This document shows, in pieces, positions 1 through 56,211 of a DNA stretch of 56,211 nucleotides; within the stretch, counting starts at the first letter, position 1, and each line of letters starts with the position of its first letter. The position numbers and the translations under genes were made by a program. This DNA comes from Gemmatimonadota bacterium (GTDB taxonomy: Bacteria; Gemmatimonadota; Gemmatimonadetes; Longimicrobiales; Longimicrobiaceae): contig JAQBQD010000062.1 of the NCBI GenBank assembly GCA_028287185.1, positions 1 through 56,211 of the forward strand, read 5' to 3'. The notes under the pieces were generated by a model. It made no database searches. It saw nothing but the letters and a program-made list of their open reading frames with translations, and was not told the origin of the DNA.

Positions 1-239
1 GCAGCCCCCTCGCGCGCGACCGTGCGGCGCCGCGACAGCCACACCGCCGCGCCGGCCGCCCCGGCCAGCACCAGCGCGGCGGGCACCGACAGGAGAAGGG
101 CTCCCAGCCCCTGGACAGGCGCGCCCGAGTGCAGCGTGGCGTCGTGCAGGTCGGCCACGCCGCCCGCCAGGCACAGCGCGAACCACGCCGCCAGTGCCAT
201 GCGCGCGAGCCACCATCCAGCGGTGCGGGGGCGTGTCAT
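1..239 (-). CDS. Small membrane protein, C-terminus cut by window edge
   Basis: The minus-strand frame opens at an ATG (237-239) and runs off the left edge without a stop, giving 79 residues. It starts MTRPRTAGWWLARMALAAWF and contains two hydrophobic stretches, at about residues 9-26 and 45-65, split by a short polar loop (VADLHDATLHSGA). The second ends in an Arg-rich stop-transfer segment (WLSRRR). Codon positions carry the strong third-position GC of its neighbours, which supports coding. I do not recognise a family; it looks like a small inner-membrane protein of at least two spans. It is divergent from the thiolase gene at 797. Confidence 0.55.
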   Translation of the reverse strand, partial: MTRPRTAGWWLARMALAAWFALCLAGGVADLHDATLHSGAPVQGLGALLLSVPAALVLAGAAGAAVWLSRRRTVAREGA

Positions 240-796
240 CGGACGGGTGCGGGGTGGACGCGCGGTGGGTGGGCAGGACCGGGTGCCGGCGCGGAGCGGC
301 GGGAACGGACGCCTTCGTGTTCCCTGTGGCGATTGTCTGGAGCCGGCGGAGTGACGGAAAGTAAGCAGGGGTGCGTCCGTGCTGGCAAGAGCGCGAGCCG
401 TCCGGCGCCACAACCGCGCCAGCGCGGGACGCGAAGGGAGCGGCATCGCGTCCATGGGTGCGGGGAGGAGCACCCCGCCGCAGCCTTTCGGAGAACGACC
501 CGCGCTCCGCCGCCATGACATCCCTCGGCGCGCCGGACGCGCTGCGATGCCCTCTACGGCGGAGCGCCGGCATTGGATTCGAACCCCCGGGGACGTGCGG
601 TGGAAGCGGCGGGCGATGGGGCGCGAAGCGGGCGCACGGGCGGGGGCGGGAGTGCGGCGGGAACACGGGGTTTCGGCGGCTGGGGCCGCGCCCTTGCTAT
701 GAACCCGGCTCAGCGGAAGATTCGTGGGCTCCGGTGCGCTGCGGCCGGAAGCTGCGCGGCACCCGCGCCCGCGAGGACCTGACCTGGAGAGGCGAG
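240..796. other. Intergenic region between divergent genes (557 bp)
   Basis: I see no convincing gene here. The thiolase reading frame stays open upstream to about 371, but that stretch has no recognisable thiolase sequence and is ordinary GC-rich read-through. A weak extended -10 (TG at 695-696, TATGAA at 698-703) precedes the thiolase without a good -35. A T-arm-like string at 575-589 is not a tRNA (see rejected items). Confidence 0.4.
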
Positions 797-2089
797 ATGA
801 ACGGAATGGGACGCAGGGTTGCCATCGTGGAAGGGTGCCGGACGCCGTTCGCCCGGTCGGGGACGGTGTTCAAGGGGGTGTCGGCCGTGGAGCTGGGCAA
901 GATCGCCGTGCGCGAGCTGATCGCCCGCTCGGAGGTGGACGTGAAGGAGATCGACCACGTGGTCTACGGCACCGTGGTCCAGTCCGTCCAGGAGCCGAAC
1001 ATCGCCCGCGAGGTCACCCTGGGCTCGGGCATCCCCGCCACCGTCCCGGCGTTCACGGTGGGACGCGCCTGCGCCTCGTCCAACCAGGCCATCACCAGCG
1101 GCGCCGAGCAGATCGCGCTGGGCATGGCGGACGTGGTGGTGGCGGGCGGCGCGGAGTCGCTCACCGACGTGCCCATCCTCTTCTCGCCGCAGATGCGCGA
1201 CGTGCTGGTGCGCGCCAGCAAGGCCCGCAGCCTGGGCGAGCGCCTGAGGGCGTTCGCGTCCATCCGCCCCGCCTACCTGACGCCCGTGACCCCGGCCATT
1301 GCCGAGCCCACGACGGGGCTCACCATGGGCCAGTCGGCCGAGAAGATGGCGCAGGAGAACGGCATCACCCGCGAGGCGCAGGACCGCTGGGCGCTGCGCT
1401 CGCACCAGCTCGCCGCCGCCGCCACCGCGGACGGCCGCCTCACGCGCGAGATCGCGCCGGCGTTCATCCCCCCGCGCTACTCCGAGGTGGTGACGAGCGA
1501 CAACGGCATCCGCGCCGACACCTCGCTGGAGAAGCTGGCCATGCTCAAGCCCGCCTTCGACAAGAAGTGGGGCACGGTGACGGCCGGCAACGCGTCGCCT
1601 CTCACGGACGGGGGCAGCGCGGTGCTGCTGATGAGCGAGGAGAAGGCGAAGGCGCTGGGATACACCCCGCTGGGCTACATCCGCAGCTACGCCTACGCGG
1701 CGCTGGCGCCCTCGGACCAGCTTCTCCAGGGGCCCGTCTTCGCGGCGCCGGTGGCGCTGGAGCGTGCGGGGCTGACCATGAAGGACATCGACCTGCTGGA
1801 GATCCACGAGGCCTTCGCGGCGCAGGTGCTCAGCAACCTGCAGTGGTTCGACTCGGACAGGATCGCGCAGGAGCGCCTGGGCCGCCCCAAGGCGATCGGC
1901 ATTCCCGACGAGGACCGCATCAACGTGATGGGCGGCTCTCTGGCCATCGGCCATCCCTTCGGCGCGACCGGCGGGCGCATCACGGTCACGCTGCTGAACG
2001 AGCTGAAGCGCCGCGGCCAGCAGTTCGGGATGATCTCCGTCTGCGCCGCCGGCGCGATGGGCTTCGTGATGATCGTGGAGCGGGAGTAG
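797..2089 (+). CDS. fadI: Acetyl-CoA C-acyltransferase (FadI-type thiolase)
   Basis: A 430-residue thiolase that cleaves 3-ketoacyl-CoA (or condenses acyl-CoA) in fatty-acid beta-oxidation. The nucleophilic cysteine is in GRACASSNQA, the catalytic histidines in EIHEAFAAQ and AIGHPFGATGGR, and the second cysteine in VCAAGAMG; all four expected residues are present and the length fits the family. The FadI flavour is suggested by the run around ITREAQDRWALRSHQLAA. I chose ATG 797 because it follows a GGAGAGGCGAG-like ribosome binding site and begins just before the conserved RRVAIVEGCRTPF; the frame extends further upstream without homology. No FadJ-like partner is adjacent. A hairpin terminator follows. 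An acetoacetyl-CoA thiolase role is the main alternative. Confidence 0.9.
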   Translation: MNGMGRRVAIVEGCRTPFARSGTVFKGVSAVELGKIAVRELIARSEVDVKEIDHVVYGTVVQSVQEPNIAREVTLGSGIPATVPAFTVGRACASSNQAITSGAEQIALGMADVVVAGGAESLTDVPILFSPQMRDVLVRASKARSLGERLRAFASIRPAYLTPVTPAIAEPTTGLTMGQSAEKMAQENGITREAQDRWALRSHQLAAAATADGRLTREIAPAFIPPRYSEVVTSDNGIRADTSLEKLAMLKPAFDKKWGTVTAGNASPLTDGGSAVLLMSEEKAKALGYTPLGYIRSYAYAALAPSDQLLQGPVFAAPVALERAGLTMKDIDLLEIHEAFAAQVLSNLQWFDSDRIAQERLGRPKAIGIPDEDRINVMGGSLAIGHPFGATGGRITVTLLNELKRRGQQFGMISVCAAGAMGFVMIVERE

Positions 2090-2112
2090 GTTCGGCGGAA
2101 GATCGAGCTGTG

Positions 2113-2156
2113 CGAGATGAAGAAGGGCTCCCCGCGGGGAGCCCTTCTTCATCTCG
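2113..2156. terminator. Bidirectional terminator, perfect palindrome
   Basis: Two 22-nt arms (2113-2134 and 2135-2156) are exact reverse complements, centred on CCGCGG and including AAGGGCTCCCC/GGGGAGCCCTT. It lies between the convergent thiolase and YwgA-like genes, so it probably serves both strands. Confidence 0.8.
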
Positions 2157-2173
2157 AGCGGAGGAGACCGCCG

Positions 2174-2740
2174 TCAGTCGAGCATCACGTAGTGCTTCCT
2201 GCGCAGCTCCCGTACGGCGCCGGCGATCGTCTGCGTCGTGAAATGCGGCTTGATGCCTTGCACCGTGCGCACCAACGCCTCCTCCGATCGAGGATGCCGG
2301 CGGCGGCGGGCGTCGCGGTCCGCGTAGACGATGGTGGCGCGCAGCTCGAGGTCCTTTGCGCTGAATCCGCCGAAGTCGGCCAGCAGCTGGTCGATCTTGG
2401 GCGCGGCTTGGTTCAGGAACCCGGCGGCCTTGTGCCGGATGAGGGCCGATTTCTCACCGGGCGCGATCTCGTAGCCGCCCACGGCGGGAAGGTACGAGAC
2501 GCGGACCCCCCCCAGGCCTTCCACCGTGTCCAGGTCGCCGAGCAGGTCCGCGCTGAACGGACCGTAGGTGTAGAGGGGGAAGTCGTAATCGCAGTCCACG
2601 CCGAACAGGGCCTGCAGCAGGTACACGTACTTCTGCAGGGCCGTCTTCCCGAACAGGCCGTCGTTCCGATCGGCCAGGCGGCCGGCCAGCTCGCAGACCA
2701 GCGCGTAACGCTCCCAAGGTATGCCGACGTCGATGCTCAT
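2174..2740 (-). CDS. YwgA-like protein of the HD/YwgA pair
   Basis: A 188-residue protein with an N-terminal KTALQKYVYLLQ followed by YDFPLYTYGPFS, the pattern I associate with YwgA-type proteins and the related SocA/Panacea-like fold. The C-terminal half is helical and charged, with an Arg-rich stretch (ARRRRHPRSE). No catalytic motif is evident. Its ATG overlaps the stop of the upstream HD gene by 4 nt (ATGA), so the two should be translationally coupled. In Bacillus, ywfO (HD) and ywgA are also neighbours, so the pair may be functionally linked; the partnership itself is inference. The function is unknown. Confidence 0.65.
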   Translation of the reverse strand: MSIDVGIPWERYALVCELAGRLADRNDGLFGKTALQKYVYLLQALFGVDCDYDFPLYTYGPFSADLLGDLDTVEGLGGVRVSYLPAVGGYEIAPGEKSALIRHKAAGFLNQAAPKIDQLLADFGGFSAKDLELRATIVYADRDARRRRHPRSEEALVRTVQGIKPHFTTQTIAGAVRELRRKHYVMLD

Positions 2741-4038
2741 CTGCTGCCTTCCGTTCTCATGGAGGTTTGGGCCACGATCTCGTCAGCCGCTTTCCGATCT
2801 TCCACGCGTGCATAAAGCAGGCGCTTGTCACTGCGCTTCAGCCCGGCGACGGCGGTGGAATAATGCGACAGCGGCACAACGGCGGCGCCCTGTGCCGTTT
2901 CCGGCGCGATCATGATCTCGCCCTCCGGCTTGTACCAGTTGCTGCCCGCCTTTCCGATGTGGGCGAGCAAGGGACCCAGCTGCTCCGCAACCTCCTCCAG
3001 CCGCTCCAGGTCTTCCAGCGAGGGCTGCTCGGATGTCTGGTAGACCAGCCGATGGTGCTGCCGGGTGCGGAGGATCTCGCCATGCTCGCCTCCCCCTCCA
3101 TCCTCCAGCATGCCGAGGGCGCGCCAGTCGGTCCACTCCAGGTACCGTTTCAGGCCTCCGCGCGTCGTCGGTGGGGGAAAGCGGTCCGCCGGCTGGTCCG
3201 GCGCACCCTGCTGCGATTCGGCGAGGAGGGCCGCTATGGCACGGGCGATGTGGTGATCGAACGCCACCCGCGTCTTGTGGAAGTACACCTGGGTGAACAT
3301 CTGGTAGCGTGCCCAGATCAGGCCCTCGGCCGCGTGCCAGCCGCCCTCCTCGATGGCCAGCCGCGGCCCGCTGGCCGGGTCGTCGACCAGGGTGATCGAG
3401 TTGACGAGGCGGTCCAGGTCGTAGTGGCCATAGCGGACGCCGGCATGGTACGAGTCGCGGAGCAGGTAGTCCGCGCGATCCGCGTCGAGCTGGCTTGTGA
3501 CGAGCTCCCGCCAGAAAAGGCGCTCGGAGCTGAGGGACGGTCCGCCCTCGATGTAGTCCGCAACCTCCGCGGCGGTGATGCCGTGGTTTCGAAGATTGGA
3601 CAGGTGGTTGTCGATCACGTCCGCCATCTCGAGGCGGATCAGCTGCGCCGAATATTCTTCGTGCTTGAAGGGCTTGCCGGTTTCGGGGTTGACGGGCATC
3701 AAGTCCTCTCCGGCGTGGGAGAACGGAGAGTGTCCCACGTCGTGCAGGAGGGCGGCGAGGCGAATGAGGATCCGCTGCCGCTTCAGCCCGTCGTCCTCGA
3801 ACCCCAGCTCCGCCAGCACCTTCCGCCGCGAGGTGGTGATGTGGTCGAACATCCGCGTCGCGACGTGCATCACGCCCAGCGAGTGCTCGAACCTGGTGTG
3901 CATGGCACCGGGATAGACCATGTCCGTCCAGGCGAGCTGGCGAATCCTGCGGAGCCTCTGGAAGACGGGATGATTGATGATGTCCCGCTCCCACTCGCTC
4001 AGCGGGATGAAGCCATGGATCGGGTCCCGGATTTCCAT
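2737..4038 (-). CDS. HD-domain phosphohydrolase (YwfO/COG1078-like)
   Basis: A 433-residue HD-superfamily protein. Metal-binding histidines and the HD pair are seen in HTRFEHSLGVMH and AALLHDVGHSPFSHAGED; further conserved segments are TSQLDADRADYLLRD and a YGHYDLDRL stretch. This is the dGTPase/SAMHD1-like architecture, so nucleotide triphosphate hydrolysis is plausible, but the substrate cannot be read from sequence. Start ATG 4036-4038 gives MEIRDPIHGFIPLSEWE, the usual N-terminus of the family; longer in-frame openings upstream have no homology. No clear Shine-Dalgarno precedes it. It is coupled to the YwgA-like gene. Confidence 0.85.
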   Translation of the reverse strand: MEIRDPIHGFIPLSEWERDIINHPVFQRLRRIRQLAWTDMVYPGAMHTRFEHSLGVMHVATRMFDHITTSRRKVLAELGFEDDGLKRQRILIRLAALLHDVGHSPFSHAGEDLMPVNPETGKPFKHEEYSAQLIRLEMADVIDNHLSNLRNHGITAAEVADYIEGGPSLSSERLFWRELVTSQLDADRADYLLRDSYHAGVRYGHYDLDRLVNSITLVDDPASGPRLAIEEGGWHAAEGLIWARYQMFTQVYFHKTRVAFDHHIARAIAALLAESQQGAPDQPADRFPPPTTRGGLKRYLEWTDWRALGMLEDGGGGEHGEILRTRQHHRLVYQTSEQPSLEDLERLEEVAEQLGPLLAHIGKAGSNWYKPEGEIMIAPETAQGAAVVPLSHYSTAVAGLKRSDKRLLYARVEDRKAADEIVAQTSMRTEGSR

Positions 4039-4309
4039 TCGTGAACGGTGCACGTGAAGGGGACGGCCATGACGACGTCGGCATCGAACGCGACAGGCTA
4101 CGTCGCTCCCCCCGCCGCTGCAAGCCCGTGCTCGGCGCTCGGAAGACGGTTTCGGCGCGCGCGGTGGGCGATTCAACGGCGGCCTGGGCCGTGCGTCTCG
4201 CTGCCGCTTCAACCCTGGAGGCGTGAGGTTCTGGATCCAAGGCCGCCGGGTCGCCCCGGCCGTGAGGGCCATCGGTGCACGCGGGGCATCGTGACTGCTT
4301 AACGAGGGC

Positions 4310-4852
4310 TTACACCGCGCACGCCTCGTACAGGCGCAGGCGCAGGCGCACGCGGTCCAGCACGCGCTCGGTGGGCCAGCCCTGGGCGAACTCGCCGACG
4401 GCCTGGGCCACCTCGGCGGCCAGCTCGCGGCCGGGCACCGCGCCCAGGAGCTGCGCGATCCACCACCCGGGCACCAGGTCGGCCAGGGCGAACAGGTCGG
4501 CGATGCGCTCCTCGCGGGCCGTCCACCCGTCGTCGGCCAGGAAGACGGCGCCATCGGCATCGCCCGCCAGCACGTGCGCCAGCTCGTGGCGCAGGGCGAA
4601 GGTGCGCTCCACGCGGTCGCCGTCGCGGTTCACGAACACGGGATACACGCCGCCGCACCGCGGGAGCACCATGGCGGCGGCGGTGGACTGGAACGGGAAC
4701 ACCTCGAGGTGGCAGCCCGCGCCGCGCAGCAGGCCCGCCACCTGGTCGGTGCGCACGGGCGACTGCGGGCCGGCGTACGCGGGCTCGTGCCCACGCGCAA
4801 GGTCCAGCAGGCGGCCCACCGCCCGGCACAAGCCGTCCTCGTCAGACCTCAT
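4310..4852 (-). CDS. ImmA/IrrE-like metallopeptidase
   Basis: A 180-residue protein with the zinc-protease motif HELAH (residues 89-93) inside TFALRHELAHVLAGD, followed by an acidic helix EERIADLFALADLV that supplies the usual third ligand. ImmA-type proteases cleave Xre-family repressors during induction of integrative elements and phage-like clusters. It overlaps the upstream repressor gene by 11 nt, so the two form one operon transcribed away from the tail cassette. I infer that it inactivates that repressor upon stress. Which cleavage site is used cannot be told from sequence. Confidence 0.8.
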   Translation of the reverse strand: MRSDEDGLCRAVGRLLDLARGHEPAYAGPQSPVRTDQVAGLLRGAGCHLEVFPFQSTAAAMVLPRCGGVYPVFVNRDGDRVERTFALRHELAHVLAGDADGAVFLADDGWTAREERIADLFALADLVPGWWIAQLLGAVPGRELAAEVAQAVGEFAQGWPTERVLDRVRLRLRLYEACAV

Positions 4853-5273
4853 CGCCCTCCACGCGGTCCCTCAGCTCGTACCACCAGTCCGGCAGCGCCG
4901 CGCGCGCGGTGAGCATGCGGCGCAACCCCTCCAGCGCGTCCAGCTTGCGGGCGCGCGCCTCGCCCGCGGGCCCGATGCCCCCCAGGAAGCGCACCACGGC
5001 GTCGAAGGAGGAGAACAGGTCCTCGCCCTCGCGCTCCACGGGGGCGGCGCGCCCGCTTCCGGTGCCGTGCCGCAGCCAGCCCGCGTCCACCCCCGCCCAC
5101 TCGGCGATGCGCTCCACGTGGTAGGGCAGCGCCACCGAGCCGCCCGTCTCCCAGCGCGCGATGGAGCCGCTGTGCACCCCCAGCCGCGCGGCCAGCGCGG
5201 GCCGGTCCAGCCCCAAGCGTTCGCGCGCCTCGCGCAGCCGCCGGCCCACGGCCCGGCGTTCGTCAACGTCCAT
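4842..5273 (-). CDS. Xre/cI-type repressor of the tail cassette
   Basis: A 143-residue protein with an N-terminal helix-turn-helix (about residues 8-60; LDRPALAARLGVHSGSIARW contains the recognition helix) and a charged C-terminal half (WWYELRDRVE near the end). The start ATG 5271-5273 (MDVDERRAVGRR) is preferred over an in-frame start 14 codons upstream, because that extension would run into the operator. It is followed by an ImmA-like protease gene with an 11-nt overlap. The neighbouring inverted repeats at 5292-5352 are its most likely binding sites. No LexA-type self-cleavage domain is visible, consistent with protease-mediated derepression. Confidence 0.8.
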   Translation of the reverse strand: MDVDERRAVGRRLREARERLGLDRPALAARLGVHSGSIARWETGGSVALPYHVERIAEWAGVDAGWLRHGTGSGRAAPVEREGEDLFSSFDAVVRFLGGIGPAGEARARKLDALEGLRRMLTARAALPDWWYELRDRVEGDEV

Positions 5274-5291
5274 CACACCTCCACGGAGCAG

Positions 5292-5352
5292 CGTATGACA
5301 CCCTTGACATGCCACGCGCTTTTGTTAAATTCGTCATACGAAGGGCGTGGCA
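5292..5352. promoter_or_regulatory. Operator: two interlocked inverted repeats
   Basis: CGTATGAC (5292-5299) pairs with GTCATACG (5333-5340), and TGCCACGC (5310-5317) pairs with GCGTGGCA (5345-5352). Both pairs are exact 8-mers and bracket the -35/-10 of the rightward promoter in the repressor/Ogr-like intergenic region. This is the layout of a phage-type operator. Confidence 0.6.
5304..5331 (+). promoter_or_regulatory. Rightward sigma70-type promoter
   Basis: TTGACA (5304-5309), a 16-bp spacer and TAAATT (5326-5331), in a locally AT-rich patch upstream of the zinc-finger gene at 5461. It overlaps the interlocked inverted repeats. Confidence 0.65.
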
Positions 5353-5460
5353 CCTGTGCACGACGTTAAGGTATGCGCAAGCGCACGGTGCGACAAGGGT
5401 TCGGCGTCCCTTCAAGGACGCGCCGCCGCGGCCTGCGCGGCGCGCAACGCAAGGAGCAAG

Positions 5461-5736
5461 ATGCGGGACGGAGCATGCACGGAGCCGCAGGGCGGCCTCG
5501 CCCAGGGGACGGGCGCGGGCGCCGGCGCGGAAGGGGAGGAGCGCGGCGAGCTGCTGCGCCTTTCGGCGAGCTGCCCGCGCTGCGGATCGCGGCCGGCCAT
5601 GCGGATCACGCGGCCCCTGGTGGCGGCGCTGGGCGCCGAGCCGGGCACGCGCAGGCTGGCCACCTACCAGTGCCAGCGCCGCGGGTGCGGGGCCGTGTAC
5701 GACCTGGCGGCGGAGGCGTTCCGCCGGGCCTCGTAG
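5461..5736 (+). CDS. Ogr/Delta-like zinc-finger protein
   Basis: A 91-residue protein with four cysteines in the Ogr/Delta arrangement: CPRCG near residue 39, then YQCQRRGCGAVYDL near residue 70. P2 Ogr and related small proteins activate late tail genes by contacting RNA polymerase alpha; the role here is inferred from motif and position. The N-terminal 33 residues are Gly/Ala/Glu-rich and low complexity. ATG 5461 follows AAGGAGCAAG, a good ribosome binding site; the open frame further upstream lacks one. It lies between the repressor operator and the tail-operon promoter, suggesting a relay from repressor to tail genes. A generic zinc ribbon is the alternative. Confidence 0.6.
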   Translation: MRDGACTEPQGGLAQGTGAGAGAEGEERGELLRLSASCPRCGSRPAMRITRPLVAALGAEPGTRRLATYQCQRRGCGAVYDLAAEAFRRAS

Positions 5737-5756
5737 AAAGCGGGCGATTCACGTCC

Positions 5757-5785
5757 TTGACAGGAAGACGCGGCGCGGGTAGGTT
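5757..5785 (+). promoter_or_regulatory. Tail operon promoter
   Basis: TTGACA (5757-5762), a 17-bp spacer and TAGGTT (5780-5785). Transcription would begin near 5792, about 190 nt before the first tail gene. Confidence 0.65.
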
Positions 5786-5829
5786 GATACCGAACGAACA
5801 CCGAAGATAAATCCGAGACATCGGCCGGT

Positions 5830-5868
5830 AAAGGCCCCTCACGGCACAGCGCCCGTGCAGGGGCCTTT
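5830..5868 (+). terminator. Leader hairpin/terminator inside the tail operon 5' region
   Basis: AAAGGCCCCT (5830-5839) pairs perfectly with AGGGGCCTTT (5859-5868). An inner CACGG/CCGTG stem follows, and the 3' arm itself ends in TTT. It lies downstream of the promoter at 5757-5785 and upstream of the first tail gene, so it would stop most transcripts unless bypassed. Confidence 0.65.
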
Positions 5869-5978
5869 CTGCGTCCCTGAACCGCGGGCAACGGCCCGCA
5901 CACCCGCCCCTTCCGCCGCGGCCGGGCGGCGGAAAGGGGATCCCGGTCCGGTCACACCCTTCACACGGGGAGAGCGCG

Positions 5979-6377
5979 TTGAGCACATCATCGGCGATAG
6001 GACAGCTGTCGGAGGCGGTGGTGACCCTCCTCCAGGGATACGACCTCCTCACGGACACGATCGACGGCATGGTCATCCTTCCCACGGGGGTGCCGATCCC
6101 GCCGTTCGTGCGGCTGGGGGAGAAGACCGAGAAGAACCTGCGCACCTTCTCGACCGTGGGCACCCAGGCGTCCATCGCGATCGAGATCGCGGTGCCCGGG
6201 GCCACGGACGACGGCGCGATGGAGGCCTACGGGCTGATCAAGACCCTCCTCGAGGCCCAGCCGCTGCCCATGGTGAGCCGCACCATCGTGCAGAAGGACG
6301 TGACGCTCGAGAAGACGAGCGTGGACGCGGACGGAGTGACCTGGCGCGTCTTCGCGCGGCTGGACGCGACGCTGTAG
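5979..6377 (+). CDS. Tail terminator / completion protein (DUF3168-like)
   Basis: A 132-residue protein with the layout of siphophage tail terminator (gpU-like, DUF3168) proteins: helical N-terminus (AVVTLLQGYDLLTDTI), a central beta stretch (ASIAIEIAV), a helix (GAMEAYGLIKTLLE) and a C-terminal strand ending TWRVFARLDATL. Such proteins cap the tube at the head-proximal end; with no capsid gene nearby, the cap would close the particle. The start is TTG 5979 after GGGGAGAG at 5967-5974; no ATG or GTG gives a comparable start. It is the first gene of the tail operon. Family assignment rests on fold pattern and gene order. Confidence 0.65.
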   Translation: MSTSSAIGQLSEAVVTLLQGYDLLTDTIDGMVILPTGVPIPPFVRLGEKTEKNLRTFSTVGTQASIAIEIAVPGATDDGAMEAYGLIKTLLEAQPLPMVSRTIVQKDVTLEKTSVDADGVTWRVFARLDATL

Positions 6378-6435
6378 GCGGCACGCGGCACCGTTCCGGA
6401 AGTCTCATCCAACACAACGAACAGGAGCAGCAGAC

Positions 6436-6834
6436 ATGGCCATCTCGGGCAAGACTCTCGTGGTGAAGGTCGGCGCGGCGCAGGCGGGCCCGTTCACCCT
6501 GGTGTCGGAGCTGAAGGACGCTTCGTTCAGCCAGTCGGGCGCCAACCAGGACGTCAGCACCTTCGACGTGGACTGGATGAAGCGCATCCAGGGCCTCAAG
6601 GACGGCTCGTTCTCGCTGAGCGGCTTCTACGCCCCCACGGACACCAACGGCCAGGTGGCAATCCGCAACGCGTGGCTGAACGACACCCCGCTCTTCATCC
6701 AGTACCTGCCGAACGCCACCGCCGGGTTCCAGCAGGAGGTGAAGGTCTCGAAGTTCGACATCAAGGCCAGCGCGAGCGGCGTCGCCGAGGTCTCCATCGA
6801 GCTCGAGGGCAACGGCGCCATCACGGCCGTCTGA
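6436..6834 (+). CDS. Major tail tube protein
   Basis: A 132-residue, beta-rich protein (MAISGKTLVVKVG...; DVSTFDVDWMKRIQGLKDGS; VSIELEGNGAITAV), typical in size and composition of siphophage/F-pyocin tube subunits, which stack as hexameric rings. The LKDGSFSLSGFY segment and the closing VSIELEGNG strand match the usual tube beta-sandwich. The ATG follows AGGAGCAGCAGAC. It is between the tail terminator and a second, longer tube-like protein, the standard tail-module order. Membrane segments and signal peptide are absent. Confidence 0.7.
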   Translation: MAISGKTLVVKVGAAQAGPFTLVSELKDASFSQSGANQDVSTFDVDWMKRIQGLKDGSFSLSGFYAPTDTNGQVAIRNAWLNDTPLFIQYLPNATAGFQQEVKVSKFDIKASASGVAEVSIELEGNGAITAV

Positions 6835-6847
6835 GCGGGGAGGCGAA

Positions 6848-7489
6848 ATGGCAATCGCGGGGCGCAAAGCCCAGGTGAAGGTGGCCGGCGCGCTCGTCGC
6901 CTTCACGAACGAGCCCACCACGGCGGTCACGCCGCTGGTGGACTACCAGGTCACGAACGCCGTCAAGCGGGTGTGGGACCGCTCGATGACCCCCACGGTG
7001 CAGGTCTCCACCGACGGCGGCACCACGTACCCCACCGTGTCGGCCAGCCTGTACACCATCAACCGGCTGACCGGGACGGTGACCTTCGCGCCGGCCCTGA
7101 CGGGCTCGCCGCTGGTGCGGGTGAGCGGATCGTACCTGCCGCTGTCGGTGGTGGCCGAGGCCAGCGAGTACAGCTACTCGCTCACGGCCAAGAACGCGGA
7201 CTACCCCCGGCTGGGGGACGTCTACGCCACCCGGGTGCAGACGCTGAAGGACGTGAGCGGCTCGCTGTCGCGGTGGTACGCGGCGGACCCGTACTTCACC
7301 AACGCCCTCACGGGCGAGACGCCGGTGCTGCTGGAGTTCTACGCCAGCTCGGCCTCCGCGCCCGACCTGCGCTGCTGGGCGGTGGTGAACAAGGAGGAGA
7401 TCAAGGCGGCCCTCGACGGCCTGACGGAGACGACCGTCTCCTGGGAAGGCGCGTCGGACACGGAAGGGAGGTCGATCAGTGTCGTCTAA
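6848..7489 (+). CDS. Second tail-tube-like protein with inserted domain
   Basis: A 213-residue protein whose N-terminus (MAIAGRKAQVKVAGALVAF) parallels the preceding tube protein (MAISGKTLVVKVG), and whose C-terminal half has the same LKDVSGSLSRWY-type segment and closing strand (TETTVSWEGASD). Between them lies an extra beta-rich insertion (VQVSTDGGTTYP...RLTGTVTFAP). It therefore looks like a decorated tube paralogue, either co-assembling in the tube or forming an adaptor ring. It starts 13 nt after the first tube gene, with GGGGAGGCGAA as binding site, and overlaps the chaperone gene by 11 nt. Confidence 0.6.
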   Translation: MAIAGRKAQVKVAGALVAFTNEPTTAVTPLVDYQVTNAVKRVWDRSMTPTVQVSTDGGTTYPTVSASLYTINRLTGTVTFAPALTGSPLVRVSGSYLPLSVVAEASEYSYSLTAKNADYPRLGDVYATRVQTLKDVSGSLSRWYAADPYFTNALTGETPVLLEFYASSASAPDLRCWAVVNKEEIKAALDGLTETTVSWEGASDTEGRSISVV

Positions 7490-7868
7490 CCTGAGGTCCA
7501 GGATCCTGGAGGCGGTGGACATCCGCCGCGAGACGGTGGAGATCCCCGAGTGGGGAACGGCCGTGGAGGTGCGCGGCCTGACGGGGACGCAACGCGCGAA
7601 GCTGATGAAGACCGGCTTCGACGCGAAGGGCGCGGCGGACTTCGAGAAGCTCTACCCGGAGCTGATCATCTCCAGCACGTTCGACCCGGCGACGGGCGAG
7701 GCCGTGTTCTCGGAGGCCGACCGCGACGCGCTGAACGGCAAGAGCGGCGCGGCGCTGGAGCGGATCGCGCAGGCGGCCATGCGCCTGTCAGGCCTCACGC
7801 CCGACGCCGCGGAGCAGGCGGAAAAAAACTCCGAGCCGACCCCGAGCGCCGCTTCTACTTCGAGCTAG
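7479..7868 (+). CDS. Tail assembly chaperone, unshifted (gpG-like) form
   Basis: A 129-residue product beginning at GTG 7479, overlapping the preceding gene by 11 nt. It has VEIPEWGTAVEVRGLTGTQR near the N-terminus, the usual opening of siphophage tail assembly chaperones, and a helical C-terminus. These proteins coat the tape measure before tube polymerisation. The zero frame ends in a low-complexity tail (SEPTPSAASTSS) directly after the slippery site, whereas the -1 frame continues as a conserved-looking domain. This is the same arrangement as lambda G/GT. Confidence 0.75.
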   Translation: MSSNLRSRILEAVDIRRETVEIPEWGTAVEVRGLTGTQRAKLMKTGFDAKGAADFEKLYPELIISSTFDPATGEAVFSEADRDALNGKSGAALERIAQAAMRLSGLTPDAAEQAEKNSEPTPSAASTSS

Positions 7869-8017
7869 CCGAGGCCCTGGGCTGCACCGTGCCGGAGCTT
7901 CTGCGCCGCGTCAGCTCGGAGGAGATCACCGAGTGGGCGGCGGTGTGGAAGATCCGGCACGAGGAGGAGGAGAAGGCACAGAAGGAGTCAGACCGGAGGG
8001 GCCGGTCGCGGCGCTGA
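7479..8017 (+). CDS. Tail assembly chaperone, -1 frameshift (gpGT-like) form
   Basis: A -1 slip at A AAA AAC (7823-7829) moves ribosomes from the G frame at codon 117 into the frame running from 7829 to the stop at 8017, giving a predicted 179-residue fusion. The shifted part reads LRADPERRFYFELAEALG, then PELLRRVSSEEITEWAAVW and a Glu/Lys-rich helix, which is the typical T domain of tail chaperones. The shifted frame has no start codon of its own near the junction. The exact tandem slippery heptamer in the right phase, and the tape measure immediately downstream, support programmed frameshifting. Confidence 0.8.
7823..7829 (+). other. Programmed -1 frameshift site A AAA AAC
   Basis: The run is G followed by seven A and then C. 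In the G frame the codons are GAA AAA AAC, so both tRNAs can re-pair one base back (AAA, AAA). The downstream GC-rich sequence could fold, but I cannot define a specific stimulatory structure by eye. Confidence 0.8.
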
Positions 8018-8113
8018 GGCGCCGCGGCCGGCGGACCCGGTGCGAAGTCCCCAGCCCGCGCGCCCGACCGGGGCGGCCGCGGGCGGTTTCTTCCTCGCAA
8101 CGGAGACGAGATC

Positions 8114-10783
8114 GTGGCAACCAGCGAAGGCGGCGAGGCTCCCACCGCGCCGCCTCCCGGACTGCTGGGAAGGCTCCAGACGCTCGGGCAGGCGGCGAAG
8201 TCGATGGGGGAGAAGTTTTCCGCGATGGGCGAGGCGGTGAAGCAGGTCACGGAGCCGTTCATGTCGGCGTACGAGGCTTCGGCTACCCTCGCGGAGTCTC
8301 TCAACAAGCTGAACGACAGCTCGGGCCAGCAGGCGGGCAAGCTTTCCGCCGCGCAGGAGCAGGCGAGGAAGCTCGCCGAGAGCCTCGGCGTCCTGTCCGC
8401 GGCGACGGGCAAGATCCGGCCCGACATCCAGGCACAGATCGACTCCACGCTCGCCATCGGCGAGGCGTGGGGGCACTTCAAGAATCAGCTCGCGCTGGTG
8501 GGCATGCAGATCGTGAGCGCCCTCTCGCCGATCCTGGTGCAGCTCATCAGCAACATGCACCCCATCCTCGAGGCCGCGCAGGGGGTGGCGAACTGGTTCG
8601 GCCACCTGAGCGGAGGAACGCAGCACCTCATCGTGGCGGTGGGGGCGGCGATCGCGATCTTCGGCGGGCTGATGGGCGTGATCGGCCCGATCGTGGGCGT
8701 GTTCGGGGCCGTCGCGGTCGCCGTCGCGGCGCTGGGTGCCCCCGTCGTTGGCGTCATCGCGGGGATCGCTGCGGTGATCGCCATCCTCGCGGCGATCTGG
8801 ATCACCTGGGGGGACAAGATCACCGCCTGGCTCCAGTGGCTGGTCCAGACCGTGTCGAACGGCTTCGCCAGCATGGTGGACTTCGTCCGCTCCCACCTGC
8901 TCGCCATCGCGGTGGCGGTGGACGCGTGGCTGAGCTCGCTGCTGGGGCCGATGAAGACTCTCGAGGACTACCTGGCCAACCAGTTTCCCCACGCGGTGAA
9001 GCAGGGGTTCCTGGACCTGATTGCCGGTGTCGAGGCGCTGCCCGCGACGCTGGCCGCGGCCCTGGGCCAGATCGTGACGGTGGTCACGGACGTCGTCACC
9101 AACCGAATCCCCGCGGCGTTCGCGGCCGGGTGGGAGATGGTGAAGTCGGGTGCGGTGGAGCTGGGCAACTACCTGGGTGGGGTGTTCACCCGGGCCCTCA
9201 ACTCGGTGCTGGGCGCGGTGCAGTCGTTCGGACAGCAGATCGCCGGGATGATCGGCTCGGCGGTCACCTCCGCGCTGGGGTTCTTCTCGGACCTGTGGAC
9301 CTTCCTGAGCGAGGACCTGCCGGGCCTTCTGGCGGGGTTCCCGGCCAAGCTGGGCCAGTGGGCCAACGCGGTGGGCGACTGGGCCTGGAACGCGGTCACC
9401 CAGTTCATCGACGCGCTGAAGAGCCTGCCCAGCTACATCGAGAACCAGCTGCTGCCCCGGCTACTGGAAGCGGGGAAGGCGCTGTGGCGGAACCTGATCC
9501 ACGGCATGTTCGAGGCGATGAGGGAAGGCGTGGGAGCGGCGCACCAGGCGGTCGAATGGTTCGAAGGGCTTTTCGGCCCCGATCCCGGCCGTGCGCCGGC
9601 GCCCGGGCCAGCTCCGGCACCGGCTCCCCGTCCTGTCCGTCCTCCCGGACCGGCGGCGCCGCCCACGGTGGCTCCGCAGGCCCAGCCGGTCCAGCCGCGG
9701 AGCGTCGTCCGAAACCAGCAGCGGCACGCCACGGCGATCGGATTCCAGAACGTGTCGTTCACGCAGGTGCACTACAGCGCCCCGACATCGGCGGGCGCAC
9801 CTTCCGTGGGTGGGACGACGGGGGCGGCGGAAACCCTGCGGGGCGCTCCGGTGACGGCGGTAACCCTCCCGGAGCAGACGACCGTGACGGTGGGAGGAGT
9901 CACAGCGGTGGACGCCTCCGACAACTCCGACAAGGCCGCCGCGGTGGCGGGGAAGCAGGCGACCGCCGCAGGCCAGCCGACCGGCTTCTTCAGCCAGGCG
10001 ATGAAGGCGGGCAGCGACGCGCTGACTTCGTTCCGCGGTGCGATGGTGGGTGTCGTGGGCCAGTTCACGCCAATGGGGCTGGTCGCCGAGTTCCTGGGCG
10101 ACGTGTTCAAGGGGATGCAACCGGCCATCGACTCGCTGAAGGCGCCGCTCAAGCTGGTGGCGCAGCTCTTCGGCGCCGCGCTGGCGCCCATCCTGAAGGC
10201 CATCTTCCCGCTGTTCAAGCTGGTCGCCATCGCGGCCACCTACGTGGGGCAGATCTTCTTCACCGTCGCGGGGGGCATCGCCAAGTTCATCGGCGGGCTG
10301 ATCGTGGGGGTGGGCAAGGCCATCGGCAAGATCCCCTTCCTGGGCGGGCTGGGAAAGACGATCCAGAAGGCCGGCGAGGGGATCGAGAACGTGGGCAAGG
10401 GGATGCAGGACGGTGCCAAGGAGCTGGCCAAGGGGCGCGAGCAGCTCCAGGCCATGGAGTTCGGCGACACCGCCGACAAGGTGCAGAAGCTGAACGAGTC
10501 GCTGACCAACACCCCGGAGGGCTTCAAGGTGGCGCTGGCGCGCTTCGAGGCCACGGCGCCGCTGCAGGCGACGCTTCCCGGGTCGAGCTCCGGCGGCTCC
10601 GGCGGCGGCGGCGGCTCGGACGGCTCGGACGGCGCATCCAGCGCCACGGGCCGCCACATCTCCATCGGAAACGTCCAGATCGTCTCCAACGATCCCGAGG
10701 ACATCTGGAAGAAGCTGAAGCGGGTGATCGAGCGCGAGAACAACCGCTCCTCGGGCTCCCTCTACTCCCCCGCACCGGCATGA
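8114..10783 (+). CDS. Tape measure protein
   Basis: An 889-residue, Ala/Gly-rich protein with long hydrophobic and helical stretches (for example residues 170-240, alternating VAVGAAIAIFGGLMGVIGPIV-like segments), directly after the G/GT chaperone genes. Tape measures set tail length; using the usual figure of about 1.5 angstrom per residue this would give a tube of roughly 130 nm, which is an estimate only. The GTG start at 8114 follows an AACGGAGACGAG-type site. Unusual features are a Pro/Ala-rich segment at about residues 488-535 and a Gly/Ser-rich linker at about 822-845 (GGSGGGGGSDGSDG). No peptidoglycan hydrolase motif is evident. Confidence 0.75.
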   Translation: MATSEGGEAPTAPPPGLLGRLQTLGQAAKSMGEKFSAMGEAVKQVTEPFMSAYEASATLAESLNKLNDSSGQQAGKLSAAQEQARKLAESLGVLSAATGKIRPDIQAQIDSTLAIGEAWGHFKNQLALVGMQIVSALSPILVQLISNMHPILEAAQGVANWFGHLSGGTQHLIVAVGAAIAIFGGLMGVIGPIVGVFGAVAVAVAALGAPVVGVIAGIAAVIAILAAIWITWGDKITAWLQWLVQTVSNGFASMVDFVRSHLLAIAVAVDAWLSSLLGPMKTLEDYLANQFPHAVKQGFLDLIAGVEALPATLAAALGQIVTVVTDVVTNRIPAAFAAGWEMVKSGAVELGNYLGGVFTRALNSVLGAVQSFGQQIAGMIGSAVTSALGFFSDLWTFLSEDLPGLLAGFPAKLGQWANAVGDWAWNAVTQFIDALKSLPSYIENQLLPRLLEAGKALWRNLIHGMFEAMREGVGAAHQAVEWFEGLFGPDPGRAPAPGPAPAPAPRPVRPPGPAAPPTVAPQAQPVQPRSVVRNQQRHATAIGFQNVSFTQVHYSAPTSAGAPSVGGTTGAAETLRGAPVTAVTLPEQTTVTVGGVTAVDASDNSDKAAAVAGKQATAAGQPTGFFSQAMKAGSDALTSFRGAMVGVVGQFTPMGLVAEFLGDVFKGMQPAIDSLKAPLKLVAQLFGAALAPILKAIFPLFKLVAIAATYVGQIFFTVAGGIAKFIGGLIVGVGKAIGKIPFLGGLGKTIQKAGEGIENVGKGMQDGAKELAKGREQLQAMEFGDTADKVQKLNESLTNTPEGFKVALARFEATAPLQATLPGSSSGGSGGGGGSDGSDGASSATGRHISIGNVQIVSNDPEDIWKKLKRVIERENNRSSGSLYSPAPA

Positions 10784-10793
10784 AGGAGAACCA

Positions 10794-11129
10794 ATGGCAT
10801 TCCTGATCGTGGGATCCGTGACCGTGCCGGTGGCGGTCGACGGCGCGTCGATGGAGGTGGAGCAGGTGGGCGACCGGGCGCGCGCGTTCGACGGCACCAT
10901 GCGCTCCACGCGGCGGGCCACCAAGCACCGCTGGAAGGTGAAGACGGCCGCGATGGCGAGCCCCGACACCCTGCTGACGACGCTGCTGGGCCCGCCGCCC
11001 ATCCCCTGCAGCGGCGACCTGCTGGGCGGCAGCGTGCAGTGCGACGCCGAGGTTACGGCGGTGGTGTTCAGCCCCGCGCCCGGCGGGACGGCGCGCCGCA
11101 CCGTCGAGTTCATCCTCCACGAGGTGTGA
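10794..11129 (+). CDS. Small distal-tail-like protein
   Basis: A 111-residue beta-rich protein between the tape measure and the hub/fibre gene. It has DRARAFDGTMRSTRRATKHR and closes with RRTVEFILHEV. Its position matches the distal tail (Dit) or a small baseplate adaptor in siphophages, but it is shorter than most Dit proteins, so the role is inferred from context. The ATG follows GAAGGAGAACCA, with 10 nt separating it from the tape measure. One base separates its stop from the next gene's start, so they are probably coupled. Confidence 0.5.
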   Translation: MAFLIVGSVTVPVAVDGASMEVEQVGDRARAFDGTMRSTRRATKHRWKVKTAAMASPDTLLTTLLGPPPIPCSGDLLGGSVQCDAEVTAVVFSPAPGGTARRTVEFILHEV

Positions 11130-11130
11130 C

Positions 11131-14100
11131 GTGCGCACCCTGACCACTCCTCAGAGCACGCTGCTGGCCGGAACCACCTTCCGCGTCAGCGCCCGCGTCT
11201 GGGTGAAGGACGCGTGGGGCACCTTCCGCAACCTGTCCGCGCTGGCCGGCACCGACTGGCTGACGGACGTGTCGTGGGACGACACGGTGGACGAGGCGGT
11301 GTCGCAGTGCACGGTGCAGCTCTGGCGCGAGGCGTACGCCCAGAGCCTGGCGCCGCTCAAGCAGGGCTCGCCCCTCAACAAGGACGCCCAGGGCAACTTC
11401 GGGGCGCTGCTGGACATGGGGCGCGAGATCAAGGTGGAGGTCGCCACCACCGCGGTGGGCGCCGACCCCATCGCCACCGACTGGCAGCTCGTCTTCCACG
11501 GCGACGTGGACGAGGTGGACTGGGGCAAGGGCGAGTCGCGCGTGCAGCTCGTGGCGCGCGACCTGGGCGGCCGCCTGCTGGACCGCTTCGTCGAGACGGA
11601 GCTGGCGTACCCGGCCGCCGGGATGGCGACCGACGCCGGCGGCGCGGTCACGGTGGAGGCGCTGATGCAGCGCCTGCTGGACGACAACCTGGGCGCGGGG
11701 GCCGTCGCCCTCTGGGTGCCCACCTCGCCGGGATGGAAGGTGGGCGCCTACAAGCAGGAGCGCGAGCCGGTGCTGGACGCGCTCCGCAAGCTGGCGCAGC
11801 AGTTCGGGTGGGACGTGCGCTACCGGTGGGACGCGGGCACCTCGAGCTTCCGGCTGAAGCTCTTCCAGCCCCCGCGCGACCGTGTCGTCAACCAGCCCGG
11901 CAACGCGGCGAACACCGCCCCGGACTTCACCTTCGGCCCGTCGCGCTACCTGGACGTGGCGTCGCTCCGGCTGAACCGCGCCGGCATCCGCAACTTCGTG
12001 CAGGTGCAGTACCTGGACAAGACGCCCACCGGCGGCTCGCCGGTGAACGTGGTGCGCACGGCCTACGCGCAGGACGCGAGCAGCATCGCCAAGTACGGCC
12101 GGCGCTTCATGGAGATGCAGGAGGACTCGGAGAGCAGCTCCATCGACACGCCGGCGGAGGCGGCCGCGCTTGCCACGAGCGTCCTGAGCGACCTGGCCGA
12201 CCCCAGGGCCGAGCAGGAGGTGGAGATGCACCTCTTCTGGCCGGCCGAGCTGGGGGACTACTACCTGTTCCTGGCCAACGGGGTGCACTACGACACCGAC
12301 CAGGTGGGGGCCGTGGTGGCCGTGAAGCACCACCTGTCGCGCGACCAGCAGCGCTCCACCATCACCACGCGCGGCAGGGCGTCGGGTGCCTACCGCGACT
12401 GGCTGCGCCGCGAGGTGCGGGTGGCGGGGCCGGCCGGCGCGCCCGAGGTGGAGTTCAAGCTGGAGCCGGCGGACAACGCGGCGGGCACGGCCGGCACGCT
12501 GGCCGTGACCGTCACGAGCGGGCTGGCGAACGTGGCCCGGGTGGAGTTCTTCGTGACCTCCGGCCCCGGGGCGCGCAGCGCGCTGCAGGCGCCCGACCGC
12601 ACCCCGTCGGCCGGGCGCTACGAGAAGGACGTGGCGCTGCACGAGCAGCACACCTCCCTCATCGAGCCCGTCATCACCCTCGTCGACGGGCGGGTGCTGC
12701 AGCCGGGGGCCGAGACCTTCGACCAGGGATCCCAGCCCGCCGTGGTGTCGCTGGGTGCCGAGGTGACGGAGACCGGCGCGGTGGTGGTCACGGTGCGCGG
12801 CGACTCGGACACGCAGAGCTTTCGCGTCGCCGTCCGCAAGGACCGCTTTCCGACCGCGGCCGAGACCCGCGCGGGCGCGCTGCTGGTGGGCAGCGGCGTC
12901 CGCGAGGCGGTGGCGACGCTGCTGGTGGGAAGCGAGCTGGCGGTGGCGGAGACGGCGTACGTGGGCGCGCTGGCCTACAACGATCCCGGCGGGGCGCTGA
13001 AGGAGTCGCCGTCGATGGCGACGACGCTCACCCGTCGCTCCGACCGGGTGCCTCCCGTCGTCTCGCCGCGGGTGGGCTCCGCAAGCGGCGCGGTGGCCGC
13101 CGACCTGTACGCGAAGGTGGGATCGGCCATGAAGGAGACCGTGCGGCTGCACGTCACGCACGAGGGGCTCAACGCCCCCACCTGGAGCCTGGTCGCCGGC
13201 GCGGGCGACCTGACGCCGCTCTGGGTGGCGGACGGGACCGAGCTGGGCCCCGGGAGCTGGTTCTACCCGGGCACGGGACTGGTGGCGGTGCAAAAGCTGG
13301 CGGCGTACCCCCTGGCCCGCGACCAGGTGACCCGGGTGCTCTTCCAGGCGGAGGGCAGGGACTCGCAGACCCGCTCGGCCTGGGTGCCGCTCACGCTGAG
13401 CGTGAAGGAGCAGCCCTGGCTGGAGTCGGTGGACCTGGTGTTCGACGAGACGAGCGACAACGTCACGCTGCGCGCCGTGGGCGGCGCCTTCGTGCAGAGC
13501 GCGACGCTGGAGCTCGCGGACAACGCGGGGTTCTCCCTCGCCAGCGCGGTGACCCAGGCGGTCACGGACGGCGTCGCGATCTCCACGAGCCGGGCGCTCT
13601 CCGCGGGCGAGCGGGGCAGGACGTGGCACGGGCGGGTCACGCCGTACAACGGGCCCGCCGCCACCGGCACCGCGGGCGCCTCGCAGCGCGACAGCGTGGC
13701 GGTTCCGGCCGGCGAGGGGGGCGGCGTCGAGCCCCCCACGGCCGCCATCGTGTACGTTTCCGAGTCCGGCGTCAGCTTCACCCTGCAGTACACGGGCACG
13801 CTGGGCGCGGGCGGCACGGCGCCGCTGCAGTACCGCACCCGGGTGTCCACGGACGGGGCGCCGGGCGCGTTCACGGCGTGGGCGGCGCTTCCCTCGTCGC
13901 CCTTCCCGCAGCAGAGCGTGGGGCGGCTGGGCTCGCTGAACCGCGTGGTCGCGCTGGAGGTGATGGACGCCGCGGGCCGCACCACATCCGACGAGTACAT
14001 GGTGCCGGCGCGCTACGATGGCCTGGACCCGGGCTCGGGCCTGGTGGACACCGGCAGGCCGCACAAGGACGGGAGCACGATCTTCCGCACCAACGTCGAC

Positions 14101-17100
14101 ACGCTGGACAACGTCCAGGACATCGGCACCTACAAGCGCACCACCGCCGGCGAGAAGGCGGGCGCGGGCCGCGCGTCGGTCGCGCTGGACGCCGGCAACC
14201 GGCTCGTCACCGAGGTGCATTCCACGGCGCTGGTCGGGGGGCGCAGGGCATCCGCGGTGGTGGACGAGGCGCGCAGGGGCGCCGCCCAGCGTGGGCCGAA
14301 CCTGGTCGCCAACCCCGATGCGGAGACGGGCGACGTCGACGCGCCGCCGGGCTACGTCTACAACTGGACGGGCGCGTCGCGGGTTCCGAGCACCACCGCG
14401 CGCAGCGGAGGCTGGGTGCTCGAGGCTTCGGGGCAGATCATCGTCGCCTCGCAGGAGCTGATCCCCGTGGACACGGCGCGCAACTACCTGTTCTCGGCGA
14501 GCGTGCGCAACGCCTCGGGGCCGGCGGCGCCGCTGTTCCTGATGCTGCTGTGCTACGACCAGAACAGGCGCTTCATCGACTCGCAGGCGGTGTACGCGCC
14601 GGGCGGCATCTTCGGCACGCTGGCCTCGGCCGTGTCCGCGGGGGCCACCAGCGTCACGCTGGCCGACGCCGGCGCCTTTCCCGTTGACGGAAACAGCTAC
14701 CTGGCGTTCGGGGCCGCGCTCGACAACTCCGATTTGCCCAACTACTCGTTCGCGGCGTACACGGGCAGGTCGGGGAACACGCTCACGGGCTTCGCCCCCC
14801 TGGCGCAGGGATACCCGGCCGGCACCCGGGTGCGCCTGCACCGGGCGGGCGGCACCTACCTGTACCTGGCCGCGGCCGGCGTGACGGCCCCGGCGGCGTG
14901 GACGGACTACTCGGCGACCATCACCGGTGCGTACGGGGGCGAATCCCTCGACAGCGACCGCTTCCGGGCCGGCACGCGCTACGTGGCCGTGGGCGCGCTG
15001 TCCAGCTGGAGCGGCGGCTCCACCGCGACGGTCCAGTACGACAGCTGGTTCTTCGGCGAGCTGTCGTACATCGAGCAGGCGCCCGGGGTGGTGGGCGGCG
15101 TGGAGGGGCGGCGGCGCGTGGACACGCTGTACAAGACCGACGGCAAGCTCCGCCCGGTCACCTGGCAGCGCGGGAGCACGGACGTGCTGGCCACCGACCT
15201 GTTCCAGAAGAACGTCGACACGCTGGACACCGTGGGGGACGGGGGCAGCTACGCCCGCACCACCTTGGACCAGCGGGACGCCGCGCAGGAGTTCCGCACG
15301 GGAAGCTTCGCGGTGGACGTGACGCGCGACCTGAACGGCGGGCTGGGATACTTCTTTCCCATGGACGGCTCGGCGGTCGACAGCCGGGGGTCGGTGGCGC
15401 CCCTGGCGGGGGCCACGTACGGCACGTACCGGGGCCTGGGCAGGTACGGCGGAGCCGTGTCGGTGTCGCGGCCGGCCACCAACCTGGTGGACACCGCCGC
15501 GGGTGCGGCGGGGATGGTGCTCGCCTCCTCGGGATGGGGCACGGGCACGGCGTCCACCGTTTCGGAGTACGCCGCCGTGCCCAACCCCCTGGGCCTGGAC
15601 CGGGTGGCGCACAGCCGCTTCACGGTGGGCCCGAGCGGGGGGATGAACTTCGGCATGTTCGGGGGGCTGTATCCCGTGTCGCCGGGGGGCACCGTCTCGG
15701 CCAGCTACTACCTGCGCGCCGACAACTGGGCGGCGTTCAACGGGACGCTCCTGTACTGCACGGAGTACGACGCGAGCGGCGCGCAGGTGTCCGGGGGGTC
15801 CCTGGTGGACGGGGTGTGGACGGCGGTGGGGGGCGGGTGGAAGTGGATCAACGGCCGCCGCCCGGTGGGGCCAAGCACCACCGCGGTCCGCATCGGCCTG
15901 TACGGTTACGCCAGCGCGGACGTGTACTTCTGCGGGGGCAACGTGTCCACGGCCATCCGCCCGGAGCCGTTCCGGGTGGGCGCCCGGGGCCCGGGCGTGC
16001 TGCGCCTGCCGGTGAACCTGCGGGGCGACTGGACGGTGCGCGTGCTGGTTCGCCCGCTGCACGCCTCCGCGGACGGGTGGTCGACGGTCAAGGCCCTGCT
16101 CACGATGTACGACCGGAGCGGGAACTGGGTGTCCCTGGCGGCGGGATACGGCGCCGACCTGTACCTGGGCAATTCCGCCGTCCCGCTGGCCGTCACGGCG
16201 AATCGCCCGTACGACTTCCTGGACCCGATCGAGGTGGTGCTGGTGCGCGGCGGGACGACGGTCACCGCGTACGTGGACGGCTCGCCGTTCCTGGCGATCA
16301 CCGACGGCGCCAGCGGCGACATCTCGGAGATCCGGCTGGACGGCAGCGCGCAGGGATGGGGGGTGGACGCGCTGTACGAGGGGCTGCTGGCGGTACCCCG
16401 CGCGGCGAGCGCCACCGAGGTGAAGGCGTGGGCCAACGCCGGCGGCGCCATGTACGACGCGCTGGGGGGCGAGACGACGCGGCGGGTCGGGACGCTGCTG
16501 AACGGCGACGCGCAGCTCGCGCGGGGCGTGTCCAAGTTCGACGGCGTGCGGACGGTGCAGCTCGCGCAGTTCGCGCTGGCGGGGCGCGCGGCGCATGGCG
16601 ACGTGGTGCCCTTCACCCCCGCGTTCCAGAACATCCCCTCGGTGCTCTTCGGCATGGGCGGGGTGACGTACGACCCGACCCTGGGAACGGGGCCGCAGAC
16701 GGTGGAGGTGGTGGCCCAGAACCTGTCCCCCAGCGGCTTCACCATGCGCGCGGTCGTGAAGCAGGTGGCCACCACCACCATCACGTCCCGCACCGCCACG
16801 CCCTCGGTGGACGTGGCCACCAAGGGATACACGCCCGAAGCATACGACGGCACCTACCGATTCAACTACGAGGTCTCCATCGTGGGCGACGACCTGGGCG
16901 GCTTCACCATCGGCGGGAGCGTGGAGCTCGGGTTCTGGACGATGGCCCCCGGGGGCGGGTGGGTGCAGCGCGACTCGCGCACGTACGACAACAACACGGG
17001 CCACTTCCAGGCGTGGAACAACCAGCACGTGCTGGTGAGCGTGGCGGGGCTGGGGCTCGGCGCGCAGTTCCAGGTCACGGTCGAGTCCGACTCGTCCAAC

Positions 17101-17217
17101 GGGGCGAACCTGAGCTTCAACAGCGTGACCTGGGGCGAGGCCGCTGCGCCCGTCGAGCACAGCATGACGCCGGCCGGCGGCACGCTGATCCCGTTCCTCG
17201 CCCTCGGAGGTGGCTGA
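11131..17217 (+). CDS. Giant tail hub / receptor-binding fibre protein
   Basis: A 2028-residue protein starting at GTG 11131. Residues 1-430 look like a baseplate hub (WLTDVSWDDTVDEAVSQCTV; LVFHGDVDEVDWGKGESRV; LDALRKLAQQFGWDVRYRWD; VVAVKHHLSRDQQRSTI), followed by Ig/fibronectin-like repeats to about 960. A motif FRTNVDTLDNV...YKRTT near residue 988 recurs as FQKNVDTLDTV...YARTT near 1361. After the first copy is a carbohydrate-binding-like domain (about 1055-1310, NLVANPDAETGDV start), and after the second a LamG-like domain (about 1620-1770, YVDGSPFLAITDG). The end (1800-2028) is a beta-rich, probably receptor-binding tip. A single polypeptide appears to combine hub, stalk and adhesin. Domain names are by pattern, not by search. 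Confidence 0.7.
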   Translation: MRTLTTPQSTLLAGTTFRVSARVWVKDAWGTFRNLSALAGTDWLTDVSWDDTVDEAVSQCTVQLWREAYAQSLAPLKQGSPLNKDAQGNFGALLDMGREIKVEVATTAVGADPIATDWQLVFHGDVDEVDWGKGESRVQLVARDLGGRLLDRFVETELAYPAAGMATDAGGAVTVEALMQRLLDDNLGAGAVALWVPTSPGWKVGAYKQEREPVLDALRKLAQQFGWDVRYRWDAGTSSFRLKLFQPPRDRVVNQPGNAANTAPDFTFGPSRYLDVASLRLNRAGIRNFVQVQYLDKTPTGGSPVNVVRTAYAQDASSIAKYGRRFMEMQEDSESSSIDTPAEAAALATSVLSDLADPRAEQEVEMHLFWPAELGDYYLFLANGVHYDTDQVGAVVAVKHHLSRDQQRSTITTRGRASGAYRDWLRREVRVAGPAGAPEVEFKLEPADNAAGTAGTLAVTVTSGLANVARVEFFVTSGPGARSALQAPDRTPSAGRYEKDVALHEQHTSLIEPVITLVDGRVLQPGAETFDQGSQPAVVSLGAEVTETGAVVVTVRGDSDTQSFRVAVRKDRFPTAAETRAGALLVGSGVREAVATLLVGSELAVAETAYVGALAYNDPGGALKESPSMATTLTRRSDRVPPVVSPRVGSASGAVAADLYAKVGSAMKETVRLHVTHEGLNAPTWSLVAGAGDLTPLWVADGTELGPGSWFYPGTGLVAVQKLAAYPLARDQVTRVLFQAEGRDSQTRSAWVPLTLSVKEQPWLESVDLVFDETSDNVTLRAVGGAFVQSATLELADNAGFSLASAVTQAVTDGVAISTSRALSAGERGRTWHGRVTPYNGPAATGTAGASQRDSVAVPAGEGGGVEPPTAAIVYVSESGVSFTLQYTGTLGAGGTAPLQYRTRVSTDGAPGAFTAWAALPSSPFPQQSVGRLGSLNRVVALEVMDAAGRTTSDEYMVPARYDGLDPGSGLVDTGRPHKDGSTIFRTNVDTLDNVQDIGTYKRTTAGEKAGAGRASVALDAGNRLVTEVHSTALVGGRRASAVVDEARRGAAQRGPNLVANPDAETGDVDAPPGYVYNWTGASRVPSTTARSGGWVLEASGQIIVASQELIPVDTARNYLFSASVRNASGPAAPLFLMLLCYDQNRRFIDSQAVYAPGGIFGTLASAVSAGATSVTLADAGAFPVDGNSYLAFGAALDNSDLPNYSFAAYTGRSGNTLTGFAPLAQGYPAGTRVRLHRAGGTYLYLAAAGVTAPAAWTDYSATITGAYGGESLDSDRFRAGTRYVAVGALSSWSGGSTATVQYDSWFFGELSYIEQAPGVVGGVEGRRRVDTLYKTDGKLRPVTWQRGSTDVLATDLFQKNVDTLDTVGDGGSYARTTLDQRDAAQEFRTGSFAVDVTRDLNGGLGYFFPMDGSAVDSRGSVAPLAGATYGTYRGLGRYGGAVSVSRPATNLVDTAAGAAGMVLASSGWGTGTASTVSEYAAVPNPLGLDRVAHSRFTVGPSGGMNFGMFGGLYPVSPGGTVSASYYLRADNWAAFNGTLLYCTEYDASGAQVSGGSLVDGVWTAVGGGWKWINGRRPVGPSTTAVRIGLYGYASADVYFCGGNVSTAIRPEPFRVGARGPGVLRLPVNLRGDWTVRVLVRPLHASADGWSTVKALLTMYDRSGNWVSLAAGYGADLYLGNSAVPLAVTANRPYDFLDPIEVVLVRGGTTVTAYVDGSPFLAITDGASGDISEIRLDGSAQGWGVDALYEGLLAVPRAASATEVKAWANAGGAMYDALGGETTRRVGTLLNGDAQLARGVSKFDGVRTVQLAQFALAGRAAHGDVVPFTPAFQNIPSVLFGMGGVTYDPTLGTGPQTVEVVAQNLSPSGFTMRAVVKQVATTTITSRTATPSVDVATKGYTPEAYDGTYRFNYEVSIVGDDLGGFTIGGSVELGFWTMAPGGGWVQRDSRTYDNNTGHFQAWNNQHVLVSVAGLGLGAQFQVTVESDSSNGANLSFNSVTWGEAAAPVEHSMTPAGGTLIPFLALGGG

Positions 17218-17218
17218 C

Positions 17219-17674
17219 ATGAGCGCGCACGATGATTGGAAGCCCCGCACCCACGCGGACGTGGCGCGCGAGCGCCGCGCCCGCCCTCCCTCCCACGCCG
17301 GGGCGGCGCGGCTCGCGAAGGGGGCGGCCGCGGACGGGGCCCGCGAGGCGCTGGCGGCGGCCGCCGCCGGTCCCGCGACGGATCCCGGGCGGGAGCGGGT
17401 GACGTGCCCGCGGTGCGGGCGCCGCACCTGGGGCTTCGCCCTGCTGGAGGTGTCCGCTGTGCCCGCCGAGGTGCGGGCGGTGGGGCGGCGCGGTGCCCCG
17501 GCGGATGCCGCGGACGCCGCGGTGGCGGGCGGCGAGGAGTACGCCTGCGACGCATGCTGGACCGGGTGGGTGCGCGGCGGGCACATCGCCCGGCACGAGC
17601 TGGCGCGGGCGCTGGGCGCGCCCGAGGCGCTGGTGGCGCACGTGCAGGGGCAGGTCAACCACCACGTGCCGTGA
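17219..17674 (+). CDS. Zinc-ribbon protein of the tail operon
   Basis: A 151-residue protein with CPRCGRR near residue 64 and CDACW near residue 107, a split four-cysteine zinc ribbon. The N-terminus is charged (DDWKPRTHADVARERRAR) with an Ala-rich linker, and the C-terminus is histidine-rich (GHIARHELARALG; VNHHVP). ATG 17219 is preferred because GGAGG (17206-17210) is 8 nt upstream; a GTG at 17210 would overlap the hub gene. I do not recognise the family. A structural or regulatory role within the tail cluster is possible. Confidence 0.6.
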   Translation: MSAHDDWKPRTHADVARERRARPPSHAGAARLAKGAAADGAREALAAAAAGPATDPGRERVTCPRCGRRTWGFALLEVSAVPAEVRAVGRRGAPADAADAAVAGGEEYACDACWTGWVRGGHIARHELARALGAPEALVAHVQGQVNHHVP

Positions 17675-17753
17675 GCGCCCCCGGGCGCCCGGGGCACAAC
17701 CGCGCGGACCGCGACGGCTCCGCGCGCAACCGACGCAAAGGGAGGGATCGACG

Positions 17754-18122
17754 ATGGCCCAGGTGATCTTCGCCACCCCGCTGGACGCGTTCCGGCTGCA
17801 GGAGAACGACCTGAACATGGACTACGACGGCGGGCGCGTGGTGCTGGTGGGCGAGCAGGACGGCGCCCTGGAGGCGGCCACCGAGGTGCAGGGCGCCACG
17901 CTGGTGCTCAGCTACCGGCGCGACGAGCCCATGCGGCGCTGGCCGCTGTCCCGCGAGGACAGGGCGCGCCGCCGCTTCACGGTGCTGGTGCTGGAGGACA
18001 CCACCGAGCAGGAGCTGCACGCGGTGCGCGCCGCGCTGGGCGCGCCGGAGCTGCACGAGGAGGCCGCCCCGCCCGCGGACGCGCCGCCGCCGGCGGAGCT
18101 CGAACCCGCCGTGCTGCCGTAG
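17754..18122 (+). CDS. Small unknown protein of the tail operon
   Basis: A 122-residue protein starting at ATG 17754 after GGGAGGGATCG. The first 90 residues are a mixed alpha/beta region (MAQVIFATPLDAFRLQENDL; ATLVLSYRRDEPMRRWPL) ending with a helix (EQELHAVRAALG); the last 30 are Ala/Pro/Glu-rich and probably disordered. It lies in the tail operon between the zinc-ribbon gene and the one-span membrane protein. The family is not recognised; it could be a chaperone or fibre-associated protein, which is a guess from position only. Confidence 0.55.
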   Translation: MAQVIFATPLDAFRLQENDLNMDYDGGRVVLVGEQDGALEAATEVQGATLVLSYRRDEPMRRWPLSREDRARRRFTVLVLEDTTEQELHAVRAALGAPELHEEAAPPADAPPPAELEPAVLP

Positions 18123-18246
18123 CGGCGGCGCGGTCCGCGGGGGAGCGGGACCCGAGCCGTCCCGCCCGCCCCCCGGGCTTTCGTCCCCGGCGTGCCGCAC
18201 GGCCCGCCGACGCCACGGGGACGGACATCCAACGAAAGGCAGGAAC

Positions 18247-18630
18247 GTGAGCAACGAGAGCATCGTCACCCTTCACTGGTCCGACCTGGCGGGCGGCGGC
18301 GTCGTGGCCAGCATCCTCCTGCTCGCGCTGGTGGAGCGGCTGCGGCGCACCTTCGCCACCCGCGCCGACCTGAACGGCCTGGGCGACCGCGTGACGGGGC
18401 TGCACGACCAGGTGGTGCACGTGGCCGACACCGCGGACGCGGCGGAGGCCCTGGCCACCCGGGTGCAGGCCGAGCAGAAGCACCAGTGGGTGCGCGTGGC
18501 CGAGCAGGTGATGCGCCCCCTGGAGCGCATCACCGAGAAGCTGGAGTCGGTGAGCGTGGCCCAGGCCGCGCAGGCCGCCGCCATGGAGCAGATCAGCCGG
18601 CGCCTGGACGTGGGCGACCGCCGCGGATGA
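18247..18630 (+). CDS. One-span membrane protein, holin-like
   Basis: A 127-residue protein starting at GTG 18247 after AAAGGCAGGAAC. A single hydrophobic segment lies at about residues 14-29 (LAGGGVVASILLLALV), followed by a basic cluster (ERLRRTFATR) and a coiled-coil-like amphipathic C-terminus (LGDRVTGLHDQVVHVADTA and onward). Small proteins of this plan at the end of phage modules are holin-like or DUF2730-like. It is the only candidate here for particle release, and no endolysin gene was seen. It ends inside the operon terminator hairpin. Confidence 0.55.
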   Translation: MSNESIVTLHWSDLAGGGVVASILLLALVERLRRTFATRADLNGLGDRVTGLHDQVVHVADTADAAEALATRVQAEQKHQWVRVAEQVMRPLERITEKLESVSVAQAAQAAAMEQISRRLDVGDRRG

Positions 18631-18648
18631 GGCGGCGGCACGTTTTTT
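18618..18648 (+). terminator. Intrinsic terminator ending the tail operon
   Basis: CCGCCGC (18618-18624) pairs with GCGGCGG (18632-18638) and is followed by CAC GT6. The stem spans the stop codon of the preceding gene, and the next promoter starts 2 nt after the T run. Confidence 0.75.
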
Positions 18649-18649
18649 C

Positions 18650-18678
18650 TTGACGGCGGGCGCGCCGAACGGTAACGT
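18650..18678 (+). promoter_or_regulatory. cspA-type promoter
   Basis: TTGACG (18650-18655), 17-bp spacer, TAACGT (18673-18678), directly after the tail terminator. Transcription would start near 18685, roughly 240 nt before the cold-shock gene. Confidence 0.6.
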
Positions 18679-18684
18679 AGGCGC

Positions 18685-18927
18685 CGCCGGACCGGCCGGC
18701 CTCCGGTCCGCCGCACGCCAGCCGCCGCACGCTTCGCCCGCACGACGACCGGGAACCCCTCGTCCCATACATCGAGAGACCCCGGCGGCACGACGCCGCA
18801 CGGGAACCCGCGGGGCCGCCGCGCCGGGCCGCCGCGGGACCGCCCCACCGGGGGCGGCGCTGTACCCAGAGCCACCGCCGGCACGCGCCTCAGCCGCCGG
18901 CCGCATCTCCATCAGGGAGCATCCGCA
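18685..18927 (+). promoter_or_regulatory. Long 5' leader of the cold-shock gene
   Basis: About 240 nt of non-coding, highly GC-rich sequence between the predicted transcription start and the cspA ATG. Long structured leaders are usual for cold-shock mRNAs, where they act as temperature-dependent switches. A GGGAG binding site sits about 10 nt before the ATG. No specific fold was resolved by eye. Confidence 0.4.
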
Positions 18928-19137
18928 ATGCGTTCCATCGGTACGGTCAAGTGGTTCAACGACGCCAAGGGCTTCGGCTTCATCACGCCCGACGACGGGG
19001 CCAAGGACTGCTTCGTCCACTACTCCGGCATCGCCGGCGAGGGCTTCAAGTCGCTCGCCGAGGGCGACAAGGTGGAGTACGACCTGGTGCAGGGCGAGAA
19101 GGGCCCCGCCGCCGAGAACGTCAGCCGCCTGGGCTGA
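18928..19137 (+). CDS. cspA: Cold-shock domain protein
   Basis: A 69-residue single cold-shock domain with RNP1-like [10 protein letters not shown] and RNP2-like CFVHYSGI motifs, the N-terminal GTVKWFN signature, and normal length for the family. It binds single-stranded nucleic acid and acts as an RNA chaperone in the cytoplasm. The gene has its own promoter, a long leader and a downstream hairpin, so it is an independent unit next to the tail operon. The residue set is complete, with no sign of decay. The name cspA is a family label, not an orthology claim. Confidence 0.93.
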
Positions 19138-19161
19138 CGCCCGCCGGCCGCCACCGACCGC

Positions 19162-19192
19162 ACGAAGGGCCGCCCCCCGGGCGGCCCTTCGT
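19162..19192 (+). terminator. Hairpin terminator after cspA
   Basis: A perfect 13-bp stem, 19162-19174 with 19180-19192 (ACGAAGGGCCGCC and its complement), and a 5-nt loop. No T run follows. Confidence 0.65.
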
Positions 19193-19304
19193 CGCATCCA
19201 CGTGCATCATCCGCCGCGGTCCGTCTGCTCCGATCCACCGCGCCGCATCGCCGGAGCCTCCGAGCGCGCTTCCGAACGATGCCTGTCCCGCCCTCCTCGC
19301 CGGA

Positions 19305-20255
19305 TCAGAACTCGCCGATCAGCCCGATCTCCGTCTTCAGCTCGTATCCCAACTCGCGCCTCACGGTCTCGCGGGCCAGGTCGATCAGGCCGCGCACGTC
19401 GGCCGAGGTGGCGCCGCCCAGGTTCACCATGATGTTGGCGTGCTTGTGGAAGATCTGCGCGCCGCCCAGCACGTGCCCCTTCAGCCCGCACTGGTCGATC
19501 AGCCGCCCCGCGCCCACGCCCTCGATCTTCTGAAAGACGGAGCCGGCGCTGGGGTACAGCCACAGGTCCGGATGGCGGTCGTCGCGCCACGCCAGGTTAT
19601 CGCGGATGGTGTCGCGCAGCTCGGCCAGCGGCGTCGGAGCCAGCCGGAAGGTGACGTCCAGCACCACGTCGGGCCGGTCGTGCAGCACGCTGTAGTCGTA
19701 TCCGAAGCGAAAGTAGTCGCGGTCCACCTCGCGCACCTCGCCCTCCGCGGTGAGCAGCGTGGCCGCCTCGACCACCTCCTCCACGAACACCGTGCGGTCG
19801 CGCTCGGGCGCGGGGGAAAGGAAGTGCAGGTTCTGCCAGATGGCCCCGCCCACCGTGCTGGGGATGCCGACGAAGTGGTGCAGCCCGCCCAGCCCGCGCG
19901 CCACGGTGGCCTGGATGACGTCGTGGTAGATGGCCGCGCCGCTGCCGGCCCGCACCCGCACGTCGTCCACGAACTCGATGCCGGCGGCCTCGTTGCGGAT
20001 CACCAGCCCGCGCACGCCGCCGTCGCCCACCAGGATGTTGGCGCCCATCCCCAGCAGGAAGAAGGGGATGCCCAGCTCGCGGGCCGCCCGCACCGCCTGC
20101 GCCAGCTCGGCCGGGGTGTGGGCGCGGTACAGAAGGTCCGCCGGGCCGCCGATGCGGAAGGTGGTGTACTGCGCCAGCGGAACGCCGCGCTCCAGGCGGC
20201 CGGCGCCCAGCCGCCGCTCCAGCTCGCGGATCGCCGCGTCGTCGGGTGTCTGCAT
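19305..20255 (-). CDS. murB: UDP-N-acetylenolpyruvoylglucosamine reductase
   Basis: A 316-residue FAD enzyme that reduces UDP-GlcNAc-enolpyruvate to UDP-MurNAc in peptidoglycan synthesis. Visible motifs are TTFRIGGPADLL, LGMGANILVGDGGVRGLVI (FAD binding), HHFVGIPSTVGGAIWQN, and YPSAGSVFQKIEG, which contains the serine proton donor. Start ATG 20253-20255 gives MQTPDDAAIRELERRL; longer openings contain no family sequence. It is transcribed alone, convergent with cspA, with a GATC-rich intergenic tract upstream. It lies outside the usual mur cluster. Confidence 0.92.
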   Translation of the reverse strand: MQTPDDAAIRELERRLGAGRLERGVPLAQYTTFRIGGPADLLYRAHTPAELAQAVRAARELGIPFFLLGMGANILVGDGGVRGLVIRNEAAGIEFVDDVRVRAGSGAAIYHDVIQATVARGLGGLHHFVGIPSTVGGAIWQNLHFLSPAPERDRTVFVEEVVEAATLLTAEGEVREVDRDYFRFGYDYSVLHDRPDVVLDVTFRLAPTPLAELRDTIRDNLAWRDDRHPDLWLYPSAGSVFQKIEGVGAGRLIDQCGLKGHVLGGAQIFHKHANIMVNLGGATSADVRGLIDLARETVRRELGYELKTEIGLIGEF

Positions 20256-20739
20256 TCCGTTGCAATGCCTGTGTCGGGAAGGGACCGTCGCTGCGCCCCA
20301 GGTTACGCCTGCCGCGCGGGAGCGCAAGGGCGGTGCCCGGCGGCGCGCGTCTCCGCGCCACGATCGGTTGGACTGCGCCGGCGGATCGGGGAGGCGGACA
20401 TCCGCGTCGGCGGCGGACGTCCTCCCCGTCGTCAGTCGATCCCACCGGACGTCGATCGAGGGGCGGTGGATGATTCCAGTCCGTCGATCGAGCATCCGAG
20501 GTCCGGGAGGTTCCGCGGAGGTGATCGACCGCGTCGAAGACGGCGACACGACGATCCGCCGTCCAGGCGCGGCATCCATCGACGGCGCACGTGTGTATCG
20601 CCTCCGTGCATCTACCGATGGCGCGGTTGGGTGCCGGGCGCGGGTGCGGGTTGCCGACGGGGCCGAGCCCGGGCGCCGAACCGGGAAAGGGGGGCGGGGT
20701 ACAGGGAGCCGCACCCGATCCGTTCCCCAGGAAGACCCG
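20256..20739. other. Intergenic, GATC-rich tract
   Basis: 484 bp with no credible gene. It is lower in GC than the genes and rich in TCGATC/GATCC-type words (for example 20446-20530), like several other gaps in this window. Promoters for murB (minus) and the NfuA-like gene (plus) must lie here but none is clear. Confidence 0.4.
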
Positions 20740-21348
20740 ATGATCGAGCTGACCCAGGCTTCGCGCGACAAGATCCAGACGCTGGTGGACGCCGAGGTCG
20801 TGCGCGATCCCGCGCTTCGCATCTCGCTGGCGCCCCACGAGACGCCGCGCAGCCCGCTGGAGCGGCAGTACGACATCCTGCTGGTGGAGCGCGAGGAGAA
20901 GCAGAAGACGGAGATCGCCATCAACCTGGACGGCATCCGCGTCTTCCTGAACCTGGACACCAGCAACCTGCTGAGCGGCGCCACCATCGACTGGTCGGGC
21001 GAGGACGGCGGCTTTCGCGTGGAGGTGCCGCGCCCCCGCGCCCCGGCCGCCCCCCCGCGCCCTCGCGGCGACGGCACCGGCGCCGGCGGCCCGCTTGCCG
21101 AGAAGGTGCAGAGGGTGATCGACGAGCTGGTGAACCCGCAGATCGCCTCGCACGGCGGCGCGGTGGAGGTGGTGGACGTGGCCGACGACGTCGTGTACGT
21201 GCGCATGAGCGGCGGCTGCCAGGGATGCGCCGCCAGTGCCGCCACCCTGCGCCAGGGGGTGGAGCGCATGATCAAGGACGAGATCCCCGAGGTGCGCGAG
21301 ATCGTGGACCTCACCGACCACAATGCCGGCGCCAACCCGTACTACTGA
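20740..21348 (+). CDS. nfuA: NfuA-like Fe-S carrier
   Basis: A 202-residue two-domain protein. Residues 1-90 resemble a degenerate A-type (HesB/IscA) domain without the cysteines (LTQASRDKIQTLVDAE; FLNLDTSNLLSGATIDW). A Pro/Ala/Arg linker follows, then a C-terminal NifU domain with GGCQGCAASAATLRQGVE, whose CxxC pair (about residues 165-168) binds a bridging [4Fe-4S] cluster. This matches NfuA, which delivers clusters to target enzymes. The start is ATG 20740. No suf/isc genes are adjacent. A T-tailed terminator follows at 21408. Confidence 0.85.
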   Translation: MIELTQASRDKIQTLVDAEVVRDPALRISLAPHETPRSPLERQYDILLVEREEKQKTEIAINLDGIRVFLNLDTSNLLSGATIDWSGEDGGFRVEVPRPRAPAAPPRPRGDGTGAGGPLAEKVQRVIDELVNPQIASHGGAVEVVDVADDVVYVRMSGGCQGCAASAATLRQGVERMIKDEIPEVREIVDLTDHNAGANPYY

Positions 21349-21407
21349 CGCTGCGCCCGGACCCCGGGACGAGCGGTCCGACGACAAGGCCCGACGACAG
21401 GCACGCG

Positions 21408-21450
21408 GACGGGCGGCCCGCCGATCACGGCGAGGGCGCCCGTCGTCGTT
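21408..21450 (+). terminator. Terminator after the NfuA-like gene
   Basis: GACGGGCG (21408-21415) pairs with CGCCCGTC (21437-21444), followed shortly by TTTT. Confidence 0.6.
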
Positions 21451-21567
21451 TTGACTCCCGTCGCAGGTGGCGGCGACGCGCCGATCCCCCCGGCCCGGCG
21501 CGATCCCCGAGACGGCGGGCACGACCGCCGCCTTCGGGATGACGTGATGGGCGGCGCCCCGATCCGT

Positions 21568-21628
21568 GCCCCGGATTGAAATCCGGGGCTGCAACGGCAA
21601 GCCGCCCACCTGCGTGGGCTGTTGCAGC
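21568..21628. repeat. Dispersed palindromic repeat, copy A
   Basis: Two hairpins back to back: GCCCCGGAT/ATCCGGGGC (21568-21589), then GCTGCAAC/GTTGCAGC (21588-21628) enclosing GCCCAC/GTGGGC. The layout (TGAA..., CGG, GGCTG.AACGG, AAGCC...GGCTG) is shared with copies at 39340 and 47568. Confidence 0.6.
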
Positions 21629-21824
21629 GCTGCGGCGAGCATCCGCGCCTGTGGCCTCAGCGGACCGAATCGCCGATGTAAGCATCCCCCCGTCAACTGG
21701 TCTGTGACGACGCGGGCCGAACGATCCTCCACCGTGCGCGCGATGGGTCCCCCGCGCCGAACCCGGCAGTCTGCGAAGGCAGATCTCGTGTGTCGATCGC
21801 TGCGGAGTCATCCGTCCGTGGAGA

Positions 21825-22412
21825 TCACGCCTCGGCGGCTGCCCCCGCCACCATCGCCGGACTCCGGTACGCCGGCAGCTCGCAGAAGCCCTGCTGCTCC
21901 ACGCCCAGGGCGGCGTTCATGCGGTTGAAGAACGCCTCGGCGGCGAGCGCGGCGGTGAGCTCCACGATCTGCGCGTCGTTGAAGTGGCGGCGCAGCTCGG
22001 CGAACGTATCGTCGCCGGGGCGGCCGCCCACCTGCGTCACCTCGTCCGCGTAGGCCAGCGCGGCACGCTCGGCGGGGGTGAAGAGGGGGCTGGCGGCGTA
22101 GTCCTGCACGGCGCGCAGCTTGGCCGGGTCGGTGCCCGCCTGCTGCGAGACGGCCTGTCCGTAGTCGATGCACCAGCTGCACCCGTTGATGTGCGCCGCC
22201 CGATGCATGGCCAGCGCGCGGACCTGCGCGGGAAGCTGGGTCCGCCCCTGCGCGAAGGCGCCGAGGCAGGCGTACGGCAGCAGGAAGCGCGGGTTGTGCG
22301 CCATCATCCGCAAGGGCATGGGATCCCTGCCCATCTTCCTGCGCGCCAGCCACATCAGCGAGCGCATGAACCACCCCATCTCGTCGTTCTCCACCGGCTT
22401 CACGCGTGGCAT
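21825..22412 (-). CDS. AhpD-like carboxymuconolactone decarboxylase-family protein
   Basis: A 195-residue alpha-helical protein with the redox motif CSWC inside INGCSWCIDYGQAVS (about residue 76), preceded by HRAAH, typical of AhpD-like peroxidase/disulfide proteins. The second half follows the fold (ERAALAYADEVTQVGG; RHFNDAQIVELTAALAAEAFFNRMN). Start ATG 22410-22412 gives MPRVKPVENDEMGWF; the longer frame upstream is non-coding in appearance. It is probably involved in peroxide or thiol stress. No peroxiredoxin partner gene is next to it. Confidence 0.8.
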   Translation of the reverse strand: MPRVKPVENDEMGWFMRSLMWLARRKMGRDPMPLRMMAHNPRFLLPYACLGAFAQGRTQLPAQVRALAMHRAAHINGCSWCIDYGQAVSQQAGTDPAKLRAVQDYAASPLFTPAERAALAYADEVTQVGGRPGDDTFAELRRHFNDAQIVELTAALAAEAFFNRMNAALGVEQQGFCELPAYRSPAMVAGAAAEA

Positions 22413-22577
22413 ATCGGGCCTCTCGTCTCGGGAAGGGTCAGGAGCGGTCCGCGCGCGAACGCTCGCGGGGGCCACGCTCCGGAGGTGAGACGAGATGGCC
22501 TTCGCGGCTGTGACATCGGCCGGCGGAAGCAGGTGGACCAGGGACGGAGGCCGGTCGGCGGCGCTCCCGGAACGGCG

Positions 22578-22604
22578 ACGAGCCCCGCATCGCAGGGCTC
22601 CTCG
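22578..22604 (-). terminator. Hairpin after the LOG gene
   Basis: GAGCCC (22580-22585) pairs with GGGCTC (22595-22600) between the LOG gene stop and the AhpD-like gene start. Confidence 0.45.
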
Positions 22605-22670
22605 CAGTCCTCGGCCGTCACGCCGGATCTCAGGTTCGATCGATTCTGCTTCGCGCCGCAACCCCGATGC

Positions 22671-23252
22671 TCAGCGCTCGTCGCGGCCGATCCACTTGGC
22701 CGCCGTGGGCGCCACGAACGCGTCCATGCGCGCCAGCAGCGCGGCGGGCTCCGTCTCCTCCAGCACCAGCGCGCGGTGCTGCGGGCGGATGAACCCCTCG
22801 GCGACGCCGTGGTCGAAGAGGGCGAGAAGGGGAGCGTAGTAGCCGGCCACGTCCAGCAGCCCGCAGGGCTTGGGGTGGAAGCCGAGCTGCGACCAGGTGA
22901 GCACCTCGCAGAACTCCTCGAAGGTGCCGAAGCCCCCGGGCAGGGCCACGAAGCCGTCGCTCAGGTCGGCCATCATCGCCTTGCGCTGGTGCATCGTGTC
23001 GACGACGTGCAGGGCCGTAAGCCCCTGGTGCGCCACCTCCCTGCTCACCAGCGCGTGGGGGATGACGCCCACGGCCTCGCCGCCGCCCGCCAGCACGGCG
23101 TCGGCCACCGCGCCCATCAGCCCCACCTTCGCGCCGCCGTACACCAGGCCGACGCCCCGCTCCGCCATCAGCGCCCCGAGAGAGAGCGCGGCGGCCACGT
23201 ACTGGGGCCGCACGCCCGCGCTGGACCCGCAGAACACGCACAGACGCTTCAT
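22671..23252 (-). CDS. LOG-family nucleotide phosphoribohydrolase
   Basis: A 193-residue Rossmann-like protein with the family signature PGGFGTFEE (ALPGGFGTFEEFCEVL) and an N-terminal RLCVFCGSSAGV; VYGGAKVGLMG and HQRKAMM are also typical. LOG proteins release free base from nucleoside 5'-monophosphates (cytokinin-type in plants; often annotated TIGR00730 Rossmann-fold protein). ATG 23250-23252 is chosen because AGG lies at a suitable distance; an in-frame ATG four codons upstream is possible. It is divergent from the beta-helix protein gene. Confidence 0.85.
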   Translation of the reverse strand: MKRLCVFCGSSAGVRPQYVAAALSLGALMAERGVGLVYGGAKVGLMGAVADAVLAGGGEAVGVIPHALVSREVAHQGLTALHVVDTMHQRKAMMADLSDGFVALPGGFGTFEEFCEVLTWSQLGFHPKPCGLLDVAGYYAPLLALFDHGVAEGFIRPQHRALVLEETEPAALLARMDAFVAPTAAKWIGRDER

Positions 23253-23433
23253 CCGCAGCCTCATCCGTGGAACCCGTTGCGCCACCTCCCGAAGCCGCCG
23301 TCCGCATCTGCCGACGGCGGTCGCGGCCTCTTCGTCGATCCGATGGATACCCGCTCGAAGCCTTCCGGGCAACCCGCCGGGCCCACGGGGGTAGGACGGC
23401 GCACCGACTCGCGTTCCCCTGACGGATGGCCGG

Positions 23434-24876
23434 ATGCCGATGAACCGCCGCGACTTCTGCCGGCACGGGCTGGCGCTGGGCGCGCTGCTGGCCGCCTCGC
23501 CCACGGCCGCGCAGCTGCTGTCCGGCGCAGGCGCCGTGCTGGACGTGCGCAGCTTCGGCGCCCTGGGCGACGGGCTGCGCGACGACACCGCCGCCCTGCA
23601 GCGCGCGCTGGACGCCGCGCCGGAGGGCGCCACGGTGCTCGTGCCGCGGACCCGCGCGTTCTACCGCATCTCGGCGCCGCTGGTGGTGCGCCAGGGGATC
23701 ACCGTGCTCTCGGCCGACGGCGCCGAGCTGCGGCAGACGACGCCCGGCGCCGGCGCGGTGCAGGTGGAGGCGGCGGGGGTGGAGATCCGCGGGCTGACGC
23801 TCACCGGGACGCAGTTCGTGCGCACGGTCTACACGGAATGCGGGGTGCGCGCCACGGGGCCGTCCGCGCGCCGGCCCATCCGCGGGCTGACGGTGGCGGG
23901 CTGCCGGATCCAGGCGTGGGGCGGCTACGGCGTGCTCCTGCGGTACGTGGACGGCTTCCGGGTGGAGGGATGCGGGATCGAGCGGGTCAACTACGGCGGA
24001 GTGCTGGGCTTCTCGGCGCGCAACGGCACCGTGGCGGGCAACCGGGTGGAGACGGTGCCGGGATCGCCGCTCACCTCGGGCAACGCCTACGGCATCGGGA
24101 TGACGCGGGCGGGCGGCGGCGACCTGGAACGCGATCCGCGCTCCGCGAACGTGTCCATCACCGGCAACGTGGTGCGCGGCGTGGCCGGCTGGGAGGGGAT
24201 CGACACGCACGGGGGGCAGGGCATCTCCATCACGCGCAACGTGGTGACGGGGTGCCGGGTGGGGATCATGTGCACCAGCGTGCCGGTGGGGGGCCGCGAG
24301 GTGCTGGCGCCCCTGGACTGCGTGGTGCAGGGCAACGTGGTGGACAGCGGGCGCCGGGACGGGCGCGCCTGGACCGGCATCGGGTTCATCGGCGCGGCGC
24401 CGCCGTCCGGGCCGGTGCAGGAGGCGGCCACGGGCGCGATCACGGGCAACCTGGTGCGCGGGCACGGGCCCGCGGACACCGTGAGCGGCGCCATCCTGTG
24501 CCGCTCCACCCGCGGCCTGCTCATCCGCGGAAACACGCTGGAGGAGCCCAGCCCGTTCGGCATCTGCCTGTGGTACCAGAACGAGGACGCGCGCGTGCTG
24601 GAGAACACCATCGTGGACGCCTGGACGGACGCCGGCTCGGCCGCGGGCGGGATCGTGCTTCGCGACCGGCACAACGTGGCCCTCGTCGAGGGCAACGCAT
24701 TCCTCCGCACCCCCCGCTCGCCCCGCGCCCACAGCCCGCACTACTTCGAGTCCGCGGTGCAGGTCTCGGGGCCGGAGTCGAGCGCCACGGTGCGCGGGAA
24801 CCGGAACGAGGCGCCCACGGAGCTGCGCAGCACCGTCCCCGGCTCGAATGTGCGCAGGGGCATTTCATCCCGGTGA
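23434..24876 (+). CDS. Tat-exported right-handed beta-helix protein (pectate-lyase-like)
   Basis: A 480-residue protein. The N-terminus MPMNRRDFCRHGLALGALLA has a twin-arginine motif and hydrophobic core, so it is likely exported folded to the periplasm or beyond. After it, VLDVRSFGALGDGLRDDTAA is the entry signature of pectate-lyase-3/polygalacturonase-like beta-helices, and the rest is a ladder of short GN.V / I.GN repeats (AGNRVETV, ITGNVVRG, ITRNVVTG, VQGNVVD, ITGNLVRG, IRGNTLEE). Polysaccharide binding or cleavage is likely; no catalytic triad could be assigned, so the substrate is unknown. No other polysaccharide genes are adjacent. Confidence 0.75.
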   Translation: MPMNRRDFCRHGLALGALLAASPTAAQLLSGAGAVLDVRSFGALGDGLRDDTAALQRALDAAPEGATVLVPRTRAFYRISAPLVVRQGITVLSADGAELRQTTPGAGAVQVEAAGVEIRGLTLTGTQFVRTVYTECGVRATGPSARRPIRGLTVAGCRIQAWGGYGVLLRYVDGFRVEGCGIERVNYGGVLGFSARNGTVAGNRVETVPGSPLTSGNAYGIGMTRAGGGDLERDPRSANVSITGNVVRGVAGWEGIDTHGGQGISITRNVVTGCRVGIMCTSVPVGGREVLAPLDCVVQGNVVDSGRRDGRAWTGIGFIGAAPPSGPVQEAATGAITGNLVRGHGPADTVSGAILCRSTRGLLIRGNTLEEPSPFGICLWYQNEDARVLENTIVDAWTDAGSAAGGIVLRDRHNVALVEGNAFLRTPRSPRAHSPHYFESAVQVSGPESSATVRGNRNEAPTELRSTVPGSNVRRGISSR

Positions 24877-24975
24877 AGCGGGGTCGCGCGATCCAATTCG
24901 GACCGCCGGGGGAGCTCCGGCGACGACAGCGGCGCATCTGGGTGGACGCGTGAGCGCGATTCGGACGGTGGGGGA

Positions 24976-25004
24976 TTGCGCGCGAGGTCGTGAAACAATC
25001 TATT
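24976..25004 (+). promoter_or_regulatory. Possible recQ promoter
   Basis: TTGCGC (24976-24981), 17-bp spacer, TCTATT (24999-25004), in a locally AT-richer stretch about 100 nt before recQ. Weak match. Confidence 0.35.
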
Positions 25005-25102
25005 GTCGCCGCCCGCTCCCTCCGTCCACTTTGCGACTTCCGTGGGTGCGGGAGAACGGCGGGGTTCCGGCGGCTCACATCCATCCATCTCCCCATCCTG
25101 CC

Positions 25103-27064
25103 ATGACCGACCTTTCGACCGGGAGCGCCACGGCGACGGCCGACCTGGAGTCCGTGCTGCGCGACCGATTCCGCATCGAGGGCTTCCGGCCCGGGCAGCG
25201 GCGGGTGATGGAGGCGGTGCTGGACCAGGGCGCGGCGCTGGCGGTGTTTCCCACGGGCGGCGGCAAGTCGCTGTGCTACCAGCTTCCCGCGCTGCTGCTG
25301 GACGGCGTGACGGTGGTGATCTCGCCCCTCATCGCCCTGATGAAGGACCAGATCGACTACCTGCGCGGGCTGGGCATCGAGGCGGGGCGGCTGGACAGCT
25401 CGCTTTCGCGCGACGAGGCGGCGCAGGTGGAGCGGGGGCTGCGCACGGGCACCCTCAAGCTGCTGTACGTGGCGCCCGAGCGCTTCAACAACGAGCGCTT
25501 CCTGGAGCAGCTTCACCGCGCGCGGATCTCGCTTTTCGCGGTGGACGAGGCGCACTGCATCTCGGAGTGGGGACACAACTTCCGCCCCGACTACCTGAAG
25601 CTGGCCGAGACGGCGCGCGAGCTGGGCGTGGAGCGGGTGCTGGCGCTGACCGCCACCGCTACGCCCGCCGTGGTGAAGGACGTCTGCGCCAGCTTCCGCA
25701 TTCCCGCGGAGTGCGCCGTGGTGACGGGCTTCCACCGCCCCAACCTCTTCCTCTCCACCCGCCCCACGCCCGCCGCGCGCCGCGACGCCGTGCTGCTGGA
25801 GCAGTTCCGCGGCCGTCCGGTGGGCCCCGGCATCGTCTACGTCACCCTGCAGCGCACGGCGGAGCGGGTGGCGAAGCTGCTGGCCGATGCGGGGGTGCCG
25901 GCGCGCGCCTACCACGCGGGCATGGACGCCGATGCCCGCTCGGCCGTGCAGGAGTGGTGGAAGGCGTCCGATCGGGCGACGGTGGTGGCGACCATCGCCT
26001 TCGGGATGGGCATCGACAAGTCGGACGTGCGCTACGTCTACCACTACAACCTGCCGAAGGGGCTGGAAAGCTGGAGCCAGGAGATCGGCCGCGCCGGGCG
26101 CGACGGGCTGCCCTCCACGGTGGAGCTGCTGGGCAGCGGCGAGGACGTGGCGACGCTGGAGAACTTCGCGTACGGCGACACGCCCGACCGCGGCGCGCTG
26201 GCCGGGCTGCTGGCCGAGCTGCTGACGGGGCACCCGCAGATCGAGGTGAACCTGTTCGCCCTGTCGTCCGCGCACGACGTGCGGCAGCTCGTGCTGCGGA
26301 CGGCGCTCACCTACCTGGAGCTGCTGGGCGTGCTGAAGCAGGGAACGCCCTTCTACGCCGGCTACCGCGCGAAGCTGCGCGGCGCCTCGGTGGACGAGGT
26401 GGTGGGCCGCTTCGACGAAGGCCGCGCCTCGTTCCTGCGCGCCATCTTCCGCGAGAGCAAGTTCGGGCGCGAGTGGTACACCATCGACCCCGAGGGCGTG
26501 GCCGGCCGCCTGGGCGAGCCGCGCGACCGGGTGGTGCGCGCGCTGGAGTACCTGGAGCAGCAGGGCCTGCTGGAGCTGCAGGCCTCCGACGCGCGCCAGC
26601 GCTTCACCCGGCTGGTGCCCGACCCGGACGTGGAGGCGCTGGCCGACGAGCTGGCGGCGCGCTTCGCCAAACGCGAGGTGCAGGAGGTGGAGCGGGTGCG
26701 GGCGGTGGGCGAGCTGGTGGGGATGCAGGGATGCCAGACCAACGCGCTGCTGGCCTACTTCGGCGAGACGCGCGACGCGCCGTGCGGCCACTGCACCTTC
26801 TGCGGGACGGGGCGCGCCACGCCGCTGCCCAACGCCTCCGTCGCCGCCCCCGTGGGCCGCGCGGTGGACCGCGACGCCTTCGCCGAGGTGTGCCGCGCCA
26901 ACCGCGCGGCGCTGGGCACGCCCCGGCAGCGCGCCCGCTTCCTGTGCGGCCTGAGCAGCCCCGCGCTCACCCGCGCCAAGCTGAGCCGCCACGCGCTGTA
27001 CGGCGCGCTGGAGGACCGCCGCTTCGCCGACGTGCTGGAGTGGTGCGCGGCGCTGCCCGCGTAG
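25103..27064 (+). CDS. recQ: ATP-dependent DNA helicase RecQ
   Basis: A 653-residue 3'-5' superfamily 2 helicase. Motif I is FPTGGGKSLCYQLP, motif II AVDEAHCISEWGHNFRP (DEAH plus the aromatic-rich loop), motif III LTATATP, motif VI QEIGRAGRDG. The zinc-binding segment of the RQC region is GCQTNALLAYFGE...CGHCTFC. The region beyond about residue 590 shows no clear HRDC domain, so it is a RecQ without the usual C-terminal HRDC. The start ATG 25103 leads into a family-like N-terminus (LRDRFRIEGFRPGQRRVMEAVL). It acts in recombination and replication-fork repair. Confidence 0.92.
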   Translation: MTDLSTGSATATADLESVLRDRFRIEGFRPGQRRVMEAVLDQGAALAVFPTGGGKSLCYQLPALLLDGVTVVISPLIALMKDQIDYLRGLGIEAGRLDSSLSRDEAAQVERGLRTGTLKLLYVAPERFNNERFLEQLHRARISLFAVDEAHCISEWGHNFRPDYLKLAETARELGVERVLALTATATPAVVKDVCASFRIPAECAVVTGFHRPNLFLSTRPTPAARRDAVLLEQFRGRPVGPGIVYVTLQRTAERVAKLLADAGVPARAYHAGMDADARSAVQEWWKASDRATVVATIAFGMGIDKSDVRYVYHYNLPKGLESWSQEIGRAGRDGLPSTVELLGSGEDVATLENFAYGDTPDRGALAGLLAELLTGHPQIEVNLFALSSAHDVRQLVLRTALTYLELLGVLKQGTPFYAGYRAKLRGASVDEVVGRFDEGRASFLRAIFRESKFGREWYTIDPEGVAGRLGEPRDRVVRALEYLEQQGLLELQASDARQRFTRLVPDPDVEALADELAARFAKREVQEVERVRAVGELVGMQGCQTNALLAYFGETRDAPCGHCTFCGTGRATPLPNASVAAPVGRAVDRDAFAEVCRANRAALGTPRQRARFLCGLSSPALTRAKLSRHALYGALEDRRFADVLEWCAALPA

Positions 27065-27216
27065 CGCCTTCGTCCCGCGATACCGCTGGTTCGCGGCACG
27101 GGCGGCGGGTTTCGTCGCAAGGGCCTGTCGCCGGCCGGGCCCAGGCCGCATCTTGCACCCGCCCTCCGCCGGGCGCGCAGCTTCTCCGCCGCCGGCCGCC
27201 GCCCCCACTCTCGCCC

Positions 27217-27411
27217 ATGCCCGCCATGAGGCTCCTCGCCGCCGCGCTCCTCGCCGTCCTCGCCGCCGCCTGCTCGCGCACGCCCACCGCGCCCGTGGCC
27301 GGCGAGCTGCCGACGGTGGTGGTGAGCAAGCGCGTGACGCCCATCCGCGCCGCCCTGCCGCGTCCCGGGAGCATGATTCCCGCGACCACGGGCGGCCGGC
27401 GCTCGCAGTAG
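27217..27411 (+). CDS. Small putative lipoprotein
   Basis: A 64-residue protein (61 if the second ATG, 27226, is used). MRLLAAALLAVLAAACSR is a lipoprotein-like signal with a cysteine after the hydrophobic run, though position -3 is Ala rather than the usual Leu. The mature part is about 45 residues, Thr/Pro/Val-rich (TPTAPVAGELPTVVVSKRV). It is probably membrane-anchored and of unknown function. No strong ribosome binding site precedes either ATG. It follows recQ by 152 nt, and its coding status is less certain than that of its neighbours. Confidence 0.5.
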   Translation: MPAMRLLAAALLAVLAAACSRTPTAPVAGELPTVVVSKRVTPIRAALPRPGSMIPATTGGRRSQ

Positions 27412-27761
27412 GCGCTCACGTCCGGCCGGCATTGCCCGGCGTATCGCGAGACCTTCCCTCGGCACTGCCACCGCGCCTCCACGGGTCGGCGCGACGCACG
27501 GGCTCGCGGGTACGTCTCGGTCCGTCGGTGCTCTCCGGACATCGAGCCCAAGCGCATCCCGCGGCCCGATCCGCCTGACCTTCGCCCGGCCCGCATCCAC
27601 GCGTGCCGGGCTTTTCTTGGCTGGTCGATGGATCGCCGGTCCGCGCATGCGCATCGCCGGAGGTGGCGGACGATCGCGGACGGCATCAAGTTGATCCGCA
27701 TCTCGATCCGATCCGCGCGGTTGATCGACCGTCCCGGTCCCGACCCTCCATCCAGACGCCC
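27412..27761. other. Intergenic, GATC-rich tract before pxpA
   Basis: 350 bp with no gene seen. The second half (27625-27735) is rich in GATCC/TCGATC words (TCTCGATCCGATCCGCGC), as in the other gaps noted. No convincing promoter was found. Confidence 0.4.
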
Positions 27762-28532
27762 GTGAGCGAGCCGCGACGCAGCATCGACCTGAACGCAGAC
27801 CTTGGCGAGGGGTTCGGCGCCTACCGCGCGGGCGACGACGCGGGGCTGCTGCGCGTGGTGACGTCCGCGAACGTGGCGTGCGGCTTCCACGCGGGCGACC
27901 CGCTGGTGATGCGGCGCACGGTGGCGGACGCGGCGGCGCATGGAGTTGCCGTGGGTGCGCACCCCGGCTACCCCGACCTGCTGGGCTTCGGCCGCCGCGA
28001 CCTGGCCGCGTCGGCGGACGAGGTGACGGCGTACGTCGTCTACCAGATCGGCGCCCTCTCCGCGTTCTGCGCGGCGGCGGGCACGCGGCTGCGCTACGTG
28101 AAGGCGCACGGCGCGCTCTACAACCGGGCGGCGCGCGACGCCTCCGTGGCCGACGCGGTCGCGCAGGGCGTGCACCTGGCCGATCCGTCGCTCGTGCTGC
28201 TGGGCCTGGCCGGCAGCGAGCTGGTCCGCGCGGGCCGTGCGGCGGGCCTCCGCGTGGCGGCCGAGGCGTTCGTAGACCGCGCCTACCTCCCCTCCGGCGA
28301 CCTAGTCCCGCGCTCCGAACCCGGCGCCACGCTGCACGATGCAGCGCAGGTCGCGGCACGGGCCGTCCGCATGGCGCGCGAGGGCACGGTGGAGGCCATC
28401 GACGGGACCGTGCTGCACGTGAGCCCCGATTCCCTCTGCGCGCACGGCGACAACCCCGACGCGCTGGCCATCGTCCGCGCGGTCCGCGAGGCGCTGGAGG
28501 CGGCGGGCATCGCGGTGGCGCCGTTCGCGTGA
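27762..28532 (+). CDS. pxpA: 5-oxoprolinase subunit A
   Basis: A 256-residue LamB/YcsF-family protein and one of three subunits of the ATP-dependent PxpABC 5-oxoprolinase, which opens 5-oxoproline to glutamate. Typical motifs are IDLNADLGEGFG, NVACGFHAGDP, GAHPGYPDLLGFGRR and VKAHGALYN. The start is GTG 27762 (VSEPRRSIDLN), since the family N-terminus begins right after it; no strong Shine-Dalgarno is visible. Its TGA overlaps the ATG of pxpB by one base. The complete length agrees with the family. Confidence 0.92.
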   Translation: MSEPRRSIDLNADLGEGFGAYRAGDDAGLLRVVTSANVACGFHAGDPLVMRRTVADAAAHGVAVGAHPGYPDLLGFGRRDLAASADEVTAYVVYQIGALSAFCAAAGTRLRYVKAHGALYNRAARDASVADAVAQGVHLADPSLVLLGLAGSELVRAGRAAGLRVAAEAFVDRAYLPSGDLVPRSEPGATLHDAAQVAARAVRMAREGTVEAIDGTVLHVSPDSLCAHGDNPDALAIVRAVREALEAAGIAVAPFA

Positions 28533-29176
28533 TGGACGCGCCGCGCGCCGATCCGCTGGGCGACAGCGCCCTGACGCTCACCTTCGGCGAGACGGTGGAT
28601 GCGGCCACGAGCGCCCGCGTGCACGCCGCCGCACAGGCCGTCCGCGCCGCCGGGATCGCCGCCGTACGCGACGTGGTGCCGGCGTACGCCGCGCTTTCCG
28701 TCTTCTACGATCCCCTCCACACCGACTACGCCGACATTGTCGCGCAGGTGCTTGCCTTGTCGGTGGATGGGGGCTCCGTGGCTTCGCTCGATGCGGGGCC
28801 GCTCGTCGAGATCCCCGTCCGCTACGACGGGCCGGACCTGGAGGACGTGGCCCGTGCGACGGGCCTGTCGCCGCGCGAGGTGATGGATCTCCATGCCGCG
28901 ACGGAGTATCGCGTGTACCTGCTGGGATTCGCACCGGGGTTCGCGTACCTGGGCGACCTCGATCCCGCGCTGCACTTGCCGCGGCGCCCGTCGCCGCGCA
29001 CGCGCGTGCCCGCCGGCTCCGTCGCCATCGCCGGCGCGCAGACCGCCGTGTATCCGCTCGCGACGCCCGGTGGGTGGCACCTGCTGGGGAGCACGGCGGC
29101 GGCGATGTGGGACGTGCGCCGCGATCCCCCCGCGCTGCTGGCCGTGGGCGACCGCGTGCGCTTCGTGCGCGGATGA
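28532..29176 (+). CDS. pxpB: 5-oxoprolinase subunit B
   Basis: A 214-residue subunit (KipI-like allophanate-hydrolase-subunit-1 fold). The characteristic YLLGFAPGFAYLGDLDP and PRTRVPAGSVAIAG stretches are present, as is a C-terminal PGGWHLLGST. It starts at ATG 28532, sharing one base with the pxpA stop (TGATG), so translation should be coupled. It works with PxpC as the carboxy-phosphate-activating part of 5-oxoprolinase. The next subunit, pxpC, is separated by 244 nt of palindromic sequence rather than overlapping as is common. Confidence 0.9.
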   Translation: MDAPRADPLGDSALTLTFGETVDAATSARVHAAAQAVRAAGIAAVRDVVPAYAALSVFYDPLHTDYADIVAQVLALSVDGGSVASLDAGPLVEIPVRYDGPDLEDVARATGLSPREVMDLHAATEYRVYLLGFAPGFAYLGDLDPALHLPRRPSPRTRVPAGSVAIAGAQTAVYPLATPGGWHLLGSTAAAMWDVRRDPPALLAVGDRVRFVRG

Positions 29177-29420
29177 CGAAGCCCGCGTCGCCTGGCCCCC
29201 TTTGCCGCGCGTTGGCGTGGGGAAGGCCTGCGAGGCCGGCCCGGCGAGTCCCTTCCGCGGCGGCTCGGGACTCGAGCTCGGCGCCGCGCCTCCCGCGCGG
29301 GGCGGCGAACGGGCCTGGAGCCCACGCGTTCGATCCTCCGTGCCCCGCGGGGTCGCGACCCGACGAGTGCCAGGGATTCGATGCCCTCGCTGGAGGTGGC
29401 CGGCACCGGCGGAGGAGCGG
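29177..29420. repeat. GC-rich palindromic insertion between pxpB and pxpC
   Basis: 244 bp inside an otherwise tight operon. It is very GC-rich with many short self-complementary words (GGCCTGCGAGGCCGG, GGGACTCGAGCTC, CCCCGCGGGG). No reading frame in it looks like protein. It may be a mobile palindromic element or an internal regulatory or termination region. The pxpC ribosome binding site (GGAGG) lies at its end. Confidence 0.35.
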
Positions 29421-30392
29421 GTGATCCGCATCGTCGCCTCGCCGCCGTACCTCACCGTCCAGGACGCGGGCTGGGGTGGGTTGCGCGCGTCGGGGATGCC
29501 GGTCTGCGGGGCGATGGACGGATGGGCGTTGCGCATCGCCAACCTGCTCGCCGGCAACGCGATGGATGATGCGGTGCTGGAATGGGCGCTCGGCCCCGGT
29601 GTGCTCCGTTTCACGGCGGACTGCACCGTCGCGCTCGCGGGCGCGGAGGTGGCGGGCACCCTCGCGGGCGCGCCCCTGGCGGGATACATGGCGTTTCGCG
29701 TGCACGCCGGGGACGAGCTACGCATCGACAGATTCGTCACTGGCAGGTTCTTCTACCTGGCGGTGTCCGGCGGTCTGCGGACTGCGCCGGTGCTGGGGAG
29801 CCGATCCACCTACCTGCCCGGCGGGTTCGGAGGGTGGCACGGGCGCCTGCTGCGGACGGGCGACGAGCTGCCGATCGGGACCGCCGGACCGACTCCACCG
29901 TCGGATGGGTGGATGCTTCCGGAGGGGCTGCGGCCGTCGTATCCGCCAAGCGAGCCGTTCCGCGTGGTCGCCGGCCCGCAGGTGGGGCTGTTCGATGCCG
30001 AGGCGCTGCGGGCGTTCGAGGCGGCGGAGTTCCGGGTGGCGCGCGCGTCCGATCGCGCCGGCTATCGCCTCGAGGGGCCGACCATCCACCCGCGCAGCCC
30101 GGCCTCGCTGCCGTCCGAGGCCGCCTGCCCCGGCGCCGTGCAGGTTCCCGGCTCCGGCCAGCCCATCGTGCTCATGCCCGACGGCCCCACCGTCGGCGGA
30201 TACCCCAAGATCGCCGTCGTCGCATCCGCCGACCTGCCCCGTCTGGCCCAGCGCGCGCCCGGCGAAGGCGTGCGCTTCCGCATGGTCACCGTCGCCGAGG
30301 CACAGGCCGCCTACCGCCGCCGGGCCATCGACCTGCACACCGTCGCGGAGACGGTGCGCCGCGCGGCCCGCCATCCGCGGACGGGCGGCTGA
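29421..30392 (+). CDS. pxpC: 5-oxoprolinase subunit C
   Basis: A 323-residue KipA-like (biotin-dependent carboxyltransferase / allophanate hydrolase subunit 2) protein. The N-terminus IRIVASPPYLTVQDAGWGG is diagnostic, followed by MDGWALRIANLLAGN and a YLAVSGGLRTAPVLGSRST stretch; GQPIVLMPDGPTVGGYPKIA is the typical late motif. GTG 29421 is preceded by GGAGGAGC, a very good ribosome binding site. It completes PxpABC for recycling 5-oxoproline to glutamate in the cytoplasm. Confidence 0.92.
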   Translation: MIRIVASPPYLTVQDAGWGGLRASGMPVCGAMDGWALRIANLLAGNAMDDAVLEWALGPGVLRFTADCTVALAGAEVAGTLAGAPLAGYMAFRVHAGDELRIDRFVTGRFFYLAVSGGLRTAPVLGSRSTYLPGGFGGWHGRLLRTGDELPIGTAGPTPPSDGWMLPEGLRPSYPPSEPFRVVAGPQVGLFDAEALRAFEAAEFRVARASDRAGYRLEGPTIHPRSPASLPSEAACPGAVQVPGSGQPIVLMPDGPTVGGYPKIAVVASADLPRLAQRAPGEGVRFRMVTVAEAQAAYRRRAIDLHTVAETVRRAARHPRTGG

Positions 30393-30446
30393 GCGGCGTC
30401 ACCACGGCTTTCCACAGTGGCCCGCAGGCGAATCTCCACGTTCGTG

Positions 30447-30503
30447 TCCATCCATAGGTCGATCCTCCGCAGGAACTGTCCTGCATCGCCTCTTGGATGG
30501 AGA
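30447..30503 (+). promoter_or_regulatory. Hairpin that would sequester the ribosome binding site
   Basis: TCCATCCA (30447-30454) pairs with TGGATGGA (30494-30501), which contains the GGATGGAGA binding site of the gene at 30511. Inside is GCAGGA (30469-30474)/TCCTGC (30479-30484). Folding would hide the start region, giving a possible cis-regulatory RNA. Confidence 0.45.
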
Positions 30504-30510
30504 CCGAACC

Positions 30511-31350
30511 ATGGACCCACTCGCCCTGCTCCGGCGTGCCTGCCTGTTCGCAGGCGTGCTTCTGACCTGTGTCGCGAGCGCTCCCGCCGCGGCGCAGGCG
30601 CGGGATCCGATCCAACGCAAGCCAGCCGGTGCGGACACCAGCGCAGCCGACAGCGCACGGATGCGCGATTCCATCGCGTCGGCAACGAAGCTGGACGCCA
30701 GAATCCACGCGTCCGTCGACAGCGCGGTCGCGAGCATCCGCGAGACGCCGCCCTACGCGTTCCCGAAGCCGTGGGCGAGCTCCCTGCTGATCGCCGCCGT
30801 GCTGGGCATGCTGGGCGGCTTGGTCGGGGACCTGCTCGCGAACCACAACGCGCTGCTGTGGGTGAAGCCGGACAAGGAGCGTGGCCTGGACCTGGGGTCC
30901 CTCTCCAGCCTGCTCATCGGCGCCGTGGCGGCCGTGATCGTGTGCATCCTCAACCGGCCGAACGGATCGTGGCCCCAGCTCATCGGGACGGCGCTCAGCG
31001 CCGGCGTCGGCGGCAAGGCCGTCCTGCAGGCCATCGCCGCGACCGGGCGGATGAAGGATGCGCTCAAGGACACCGAGGTCGCCAGGGCCGAGACCCTGCA
31101 GGTGGCGGGGAAGGCAGCGACGGCCATCGAGCTGGTTGGGGAGCAGGTCAAGACGCTGCATACTTCCTTGGCGCATCCGATGCTGGCGGACCACGCCAAG
31201 GGGCTGTTCGCCAGCGATGCGAAGGCGTTCAACCAGGAAGTCGATGCCATCGTACGGCAGGCCGTGGCGGTGCTGCCGTCCAGACCGGCACTTGCCGGTG
31301 AGCTGAACCCGTCCGGCGAAGAGCGGGGAGCGTCCGGATCGACGCAATAG
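30511..31350 (+). CDS. Membrane protein of unknown function
   Basis: A 279-residue protein with a likely signal peptide (LLRRACLFAGVLLTCVASAP, cleavage around AAAQA) and three later hydrophobic segments: about residues 91-111 (SLLIAAVLGMLGGLVGDLLA), 132-150 and 155-180. The C-terminal third is helical and charged, ending in a Gly/Ser-rich tail. No family is recognised, but the pattern after the hydrophobic spans resembles that of the protein at 47779-49086. The ATG follows GGATGGAGA, which lies in a hairpin. It stands alone between pxpC and the DUF885 gene. Confidence 0.6.
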   Translation: MDPLALLRRACLFAGVLLTCVASAPAAAQARDPIQRKPAGADTSAADSARMRDSIASATKLDARIHASVDSAVASIRETPPYAFPKPWASSLLIAAVLGMLGGLVGDLLANHNALLWVKPDKERGLDLGSLSSLLIGAVAAVIVCILNRPNGSWPQLIGTALSAGVGGKAVLQAIAATGRMKDALKDTEVARAETLQVAGKAATAIELVGEQVKTLHTSLAHPMLADHAKGLFASDAKAFNQEVDAIVRQAVAVLPSRPALAGELNPSGEERGASGSTQ

Positions 31351-31509
31351 GAACAGTGCGAAGCCAGCGGGCGGGGACCGGAGTCGCGGCCGGTCCCCGC
31401 TTCCGTCGTCTCCACCGCCTCCGCACCGGCTTGCGCGCCGCGCCGCGCGGGCAGACATTCCGGAATCCATCCCCGCACCGCTCGCCACCGCATCGCACCG
31501 GAGGCCTCC

Positions 31510-33483
31510 TTGGACCGCCGCACATTCGTCGCCCACTCCTCGCGCGCGGCCGCCGCGCTCGCCGCGCTAGGGCCGCTGGACGCCTGCCAGACGCTGGCGA
31601 TGGCCACGGGCGGGCCCACGAGCCCCGGCGCGGGCGGCAGCGAGTTCGCCCGGCTGCGCGACGACTACTTCGTGCACGTGCTGCGCTTCAACCCCGTCAC
31701 CAGCACCTACCTGGGCGGCGACGGCTACAGCCCCGAGCTGGCCGGCTCCAACGGCCGCCTTCGCGACTACCGCCCGGCCGCGCTGGCCGCCGAGGCCGCC
31801 TACTACCGCGGCGCGCAGGTCGCGCACGACGCCATCGATCCGCGCACGCTGCCCGAGGTGGAGCGCGTGGACCACGTGGTGATGGGCGCGCAGCTCGCCT
31901 TCATCCTGCACCAGCTCCAGGACCTGCGCTACCACCAGCGCGCGGTGGACACCTACGTGGCCGAGCCCTTCCGCGGCGTGGACTGGCACATCCAGGGGAT
32001 GACGGACGTGGGCGGCGGCCAGATCGGCACCGCGCCCGAGTGGGACCTGCTGGTGGCCCGCACCGCCGCCATCCCCGCCTACCTGGAGGCGGCGAAGGCG
32101 AACCTCCTGGCCGGCAAGGCCGCGGGCAGCCTGCCCGACTGGAGGATGGTGGAGCGCGACGGCATCGCCGGAAGCCGCAGCAACGCCGAGTACTTCCGCG
32201 ACACCCTGCCCGGCCTTGCCCGCCAGTACGCCGGCACAAGGCCCTTCTACGCCGCGCTCGCCGGCCGCCTGGCGGACGCGGGACGGGCGGCCGCCGCCGC
32301 TTGGGACGGCTTCGCGGCGTTCCTGGGCGCCACGTACGACACTGCGTCCAAGACCGACCGGTTCGCCGTGGGCGCCGCCGAGTACGAGTGGCGCGTGCGC
32401 AACAACTACCGCGACTCCCGTAGCGCCGCCGAGCTGTGGGAGTACGGCGCGCAGCAGGTGGAGCTGTACAAGCGGCGGATGTACGAGGTGGCGCAGGTGG
32501 TGGCGCGCGAGGGCGGGCTGAGCGCGCCCTTCGGCACCGACGCCGAGAAGGACGCGGGCGTACGCGCCGCGATGGACTTCCTGTCGCGCGACTACCCGAA
32601 GGACGACGACGAGCTCCTGCGCTGGTACGTGCAGGCCGGCGAGCGGGCCGTGGCGTATGGGCGCCAGCACGACCTGTTCGACGTACCCGCCGACTACCGA
32701 CTGGACGTGGTGCCCACGCCGCCCGTGCTGCGCAGCACCATCGACGCCGCCTACTATCCCGCCCCGCCGTTCAAGCAGTCGGGCGTGGGTCGCTTCTACC
32801 TGACGCCCACCGGCAACGACCCCGGCGCGCTGAAGGTGAACAACCGCGCATCGGTGGCCGACACGGCCGTGCACGAAGGTTTCCCGGGGCACGACTGGAA
32901 CTACAAGTTCATGACGCAGCACGCCCGCGAGATCAGCAACATCCGCTGGCTCACCCCGGGCGCCGTGGAGGACTCCTCGTCCATGTGGGAGGACTCGCTG
33001 GCCACCGAGGGCTGGGGCCTATACTCCGAGGAGCTGATGTCCGAGCCCGCGCCGGGGCGGCCGTACGGCTTCTACACGGCGGGCGAGTCTCTGTACGAGC
33101 TGCAGGGCCAGATGCTGCGCGCCGTCCGCATCCGCGTGGACGTGGGCATCCACACCGGCCGCATGACCTTCGACCAGGCCGTGGACTACTTCAACGCCAA
33201 CGTCGACTTCTACCCCGGCGCCTGCGCCAAGGCGGACGCGGATCCCACGGCCAAGGCGCTGTGCGAGGGCGCGCGGCGGGCCATCTACCGCTACAGCAAG
33301 TGGCCCACGCAAGCCATCGCCTACAACCTGGGCAAGAACGCCATCATCTCGCTGCGCGAAGCGTATCGCGCCGCGCGGGGAAGCGCCTATTCCGCCAAGG
33401 AGTTCCACGAGCGCTTCATGCGCCAGGGCCCCATCCCCGTCGGCTACTTCCGCGCCGACTTCTTGGCCGGCGCAAGGGCGTGA
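31510..33483 (+). CDS. DUF885-family putative metallopeptidase, Tat-exported
   Basis: A 657-residue DUF885 protein with the characteristic zinc motif HEGFPGH (VHEGFPGHDWNYKFM) and later DSLATEGWGLYSEELM. DUF885 members are thought to be M3-like, TAILS-type metallopeptidases, but substrates are mostly unknown. The N-terminus DRRTFVAHSSRAAAALAALG has a twin-arginine motif and a following LDAC, so export and perhaps lipidation are likely. It starts at TTG 31510 after GGAGGCCT; no better start exists. A strong hairpin follows. Single-gene unit. Confidence 0.82.
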   Translation: MDRRTFVAHSSRAAAALAALGPLDACQTLAMATGGPTSPGAGGSEFARLRDDYFVHVLRFNPVTSTYLGGDGYSPELAGSNGRLRDYRPAALAAEAAYYRGAQVAHDAIDPRTLPEVERVDHVVMGAQLAFILHQLQDLRYHQRAVDTYVAEPFRGVDWHIQGMTDVGGGQIGTAPEWDLLVARTAAIPAYLEAAKANLLAGKAAGSLPDWRMVERDGIAGSRSNAEYFRDTLPGLARQYAGTRPFYAALAGRLADAGRAAAAAWDGFAAFLGATYDTASKTDRFAVGAAEYEWRVRNNYRDSRSAAELWEYGAQQVELYKRRMYEVAQVVAREGGLSAPFGTDAEKDAGVRAAMDFLSRDYPKDDDELLRWYVQAGERAVAYGRQHDLFDVPADYRLDVVPTPPVLRSTIDAAYYPAPPFKQSGVGRFYLTPTGNDPGALKVNNRASVADTAVHEGFPGHDWNYKFMTQHAREISNIRWLTPGAVEDSSSMWEDSLATEGWGLYSEELMSEPAPGRPYGFYTAGESLYELQGQMLRAVRIRVDVGIHTGRMTFDQAVDYFNANVDFYPGACAKADADPTAKALCEGARRAIYRYSKWPTQAIAYNLGKNAIISLREAYRAARGSAYSAKEFHERFMRQGPIPVGYFRADFLAGARA

Positions 33484-33493
33484 GGTCGATTCA

Positions 33494-33526
33494 CCGCGGC
33501 GATCACCTAACCGGTGGTCGCCGCGG
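33494..33526 (+). terminator. Hairpin after the DUF885 gene
   Basis: 14-nt arms (33494-33507 and 33513-33526) matching at 13 positions, with a 5-nt loop. There is no T run. Confidence 0.5.
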
Positions 33527-33577
33527 CGATCCTGCTCCCTACCAAACTCCATCTATGTCACCAGGTAATAACGAAAG

Positions 33578-33635
33578 CTATAGATTGACTTTTTATCACT
33601 AAGAACCAAGTTATAGATAGATTACTGTGGTTCTT
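33578..33635 (+). promoter_or_regulatory. AT-rich promoter/operator of the mobile mystery pair
   Basis: A sharp local drop in GC content. Direct repeats CTATAGATTGAC (33578) and TTATAGATAGAT (33611), an inverted repeat AAGAACCA (33601-33608)/TGGTTCTT (33628-33635), and a TTGACT at 33585-33590 that may be a -35. Likely autoregulation by the adjacent Xre-like gene. Confidence 0.5.
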
Positions 33636-33654
33636 CTCTCAAGGCGAGGGTTGC

Positions 33655-34134
33655 ATGCGAAAACGCGGCGCAAGTGCTCTCGACCGCAAGCAGCTTGATG
33701 GGCGCTATGCCAGGCTCCGCGCGGACGTCGGGCTGATGCAGGTGCCGCGGGGCGGATGGCTGCGCGCCTTGCGCTCGGCGCTGGGAATGAGACAGCGGGA
33801 CCTCGGCTCCCGCCTCGGTGTTTCCGCGCAGGCCGTGGGGCAGCTCGAAGCGCGCGAGGTGGAGGGAACGGTGACGCTCGGCGCGTTGCGGGACGCGGCC
33901 CACGCGATGGGAGCGGAGGTCTTCTACGTCGTGCTGCCGGAAGCCCCGGTCGCGGCCACGCTGGACGAGCGCGCGGAAGCCGTCGCCCGCGTCCTTGCCC
34001 GTCAGGTTCACCACTCCATGCGCATCGAGGATCAGGAGACGAGCGAGTCGGAGCGGCTCGACCGCATCCGTGAGCTGAAGCAGACCCTGCTCCGCACACC
34101 CTCCATGCTCTGGACGCTTCCCGGTGACACCTGA
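33655..34134 (+). CDS. Mobile mystery protein A (Xre-like regulator)
   Basis: A 159-residue protein with a helix-turn-helix at about residues 38-75 (WLRALRSALGMRQRDLGSRL; VSAQAVGQLEAREVEGTV) and the mobile mystery A layout, a Fic-associated regulator. ATG 33655 opens the gene right after an AT-rich promoter. It overlaps the Fic gene by 11 nt, so the two are co-translated. It probably represses the pair and could act as an antitoxin; this is inference from pairing with a Fic protein. The C-terminal half is acidic and helical. Confidence 0.8.
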   Translation: MRKRGASALDRKQLDGRYARLRADVGLMQVPRGGWLRALRSALGMRQRDLGSRLGVSAQAVGQLEAREVEGTVTLGALRDAAHAMGAEVFYVVLPEAPVAATLDERAEAVARVLARQVHHSMRIEDQETSESERLDRIRELKQTLLRTPSMLWTLPGDT

Positions 34135-34738
34135 CACGCGGGTCCTGGACGGTGCAACGCCCCTGGACCCGGACGAGTCCGAAGGACTGATCCCCAGGCA
34201 CATCGCCACGCGCGGCGAGTTGAACGAGGCCGAGGAGGCGAACATCGCACGCGGGTTCGCCTGGGGATTGAAGGTCCTGCGGCGTCGCGACGTGCTGAGC
34301 GAAAGCTTCGTATACGATCTGCACGCCCGGATGTTCGGCGACGTGTGGGGGTGGGCGGGTGCCGTCCGCCGGTCCAACAAGAACATCGGCATCGACCGGT
34401 TCCGAGTTCGGATGGCCGTGCGGGACCTGATGGCCGATGCCGCCGCGTGGCGTGAAGGGTCCGTGTACGTGCCGGATGAGGCCGCCGTGAGGCTCCACCA
34501 TCGGCTGGTGTGGATTCACCCGTTCCCGAACGGCAACGGCCGGCATGCCCGCATGATGGCCGACCTGTACATGGTGCGTGAGCGCCGGCGACCGTTGCCA
34601 TGGGGTCCACTGGCCGACACCGGCGCTCTCCGCGCTGCCTACGTGTCGGCCCTCCGAGCGGCCGACCGGGACGACTACCGCCCTCTCCTCGAGTTCGCGC
34701 GCGGCAGTGCACGTGAGCGTCCGGTTCGGCAGAAGTAG
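34124..34738 (+). CDS. Mobile mystery protein B (Fic-domain AMPylase-like)
   Basis: A 204-residue Fic protein with the complete catalytic loop HPFPNGNGRHARMM (His132, Asn137-Gly-Asn, Arg140, Arg143) and an upstream VYDLHARMFGDVWGWAGAVR typical of the mobile mystery B group. Fic proteins transfer AMP or other nucleotide moieties to target side chains, and Fic/Xre pairs often act as toxin-antitoxin modules. GTG 34124 lies within the end of the upstream gene. The absence of a visible inhibitory (S/T)xxxE(G/N) motif means that control may come from protein A. Confidence 0.83.
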   Translation: MTPDTRVLDGATPLDPDESEGLIPRHIATRGELNEAEEANIARGFAWGLKVLRRRDVLSESFVYDLHARMFGDVWGWAGAVRRSNKNIGIDRFRVRMAVRDLMADAAAWREGSVYVPDEAAVRLHHRLVWIHPFPNGNGRHARMMADLYMVRERRRPLPWGPLADTGALRAAYVSALRAADRDDYRPLLEFARGSARERPVRQK

Positions 34739-34928
34739 ATCGGACCCGGCTTCGGCCGAATACGTTGGTGATCGGAGCGTTTGATCCACGTCGTGATCCT
34801 GCCGGCGGGCCGCTGTGATCGTCCACCGAGTGTGGGACGAGCACATGCGCGAAATCCGGGGCGGGGCTATCTTTGCGGGCGACAGGGGCGCGGGGGCCCG
34901 CGCCGGCGTGCGTGACCGGGGAAGGGCG

Positions 34929-35288
34929 ATGGAGATCTACAAGGAGTTCGTGTTCGAGGCGGCGCACCGGCTGCCCAACGTGCCGCCGGGGCACAAGTGC
35001 GCGCGGCTGCACGGGCACTCGTTCCGGGTGCGCCTGGTGGTGCGCGGCGGCGTGGACGCGCACACCGGCTGGGTGATGGACTTCGCGGACGTGAAGGCCG
35101 CTTTCAAGCCCTTCTACGACCAGCTCGACCACCACTACCTGAACGACGTGGAAGGGCTGGAGAACCCCACCAGCGAGAACATCGCCCGCTGGATCTGGCA
35201 GCGAGTGCGGCCGGTGCTGCCCGCGCTCGCCAAGGTGATCGTGCGCGAGACCTGCACCTCCGGCAGCGTCTACCGCGGCGAGGACTGA
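34929..35288 (+). CDS. queD: 6-carboxytetrahydropterin synthase (QueD)
   Basis: A 119-residue 6-pyruvoyltetrahydropterin-synthase-family enzyme for queuosine (7-deazaguanine) biosynthesis. Zinc-binding and catalytic motifs are [20 protein letters not shown] (histidine and CxxxHGH region), [11 protein letters not shown] and DHHYLN. ATG 34929 follows GGGGAAGGGCG; the upstream in-frame extension has no homology. No queC/queE/queF genes are adjacent, so the pathway is dispersed. Confidence 0.9.
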
Positions 35289-35742
35289 CGACCCGCGGCC
35301 GCACCTCCCTTTCGCCATGGCGTCAGTGTCGGCGGGATGACGAGGCGCTGGATGAGAGCGGCAACTGCGCCCACGCCTGTCATCCTCCCCGTGCCGGACG
35401 CGTGAGACAGCCGCCGAAGCACATGCTCGTGGTGGGGCGGCTGCAGTCCGCGGCGGGCGCGCAGGTGGAGCTGCACGCCGGGCGGCGACATCCGCATCGA
35501 GCTGTACGCGGACAGGGCGCCCAAGACGGTCGCCAACTTCCTGCGCCACGTGGATGAGGGGCGCTACCGGACGGCGAGCTTCTACCGCATGCACCTGTCA
35601 TCGGCGCAACGGATGAAGTCCGGCAGCGGCTTCGTGCAGGGAGGCCTCCGGTACGGCGACCCGATGAGGATCCTGCCACCCATCCCGCTGGAGTCGACGA
35701 AGCAGGCACGCTTCGCCCGCGCTCACCCAGCGTTCGTCGTCC
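35289..35742. other. Decayed region between queD and the aldo/keto reductase
   Basis: 454 bp with no intact gene. It holds a cyclophilin remnant at 35484-35711; the first 190 bp contain short frames only. Confidence 0.5.
35484..35711 (+). pseudogene. Cyclophilin (peptidyl-prolyl isomerase) remnant
   Basis: The frame reads GDIRIELYADRAPKTVANFL, then DEGRYRTASFYR, FVQGGL and PPIPLEST, which is the first half of a cyclophilin-type isomerase. No start codon or N-terminal export sequence is joined to it, and after PPIPLEST the conserved SMAR/F.I.. half is missing. The downstream gene runs antisense just beyond. It is a truncated, probably inactive copy. Confidence 0.65.
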
Positions 35743-36675
35743 TCACCCTGCAGCCGGGGCGATGCGGTCGATCTCGGCGAGGTCTTCGGGCGTGAGCGAC
35801 CAGCCGGCGGCGGCGGCGTTGGCGTGGATCTGCTCGGGGCGGGTGGCGCCGGCGATGACGGAGGCGACGACGGGGCGGGCGAGCAGCCACGAGAACGCCA
35901 GCTCCAGGATGGTGTGGCCGCGCGCCTCGGCGAAGGCGATCAGCTTCTCCACCACGTCCAGCCGCGCCTCGGTGAGAACGCCCGCGAAGTAGCCGCCCCC
36001 GGCGATGCGCGTGCCCTGGGGCACCGGCTCGCCCTTGCGGTACTTGCCCGTCAGCAGGCCGCTGAACAGGGGAAAGTACGGCAGGAACGCCACGTCCGTC
36101 CGCTCGCACTCGGCCAGCACGCCGTCCGCCTCGGGCGCGCGGTGCAGCAGGCTGTAGTCGTTCTGCACGCTGCGGAAGCGCGCGCCGCCCGATGCACGCG
36201 CGGCGGCCTCGGCGTCGCGAAGCTGCCGCACGGAGAAGTTGCTGCACCCGATCTCGCGCACCTTGCCGGCCTTCACCAGCTCGTCCAGCGCGCCCAGCGT
36301 GTCGGCGATGGGCACGGTGTCGTCCGGCTTGTGAAGCTGGTACAGGTCGATGACGTCCACGCCCAGGCGCCGCAGGCTGTCGTCCGCGGCCTGGCGCACG
36401 TACTCGGGCCGGGCGCCCGTCTTTCCGTCGCCCATGTCGCTGCCGAACTTGGTGGCGATGACCGCGCGCTCGCGGCGCCCCTTCAGCGCCTGGCCCAGCA
36501 GCTCCTCGCTGGCGCCCTTGCCGTACGTATCCGCCGTGTCGAAGAAGTTGATGCCGGACTCCAGCGCCGCGTCCACCACCCGCACGGTCGCTTCCGCATC
36601 CATCCGCGTCCCGAAGTTGTTGCATCCCACCCCCACCACCGACACCTCCAGCCCCCCGATCCGTCTCGTCTGCAT
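35743..36675 (-). CDS. Aldo/keto reductase
   Basis: A 310-residue (beta/alpha)8 NADPH-dependent reductase. The catalytic tetrad is visible as Asp and Tyr in FFDTADTYGKG, Lys in VIATKFGSD and His in YQLHKPDDT. Later, SVIAGATRPEQ is the usual NADPH-binding stretch. The start ATG 36673-36675 gives MQTRRIGGLEVSVVGVG; upstream sequence is GATC-rich intergenic DNA. Substrate unknown; general aldehyde detoxification or catabolic roles are possible. Confidence 0.9.
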   Translation of the reverse strand: MQTRRIGGLEVSVVGVGCNNFGTRMDAEATVRVVDAALESGINFFDTADTYGKGASEELLGQALKGRRERAVIATKFGSDMGDGKTGARPEYVRQAADDSLRRLGVDVIDLYQLHKPDDTVPIADTLGALDELVKAGKVREIGCSNFSVRQLRDAEAAARASGGARFRSVQNDYSLLHRAPEADGVLAECERTDVAFLPYFPLFSGLLTGKYRKGEPVPQGTRIAGGGYFAGVLTEARLDVVEKLIAFAEARGHTILELAFSWLLARPVVASVIAGATRPEQIHANAAAAGWSLTPEDLAEIDRIAPAAG

Positions 36676-37120
36676 CGTCACTCCCCGATTCGTGGTTCGT
36701 CGCTCCGAACGCGCTGCATCGACCGCTCCGCCAATCCTCTGACCGCTTCCAACGAGTCTTCGATCCACCGATCCGTGGACCCGCGGATCGTCCGATCCGT
36801 CGATCCACCCAACGGTTGAACGTCGACCGTGCGCAGCCGCAAAAGCCCATCCGCCCGCGCAACACGCCACCGGACCACGTTCGGCGAGCGGTGGGAGCCG
36901 ATCGGATGACCTTCGATGCTTGACCATAGATCGATAGCAAGAAACGCGCGCGCGGCGGACTCGAGTCCGCGTGACCGCCACACTTGGCGAGGCCGAAAGC
37001 GAGGCCGTCCGCCGTCTTCCCGCGGTGTCACGCGGCTTGCAGACGCACGGCGGCCTGCCGGCGCCGCGGGAATGCGGCGGCGGACGAGCGTGCAACCGGG
37101 AACCGAGCGGGAGGTGCGGG
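36676..37120. other. Intergenic, GATC-rich tract between divergent genes
   Basis: 445 bp with no gene. 36750-36820 is dense in GATCC/GATCG words (CGATCCACCGATCCGTGG). Promoters for both flanking genes presumably lie here but none is clear. Confidence 0.4.
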
Positions 37121-38647
37121 ATGGAATCGTCCGAACGATCGCGGTCCGTGTGGAAGGCCACGGCGCCGCTGCGCCAGTTCGCCCCGCTGAAGGGCGAGAC
37201 GACGGCCGACGTGTGCGTGGTGGGCGCGGGCATCGCGGGGATGACCACGGCGTACCTGCTGGCGAAGGCCGGCAAGCGCGTGCTGGTGCTGGACGGCAAC
37301 GCCGTCGGCGGGGGCGAGACGGGCCAGACCACGGCGCACCTGTCGAGCGCGCTGGACGACCGCTACGACAGCATCGAGCAGGTGTTCGGCCAGGACGGCG
37401 CAAGGCTGGCGTACGAGAGCCACCAGGCCGCCATCGAGCGCATCGGCGCCATCGCGGCCGAGGAAGGCATCGACTGTGGCTACGAGCGCCTGGACGGCTA
37501 CCTCTTCCTGGCGCCGGGCCACTCGCCCGACCTGCTGGACGACGAGCTGACCGCCGCCCGCCGAGCGGGCTTCGAGGGCGTGGAGCGCCTGCCCCGCGCG
37601 CCGGTGACGACCTTCGACACGGGACCCTGCCTGCGCTTTCCGCGGCAGGCGCAGCTCCACCCCCTGAAGTACCTGAACGGGCTGGCGGACGCCATCGTGA
37701 AGCTGGGCGGCACCATCCACACGGGGAGCCACGTCACGGAGCTGGAGGGCGGCACCCGGGCGCGGGCGGGCGGCGCGGGCTTCGGGGTGACGGCGGTCGC
37801 GGTGGTGGTGGCGACGAACTCGCCCATCAGCGACCTGTTCTCCATCCACACCAAGCAGGAGCCGTATCGCAGCTTCGTGATCGCCGCGAAGGTGGCGGAG
37901 CAGGCGGTGCCGCGCGCGCTGTACTGGGACACGGGCGATCCGTACCACTACGTGCGCCTGCAGGAGACGGACGGGGGCACGCTGCTCGTCGTGGGCGGCG
38001 AGGACCACAAGACGGGGCACGAGGACGACGCGGAGGCGCGCTGGGCCGCGCTTGAGGCGTGGACGCGCGAGCGCTTCCCGATCACCTCCGTGGAGCATCG
38101 GTGGTCGGGCCAGGTGATGGAGCCCGTGGACTACATGGCGTTCATCGGCCGCGACCCCAACGGGCAGGACAACCTGTACGTGGCCACCGGCGACTCGGGC
38201 CACGGGATGACGCACGGCACCATCGCGGGCATGCTGCTGGGCGACCTGATCCAGGCCGTGCCCAACCCGTGGACGGAGCTGTACGACCCCGCGCGCAAGT
38301 CGCTGTCGCCCGCGCCGGTGAAGGAGTTCGTGAAGGCAAACGTGGACGTGGCGCTGCAGTACGCGGACGTGGTGCTGCAGAAGGACGCGGAGTCGGAGGA
38401 CGCGATCGCGCCCGGCACCGGCGCCGTCCTGCGCCACGGCACACACCCGGTGGCCGCCTTCCGCGACGAGCAGGGCGTGGTGCACCGCTGCTCGGCGCTG
38501 TGCACGCACCTGAAGTGCGTGGTGCAGTGGAACTCGGCCGAGCGGAGCTGGGACTGCCCGTGCCACGGCTCGCGCTTCTCGCCCACGGGCGAGGTGCTGA
38601 ACGGCCCCGCCAGCGCCCCGCTGCCCCCGGTGGAGGCGCCGCGGTGA
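37121..38647 (+). CDS. FAD-dependent oxidoreductase with C-terminal Rieske domain
   Basis: A 508-residue fusion. Residues 25-55 hold the dinucleotide fold ([19 protein letters not shown]), and GQTTAHLSS and DSGHGMTHG are typical of glycine-oxidase-like (DAO) enzymes. The C-terminus has a Rieske [2Fe-2S] domain with CTHLKC and [13 protein letters not shown]. Such fusions carry out flavin-dependent oxidations with electron transfer through the cluster; the substrate is unknown. ATG 37121 follows GGGAGGTGCGGG. The stop overlaps the start of the HAD gene by 4 nt. Confidence 0.88.
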
Positions 38648-39315
38648 GCCGTCCGCGCGCGGCGATCCTGGACGTGGACGGCACGCTGATCGACAGCAAC
38701 GACGCCCACGCGGCCGCCTGGGTGGACGCCGGCCGCGAGGCGGGCCACGAGATCGCGTTCGACCGGGTGCGGCGGTTGATCGGCAAGGGCGGCGACAAGG
38801 TGCTGCCCGAGCTGACGGGCATCCAGGAGGACTCGCCCGAGGGCAAGCGCATCACCGAACGCCGCGGCGAGATCTTCCGAACGCGCTACCTTCCCGAGCT
38901 GCGACCGTTCCCGCATGCCCGCGCCCTGCTGCTGCGGATGAAGGCGGACGGGCTCGCGCTGGTCGTCGCCAGCTCCGCCAGCAGCGAGGACCTGGGCCTG
39001 CTGCTGGACCAGGCCGGCGTGCACGACCTGATCGAGGAGAAGACGTCCTCGTCCGACGCCGACGAGTCCAAGCCCGACCCCGACATCGTGCAGGCAGCGC
39101 TCGCCGGCGCTCGCGTTCGGCCGGGCGAGGCGGTGATGCTGGGCGACACGCCCTACGACGTGGAGAGCGCCGGGCGCGCGGGCGTGCGGTGCGTGGCGCT
39201 CCGCTGCGGAGGCTGGGACGACGCGGGGCTCGAAGGCGCGGTTGCGATCTACGACGACCCGGCCGATCTTCTCCGCCGGTACGACGAGTCGCCTTTCGCG
39301 GGCAAGCGCGGGTGA
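38644..39315 (+). CDS. HAD-superfamily phosphatase
   Basis: A 223-residue HAD hydrolase. Motif I is [12 protein letters not shown], motif [11 protein letters not shown], motif III lysine in ESKPDPDIV and motif [14 protein letters not shown]. It starts at GTG 38644, overlapping the preceding stop (GTGA), so it is coupled to the FAD-Rieske gene. It resembles beta-phosphoglucomutase/phosphoglycolate phosphatase-like HADs, with the substrate unassigned. A palindromic repeat lies downstream. Confidence 0.88.
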
Positions 39316-39339
39316 AGGAGGGCCGGGCATCTGCCCCGG

Positions 39340-39395
39340 GCGGCTGAAGCCACGGCAACGACGGCCCGAAGCCTCCCTTCGGAGGCTGCTCCGCG
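39340..39395. repeat. Dispersed palindromic repeat, copy C
   Basis: Begins GCGGCTGAAGCC and ends CGAAGCC (39367)...GGCTGCTCCGCG (39395), with AGCCTCC/GGAGGCT forming a hairpin. The final 29 nt share both ends exactly with the copy at 47596-47624. Confidence 0.6.
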
Positions 39396-39517
39396 TGGAA
39401 GCCGGCATCCCCGCCACGGGCCAGACCTGACACCCCGTCGCCCGCTTCCGGGAGAAAGGGCCGGGAGGTGAGGGACCTCGCCATCCGCGGGAAATCCACA
39501 CGAATCAGGCGGGGCGG

Positions 39518-40492
39518 ATGGCGCAGCGGGAAGGGGTGGACGGCGGGATCGCGGCGGAGGCGACGGGGCCGGGGCCGGGGTGGGGATGGACGGAGACGTC
39601 GCTGCTGGGGATGGTGCTGGTCTGGGGCGCCAACTTCGCCGTGGTGAAGCGCACGCTCGCGACCTTCGATCCGCTGGCTTTCAACGGCCTGCGCTTCCTG
39701 ATCGCATCGCTCTTCGTGGCGGCCGTGCTCCGCGCGCAGGGGCCGATCCCGCGCCCCGACCGCCGCGACGTGCCGCGCCTGGTGGCGATCGGCATCCTGG
39801 GCAACGTGCTGTACCAGGTGGCGTTCATCCTGGGGCTGAGCCGCACGGCCGCGGGGCACGCCAGCGTGGTGCTGGCACTGTCGCCCATGTTCACCGCGCT
39901 GCTGTCGCGGTGGACGGGGCACGAGCGGCCCGGCGGCCGCACGTGGAGCGGCGCGGCGTTGTCCATCCTGGGCATCGCGCTGGTCTCGTCCGGCAGCCTG
40001 CGCGCGGGGGCGCCGCCGGGGGCGCTGGTCGGCGACCTGATCCTGGTGGGATCGGCGGTCCTGTGGGCGGCGTACACGGTGGGGTCGCGGCCCCTGGTGC
40101 AGCGCTACGGCGCCGTGCCGACCACGGCGTGGACGCTGTGGATCGGCACGCCGCCGCTGCTGCTGGCCGGCGCGCCCGCCCTGCTGCGCCAGCGCTGGAG
40201 CGGCATCAGCCCCGGCGCGTGGGGCGGGCTCTTCTTCTCGGCGTGCCTGTCCATCGGCCTGGCCTACCTCATCTGGTACCGCGGCGTGGAGAAGATCGGC
40301 AACACGCGTACCGCCATCTTCAGCAACCTCACGCCCCTGGTCGCCCTTGCCGTGAGCGCCGCCTGGCTGGGCGAGCGCCCGTCCGCGCTCTCGATGGTGG
40401 GCGTGGCGCTCACACTGGGCGGGGTGATGTGGGTGCGGTCCGATCACGGCCGCCACGGCGCGCCCCGGGAGGCCCTCGCGGCGGAGGGGTGA
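39518..40492 (+). CDS. EamA-family transporter (DMT superfamily)
   Basis: A 324-residue inner-membrane protein with about ten hydrophobic segments arranged as two EamA repeats, for example MVLVWGANFAVVKRTL near residue 32 (the family entry motif) and VSAAWLGERPSALSMVGVAL at the end of the second repeat. It is likely a drug/metabolite exporter of the RhaT/EamA type; the substrate cannot be read. ATG 39518 follows a GGCGGGGCGG-type site. It is a single gene flanked by a repeat and a small minus-strand gene. Confidence 0.88.
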   Translation: MAQREGVDGGIAAEATGPGPGWGWTETSLLGMVLVWGANFAVVKRTLATFDPLAFNGLRFLIASLFVAAVLRAQGPIPRPDRRDVPRLVAIGILGNVLYQVAFILGLSRTAAGHASVVLALSPMFTALLSRWTGHERPGGRTWSGAALSILGIALVSSGSLRAGAPPGALVGDLILVGSAVLWAAYTVGSRPLVQRYGAVPTTAWTLWIGTPPLLLAGAPALLRQRWSGISPGAWGGLFFSACLSIGLAYLIWYRGVEKIGNTRTAIFSNLTPLVALAVSAAWLGERPSALSMVGVALTLGGVMWVRSDHGRHGAPREALAAEG

Positions 40493-40667
40493 GTCGGCAG
40501 GCGGATGCGCGGCGGGTGGGATGTCGGGCCGCTCGGGGAGGCGGATGCGGGGCCCGCGGTCGCCCGCGACGCCCAGCGACGAAGCGGGGGACGGCTCCAT
40601 CGCCGTCCCCCGCCGTCGTCATCCGTCGGCTCCGTTGCCGCGGCCCGGGCTCCCGGGCTGCGGCGCG

Positions 40668-40889
40668 CTACCGCACGATCTGCGGGATCTCGCGGTTGGG
40701 GCGGCGGCCCTTGTCGCGGTGCAGGGCGTATCCCTGCCAGCCGCACCCCACGCACTCGCGGCGGGTCAGGTGCCCGCGGGCGAGCGCCTTCAACAGCGCG
40801 AGCACGACGGGAAAGGGCATGCGCTCCGTGCGGCGGGCGCAGCGCGGGCACGCCTTGCCCATCTGGAACGGGAGCAGCCGAATATGCAT
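40668..40889 (-). CDS. Small zinc-ribbon protein
   Basis: A 73-residue protein with two CxxC pairs (CPRCARR and CVGCGWQGY) in a compact zinc ribbon, preceded by a short N-terminus (MHIRLLPFQMGKA) and followed by a basic tail (RDKGRRPNREIP). Start ATG 40887-40889 has no strong ribosome binding site. Its arrangement resembles small DNA/RNA-binding or chaperone zinc ribbons. Function unknown. It is separated from the oxygenase gene by 185 nt. Confidence 0.55.
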   Translation of the reverse strand: MHIRLLPFQMGKACPRCARRTERMPFPVVLALLKALARGHLTRRECVGCGWQGYALHRDKGRRPNREIPQIVR

Positions 40890-41074
40890 GGATGAAGCGG
40901 ACGGGAGCCGGGGAAGCCACGGCGGATGGCGATGCGCGGTGCCGGGAAAACGCCGCGCCGGGGCAATGCCGGCCCGGAGAAGGGACGGCCGCCGGAAGGG
41001 GGAACATGTGGCAGCGCACCTTACAGCGCAATGACACGTGCTACTGAAAGGCGTTTCAGCTCGTGGAAGAGGCG

Positions 41075-42169
41075 TCACCCCCGCATGGCATCCGCCAGCA
41101 GGCGGTGGAAGTGGTGCGTGCCCACCTCGCGCCGCGGCGAGTAGCGACCCCGGTGGTAGATGCGCGACCTCACGCCCTTCTGCACGGCCTCCACCACCTC
41201 CTCGTCCTCCATCTCCACACGGTGCAGGTCCGATCCCGCGCCCTGTTCGCGCAGCGACTCGTCCCACACGTACGACAGGAACGAAACGCGCGTACGCTCC
41301 GGGCCCACGGGCTGCACCACGTTCACGGACAGGCCCCACGGGTAGAAGTTGAGCATCAGGTTGGGAAAGAGCCACCAGTACCACGCCGCCACCAGCGTGC
41401 CCTCGTCCGGGTGGCCGGCGGGCAGCCGGAAGGCGTCGGCGCGGGAGCGCGTGGTGCCGAGCTGCAGGTTGCACCAGGGAAAGAGCTCGGTGCGGTAGGT
41501 GGAGTAGTCCAGCGCCCCCGAAAGGCTGGCGTTGTGGACGTAGGGGATGTGGAACTCCTCCAGGTAGTTGTCGCAGTACAGCGCCCAGTTCGCCCGCATG
41601 TGGTAGTCGCGCGAGCCGGCGGGGTCGAACACGGCGCGATCCAGCGGCAGCCAGCCCACGCGCTCCTTCACCGGCCCGATCCACTCCTCGAACGGCACGG
41701 CCGGATCGACGGAGGTGAACGCCAGCGGCCCCCAGCGCTCCAGCGGAAGGCGGCGCAGGTCGTCGGCCGGGGTGGGAAAGCTCTCCACGCCCTCGAACTC
41801 GGGCATGGCCACGAAGCTGCCGTCCAGGTCGAAGCGCCGGCCGTGGTAGCGGCAGCGCATGCCGCGCGCGTGGCACTCGCCCTCCACCAGCACGGTGCCC
41901 CGGTGCGTGCACACGTTCGAGAGGCAGCGCACCGCCTGGTCGTCGCCGCACGCCAGCAGCAGCGGCTCGTCCAGACACCCTTCCAGCAGCGTCACGGGCA
42001 GCAGGTGCCCCGGCGCGCGCACCCGCTCCGCCCCCGGCACGATCTGCCAGCTCCGCGCGAACACCCGCTCGCGCTGCACGGCGAAGTACGCGGGGTCGCA
42101 GTACACCTCGCCCGGCAGGGTCTCGGCGCGCTCGATGGCGGGATCGATGCTGAAGTCGCGGACGGGCAT
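41075..42169 (-). CDS. Rieske non-heme iron oxygenase, alpha-subunit-like
   Basis: A 364-residue protein with a Rieske [2Fe-2S] site (CTHRGTVLVEGECHARGMRC and YHGRRF) and a mononuclear iron site (CDNYLEEFHIPYVHN). Domain order and length fit aromatic-ring-hydroxylating dioxygenase large subunits or monooxygenases of the same group (choline/betaine-type). No small subunit, ferredoxin or reductase gene is adjacent, so substrate and partner remain open. ATG 42167-42169 gives MPVRDFSIDPAIERAE. Confidence 0.85.
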   Translation of the reverse strand: MPVRDFSIDPAIERAETLPGEVYCDPAYFAVQRERVFARSWQIVPGAERVRAPGHLLPVTLLEGCLDEPLLLACGDDQAVRCLSNVCTHRGTVLVEGECHARGMRCRYHGRRFDLDGSFVAMPEFEGVESFPTPADDLRRLPLERWGPLAFTSVDPAVPFEEWIGPVKERVGWLPLDRAVFDPAGSRDYHMRANWALYCDNYLEEFHIPYVHNASLSGALDYSTYRTELFPWCNLQLGTTRSRADAFRLPAGHPDEGTLVAAWYWWLFPNLMLNFYPWGLSVNVVQPVGPERTRVSFLSYVWDESLREQGAGSDLHRVEMEDEEVVEAVQKGVRSRIYHRGRYSPRREVGTHHFHRLLADAMRG

Positions 42170-42547
42170 GGGCGTGTGAAGGTGGGATTCGATTGAGGAT
42201 GGATGGCCGCGTGTCCGGGCGCAATGTAGGCGGGGGATCGAGCGCAGGCCACGGTTCAGCGCGGCGGCGGTGGTGCGTCTCCCGCCGGCGAGGTAGGTTG
42301 AGCGGATCGAACCAGCTACGATGCGCCATCGGTCGATGCGCGGACACGCGCTGCATTCGCGTCGCATTGGGCGCGAGCGGTGGAGCGAGCCGGGGAGCCG
42401 GCGCCGGGCGCCGCCCCTCGGGTTGGCCCGGGGCTGCCGTAGAAACCAAGCCCGCCGTCGCGGGCTCCTCCTGGCCGCAGGCGCCGGCCGGGCGGGCCCG
42501 ACATCACCGATCGGCGACCGCGCCACGACGACATCCACGGAACGGTC
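42170..42547. other. Intergenic region with inverted repeats
   Basis: 378 bp with no gene. It contains GATC-rich sequence (42290-42350) and a hairpin AGCCCGC/GCGGGCT near 42463 that may be a partial relative of the dispersed repeat. Confidence 0.4.
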
Positions 42548-42973
42548 TTGAAGACTTTCGATTGGCGGCTGGTTCTTCCCCTCGGCGTGCTGCTGGGCGC
42601 CTTCCGCATCGTGGCGCGGCTGGGGGATGTGCTGCCGCTGGCGGCGGTGGCGCGGCAGGCGCTCGGCGTCGTGGGGACGGCGGGCATGGTGGGCGTGGCC
42701 GTGTGGCTGGGCCTGCGCCTGGCGCCGCGCGCGGACTGGACGCGGGCCGTGCTCGCGAACGGCCTTGCGGTGGGGACGCTGGCGGCGGTGCTGCGGTCCG
42801 GCGCCCTCGTCGCGGCGGCCGGCGGCGCGACCGCCGTGCAGTGGGGGATCGTGCTGGCGGTGTCGCTGGTGTCGGGCGTGTTGCTGGGAGGGCTGCTGCT
42901 GGGGTTCGCGGCGGGGCTGCGGCACCTGGGGCTGGTGCGGCCGGACGACGCGGGCGACGCGCGGGGGCGCTGA
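42548..42973 (+). CDS. Small multi-pass membrane protein
   Basis: A 141-residue, very hydrophobic protein with about four spans (first LVLPLGVLLGAFRIVA, last VLLGGLLLGFAAGLRH). It starts at TTG 42548 (MKTFDWRLVL), with only a weak upstream purine stretch; the frame has no better start. No family is recognised. It lies 101 nt before the APC permease and may be cotranscribed. The C-terminal tail is short and charged. Confidence 0.55.
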   Translation: MKTFDWRLVLPLGVLLGAFRIVARLGDVLPLAAVARQALGVVGTAGMVGVAVWLGLRLAPRADWTRAVLANGLAVGTLAAVLRSGALVAAAGGATAVQWGIVLAVSLVSGVLLGGLLLGFAAGLRHLGLVRPDDAGDARGR

Positions 42974-43074
42974 GCCGCCCTGGCGCGCGGAACGGCGCAC
43001 CGCTACCCTGTGGCATCCCTTCCCCGGCCGTCCCAGCCTCCGCGGAACCCATCGACCCGCACCGTCCATCATCC

Positions 43075-44469
43075 GTGAGCGCACCCGCCGCCCCACCCGC
43101 GTCCCCGTCCGCCGACACCTCGGCCGATGCCGCCGCGGAGGCGCTGCGGCGCGGGCGGCTGCTGCGGGTGCTGGGGGTGGGGTTCGGGCTGGCGGTGGGG
43201 CTGGGCAACACCATCGGCGCAGGCATCCTGCGCGCGCCGGGCGAGGTGGCGGCGCAGCTCCCCTCCGCCGGCCTGTACATGGCCGTCTGGGTCGCGGGCG
43301 GCGTGTACGCGCTGCTGGGCGCCATCTCGGTCGCGGAGCTGGGGACCATGATCCCGCGCTCCGGCGGGCAGTACGTGTTCGCGCGCCGGGCGCTGGGACC
43401 GTACGCGGGCTTCGTGGTCGGGTGGAGCGACTGGATCTCCACGGCCGGAAGCTGCGCGGCGGTGGCGGTGGTGATCGGCGAGTACCTGGGCGAGTTGGTG
43501 CCGGCGCTGGCGGGCTGGTCGGTGGCGCTCGCCATCGCCGCGATCCTGGCGTGCGCGGGGCTGCAGATGGCGGGCGTGAAGGCCGCCGGGCGCGCGCAGG
43601 AGGCGACGAGCCTCTTGAAGGCGCTCGCCCTGCTGGGGCTGGTGGCGGCGTGCTTCGCGTGGGCGGGACCGCGCCCCGTGGCCGCCGCGCTCCCGGTTCC
43701 GCACGGCTTTCCCCTGCTGATCGCGGTGATCGTCGCGCTCCAGGCCGTCATCTACACCTACGACGGGTGGACGGGCGTGGTCTACTTCGGCGACGAGGTC
43801 ACGGACCCCGGCCGCGACGTGCCGCGCGCCATCCTGGGGGGCGTGGTGGCGATCGCGGCCATCTACCTGCTCATCAACGCGGCGCTGCTGCACGTGCTGC
43901 CGCTGCCGGCCATGGCGGGCGCCAAGCTGGCTGCGGGCGAGGCGGCCCGCGCGGTGTTCGGCGCCGGCGGCGACACCATCATCCGCCTGCTGCTGATCGC
44001 GGCGCTGGTGTCGTGCCTCAACGCGCTGGTGCTCATGGCCCCGCGGGTGCTGTACGCCATCAGCGCGGACGGCCTGTTCACCCGGCGCGCCACCGCAGTC
44101 AGCCGCGGCGGCACGCCCACGGTGGCGCTCTTCGCCAGCACGGTCGTCGCCATCGTCTTCGCCCTCACCGGCGCGTTCGACCGCATCATCGCCGTGCTGT
44201 CGTTCTTCTTCGTCGCCAACTACGTGCTGACCTTCGCCTCCGTCTTCGTCCTCCGCCGCCGCGAGCCCGATACGCCGCGCCCCTACCGCGCCTGGGGCTA
44301 TCCGTGGACGACGGGTGCCGCGCTGGTCGGCTCCGTGGCCTTCCTGGCCGGCGCCGTGGCCGGCGACACGCGCAACAGCCTGTACACGCTGGCCGCCCTC
44401 GCCGCGAGCTGGCCCATCTACCGCCTGTCCCGCCGCCTCGCGGGCCCGTCCGCCCCCGCGGCGGAGTAG
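43075..44469 (+). CDS. APC-family amino acid permease
   Basis: A 464-residue secondary transporter with about twelve hydrophobic segments. The family signature LGNTIGAGILRAPGEVA is at the start of span 1, and GTMIPRSGGQYVFARRALG and YDGWTGVVYFGDE are typical of amino acid-polyamine-organocation carriers. GTG 43075 starts an Ala/Pro/Ser-rich, probably cytoplasmic N-terminus. Substrate unknown. It is a single-gene unit or coupled with the small membrane protein upstream. Confidence 0.88.
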   Translation: MSAPAAPPASPSADTSADAAAEALRRGRLLRVLGVGFGLAVGLGNTIGAGILRAPGEVAAQLPSAGLYMAVWVAGGVYALLGAISVAELGTMIPRSGGQYVFARRALGPYAGFVVGWSDWISTAGSCAAVAVVIGEYLGELVPALAGWSVALAIAAILACAGLQMAGVKAAGRAQEATSLLKALALLGLVAACFAWAGPRPVAAALPVPHGFPLLIAVIVALQAVIYTYDGWTGVVYFGDEVTDPGRDVPRAILGGVVAIAAIYLLINAALLHVLPLPAMAGAKLAAGEAARAVFGAGGDTIIRLLLIAALVSCLNALVLMAPRVLYAISADGLFTRRATAVSRGGTPTVALFASTVVAIVFALTGAFDRIIAVLSFFFVANYVLTFASVFVLRRREPDTPRPYRAWGYPWTTGAALVGSVAFLAGAVAGDTRNSLYTLAALAASWPIYRLSRRLAGPSAPAAE

Positions 44470-44623
44470 CGTTCAGCCGATACGGACCGGATCGACGGAG
44501 CGCGGCGGCTCGTTCGACGGAGACGCCGTCGGACGATGCGGGTCCGGCGGCCCGAAGGGTCCGCACCACGCGCACGGTTCTTGACGGCCCTGCCGGGTTC
44601 CACGCGAACCACGGAGGTGCGGC

Positions 44624-44938
44624 ATGGCGATGGCGACTGATCCCGTGTGCGGGATGCAGGTGGACACCGAGACGGCGCCCGAGCGCATCGCGCACGGCGA
44701 CCACACGCACTACTTCTGCTCGGCGGAGTGCAAGGCCAAGTTCCAGGCCGACCCCGCGCGCTACGGCGACGCCCACGCGGCCGGCGGGCACGGCGCAGGC
44801 GGCGGCATGGAGCGGCACGAGCCGCCGTACACCACCAGCGGCGGCATCACGGCGCCGAAGTTCGGCTCGGCGGGAAGCGGAGGCCTGGAGTACGAGCCGC
44901 TGCCCGAGGCCCACGACGACCCCGGCCACAAGCACTGA
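44624..44938 (+). CDS. YHS-domain protein
   Basis: A 104-residue protein. The N-terminus is a YHS domain (DPVCGMQVD; HYFCSAECKAKFQADPARYG), a short metal/cofactor-associated module found in copper and other metal proteins. The rest is His/Gly-rich (HAAGGHGAGGGMERHEPPY) and ends with DDPGHKH, suggesting metal binding. ATG 44624 follows GGAGGTG. A link to metal handling is inferred from residues, since no metal transporter gene is adjacent. Confidence 0.75.
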   Translation: MAMATDPVCGMQVDTETAPERIAHGDHTHYFCSAECKAKFQADPARYGDAHAAGGHGAGGGMERHEPPYTTSGGITAPKFGSAGSGGLEYEPLPEAHDDPGHKH

Positions 44939-45049
44939 TCCGCCGGCGGGGCCACGACGGCATTCGGTCGGCGGGTGATGGACGCCGCCGGCCGAGCGCC
45001 GGCCGTTTCACCCGTTCCAGCCGGATCGGGCCCGGATCGCCGCCGTCGC

Positions 45050-45079
45050 TTGACACCTCGCGGCGCGGGCGCCTACACT
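45050..45079 (+). promoter_or_regulatory. Promoter of the deaminase gene
   Basis: TTGACA (45050-45055), 18-bp spacer, TACACT (45074-45079), placing the transcript start near 45086, 22 nt before ATG 45108. Confidence 0.65.
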
Positions 45080-45107
45080 CCCGCGCGCCGGCCTTCCGCC
45101 GCGCCAC

Positions 45108-45707
45108 ATGCTCGTCCCCATCCACGCAGGCACCTCCATGCAGCTCCCGCAGGTTTCCGTCACGCTGCCCGACTGGGTGGCCGATGCCGTGGATTGGGAC
45201 CGCGCCTACGCCACGGACGAGGAGCGCATGCGCCTGGCCATCCACCTGTCGCGCGAGAACGTGGTGCGCGGCACGGGCGGGCCCTTCGGCGCGGTGATCG
45301 TGGAGGCCGAGTCGGGACGCGTGGTGGCGGTGGGCGTGAACAGCGTGGTGCGGCTCAACAACTGCACGCTGCACGGCGAGATGGTGGCGTTCATGATGGC
45401 GCAGGCACGGCTGAGCTGCTTCTCGCTCTCGTCCGGAAGCCTGCCGCGGCACGAGCTGGTGACCAGCTGCGAGCCCTGCGCCATGTGCCTGGGCGCCACG
45501 CTCTGGAGCGGCGTCCGCCGCGTGGTCTGCGGCGCCCACCGCGACGACGCACGCCGCCTCGACTTCGAGGAGGGCCCCGTCTTCCCCGAATCGCACGAGT
45601 ACCTGGAAGCCCGCGGCATCGAGATCGTGGAGGGCGTGCTGCGCGCCGAGGCCAATGAGGTGCTGGAGCTGTATCGAAACAGCAAGGGCCTGATCTACAA
45701 CGGCTGA
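45108..45707 (+). CDS. Cytidine/guanine deaminase-family protein
   Basis: A 199-residue zinc deaminase: HGE in NNCTLHGEMVAFMM and PCAMC in TSCEPCAMCLGATLWSG make the usual catalytic and zinc-binding set. The order GGPFGAVIVEAESG before HGE fits tRNA-adenosine/guanine deaminase-like (CDA fold) proteins. Start 45108 is the first ATG; an alternative at 45138 (MQLPQVSVTLPDWV) is closer to the likely domain boundary, and neither has a strong Shine-Dalgarno. It has its own promoter. Substrate unproven. Confidence 0.8.
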   Translation: MLVPIHAGTSMQLPQVSVTLPDWVADAVDWDRAYATDEERMRLAIHLSRENVVRGTGGPFGAVIVEAESGRVVAVGVNSVVRLNNCTLHGEMVAFMMAQARLSCFSLSSGSLPRHELVTSCEPCAMCLGATLWSGVRRVVCGAHRDDARRLDFEEGPVFPESHEYLEARGIEIVEGVLRAEANEVLELYRNSKGLIYNG

Positions 45708-46009
45708 GGGATTGATCTTTCCGGGCGAAATCGGCCGACGCCTTGGCGAGGAATTCGCCCGATGAACGAGGGACGCGCTCTGGACGGCAGGGCCGAACGT
45801 CGGCGGGAAGAAACCGTCGGTCCCGCCTCCAAGCGGCCGAGCGCCTGCGGGAAGGGCGCCGGGATGACCCGCGGCAGCGACCCGATGGCCCGCCGGACGC
45901 AGGCCGAGATCGACCCCGACGATCGACCCAGGCGTGGCGGCGGGCCCGCGCGGGGACGCGCCGTGCCGGCCCGATCGAATCCAAGATTGCTTCCCATCCA
46001 ACACGGCTG
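45708..46009. other. Intergenic region
   Basis: 302 bp with no credible gene or clear promoter; it contains scattered GATC words near 45915-45975. Confidence 0.35.
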
Positions 46010-47371
46010 ATGAAGAACTCCCTGTCCGACGAGACGATCGAAGCGCTTGCGGCTCCGCTGCGGGCGGCCAACGCGGACGTGGCGCGGCGCTGGCCCGGCG
46101 AGTCCGGCCGGCGGCAGCCCGTGCACGTGGTGTACGGCGGCGCGCAACTCTTCCGCAGCGACTCGGCGCCCAAGATCGGCGCGGTGGCCCGGCGCTCGCT
46201 GGCCGAGCACGCGCCCGACGCGGCGGCGCTGGCGCTGGTGATCCGCATGGACCGCGAGGAGGACGCGGAGTTCGCCGAGGCGCTGTACCGGCGCGTGGCC
46301 GAGAAGCTGGAGCGCGAGCCGGTGGAGGACTTCCGCATCGACTTCGAGGACGGCTACGGCAACCGCTCCGACGCGGAGGAGGACGGACACGCCGCGGCCT
46401 GCGCGCTGGCGGTGGCGAAGGGGATGGAGGAGCGCACGCTGCCCCCGTTCCTCGGCATCCGCGTGAAGTCGCTGGGAGAGGAGACCCGCCGCCGTGCCGT
46501 CCGCACGCTGGACGTCTTCCTCAGCACCCTGCTGGACGCCACGGGCGGCAGGCTGCCGGACAACTTCGTGGTCACGCTGCCCAAGGTGACCACGCCGGCG
46601 CAGGTCACCCACTTCTGCGACGTGCTGGAGAAGCTGGAGGGCGCGCTCGGCCTTCCGTCGGGCGCGCTGCGCTTCGAGCTGATGGTGGAGACCACGCAGT
46701 CGCTGGTGGGCCCCGACGGCCGCGCGGCGCTTCCCCTGCTGCTGGACGCCGCCCGCGGGCGCATGGCCGCCGCGCACTTCGGCACCTACGACTACACCGC
46801 CGCCTGCGGCATCACCGCCGCGCACCAGAAGATGGGCCACCCGGCGTGCCTCTTCGCGCTGCACGCCATGCAGGTGGCGTTCGCGGGCACGGGCGTGTGG
46901 CTCTCCGACGGCTCCACGGCCATCCTTCCCGTGCCCCCGCACCGCGCCGCGGCGGGCGCCGAGCTGACCCCGGCCGAGGAGTATGAGAACCACGAGAGCG
47001 TGCACCGCGCCTGGCGCCTGCACTTCGACGACGTGAGCCATTCGCTGGCCAACGGCTTCTACCAGGGCTGGGACCTGCACCCGGCGCAGCTCGTCACGCG
47101 CTACGCCGCCGTCTACGCCTTCTTCCTCACCGGCGTGGACGCGGCGGCCGAGCGGCTGCGCAACTTCGTGGAGAAGGCGGCGCAGGCCACGCTGGTGGGC
47201 GACGTGTTCGACGACGCGGCCACGGGCCAGGCGCTGCTCAACTTCTTCCTGCGCGGCATCAACTGCGGCGCGCTGACCGAGGAGGAGACGGTGCGCCGCA
47301 CCACGCTCACCTTCGACGAGCTGCGCGGCCGCTCGTTCCTCAAGATCCTGCAGAACCGCCGCGGAGGCTGA
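46010..47371 (+). CDS. DUF6986-type aldolase/citrate-lyase-fold protein
   Basis: A 453-residue protein with the HpcH/HpaI (citrate lyase beta-like) TIM-barrel pattern: DFRIDFEDGYGNRSDAEED, LPKVTTPAQVTHF, a late LMVETTQSL acidic motif and AAHFGTYDYTAACGI. Enzymes of this superfamily cleave or form C-C bonds next to a CoA thioester or keto acid using a divalent metal. The reaction here is unknown. ATG 46010 lies in a short GC-poorer context without a strong Shine-Dalgarno. A strong hairpin terminator follows at 47430. Confidence 0.7.
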   Translation: MKNSLSDETIEALAAPLRAANADVARRWPGESGRRQPVHVVYGGAQLFRSDSAPKIGAVARRSLAEHAPDAAALALVIRMDREEDAEFAEALYRRVAEKLEREPVEDFRIDFEDGYGNRSDAEEDGHAAACALAVAKGMEERTLPPFLGIRVKSLGEETRRRAVRTLDVFLSTLLDATGGRLPDNFVVTLPKVTTPAQVTHFCDVLEKLEGALGLPSGALRFELMVETTQSLVGPDGRAALPLLLDAARGRMAAAHFGTYDYTAACGITAAHQKMGHPACLFALHAMQVAFAGTGVWLSDGSTAILPVPPHRAAAGAELTPAEEYENHESVHRAWRLHFDDVSHSLANGFYQGWDLHPAQLVTRYAAVYAFFLTGVDAAAERLRNFVEKAAQATLVGDVFDDAATGQALLNFFLRGINCGALTEEETVRRTTLTFDELRGRSFLKILQNRRGG

Positions 47372-47429
47372 CGGAGGGGGGCGGGGCGGATCGCGGGCGG
47401 CGATCGAAAGACGCAGGACCCGAATGCGG

Positions 47430-47472
47430 AAGCGGCCGGACGCGGACCCCACGGGGTCGCATCCGGCCGCTT
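47430..47472 (+). terminator. Terminator after the aldolase-like gene
   Basis: AAGCGGCCGGA (47430-47440) pairs with TCCGGCCGCTT (47462-47472). An inner GACCCC (47445-47450)/GGGGTC (47453-47458) completes a long hairpin, followed by GGTGTTT. Confidence 0.7.
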
Positions 47473-47567
47473 GGTGTTTCCCGTCGACAAACCGCCGTGG
47501 AGATTCCTGCTGCCCGACCGCCGGTCGCTTCGAGGGAGCCTTACCATCGATGGCGGCGCCTCCCCAG

Positions 47568-47624
47568 GCGGTTGAACACCGCGGCTGGAACGGAGCGAAG
47601 CCCCCTTGTGCAGGCTGCTCCGCG
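47568..47624. repeat. Dispersed palindromic repeat, copy D
   Basis: Same layout as copies A and C: GCGGTTGAAC, then CGGCTGGAACGG, then CGAAGCC (47596)...GGCTGCTCCGCG (47624). The central nine bases differ from copy C. Confidence 0.6.
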
Positions 47625-47778
47625 GCGGATGGTGGTTCCGCCCCGGAGGGCAGCGCCCCGTGCGCGGCACCGATGCCATCGAGCGGTCCGCCGCCCGCGG
47701 TCCCGCCTGCGTGAGACACCCCCTCGCCCGCTTGTGTATGGACCGGAGACGGGACGGGGGAGTGAGGGCCCGCCGATA

Positions 47779-49086
47779 TCAGCCGCCGATACCGCCCTTC
47801 CCGTCGCCCGCCGACGTGCCCGACTCCACCGTGACGTTCGCGGACATCTTGGTCTCGCCGGTGCCGCCGCGGATGCTGGCGGAAAGGCTCTGCTCCGTGC
47901 GGTCCACCAGGTCGCTGGCGAAGCGCTCGCTGAACCCGGACAGGAACGCCAGCGCGGCGAAGAAGTACGGCTCGCGCTCCAGGGGCACGCCGATGGGCAG
48001 GATGCCCGCCTTGATGACCGTATAGGCGAACAGGGCGAACGCGCTGCCGATGAGGGGCCGGAAGGCGCCCATGAAGAGCTGCGCCAGCGGATCGCCCACG
48101 GCGTTCTCGTCGAAGTCCTGCACGCGCACCATGATGCTGATGATGCTGCCCACCGCGCCCACGCCGGCCACCATCACGATCTTCATGGGCTCGAAGCCCT
48201 TGTCCAGCGCGCGCCCCGCCACCAGCGACGCCACCAGCACCAGCACCGGCAGCATCACGAACAGGAAGAGCGCCAGCCCGCACAGCATGCGGATGGAGGG
48301 CGTGGCCGCGCGCACCCGCCGCGCCAGGTTGGACCACCCGCGCGTGGAGGCGTGCAGCGCCACGCGCAGCTGCGTCGCCAGCTCCACCTGCGGCGGCTCC
48401 TGCGACAGGGCGGACACCAGACGCTCGGCGATCGCCAGCATGGGCACGTTCTGCGGCTGCTCCAGGCGCGGCAGCATGGCGATCAGCGCCGCCACCTCGC
48501 GCTGCACCGCGGCGTCCGACGGCCGCGCGATCAGCCGGTCGATGCGGGCCAGCAGCATGTCCAGCTGGCGCGCGTCGGACATGGGCGGGCCGTCCACGAT
48601 GCGCCCCGCGAACGCGTTCGCCGGGATGCACGCCAGCTGCGGCCCCCCGGGGGGCGGCGGGTCGCCCGGCGACACGGGGCGGGGATCCATGGGAATGAAC
48701 GGCGCGTCCGGCTGTGACGGCTGCGAAGGCTCCGCCGGGCTCGGGCGGGACGGAGACGGCGCGGGATCGCCGGGCATGAACGGGTGCTCGGGCGGAGCGG
48801 CCGGGGCCGGCTGCGGCGTGGACGGCCGCTCCGGCGTCTCGGGCGGCTGCGGGTTGGACGGCGGCACCGGCGGCGCCTCCGGTTGCGGGCCGTCGGGAGC
48901 GTCCCGCCCCGGCGCATCCTCGCGCTGCGGCTCGGCGGGCGCGTCCGCCGCGGCCTGATCGGCGGAGACGGCGGACGGCGCTCGGTCGTCCAGCGCCAGG
49001 GCCGGCGCGGCGTCGGAGTCCGCGTCGGCGACGGTGGGCCAGCTCGCGGCGGAAGGCGCGGCGGCGATGGGATCTGCGGTTGCCAC
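47779..49086 (-). CDS. Proline-rich membrane protein
   Basis: A 435-residue protein. The first ~190 residues are Pro/Ala/Asp-rich and low complexity, so probably disordered; the middle contains SDARQLDMLLARIDRLIARP and a helical region. The C-terminal half has about four hydrophobic segments (LCGLALFLFVMLPVLVLVA; IVMVAGVGAVGSIISIMV; a further span; FFAALAFLSGFSERFASDL). GTG 49084-49086 follows GGAGAG. No family is recognised. The hydrophobic-end pattern resembles the protein at 30511-31350, so the two may be related. Confidence 0.6.
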   Translation of the reverse strand: MATADPIAAAPSAASWPTVADADSDAAPALALDDRAPSAVSADQAAADAPAEPQREDAPGRDAPDGPQPEAPPVPPSNPQPPETPERPSTPQPAPAAPPEHPFMPGDPAPSPSRPSPAEPSQPSQPDAPFIPMDPRPVSPGDPPPPGGPQLACIPANAFAGRIVDGPPMSDARQLDMLLARIDRLIARPSDAAVQREVAALIAMLPRLEQPQNVPMLAIAERLVSALSQEPPQVELATQLRVALHASTRGWSNLARRVRAATPSIRMLCGLALFLFVMLPVLVLVASLVAGRALDKGFEPMKIVMVAGVGAVGSIISIMVRVQDFDENAVGDPLAQLFMGAFRPLIGSAFALFAYTVIKAGILPIGVPLEREPYFFAALAFLSGFSERFASDLVDRTEQSLSASIRGGTGETKMSANVTVESGTSAGDGKGGIGG

Positions 49087-49140
49087 GGGATCTCTCCGGC
49101 GGGTGAGGGGGAGAGGGGGGAGAGCGGGAGGGCTTCGGCC

Positions 49141-49169
49141 AAGGTAAGCGCGTCCGCGTCCGTTTACAA
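49141..49169 (-). promoter_or_regulatory. Promoter of the proline-rich membrane protein
   Basis: On the minus strand, TTGTAA (49164-49169), a 17-bp spacer and TACCTT (49141-49146); the start would be near 49134. Confidence 0.45.
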
Positions 49170-49389
49170 TGACGGCGGAAAACGTCCGTCGCCGCATCGG
49201 CGGAGGGGGGTCGATCGATCCGCCGTGCCGAGCTCGGGGATCGGATGGGCTCGGACAGCTCGACGTGATCGGCGGCATCACGGCGGCTCCGTGACCGACG
49301 TCCGCGATCCCGATCGACGCGTCGGTGGGCTCTCGGCCTCGGGAAGACCGAGGCACGGCTGGTCGATCGATCGACGGACGGGAAGGCCC

Positions 49390-49421
49390 TTGACCCTGAC
49401 GCTGGTGGCAGGGTTTAGATT
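49390..49421 (+). promoter_or_regulatory. MerR-type promoter/operator with 20-bp spacer
   Basis: TTGACC (49390-49395), spacer of 20 bp, TAGATT (49416-49421). An imperfect dyad, ACCCTGAC...GGCAGGGT, spans the spacer, matching the class of promoters that MerR-family activators untwist. Confidence 0.65.
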
Positions 49422-49476
49422 CGGAGCGTCCGCACTGCAGGGCGGGCGGAGACACGCCAGCGCGGGAGAACATCGG

Positions 49477-49830
49477 ATGAGGGTCGGCGAGGTGGCGCGG
49501 GAGACGGGAGTGAGCGTGCGCTCCATCCGCTACTACGAACAGGCGGGGCTGCTGCACGCCACCCGGCGGACCAACGGCTACCGCGAGTTCGACGCGGCCG
49601 TGGTGGACCGGGTGCGCGCCATCCGTTCGCTGGTGGAGACGGGGTTCACGCTGGAGGAGGTGATCTCGCTGTCGTCCTGCCTGGCCGCCGCGCCGGGATG
49701 CGCCGGCTGCTGCAACCAGACCGTTGCCCTCTACCGCGACAAGCTGGCGAAGGTGAACGAGCAGGTGCGGACGCTGGCGCAGCTCGCCGAGCGCATCGAG
49801 CAGCGCATCGCCCTGCTGGAGCCGTGCTGA
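49477..49830 (+). CDS. MerR-family transcriptional regulator
   Basis: A 117-residue MerR protein: wHTH at residues 2-40 (VGEVARETGVSVRSIRYYEQ), a coupling region with TLEEV, and a C-terminal dimerisation helix. Its cysteines are Cys68, Cys75, Cys78, Cys79 and the C-terminal Cys117; the cluster APGCAGCC sits just before the long helix, unlike SoxR or ZntR spacing, so the sensed signal (redox, thiol or metal) cannot be assigned. It overlaps the 20-bp-spacer promoter region upstream and is followed 79 nt later by thioredoxin, likely its target. Confidence 0.85.
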   Translation: MRVGEVARETGVSVRSIRYYEQAGLLHATRRTNGYREFDAAVVDRVRAIRSLVETGFTLEEVISLSSCLAAAPGCAGCCNQTVALYRDKLAKVNEQVRTLAQLAERIEQRIALLEPC

Positions 49831-49909
49831 CGAACGGAACCGCGCCGGCGGCGAGCGATCTCCGCCCGCGCGCAGCCCTCCATCGAACGAACACCGGGGG
49901 GAGCCACCG

Positions 49910-50233
49910 ATGAACGGAACCGTGGACGTGACCGACGAGACGTTCCAGCAGGAGGTGGAGCAGCACGCCGGGCTGGCCATCGTGGACTTCTGGGCCACGT
50001 GGTGCGGCCCGTGCCGGATCATCGCGCCCGTGCTGGAGGACCTGGCCGCGCGCTACGCGGGCCGCGTGAAGGTCGCCAAGCTGGACGTGGACGAGAACCA
50101 GCGCACGCCGTCGCGCTACAGCGTGCGCGCCTCGCCCACGCTGCTGTTCTTCAAGGACGGACGCGTCGTGGGGCAGATCGTGGGCGCCGTGCCGGCGCAC
50201 CGCATCGAGGCCGCGCTGCTGGAGCACGCCTGA
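49910..50233 (+). CDS. Thioredoxin
   Basis: A 107-residue thioredoxin with the active site WCGPC (residues 31-35) in FWATWCGPCRIIAPVLEDLA and the cis-proline stretch SVRASPTLLFFKDG. No signal peptide is seen, so it is cytoplasmic. ATG 49910 follows GGGGGGAGCCACCG. It lies directly downstream of the MerR gene, so it probably belongs to that redox-controlled unit. No thioredoxin reductase is adjacent. Confidence 0.9.
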   Translation: MNGTVDVTDETFQQEVEQHAGLAIVDFWATWCGPCRIIAPVLEDLAARYAGRVKVAKLDVDENQRTPSRYSVRASPTLLFFKDGRVVGQIVGAVPAHRIEAALLEHA

Positions 50234-50287
50234 CCCCTGCCTGCGCCGCCCGACGGCATCGCGCGACGAAGGACGGCGGGGGAACGC

Positions 50288-50327
50288 GAACCGGTGCCCG
50301 GCGGATGTACGCCGACGGCACCGGTTC
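50288..50327. terminator. Bidirectional hairpin between convergent genes
   Basis: GAACCGGTGCC (50288-50298) pairs with GGCACCGGTTC (50317-50327). An inner CGGCG/CGCCG stem caps a 6-nt loop, between the thioredoxin and DoxX genes. Confidence 0.7.
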
Positions 50328-50401
50328 TCGCGCACGTCGTCCGTCTGATCGGCTTCCATCGAGTCGCCTGCTCGAAGGCCTCAGCCGCGGAAACGCCGTC
50401 C

Positions 50402-50818
50402 TCACGCCGGCGGCGGATCGGCCGCGCGACATGGACGTCCGGCGGCCCACCACACCCACGCCATCAACGCGAGCTGGACTGGAAGCCGGGCGGCGAGCGC
50501 GGCCTGCCATGACGGTGACGCACCGGCCGCGTGCGCGTTCAGCAGCATCTGCACGTTGGCCGGCCAGACGGCCACCAGCAGCGCGACGAGCCCCACCGCC
50601 GCGAGCCTCCGCGTCCGCGCCGGCAGCACTCCGATGCCGCCGGCCATCTCGAAGAACCCGCTCACGTACACCAGCGCGCGCGGCGCCGGCAGCCAGGGCG
50701 GGACGATGCGCACGTACGGCTCCGGCATCGCGAAGTGCAGCACGCCCGCCGCCACGAACAGCACGCAGAGCACCGCGCGGCTGATCCATCGTATGTCCTT
50801 CCGCGGCGGCAGGCTCAC
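50402..50818 (-). CDS. DoxX-like membrane protein
   Basis: A 138-residue protein if read from GTG 50818; four hydrophobic segments are visible (AVLCVLFVAAGVLHF; LVYVSGFFEMAGGIGVLP; LAAVGLVALLVAVWPANVQM; LPVQLALMAWVWWA), and the GFFEMAGGIG and WPANVQ stretches fit the DoxX family. An in-frame ATG at 50944 would overlap the preceding GNAT gene by 35 nt, so GTG 50818 is preferred, though no Shine-Dalgarno is visible for either. Function within the family is poorly known. Confidence 0.65.
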   Translation of the reverse strand: MSLPPRKDIRWISRAVLCVLFVAAGVLHFAMPEPYVRIVPPWLPAPRALVYVSGFFEMAGGIGVLPARTRRLAAVGLVALLVAVWPANVQMLLNAHAAGASPSWQAALAARLPVQLALMAWVWWAAGRPCRAADPPPA

Positions 50819-50909
50819 ACGGTACCGGATCGCCGGGTACGATTCGACGCGCGCGTCGGGGTTCGTGGGATGGGTGGAGCGCAGGCGAGGCGGCGGAGCG
50901 GGAACGCAG

Positions 50910-51407
50910 TCACCCGGTTTCGCCCGCCCAGGCGTCGGCGGCACCGGCTGAACCGGAGGATGGGGATGCGGCCGGCAGCTCCTTCACGAACACGCGGCTG
51001 CGGGTGTCGTATCCCATGCGCTCGTAGAAGGCGTGGGCCTCCGGCCGGCGCATGCCGCTGGTGAGCTGCACGCGCGCGCAGCCGTGCTCGGCGCCCCAGC
51101 GCTCGGTGGCCTGCAGGAGGACTCCGCCGATGCCGCGTCCGCGCCGGCTTTCGGTGACCACCAGGGTGCTGAGGCGGGCGTCCGGCGGGCGGTGCAGGTA
51201 GTGCGTCGCCTGCATCGTCGCCAGGCCCACGGCGCGACCGTCCGCCACCGCCACCAGCGCGGCGCCGCCGTTCGCGGCCAGCGTCGCCAGCCGCTCGCGG
51301 ACGACGTGCGCGGGCGTGGGATAGCCCAGCTCCGCCACCAGGCCCACGATGGCGTCCATGTCCCCCGGCGCGGCATCGCGCACGGTGACGCTCGGCTGCG
51401 TGGTCAT
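50910..51407 (-). CDS. GNAT-family N-acetyltransferase
   Basis: A 165-residue protein with the acetyl-CoA-binding motif A in ESRRGRGIGGVLLQATERWG (Q/RxxGxG/A) and the usual fold (VTVRDAAPGDMDAIVGLVAE; HAFYERMGYDTRSRVF). The C-terminal 20 residues are Ala/Ser-rich. ATG 51405-51407. Likely an acetyltransferase of unknown substrate. It is transcribed in the same direction as its flanking genes. Confidence 0.82.
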   Translation of the reverse strand: MTTQPSVTVRDAAPGDMDAIVGLVAELGYPTPAHVVRERLATLAANGGAALVAVADGRAVGLATMQATHYLHRPPDARLSTLVVTESRRGRGIGGVLLQATERWGAEHGCARVQLTSGMRRPEAHAFYERMGYDTRSRVFVKELPAASPSSGSAGAADAWAGETG

Positions 51408-51459
51408 GCCATCACCTCCATGGCCGGAGAATGCCGGCCGAGGGATCGAAGGGCGGCGG

Positions 51460-52206
51460 CTACTTCCGCATCGTGCGCGCCAGGTAGCCGCGGATGTGCT
51501 CGTGGGTCTCGGGCGCGATCCACACGTCCAGCGCGGCGGGATCGTTCAGCGGAGCCTGCGCGTCCATGCGCTCCACGGCCTCGCGGCGCAGGGCGCGCTT
51601 GGTGAGAAGGAACACCTGTGGAGGCACGGAGGCGAGCTGGAGCGCCACCTCGTGCGCCCGGGCCTCCAGCGCGCCGCGCTCCACCACCTCGTCCACCAGC
51701 CCCCACTCCAGCGCCTCGCGCGGCGCCAGCGTCCGTGCGGTGTAGACCAGCGTCTGCACGCGGCTGCGCGGCACCGCGAACCGCACGATCTCCAGCGCCG
51801 CCGCGGGAAACGGCACGCCCACCGCCAGCTCGGGCACGCCGATGCGCCCGTTGCCGTCCGCCATCAGGCGGTGGTCGGCGGCCAGCACCATCAGCCCGCC
51901 GCCCGCGATGGCGTGCCCATTCGCCGCCGCGACCACCGGCTTCTCCACCGTGAACAGCCGGCGCATGAGCTGCCCCAGCAGCGGCAGGAAGCGGCGCACG
52001 TACGCCTCGCCGCCGTCCAGCATGCGGTACAGGTCCACGCCGGCCGAGAAGATGGACCCGGTGCCCGTGAGCACCACGGCGCGGGCGCCGTCCAGCGCGT
52101 CCAGCTCGCGCAGCAGCGCCTCCAGCAGCTCCACGTCCATCGCGCTGGCCTTGCCGTGCGCCAGCCGCAACGTGAGCACCCCGTCCCGCGTCTCCCGTTC
52201 GATCAT
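51460..52206 (-). CDS. Enoyl-CoA hydratase/isomerase-family protein
   Basis: A 248-residue crotonase-fold protein: VVLTGTGSIFSAGVDLYRM (oxyanion-hole entry), NGHAIAGGGLMVLAADHRLM and IGVPELAVGVPFP are the standard segments. The glutamates used for hydration in classical enoyl-CoA hydratases are not obvious in this copy, so isomerase or another crotonase activity is possible. ATG 52204-52206 gives MIERETRDGVLTLRL. CoA thioester metabolism is inferred from the fold. Confidence 0.85.
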   Translation of the reverse strand: MIERETRDGVLTLRLAHGKASAMDVELLEALLRELDALDGARAVVLTGTGSIFSAGVDLYRMLDGGEAYVRRFLPLLGQLMRRLFTVEKPVVAAANGHAIAGGGLMVLAADHRLMADGNGRIGVPELAVGVPFPAAALEIVRFAVPRSRVQTLVYTARTLAPREALEWGLVDEVVERGALEARAHEVALQLASVPPQVFLLTKRALRREAVERMDAQAPLNDPAALDVWIAPETHEHIRGYLARTMRK

Positions 52207-52280
52207 CTCTCACCCACGGTGTGTCCCACACGTCGAGGAGCCGGACGTGCGACTCGCCCGTCACGGCAAAGCGCGTCCGG

Positions 52281-52955
52281 TCAGCTCGCCAGGATGTAGT
52301 TGCAGCCGGCCTCCTGCGCCGCCATCACGGCGAACACGCCGGAGGGCTGGAGGACGACGCCGGGCAGCATGTGCTCGCGGGCGGCCTTCGCCGCGTCTTC
52401 GGGCGACAGCTTGTCGCGCTGCACGAAGCGGGCGGCGATCTCCTCGAACGCCACGCCGCAGCCCAGCACCGTGCCGCCCCCGGCGACGAAGCTCTCCAGG
52501 TTGTACGAGGCCCACTTCGCGGGCGTGCCCGGGGGCGAGACGCGGATGGGGTTCGCGGTGGCCCAGCGGCCGTGGGGTCCCTTCACCTTCATGGCGCGGC
52601 CGATGGCGAAGCGGGACCAGAACTCGTCGTTCATCACCAGCGGGATGGCCGTGTGGCGCAGGACGAGGACGGCGCTGGCGTCCGGCCGCTCCACGCCGTA
52701 CACCTCCTTCATCTGGTCCTGCCACATGACGGCGCGGAACAGCGCCATGCCGCCGGCCAGCTCGGGCGAGTCGAACACGCCCCGGTGCCGCCCCTTCACC
52801 CGCTCCACCCAGGTCATGTCCCACTTGTCGGTGACGGGCGCATAGCCCTGGCCCGCGCGCTCGGCGGCGAACAGGGGCGTGCCCCCGGCCGCGGCGGCGA
52901 GGGTGCCGGCGCCGGCAAGTCCCAGGAAGGTGCGGCGGGATGGCATGGAGGTCAT
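52281..52955 (-). CDS. Tat-exported DsrE-like protein
   Basis: A 224-residue protein. MTSMPSRRTFLGLAGAGTLA is a twin-arginine signal (SRRTFLG), with cleavage likely after LAAAAGGTPLFA. The mature part has an alpha/beta pattern with a late cysteine (QEAGCNYILAS), resembling DsrE/DsrF-like sulfur-relay proteins, though the motif is not distinctive. The start could be 52955 (MTSMPSRR) or 52946 (MPSRR). It is the only exported gene in this minus-strand series. Confidence 0.55.
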   Translation of the reverse strand: MTSMPSRRTFLGLAGAGTLAAAAGGTPLFAAERAGQGYAPVTDKWDMTWVERVKGRHRGVFDSPELAGGMALFRAVMWQDQMKEVYGVERPDASAVLVLRHTAIPLVMNDEFWSRFAIGRAMKVKGPHGRWATANPIRVSPPGTPAKWASYNLESFVAGGGTVLGCGVAFEEIAARFVQRDKLSPEDAAKAAREHMLPGVVLQPSGVFAVMAAQEAGCNYILAS

Positions 52956-53199
52956 CGTCGACAGGGTGCGGAGGCCGGAGACGCGAGTCGCCACGAGTCG
53001 CACGCGGCGCGGTCTGAGATTTAGGCGATCGGCGCGCCGCGGACAAGCACCCGGCGCGGCGCTCCGCGAATCGATCGACCACCCCCAGCCCGCGGAGTCG
53101 ACCGGCGCGCGCACGCATCCATCGGATCGGGCGCGCGGTCCCATCGGCCGAACCCCATTGGAGGAGCCGGCCGGTCGGATCGTGGTGGACGCGCGCGCC

Positions 53200-53985
53200 T
53201 CAGCCGGCCGTCTCGCCGAGCTGTGCGAGGAGGTCGAGCGCGTTGCCGGTCGCGGCGCCGGATGCGGTGTTGTCGAAGATGCACCACACCTCGGCGCCGC
53301 GCGCGCGGTCCGCCGCGATCCGGGCCGCGAGCGCGTCCAGGGACTCCGGGGGATACGACGAGTAGTAGATGCGCGGCGACCCGTGCAGGCGGTGGTACGC
53401 GAGGCCGCTCCATCCGCCGGCCTGCCCCGCCACCGGCACCCGCGCGGGGTCGGCCGCCACGCGTGCGACCCGGTGGGCGGCGAGGAGCGCATCCGCCGCG
53501 TCGCCCGAAACGCCGTCGAACCACGACGCGTGCCGGGGCTCGCACGCCAGGCCACCGGGGAAGCGACCGCGCAGCGCGGTGAAGAACGCGTCCGCCACGG
53601 TATCGTCGAACGCCAGGCTGGGGGGAAGCTGCGCCAGCAGGCACGCCAGCCGCCCGCCCAGCCGGGCCGACTCGGCGAGAAACGTATCCAGCAGCGGCTC
53701 GGCATCCACCAGCCGCCGGGTGTGGGTGATCGTCTTCGGGAGCTTGGCCGAGAAGCGGAACGACGGTGGGACGGCATCCGCCCACCTGGCGTACGTGGAC
53801 GGACGGTGCGGGCGATGGAACGACGAGTTGATCTCCACCGCCCCGAAGCGCGAGGCGTAGCGCTCCAGGTGGCTGCCGCCCTCCGCGAAGCGCGCCTGCT
53901 CGCCGCGCGGAATGCTCCACCCCGCGCAGCCGATGCGGGCCGGCGGGGGCGCACGAAGCGGGTCGGACGCGGAGGTCGGCGGCAT
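53200..53985 (-). CDS. DUF72-family protein
   Basis: A 261-residue protein with the DUF72 pattern: IGCAGWSIPRG near the N-terminus, VEINSSFHRPHRPSTYARWA, FRFSAKLPKTITH and the late YHRLHGSPRIYYSSY. The fold is a TIM-barrel of unknown activity, common in bacteria and archaea. ATG 53983-53985 (MPPTSASD) is preferred; a start 12 codons upstream is possible. Single-gene unit. Confidence 0.85.
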   Translation of the reverse strand: MPPTSASDPLRAPPPARIGCAGWSIPRGEQARFAEGGSHLERYASRFGAVEINSSFHRPHRPSTYARWADAVPPSFRFSAKLPKTITHTRRLVDAEPLLDTFLAESARLGGRLACLLAQLPPSLAFDDTVADAFFTALRGRFPGGLACEPRHASWFDGVSGDAADALLAAHRVARVAADPARVPVAGQAGGWSGLAYHRLHGSPRIYYSSYPPESLDALAARIAADRARGAEVWCIFDNTASGAATGNALDLLAQLGETAG

Positions 53986-54033
53986 GGAGCGGAAGGTGGC
54001 CGCCCGGGCGGGCGGAGGCAAGCGCCCGCGGTG

Positions 54034-54597
54034 TCACACCAGCCGGGCCTGCTCCGCGTCCACGAACACGTATCCGCCCGCCAGCCGCGGCAGGTCCGCC
54101 GGCACGGTGCTGGCCGCGAACTCCTCGCGAAAACGCGGGCCGAAGCGCGCGCAGGCGGCTTCCACCTTCCGCTCGTAGCGCTCCATCACGAACATCTCCC
54201 CGTCCCCCGGCCGCGCCACGAACGCAGGTCGAGCGATGAAGGTCCACACGGGCGCCGCGCCCAGCGCGGTCTCGTCCGGGGACGGATGGACGAGCGCGGT
54301 CACGTCCACGGCGTCGTAGTTCTTCTCTCGCACCCTCGCGAACGCCATCTCGGCGTCGGACAGGCGCATCAGCACGCCGTTCACGCGCCGGCCGGGCGCG
54401 GGGCTCAGGTCCAGGAAGACGGCCGTCACCTCGCCGCCCGCGGCCTCGGCGACCACGCGCTCGCGGAGCGTCCAGGTGCGCACGTACCCGCGCAGCGTCG
54501 CGGGCACCAGCTCCGCGGCGGCCACCTCGCGCCCCAGCATGCGCCCGGCGCTGGCCGGGTCCATCAGCGAGCCGTAGCCGAAGAGGGCGACGCTCAC
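54034..54597 (-). CDS. Gamma-glutamylcyclotransferase-like protein
   Basis: A 187-residue protein beginning at GTG 54595-54597 (VSVALFGYGSLMDPASAG). FGYGSLMD is the family entry motif, and a hydrophobic substrate pocket region follows with RVNGVLMRLSDAEM. The fold is AIG2/GGCT-like, known for cyclotransferase or lyase activity on gamma-glutamyl or glutathione-type substrates. Its start overlaps the stop of the upstream gene by 4 nt. The substrate is unknown. Confidence 0.65.
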   Translation of the reverse strand: MSVALFGYGSLMDPASAGRMLGREVAAAELVPATLRGYVRTWTLRERVVAEAAGGEVTAVFLDLSPAPGRRVNGVLMRLSDAEMAFARVREKNYDAVDVTALVHPSPDETALGAAPVWTFIARPAFVARPGDGEMFVMERYERKVEAACARFGPRFREEFAASTVPADLPRLAGGYVFVDAEQARLV

Positions 54598-55322
54598 CGC
54601 CGCCCTCCGGCCCGCCGCGCGCCGGCCGCGTCCCAGGCGAAGTGGAAGTCCATGCGCACCACCGAGTCCTCGCGCGCGTCGGCCTCGCAGACGGTGTAGA
54701 TGCCGCGTGCCAGCTTGCGCACGGTGATCTGCGTCTCGCGGCTGCCCACGCGCGCCACGGCCGTGGGCATGGGCACCAGCGCCTCGCAGTCGGGGATGGA
54801 CGAGAAGTCGACGATCATGCGGGCCTCGCGCGTGTCGTGCTCCATGCGCATCGCCAGGTCCTCGTTGCCCGGCTGCAGGCCGTTGTAGTAGATGGACTTG
54901 GTGAAGAACACGTTCGACTCGCCCTCCACCGCCTGCGACACCATTCCCGGCTGCTTTCCGGCGCCCACGTCGGGAAACACGAGCGCCCCGTCGCGGCTCC
55001 AGGGGTGCAGCACCTGCAGGTCCACCACCCCGCTGCTCCGGTCGGTGCAGGTGAAGCCCCGCTTCTGCCGGAACATGTTCAGGCGAAAGTAGTGGTACTC
55101 GTCGAACACGGGCACCTCCTCGTCCAGCCGCGCCACGCGCGCGTGGTACACGGGCGGCCTTCCGGGCGTGCGCCGGGTGAGGTGCACCACCTTCACGTAG
55201 ACGAACTTGTAGCTCTGCCGATTGGCGTTCCTCCAGTCGCGGAACGCCGGGATCAGCACGGGCAGCGTGGTGATGAACGCAGCCACCGCGCCGACGACCA
55301 GGCTCAGGAGGTCGTAGTTCAT
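54594..55322 (-). CDS. N-terminally anchored protein of unknown function
   Basis: A 242-residue protein with one strong N-terminal hydrophobic segment (LLSLVVGAVAAFITTLPVLIPA) and then a long beta-rich region (YKFVYVKVVHL; EVPVFDEYHYFRLN; ALVPMPTAVARVG). It is probably anchored in the membrane by its N-terminus, with most of the protein on one side. No catalytic motif was seen. The ATG is 55320-55322. It is translationally coupled to the GGCT-like gene. No family recognised. Confidence 0.55.
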   Translation of the reverse strand: MNYDLLSLVVGAVAAFITTLPVLIPAFRDWRNANRQSYKFVYVKVVHLTRRTPGRPPVYHARVARLDEEVPVFDEYHYFRLNMFRQKRGFTCTDRSSGVVDLQVLHPWSRDGALVFPDVGAGKQPGMVSQAVEGESNVFFTKSIYYNGLQPGNEDLAMRMEHDTREARMIVDFSSIPDCEALVPMPTAVARVGSRETQITVRKLARGIYTVCEADAREDSVVRMDFHFAWDAAGARRAGGRR

Positions 55323-55451
55323 GGCCGGGGGTGCCGGAGGAGCGCCGCCCCTTCCGCTCCGCGGGAGACGGGAAGCGATGGGTGGTCGGGGGGCGAGCGG
55401 AAGGAAGGGTACGGCGGGGGACGGACACAGCGACCGTCCTCCCGGCGTCAC

Positions 55452-55480
55452 AATCTGCGCGTGGAGGATCGGACGGACAA
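55452..55480 (-). promoter_or_regulatory. Promoter of the membrane-anchored gene pair
   Basis: On the minus strand, TTGTCC (55475-55480), a 17-bp spacer and CAGATT (55452-55457), about 130 nt before the start of the gene at 55322. Confidence 0.35.
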
Positions 55481-55587
55481 CGTTCTTGTCGATGGATGAC
55501 GGTGCGGTTCGCGCACTCGAACGGGGTCGGAGCCAGGCGATCGCGGGTCCGGCCGATGCCGGGACGGAGGTCCGCGGTGCGGCCGCG

Positions 55588-56211
55588 TCAGCCGCCCAGC
55601 GCCCGCAGCCGCGCGCGGGCCCGGTCCACGGCGGGCCGCGACTCGGGGTCCGCCCCGGCCCACAGGCGCACGAAGCGGGCATAGTGCAGCGCGGCGCCGC
55701 GGCGGTCGCCCAGACGCTCGCACAGCTCCGCCCGGGCCAGGTGCGAGGGGGCCTGCCAGGCGATGCTGGCGCCCAGGTCCTCGTCCACCGTGGCGTACCA
55801 GCCCAGCGCCTCGCGGTCGCGGCCCAGCGCGCGCAGCAGCTCGGCCCGCAGCATGCGCTCGGGCGCGAAGGCGTAGGTCTCGTACGCGGAGAACTGGGGG
55901 AGGGTGCGGTCGGGCCAGCCCTTCTCCAGCAGCGCCAGCGCCCGCGCGGGGTCGCCGGCCCGCTGCGCCAGGCGCGCCCGCAGCGCGAAGGCCTGGTACC
56001 GCGCCCGCTCCGCCTCGTGCGCCGTGGCCGGACGCGCCGCCTCCAGCACGCGGATCGCCCGCTGCGCCGCCACCGCGTCTCCCGCGCGGACGGCCAGGGC
56101 GCCCAGCAGGTACTCGCGGCAGGCGGACGGGCAGTAGCGCCGCGCGTTGCCGATGGGGTCGCTCACCGAGTCGGTGCCCGCCCAGCGCGCCCGGGTCAGC
56201 GCGGCGCGCAC
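55588..56211 (-). CDS. TPR-repeat protein, N-terminus cut by window edge
   Basis: The frame runs in from the right edge and ends at 55588, giving 207 visible residues. It shows successive 30-40-residue helical repeats with the TPR-type A.. ..G.. ..A pattern (RARLAQRAGDPARALALLEK; ERMLRAELLRALGRDREALG; LARAELCERLGDRRGAALHY), Leu/Ala/Arg-rich. Such C-termini are common in large regulators or serine/threonine kinases of related soil bacteria, but the missing N-terminus hides which one. No other domain is visible. Confidence 0.65.
   Translation of the reverse strand: MRAALTRARWAGTDSVSDPIGNARRYCPSACREYLLGALAVRAGDAVAAQRAIRVLEAARPATAHEAERARYQAFALRARLAQRAGDPARALALLEKGWPDRTLPQFSAYETYAFAPERMLRAELLRALGRDREALGWYATVDEDLGASIAWQAPSHLARAELCERLGDRRGAALHYARFVRLWAGADPESRPAVDRARARLRALGG

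Follow-up and report, generated by a model that had tools for sequence, protein, structure and literature searches.

The window analysed here, a stretch of 56,211 nucleotides from a draft genome assembly of 225 contigs, appears from its sequence to carry an intact head-less tail operon of the siphophage type at a fixed chromosomal site, which probably directs the production of an F-type tailocin. The first-pass annotation had proposed either a tailocin or a trimmed prophage. The F-type tailocin is suggested by the capsid-less, non-contractile tail operon, the phage-type repressor pair, the presence of the cassette on three further contigs and its fixed place, while the lack of an endolysin match, the occurrence of the tail block in only 2 of 21 family genomes and the short T run after the window hairpin speak against it. 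Open genes, a preserved slip site and the failure to find an integrase or att-like repeat make a trimmed prophage less likely. No F-type tailocin-like locus in Gemmatimonadota was found reported in the searchable literature, and the same was true for Longimicrobium in combination with tailocins. The literature on phage tail-like systems of Gemmatimonadota that was found concerns, judged by the titles, contractile and type VI systems.

The siphophage gene order described by the first-pass annotation was borne out, all of the named genes being present in that order with support from family profiles, and both members of the upstream ImmA/Xre pair matched their families over the cut-offs (Table 1). 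An alternative GTG start of the Xre repressor is possible at 5315. Domain searches placed most of the individual products, but tube protein 2 matched no family in profile searches, and the distal protein and the hub were placed only weakly. The distal protein of the related cassette L014 matches phrog_1194 with an E-value of 9e-5. The tube 1 profile matches the solved tail tube of RcGTA (6tba, E 5.9e-4; 8qhs, E 7.2e-6). The T part of the G/T pair is a -1 frame product that matches phrog_337 (E 1.1e-5), and a slip motif of six or seven A followed by C is present at the end of G in all 10 loci read, with the frames checked for the window only. The ten tail-operon frames of the window are free of internal stops. 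The zinc-ribbon gene and the hairpin leader upstream of the tail genes had been omitted from the first-pass list.

Table 1. Features of the tail cassette and its host flanks. Positions refer to the window.
Feature	Position	Strand	Basis
Thiolase, left host flank	797..2089	+	3-ketoacyl-CoA thiolase FadI match, E 2e-136
ImmA-like metalloprotease, IrrE N-terminal domain	4310..4852	-	PF06114 E 7.8e-5, over cut-off; phrog_87
Xre-type repressor	4842..5273	-	HTH_31 E 1.4e-8; phrog_2328 transcriptional repressor E 4.8e-13
8-bp inverted repeat CGTATGAC/GTCATACG, possible repressor operator	5292..5340	.	Flanks promoter TTGACA-16-TAAATT at 5304-5331
Small zinc-ribbon protein, predicted late-gene regulator	5461..5736	+	Ogr_Delta E 1.6e-4, below cut-off
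Proposed tail-operon promoter TTGACA-17-TAGGTT	5757..5785	+	
Hairpin leader RNA, terminator-like, loop CGGCACAGCGCCCG	5813..5880	+	Covariance model
Tail terminator/completion protein, TTG start	5979..6377	+	gp17, PF11367 E 1.5e-4, below curated cut-off
Tail tube protein 1	6436..6834	+	PF06199 E 4.5e-12; phrog_1407 E 1.3e-22
Tail tube protein 2, tube 1 paralogue	6848..7489	+	~29% identity to tube 1
Tail assembly chaperone G	7479..7868	+	phrog_344 E 9.6e-26
-1 slip heptamer A AAA AAC	7823..7829	+	T frame ends 8017
Tape measure protein, 889 aa	8114..10783	+	phrog_58 E 1.6e-28
Distal tail-like protein	10794..11129	+	Position; phrog_1194 weak, E 0.084
Hub/fibre, 2028 aa	11131..17217	+	phrog_1887 E 0.069; H-type lectin E 0.0079 at C end, below cut-off
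Zinc-ribbon-like protein, CxxC pairs by eye	17219..17674	+	Homologue at same place in L014
122-aa protein	17754..18122	+	No family match
Hydrophobic-N-end protein, possible holin	18247..18630	+	phrog_1625 (bacteriocin production or immunity) E 0.025
Terminator-like site closing operon	18618..18648	+	7 G-C pairs, then T run
cspA, right host flank	18928-19137	+	
murB, right host flank	19305-20255	-	

The reported absence of capsid, portal, terminase, integrase and sheath genes was confirmed, as profile searches of the cluster, which lies 4.3 kb from the left end of the contig, gave no match to head, packaging, integrase or sheath families. For 35 of the 36 genes called between 21.5 and 56.2 kb, the listed families likewise included no head, integrase or sheath family; three matches in that region are labelled tail or tail-spike. 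A contractile, eCIS or R-type tailocin reading was rejected because there is no sheath on the contig; the PF04984 sheath matches of the genome lie on contigs C131 and C152, and none lies on C179. A gene transfer agent was likewise rejected, since capsid, portal and terminase genes were not found and only the tube resembles RcGTA. The same applies to an intact prophage, for which integrase and head genes would be expected at the cassette; these are present on contig C5 of the same genome, which holds a distinct prophage that has terminase, portal, capsid and integrase genes. A comparison of positions 2085-6000 with 18600-18935 for att-like repeats yielded two shared 12-mers, against a mean of 0.75 and a maximum of 7 in shuffled sequences.

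No endolysin of the window cassette was matched in profile searches, and a possible holin, the 18247 product, is the only candidate release gene in it, which weakens the assignment to the F-type tailocins. The homologue of the 18247 product in L119 matches phrog_1625 with an E-value of 0.0023, and in G001, G009 and G020 its homologues are followed by a small membrane-type protein, in G001 by an M15 endolysin as well; an amidase lies nearby in G013. In the window's own genome such a membrane-type protein was not found (0 of 1), in a search that had no positive control.

The cassette occupies a fixed chromosomal site. In relatives, the cspA-murB neighbourhood is either empty, or contains only the ImmA, Xre and zinc-ribbon genes, or is occupied, and Xre homologues are found at the same locus. 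The thiolase adjoins cspA-murB in G003 and cspA in G007, and an 89% identical thiolase lies beside the regulator-only locus of G005.

The three other contigs with the cassette (L014, L025 and L027) have tubes that are 62-83% identical to that of the window, and the tail terminator is 47-50% identical in L014 and L025. The head position is taken by a zinc-ribbon gene in L027 and by a fibre gene in L025 (phrog_30742, E 8.9e-6), and L014 begins at the leader. Two of the three contigs show signs of a second cassette in tandem, the one in L014 resting on a single weak match (PF11367, E 0.0072). The tape measure of L014 has 788 aa, and no hub relative was found within the 7.8 kb of L027. By the NG86 method, dN was lower than dS in 6 of 6 comparisons of the window with L014 and in 6 of 6 with L025, the ratio against L014 being ~0.24 for tube 1 and 0.77 for the tail terminator; against L027, dN exceeded dS for the tail terminator and was nearly equal to it for the distal protein. 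These ratios are weak because dS is compressed by the extreme GC content at codon position 3.

A rival view is that the locus is a decaying prophage, from which head, replication and integration genes have been deleted and in which the tail operon is not yet broken. The rarity of the tail block in the family, the lack of an endolysin in the cassette, the G013 and G014 loci, which resemble leftovers and hold whole or fragmentary fibre, holin-like and Rhs genes, and the isolated 18247 homologue in G015 are in accordance with decay. However, the ten tail-operon genes are open and the slip site is kept, dN is below dS against both L014 and L025, and no att-like repeat exceeds chance. Moreover, chance decay would hardly be expected to repeat the same layout and the same leader in three other contigs at this level of tube identity. 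We regard decay as rather unlikely, and favour an F-type tailocin.

The same tube was also identified in six more distant loci, three of which belong to named Bacillota, with head or packaging genes upstream (all 10 proteins scanned). The window block thus looks head-stripped by comparison. Head genes beside the cluster, which the first-pass annotation had considered as evidence against its reading, were seen only in these more distant loci, such as Bacillota prophages; within the extent of the available sequence, the cassettes of the Longimicrobiaceae type showed none. Tube 1 had no match in phage records and the tape measure none in phage records or genome contigs; G matches 23 actinophage records, all with less than 60% identity.

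The hairpin leader before the cassettes is new here. The same hairpin opens 5 of 5 cassettes before the first tail gene, L025 and L027 having been found through their tube, independently of the leader. Its loop is nearly invariant and its stem covaries, the stem pairing exceeding all 500 shuffles on five measures. No match was found in Rfam apart from two chance matches far below their cut-offs. After the window hairpin the longest T run is 3, and 19 of 29 copies have a run of at least 4. A looser leader pattern was found on three stretches of a viral collection, all of them tail contigs, and the leader was not found in either of the two stretches of the own-genome prophage. The idea that the leader is exclusive to tails was rejected, since a search with the covariance model located it upstream of many further genes in the family: elsewhere in the family the leader is also located 5' of fibre, holin/endolysin and Rhs genes, and 12 of the 38 copies sit before still other genes. 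It is likely that the hairpin acts as the on-switch of the tail operon and that the cassette is controlled by antitermination.

Pairing of the zinc-ribbon protein with the leader is a guess, as 6 of the 12 zinc-ribbon loci read have no leader match (two each in G018 and G016, and those of G015 and G005) and leaders also precede other genes. A broader view is that Longimicrobiaceae possess a chromosomal weapons regulon, in which a phage-derived zinc-ribbon protein recognises the leader RNA and switches on separately promoted, interchangeable cassettes (tandem tails, fibres, holin-endolysin, Rhs). We consider this regulon speculative and unlikely; if it existed, one cell could build head-less tails with different tips.

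The zinc-ribbon protein encoded at 5461 is 46-53% identical to its counterparts in L027, G009 and G014, and the own-genome prophage encodes a weak relative (E 1.8e-8), whose gene overlaps that of the large terminase at the latter's end. The ImmA, Xre and zinc-ribbon regulators lie beside the tail genes, and stress control itself is a prediction. As a comparison for vertical inheritance, regulator and murB identities gave Spearman coefficients of 0.32 for Xre (8 genomes, nominal p 0.10), 0.40 for the zinc-ribbon protein (7 genomes, p 0.08) and 0.52 for ImmA (5 genomes, p 0.13). The inverted repeat upstream of the Xre gene is only a lead, because no such repeat was seen kept in the relatives read; a conserved operator between Xre and zinc-ribbon genes was rejected for the same reason. 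As to the suggested single promoter and single terminator, a terminator-like site closes the operon, but the scan gave 3 such sites against 3.5 in shuffles, so that this site is supported by its place, and the tail-operon promoter is a proposal. L014 (second copy), L025 and L027 have a similar element, TTGAC(A/C)-17-TA...T, 42-55 nt 5' of the hairpin core; it is a loose pattern with no chance control, and a stricter scan did not list the window promoter.

We propose that the Xre repressor, together with the ImmA protease, would keep the zinc-ribbon gene off until stress occurs. The zinc-ribbon protein, or another factor, might then enable transcription to continue through the promoter-proximal hairpin, in the way that AlpA acts on intrinsic terminators in Pseudomonas. 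The tube would assemble on the hub, with the tape measure setting its length and the tail terminator capping it. The flexible tube would be released by lysis, with an endolysin needed from elsewhere, bind target cells via the variable part and the C end of the hub, and kill related bacteria.

With regard to target binding, the hubs of L014 and the window are 65% identical over residues 1-1027 and 39% over residues 1721-2027, with no match between. The hub has a conserved N half, a variable middle and a potential lectin at the C end. Proteins encoded at the same place in G007 and the own-genome prophage resemble its N part at 33-34%, and in a prophage-like stretch of G007 a longer protein matches the distal protein at 40% with its N end. 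Hub and zinc-ribbon matches also fall on contigs of equal length in two further cases, of 54378 and 12947 bases, which speaks for the tailocin reading. A hub profile of three sequences had no match among solved structures, and structure models of the N and C parts were too poor to be used (mean pLDDT 40 and 32).

A hub of this size exceeds the needs of a plain tail tip, and Rhs genes follow copies of the leader in G009, G013 and G020 (PF05593, E 7.7e-19 in G013; the others by similarity to the G013 protein). This would suit a tail-shaped delivery device, akin to contractile injection systems but non-contractile, in which the hub and associated Rhs proteins deliver a toxin or other cargo. Yet searches of the window cassette matched neither an Rhs gene nor any other toxin, and the signal-peptide-like starts of the G013 and G020 Rhs proteins, noted by eye, suggest separate secretion, which leaves such a device improbable. 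Alternatively, the cassette might be a spare tail module borrowed by the C5 prophage or another phage to alter host range. The C5 prophage resides in the same genome with its own terminase, portal, capsid and integrase, and parts of its tape measure and hub show 34-40% similarity to those of the cassette. However, it also encodes connectors, a tube, a chaperone, a tape measure and hub-like proteins of its own, its tube is ~32% identical to that of the window, and it has no leader match, so we consider this highly improbable. With the F-type tailocin as the preferred reading, the headless cassette, the empty-site comparison, the tandem signs and the leader RNA make the domestication of a phage tail directly testable, and the same locus makes testable how late genes are switched without a phage.

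F-type tailocins are rare: in the relevant part of one account, only F-pyocin and monocin are named, besides rhizoviticin, as exceptions among mostly R-type particles (PMC10811719). As described there, the F-pyocins of Pseudomonas, the monocin of Listeria and the rhizoviticin of Allorhizobium vitis likewise consist of head-less siphophage-type tail genes adjoined by phage-type regulators, and rhizoviticin also includes a DUF3168 gene and also has no head genes (PMC10811719). F-pyocin genes, too, occupy a fixed place, trpE-trpG, in the account of PMC8609362. As far as these sources describe them, F-type tailocins are regulated by PrtR/PrtN or a LexA-family repressor, whereas the window has ImmA, Xre and zinc-ribbon proteins; the window further differs in that no lysin was found in the cassette and a hairpin leader precedes each cassette.

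The proposed switch resembles the AlpR-AlpA system of P. aeruginosa, for which PMC7969949 and PMC9371919 outline a repressor that is relieved by stress, a small factor with a positive effect and, ahead of lysis genes, an intrinsic terminator close to the promoter. According to the former, the DNA element at which AlpA loads lies between -35 and -10, whereas in the window system the conserved part is an RNA hairpin and the promoter spacers differ (PMC7969949). Com of phage Mu, a small zinc-finger protein reading an RNA hairpin-loop motif, offers another likeness; in the description given in PMC6483171 it acts on translation, unlike the switch proposed here. The match of the L027 zinc-ribbon protein to Com is not significant (E 0.077), and that of the window has none.

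Finally, the window belongs to another phylum than the F-type tailocins covered by these sources, and its tube is related to Bacillota tail blocks. The loci of Ammoniphilus (L045), Lihuaxuella (L046) and Laceyella (L047) have the same order of tube 1, tube 2, G and T, and a tube 1 that is 49-60% identical to that of the window, but differ from it by a terminase, portal and/or major head protein gene upstream.

The window is the complete contig C179 (56,211 bases) of a 6.04 Mb host assembly in 225 contigs. The genes of its tail cluster run in the order ImmA, Xre, zinc-ribbon protein, tail terminator, tube 1, tube 2, G with a −1 slip to T, tape measure, distal protein, hub/fibre and three small genes, and all ten frames of the tail operon are open. 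This bears out the earlier claim of tail genes in siphophage order with an ImmA/Xre pair upstream. A lysin, which is a membership feature of F-type tailocins, was not found in the window cluster; the features that define this kind are its particles and their killing, both of which are predictions for the locus. The cluster is best read as an F-type tailocin-like locus, a reading that we consider fairly probable, and it would be predicted to work like an F-type tailocin. It is a putative variant of this kind, not a proven tailocin.

Positions of the features discussed, and the genes behind the 38 leader copies as sorted by the authors
Feature	Position	Leader copies	Remark
HD-domain protein gene and small overlapping partner	window 2174-4038		between thiolase and ImmA
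Tail cluster	window 4310-18648		
Leader, window copy	window 5813-5880		
Possible holin gene	window 18247-18630 (+)		
Right-hand genes	window 21.5-55.3 kb		three matches labelled tail or tail-spike (phrog_2234, phrog_7458, phrog_14442)
Separate prophage, same genome	C5 ~76-116 kb (L015, L016)		
Large related non-tail proteins behind a leader	L114 7603-15166, L118 11214-13091, L121 2749-4802		G020, G012; leader sometimes doubled
Rhs-type genes directly 3' of a leader	L112 10524-14984, L059 10296-15044, L131 2-1978		G013, G009, G020; adjoining holin-like genes in G013 and G009
Downstream: tail terminator genes		5	
Downstream: fibre-like genes		5	some placed only by hub similarity or by reading
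Downstream: genes like the possible holin gene		8	
Downstream: Rhs genes		5	two are gene starts only, at a contig end
Downstream: zinc-ribbon gene		1	
Within G014, at its decayed murB locus		2	
Downstream: other or unassigned genes		12	

Judged by gene order in related genomes (G-numbers), the site of the tail cassette in the chromosome is fixed. murB was found in 19 of the 21 family genomes and its surroundings were read in these 19, for part of them over up to 12 features per side. G003 has thiolase-cspA-murB without the regulators, and G007 has thiolase-cspA. ImmA-Xre, zinc-ribbon, cspA and murB are present without tail genes in G015, G016 and G018; G005 has the same genes, but with the order of ImmA and Xre swapped and the zinc-ribbon gene called only in part. 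In the window, the cassette lies between zinc-ribbon and cspA. G009 shows Xre-cspA-murB. Xre and zinc-ribbon are also present in G013 and G014, where the stretch from them to murB holds leaders and, in G013, fibre, holin-like and Rhs genes or, in G014, fragments; cspA was called in neither. No regulators were seen beside murB in the stretches read of G001, G002, G006, G008, G011, G017, G019 and G020, some of which stop at a contig edge. In G001, ImmA-Xre, zinc-ribbon, fibre and holin-endolysin genes lie on a different short contig, and the murB of G004 is interrupted by stops. No counterpart of the window's HD-domain gene was called at the G005 locus; together with its partner, this gene is possibly an extra insert.

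Tube 1 has 87 protein relatives, and its profile matched 20 loci of the viral collection as well as 4 on genome contigs, some contigs being common to both (L014, L023, L024 and L044 are a single contig, counted once). In six more distant loci, all ten upstream proteins scanned, which were chosen by size and position, were head or packaging proteins, and the tail block is therefore common to ordinary tailed phages. The first-pass annotation had raised head genes beside the tail block in relatives as a point against a tail-only cassette; this point stands for the six distant loci, whereas among the cassettes of the Longimicrobiaceae type, as far as their short contigs reach, the head position is occupied by the zinc-ribbon gene in the window and L027, and in L025 a fibre gene ends there (tail fibre phrog_30742, E 8.9e-6). 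The L014 contig starts at the leader and is uninformative here. The genes after the distal protein of L027 are tail-fibre-like, and no hub relative was seen there; the last of these genes best matches a tail fibre family (E 1.1e-51), and it also has a match (E 3e-17) to one family with the label head and packaging, virion structural protein. Three headless tail cassettes are entered in IMG/VR as viral contigs (3300037853_000063, 3300045391_007562 and 3300000828_000034), the first of which also belongs to a Gemmatimonadota MAG. Another family of the phylum has weak tube 1 relatives in three of its genomes (G061 C22, G138 C82, G324 C12; E 3e-10 to 4e-4).

The prophage on contig C5 of the window genome is separate from the cassette and carries genes for large terminase, portal, major head protein, connectors, tape measure, a hub-like protein and a phage integrase. 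Given its sheath-family genes on contigs C131 and C152, the genome probably has contractile injection systems as well; sheath matches were found in 15 of the 21 family genomes, 13 of them over the cut-off.

The leader ahead of the first tail gene has a terminator-like fold. Its stem pairing exceeded that of all 500 shuffles by five measures and that of all six slid controls, in an alignment that was fitted to the model and hence leans that way. Among 29 copies with a recognisable core, 19 (the window copy not included) are followed by a run of at least four T residues, and 12 have a promoter-like match upstream, which ends 42-56 nt ahead of the core in the window, L014 (second copy), L025 and L027. 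In 41 genomes, a pattern from three leader copies matched once in the window genome and twice in G012, and its reversed control not at all. Each match precedes a tail terminator gene, that of the second G012 copy being weakly matched. A looser pattern found three stretches in the viral collection, all tail cassettes, and across the phylum it matched in 3 of 395 genomes. At E 0.01, a covariance model built from 11 copies detected the leader in 13 of the 21 family genomes (in 9 of them at 1e-5), and it found the 38 tabulated copies in 42 stretches, a biased sample in which many were picked for having leader matches.

The zinc-ribbon protein is weakly similar to Ogr/Delta, and in the genome's own prophage a weak relative overlaps the terminase gene at its end, which would suit a phage late regulator. 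Our preferred guess is that it would act as a small positive factor that reads the leader hairpin as RNA, because the conserved part is the hairpin loop itself. A simple pairing of protein and leader is opposed by the 12 of 38 leaders before other genes and by the zinc-ribbon loci without a leader match, 6 of 12 in a count that omits one match on C207 and three weaker prophage-type relatives, found in G007, in G010 and in the prophage of the window genome. On contig C226 of G009 (L059/L060), the place of ImmA-Xre ahead of a zinc-ribbon/leader/fibre array is taken by a protein whose DNA-binding domain is of the LexA type, as if regulators had been swapped.

Known systems offer parallels. Mu Com, a small zinc protein that recognises a hairpin loop, is a precedent for a zinc-ribbon protein reading the leader (PMC6483171), and the PrtR-PrtN-P-box arrangement of pyocins parallels the layout of the cassette (PMC8609362). 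The AlpR-AlpA system, in which AlpA enables RNA polymerase to bypass terminators, has the same layout as the one that is likely for the window cassette, i.e. a repressor, a small positive factor, a promoter and an immediate terminator (PMC7969949).
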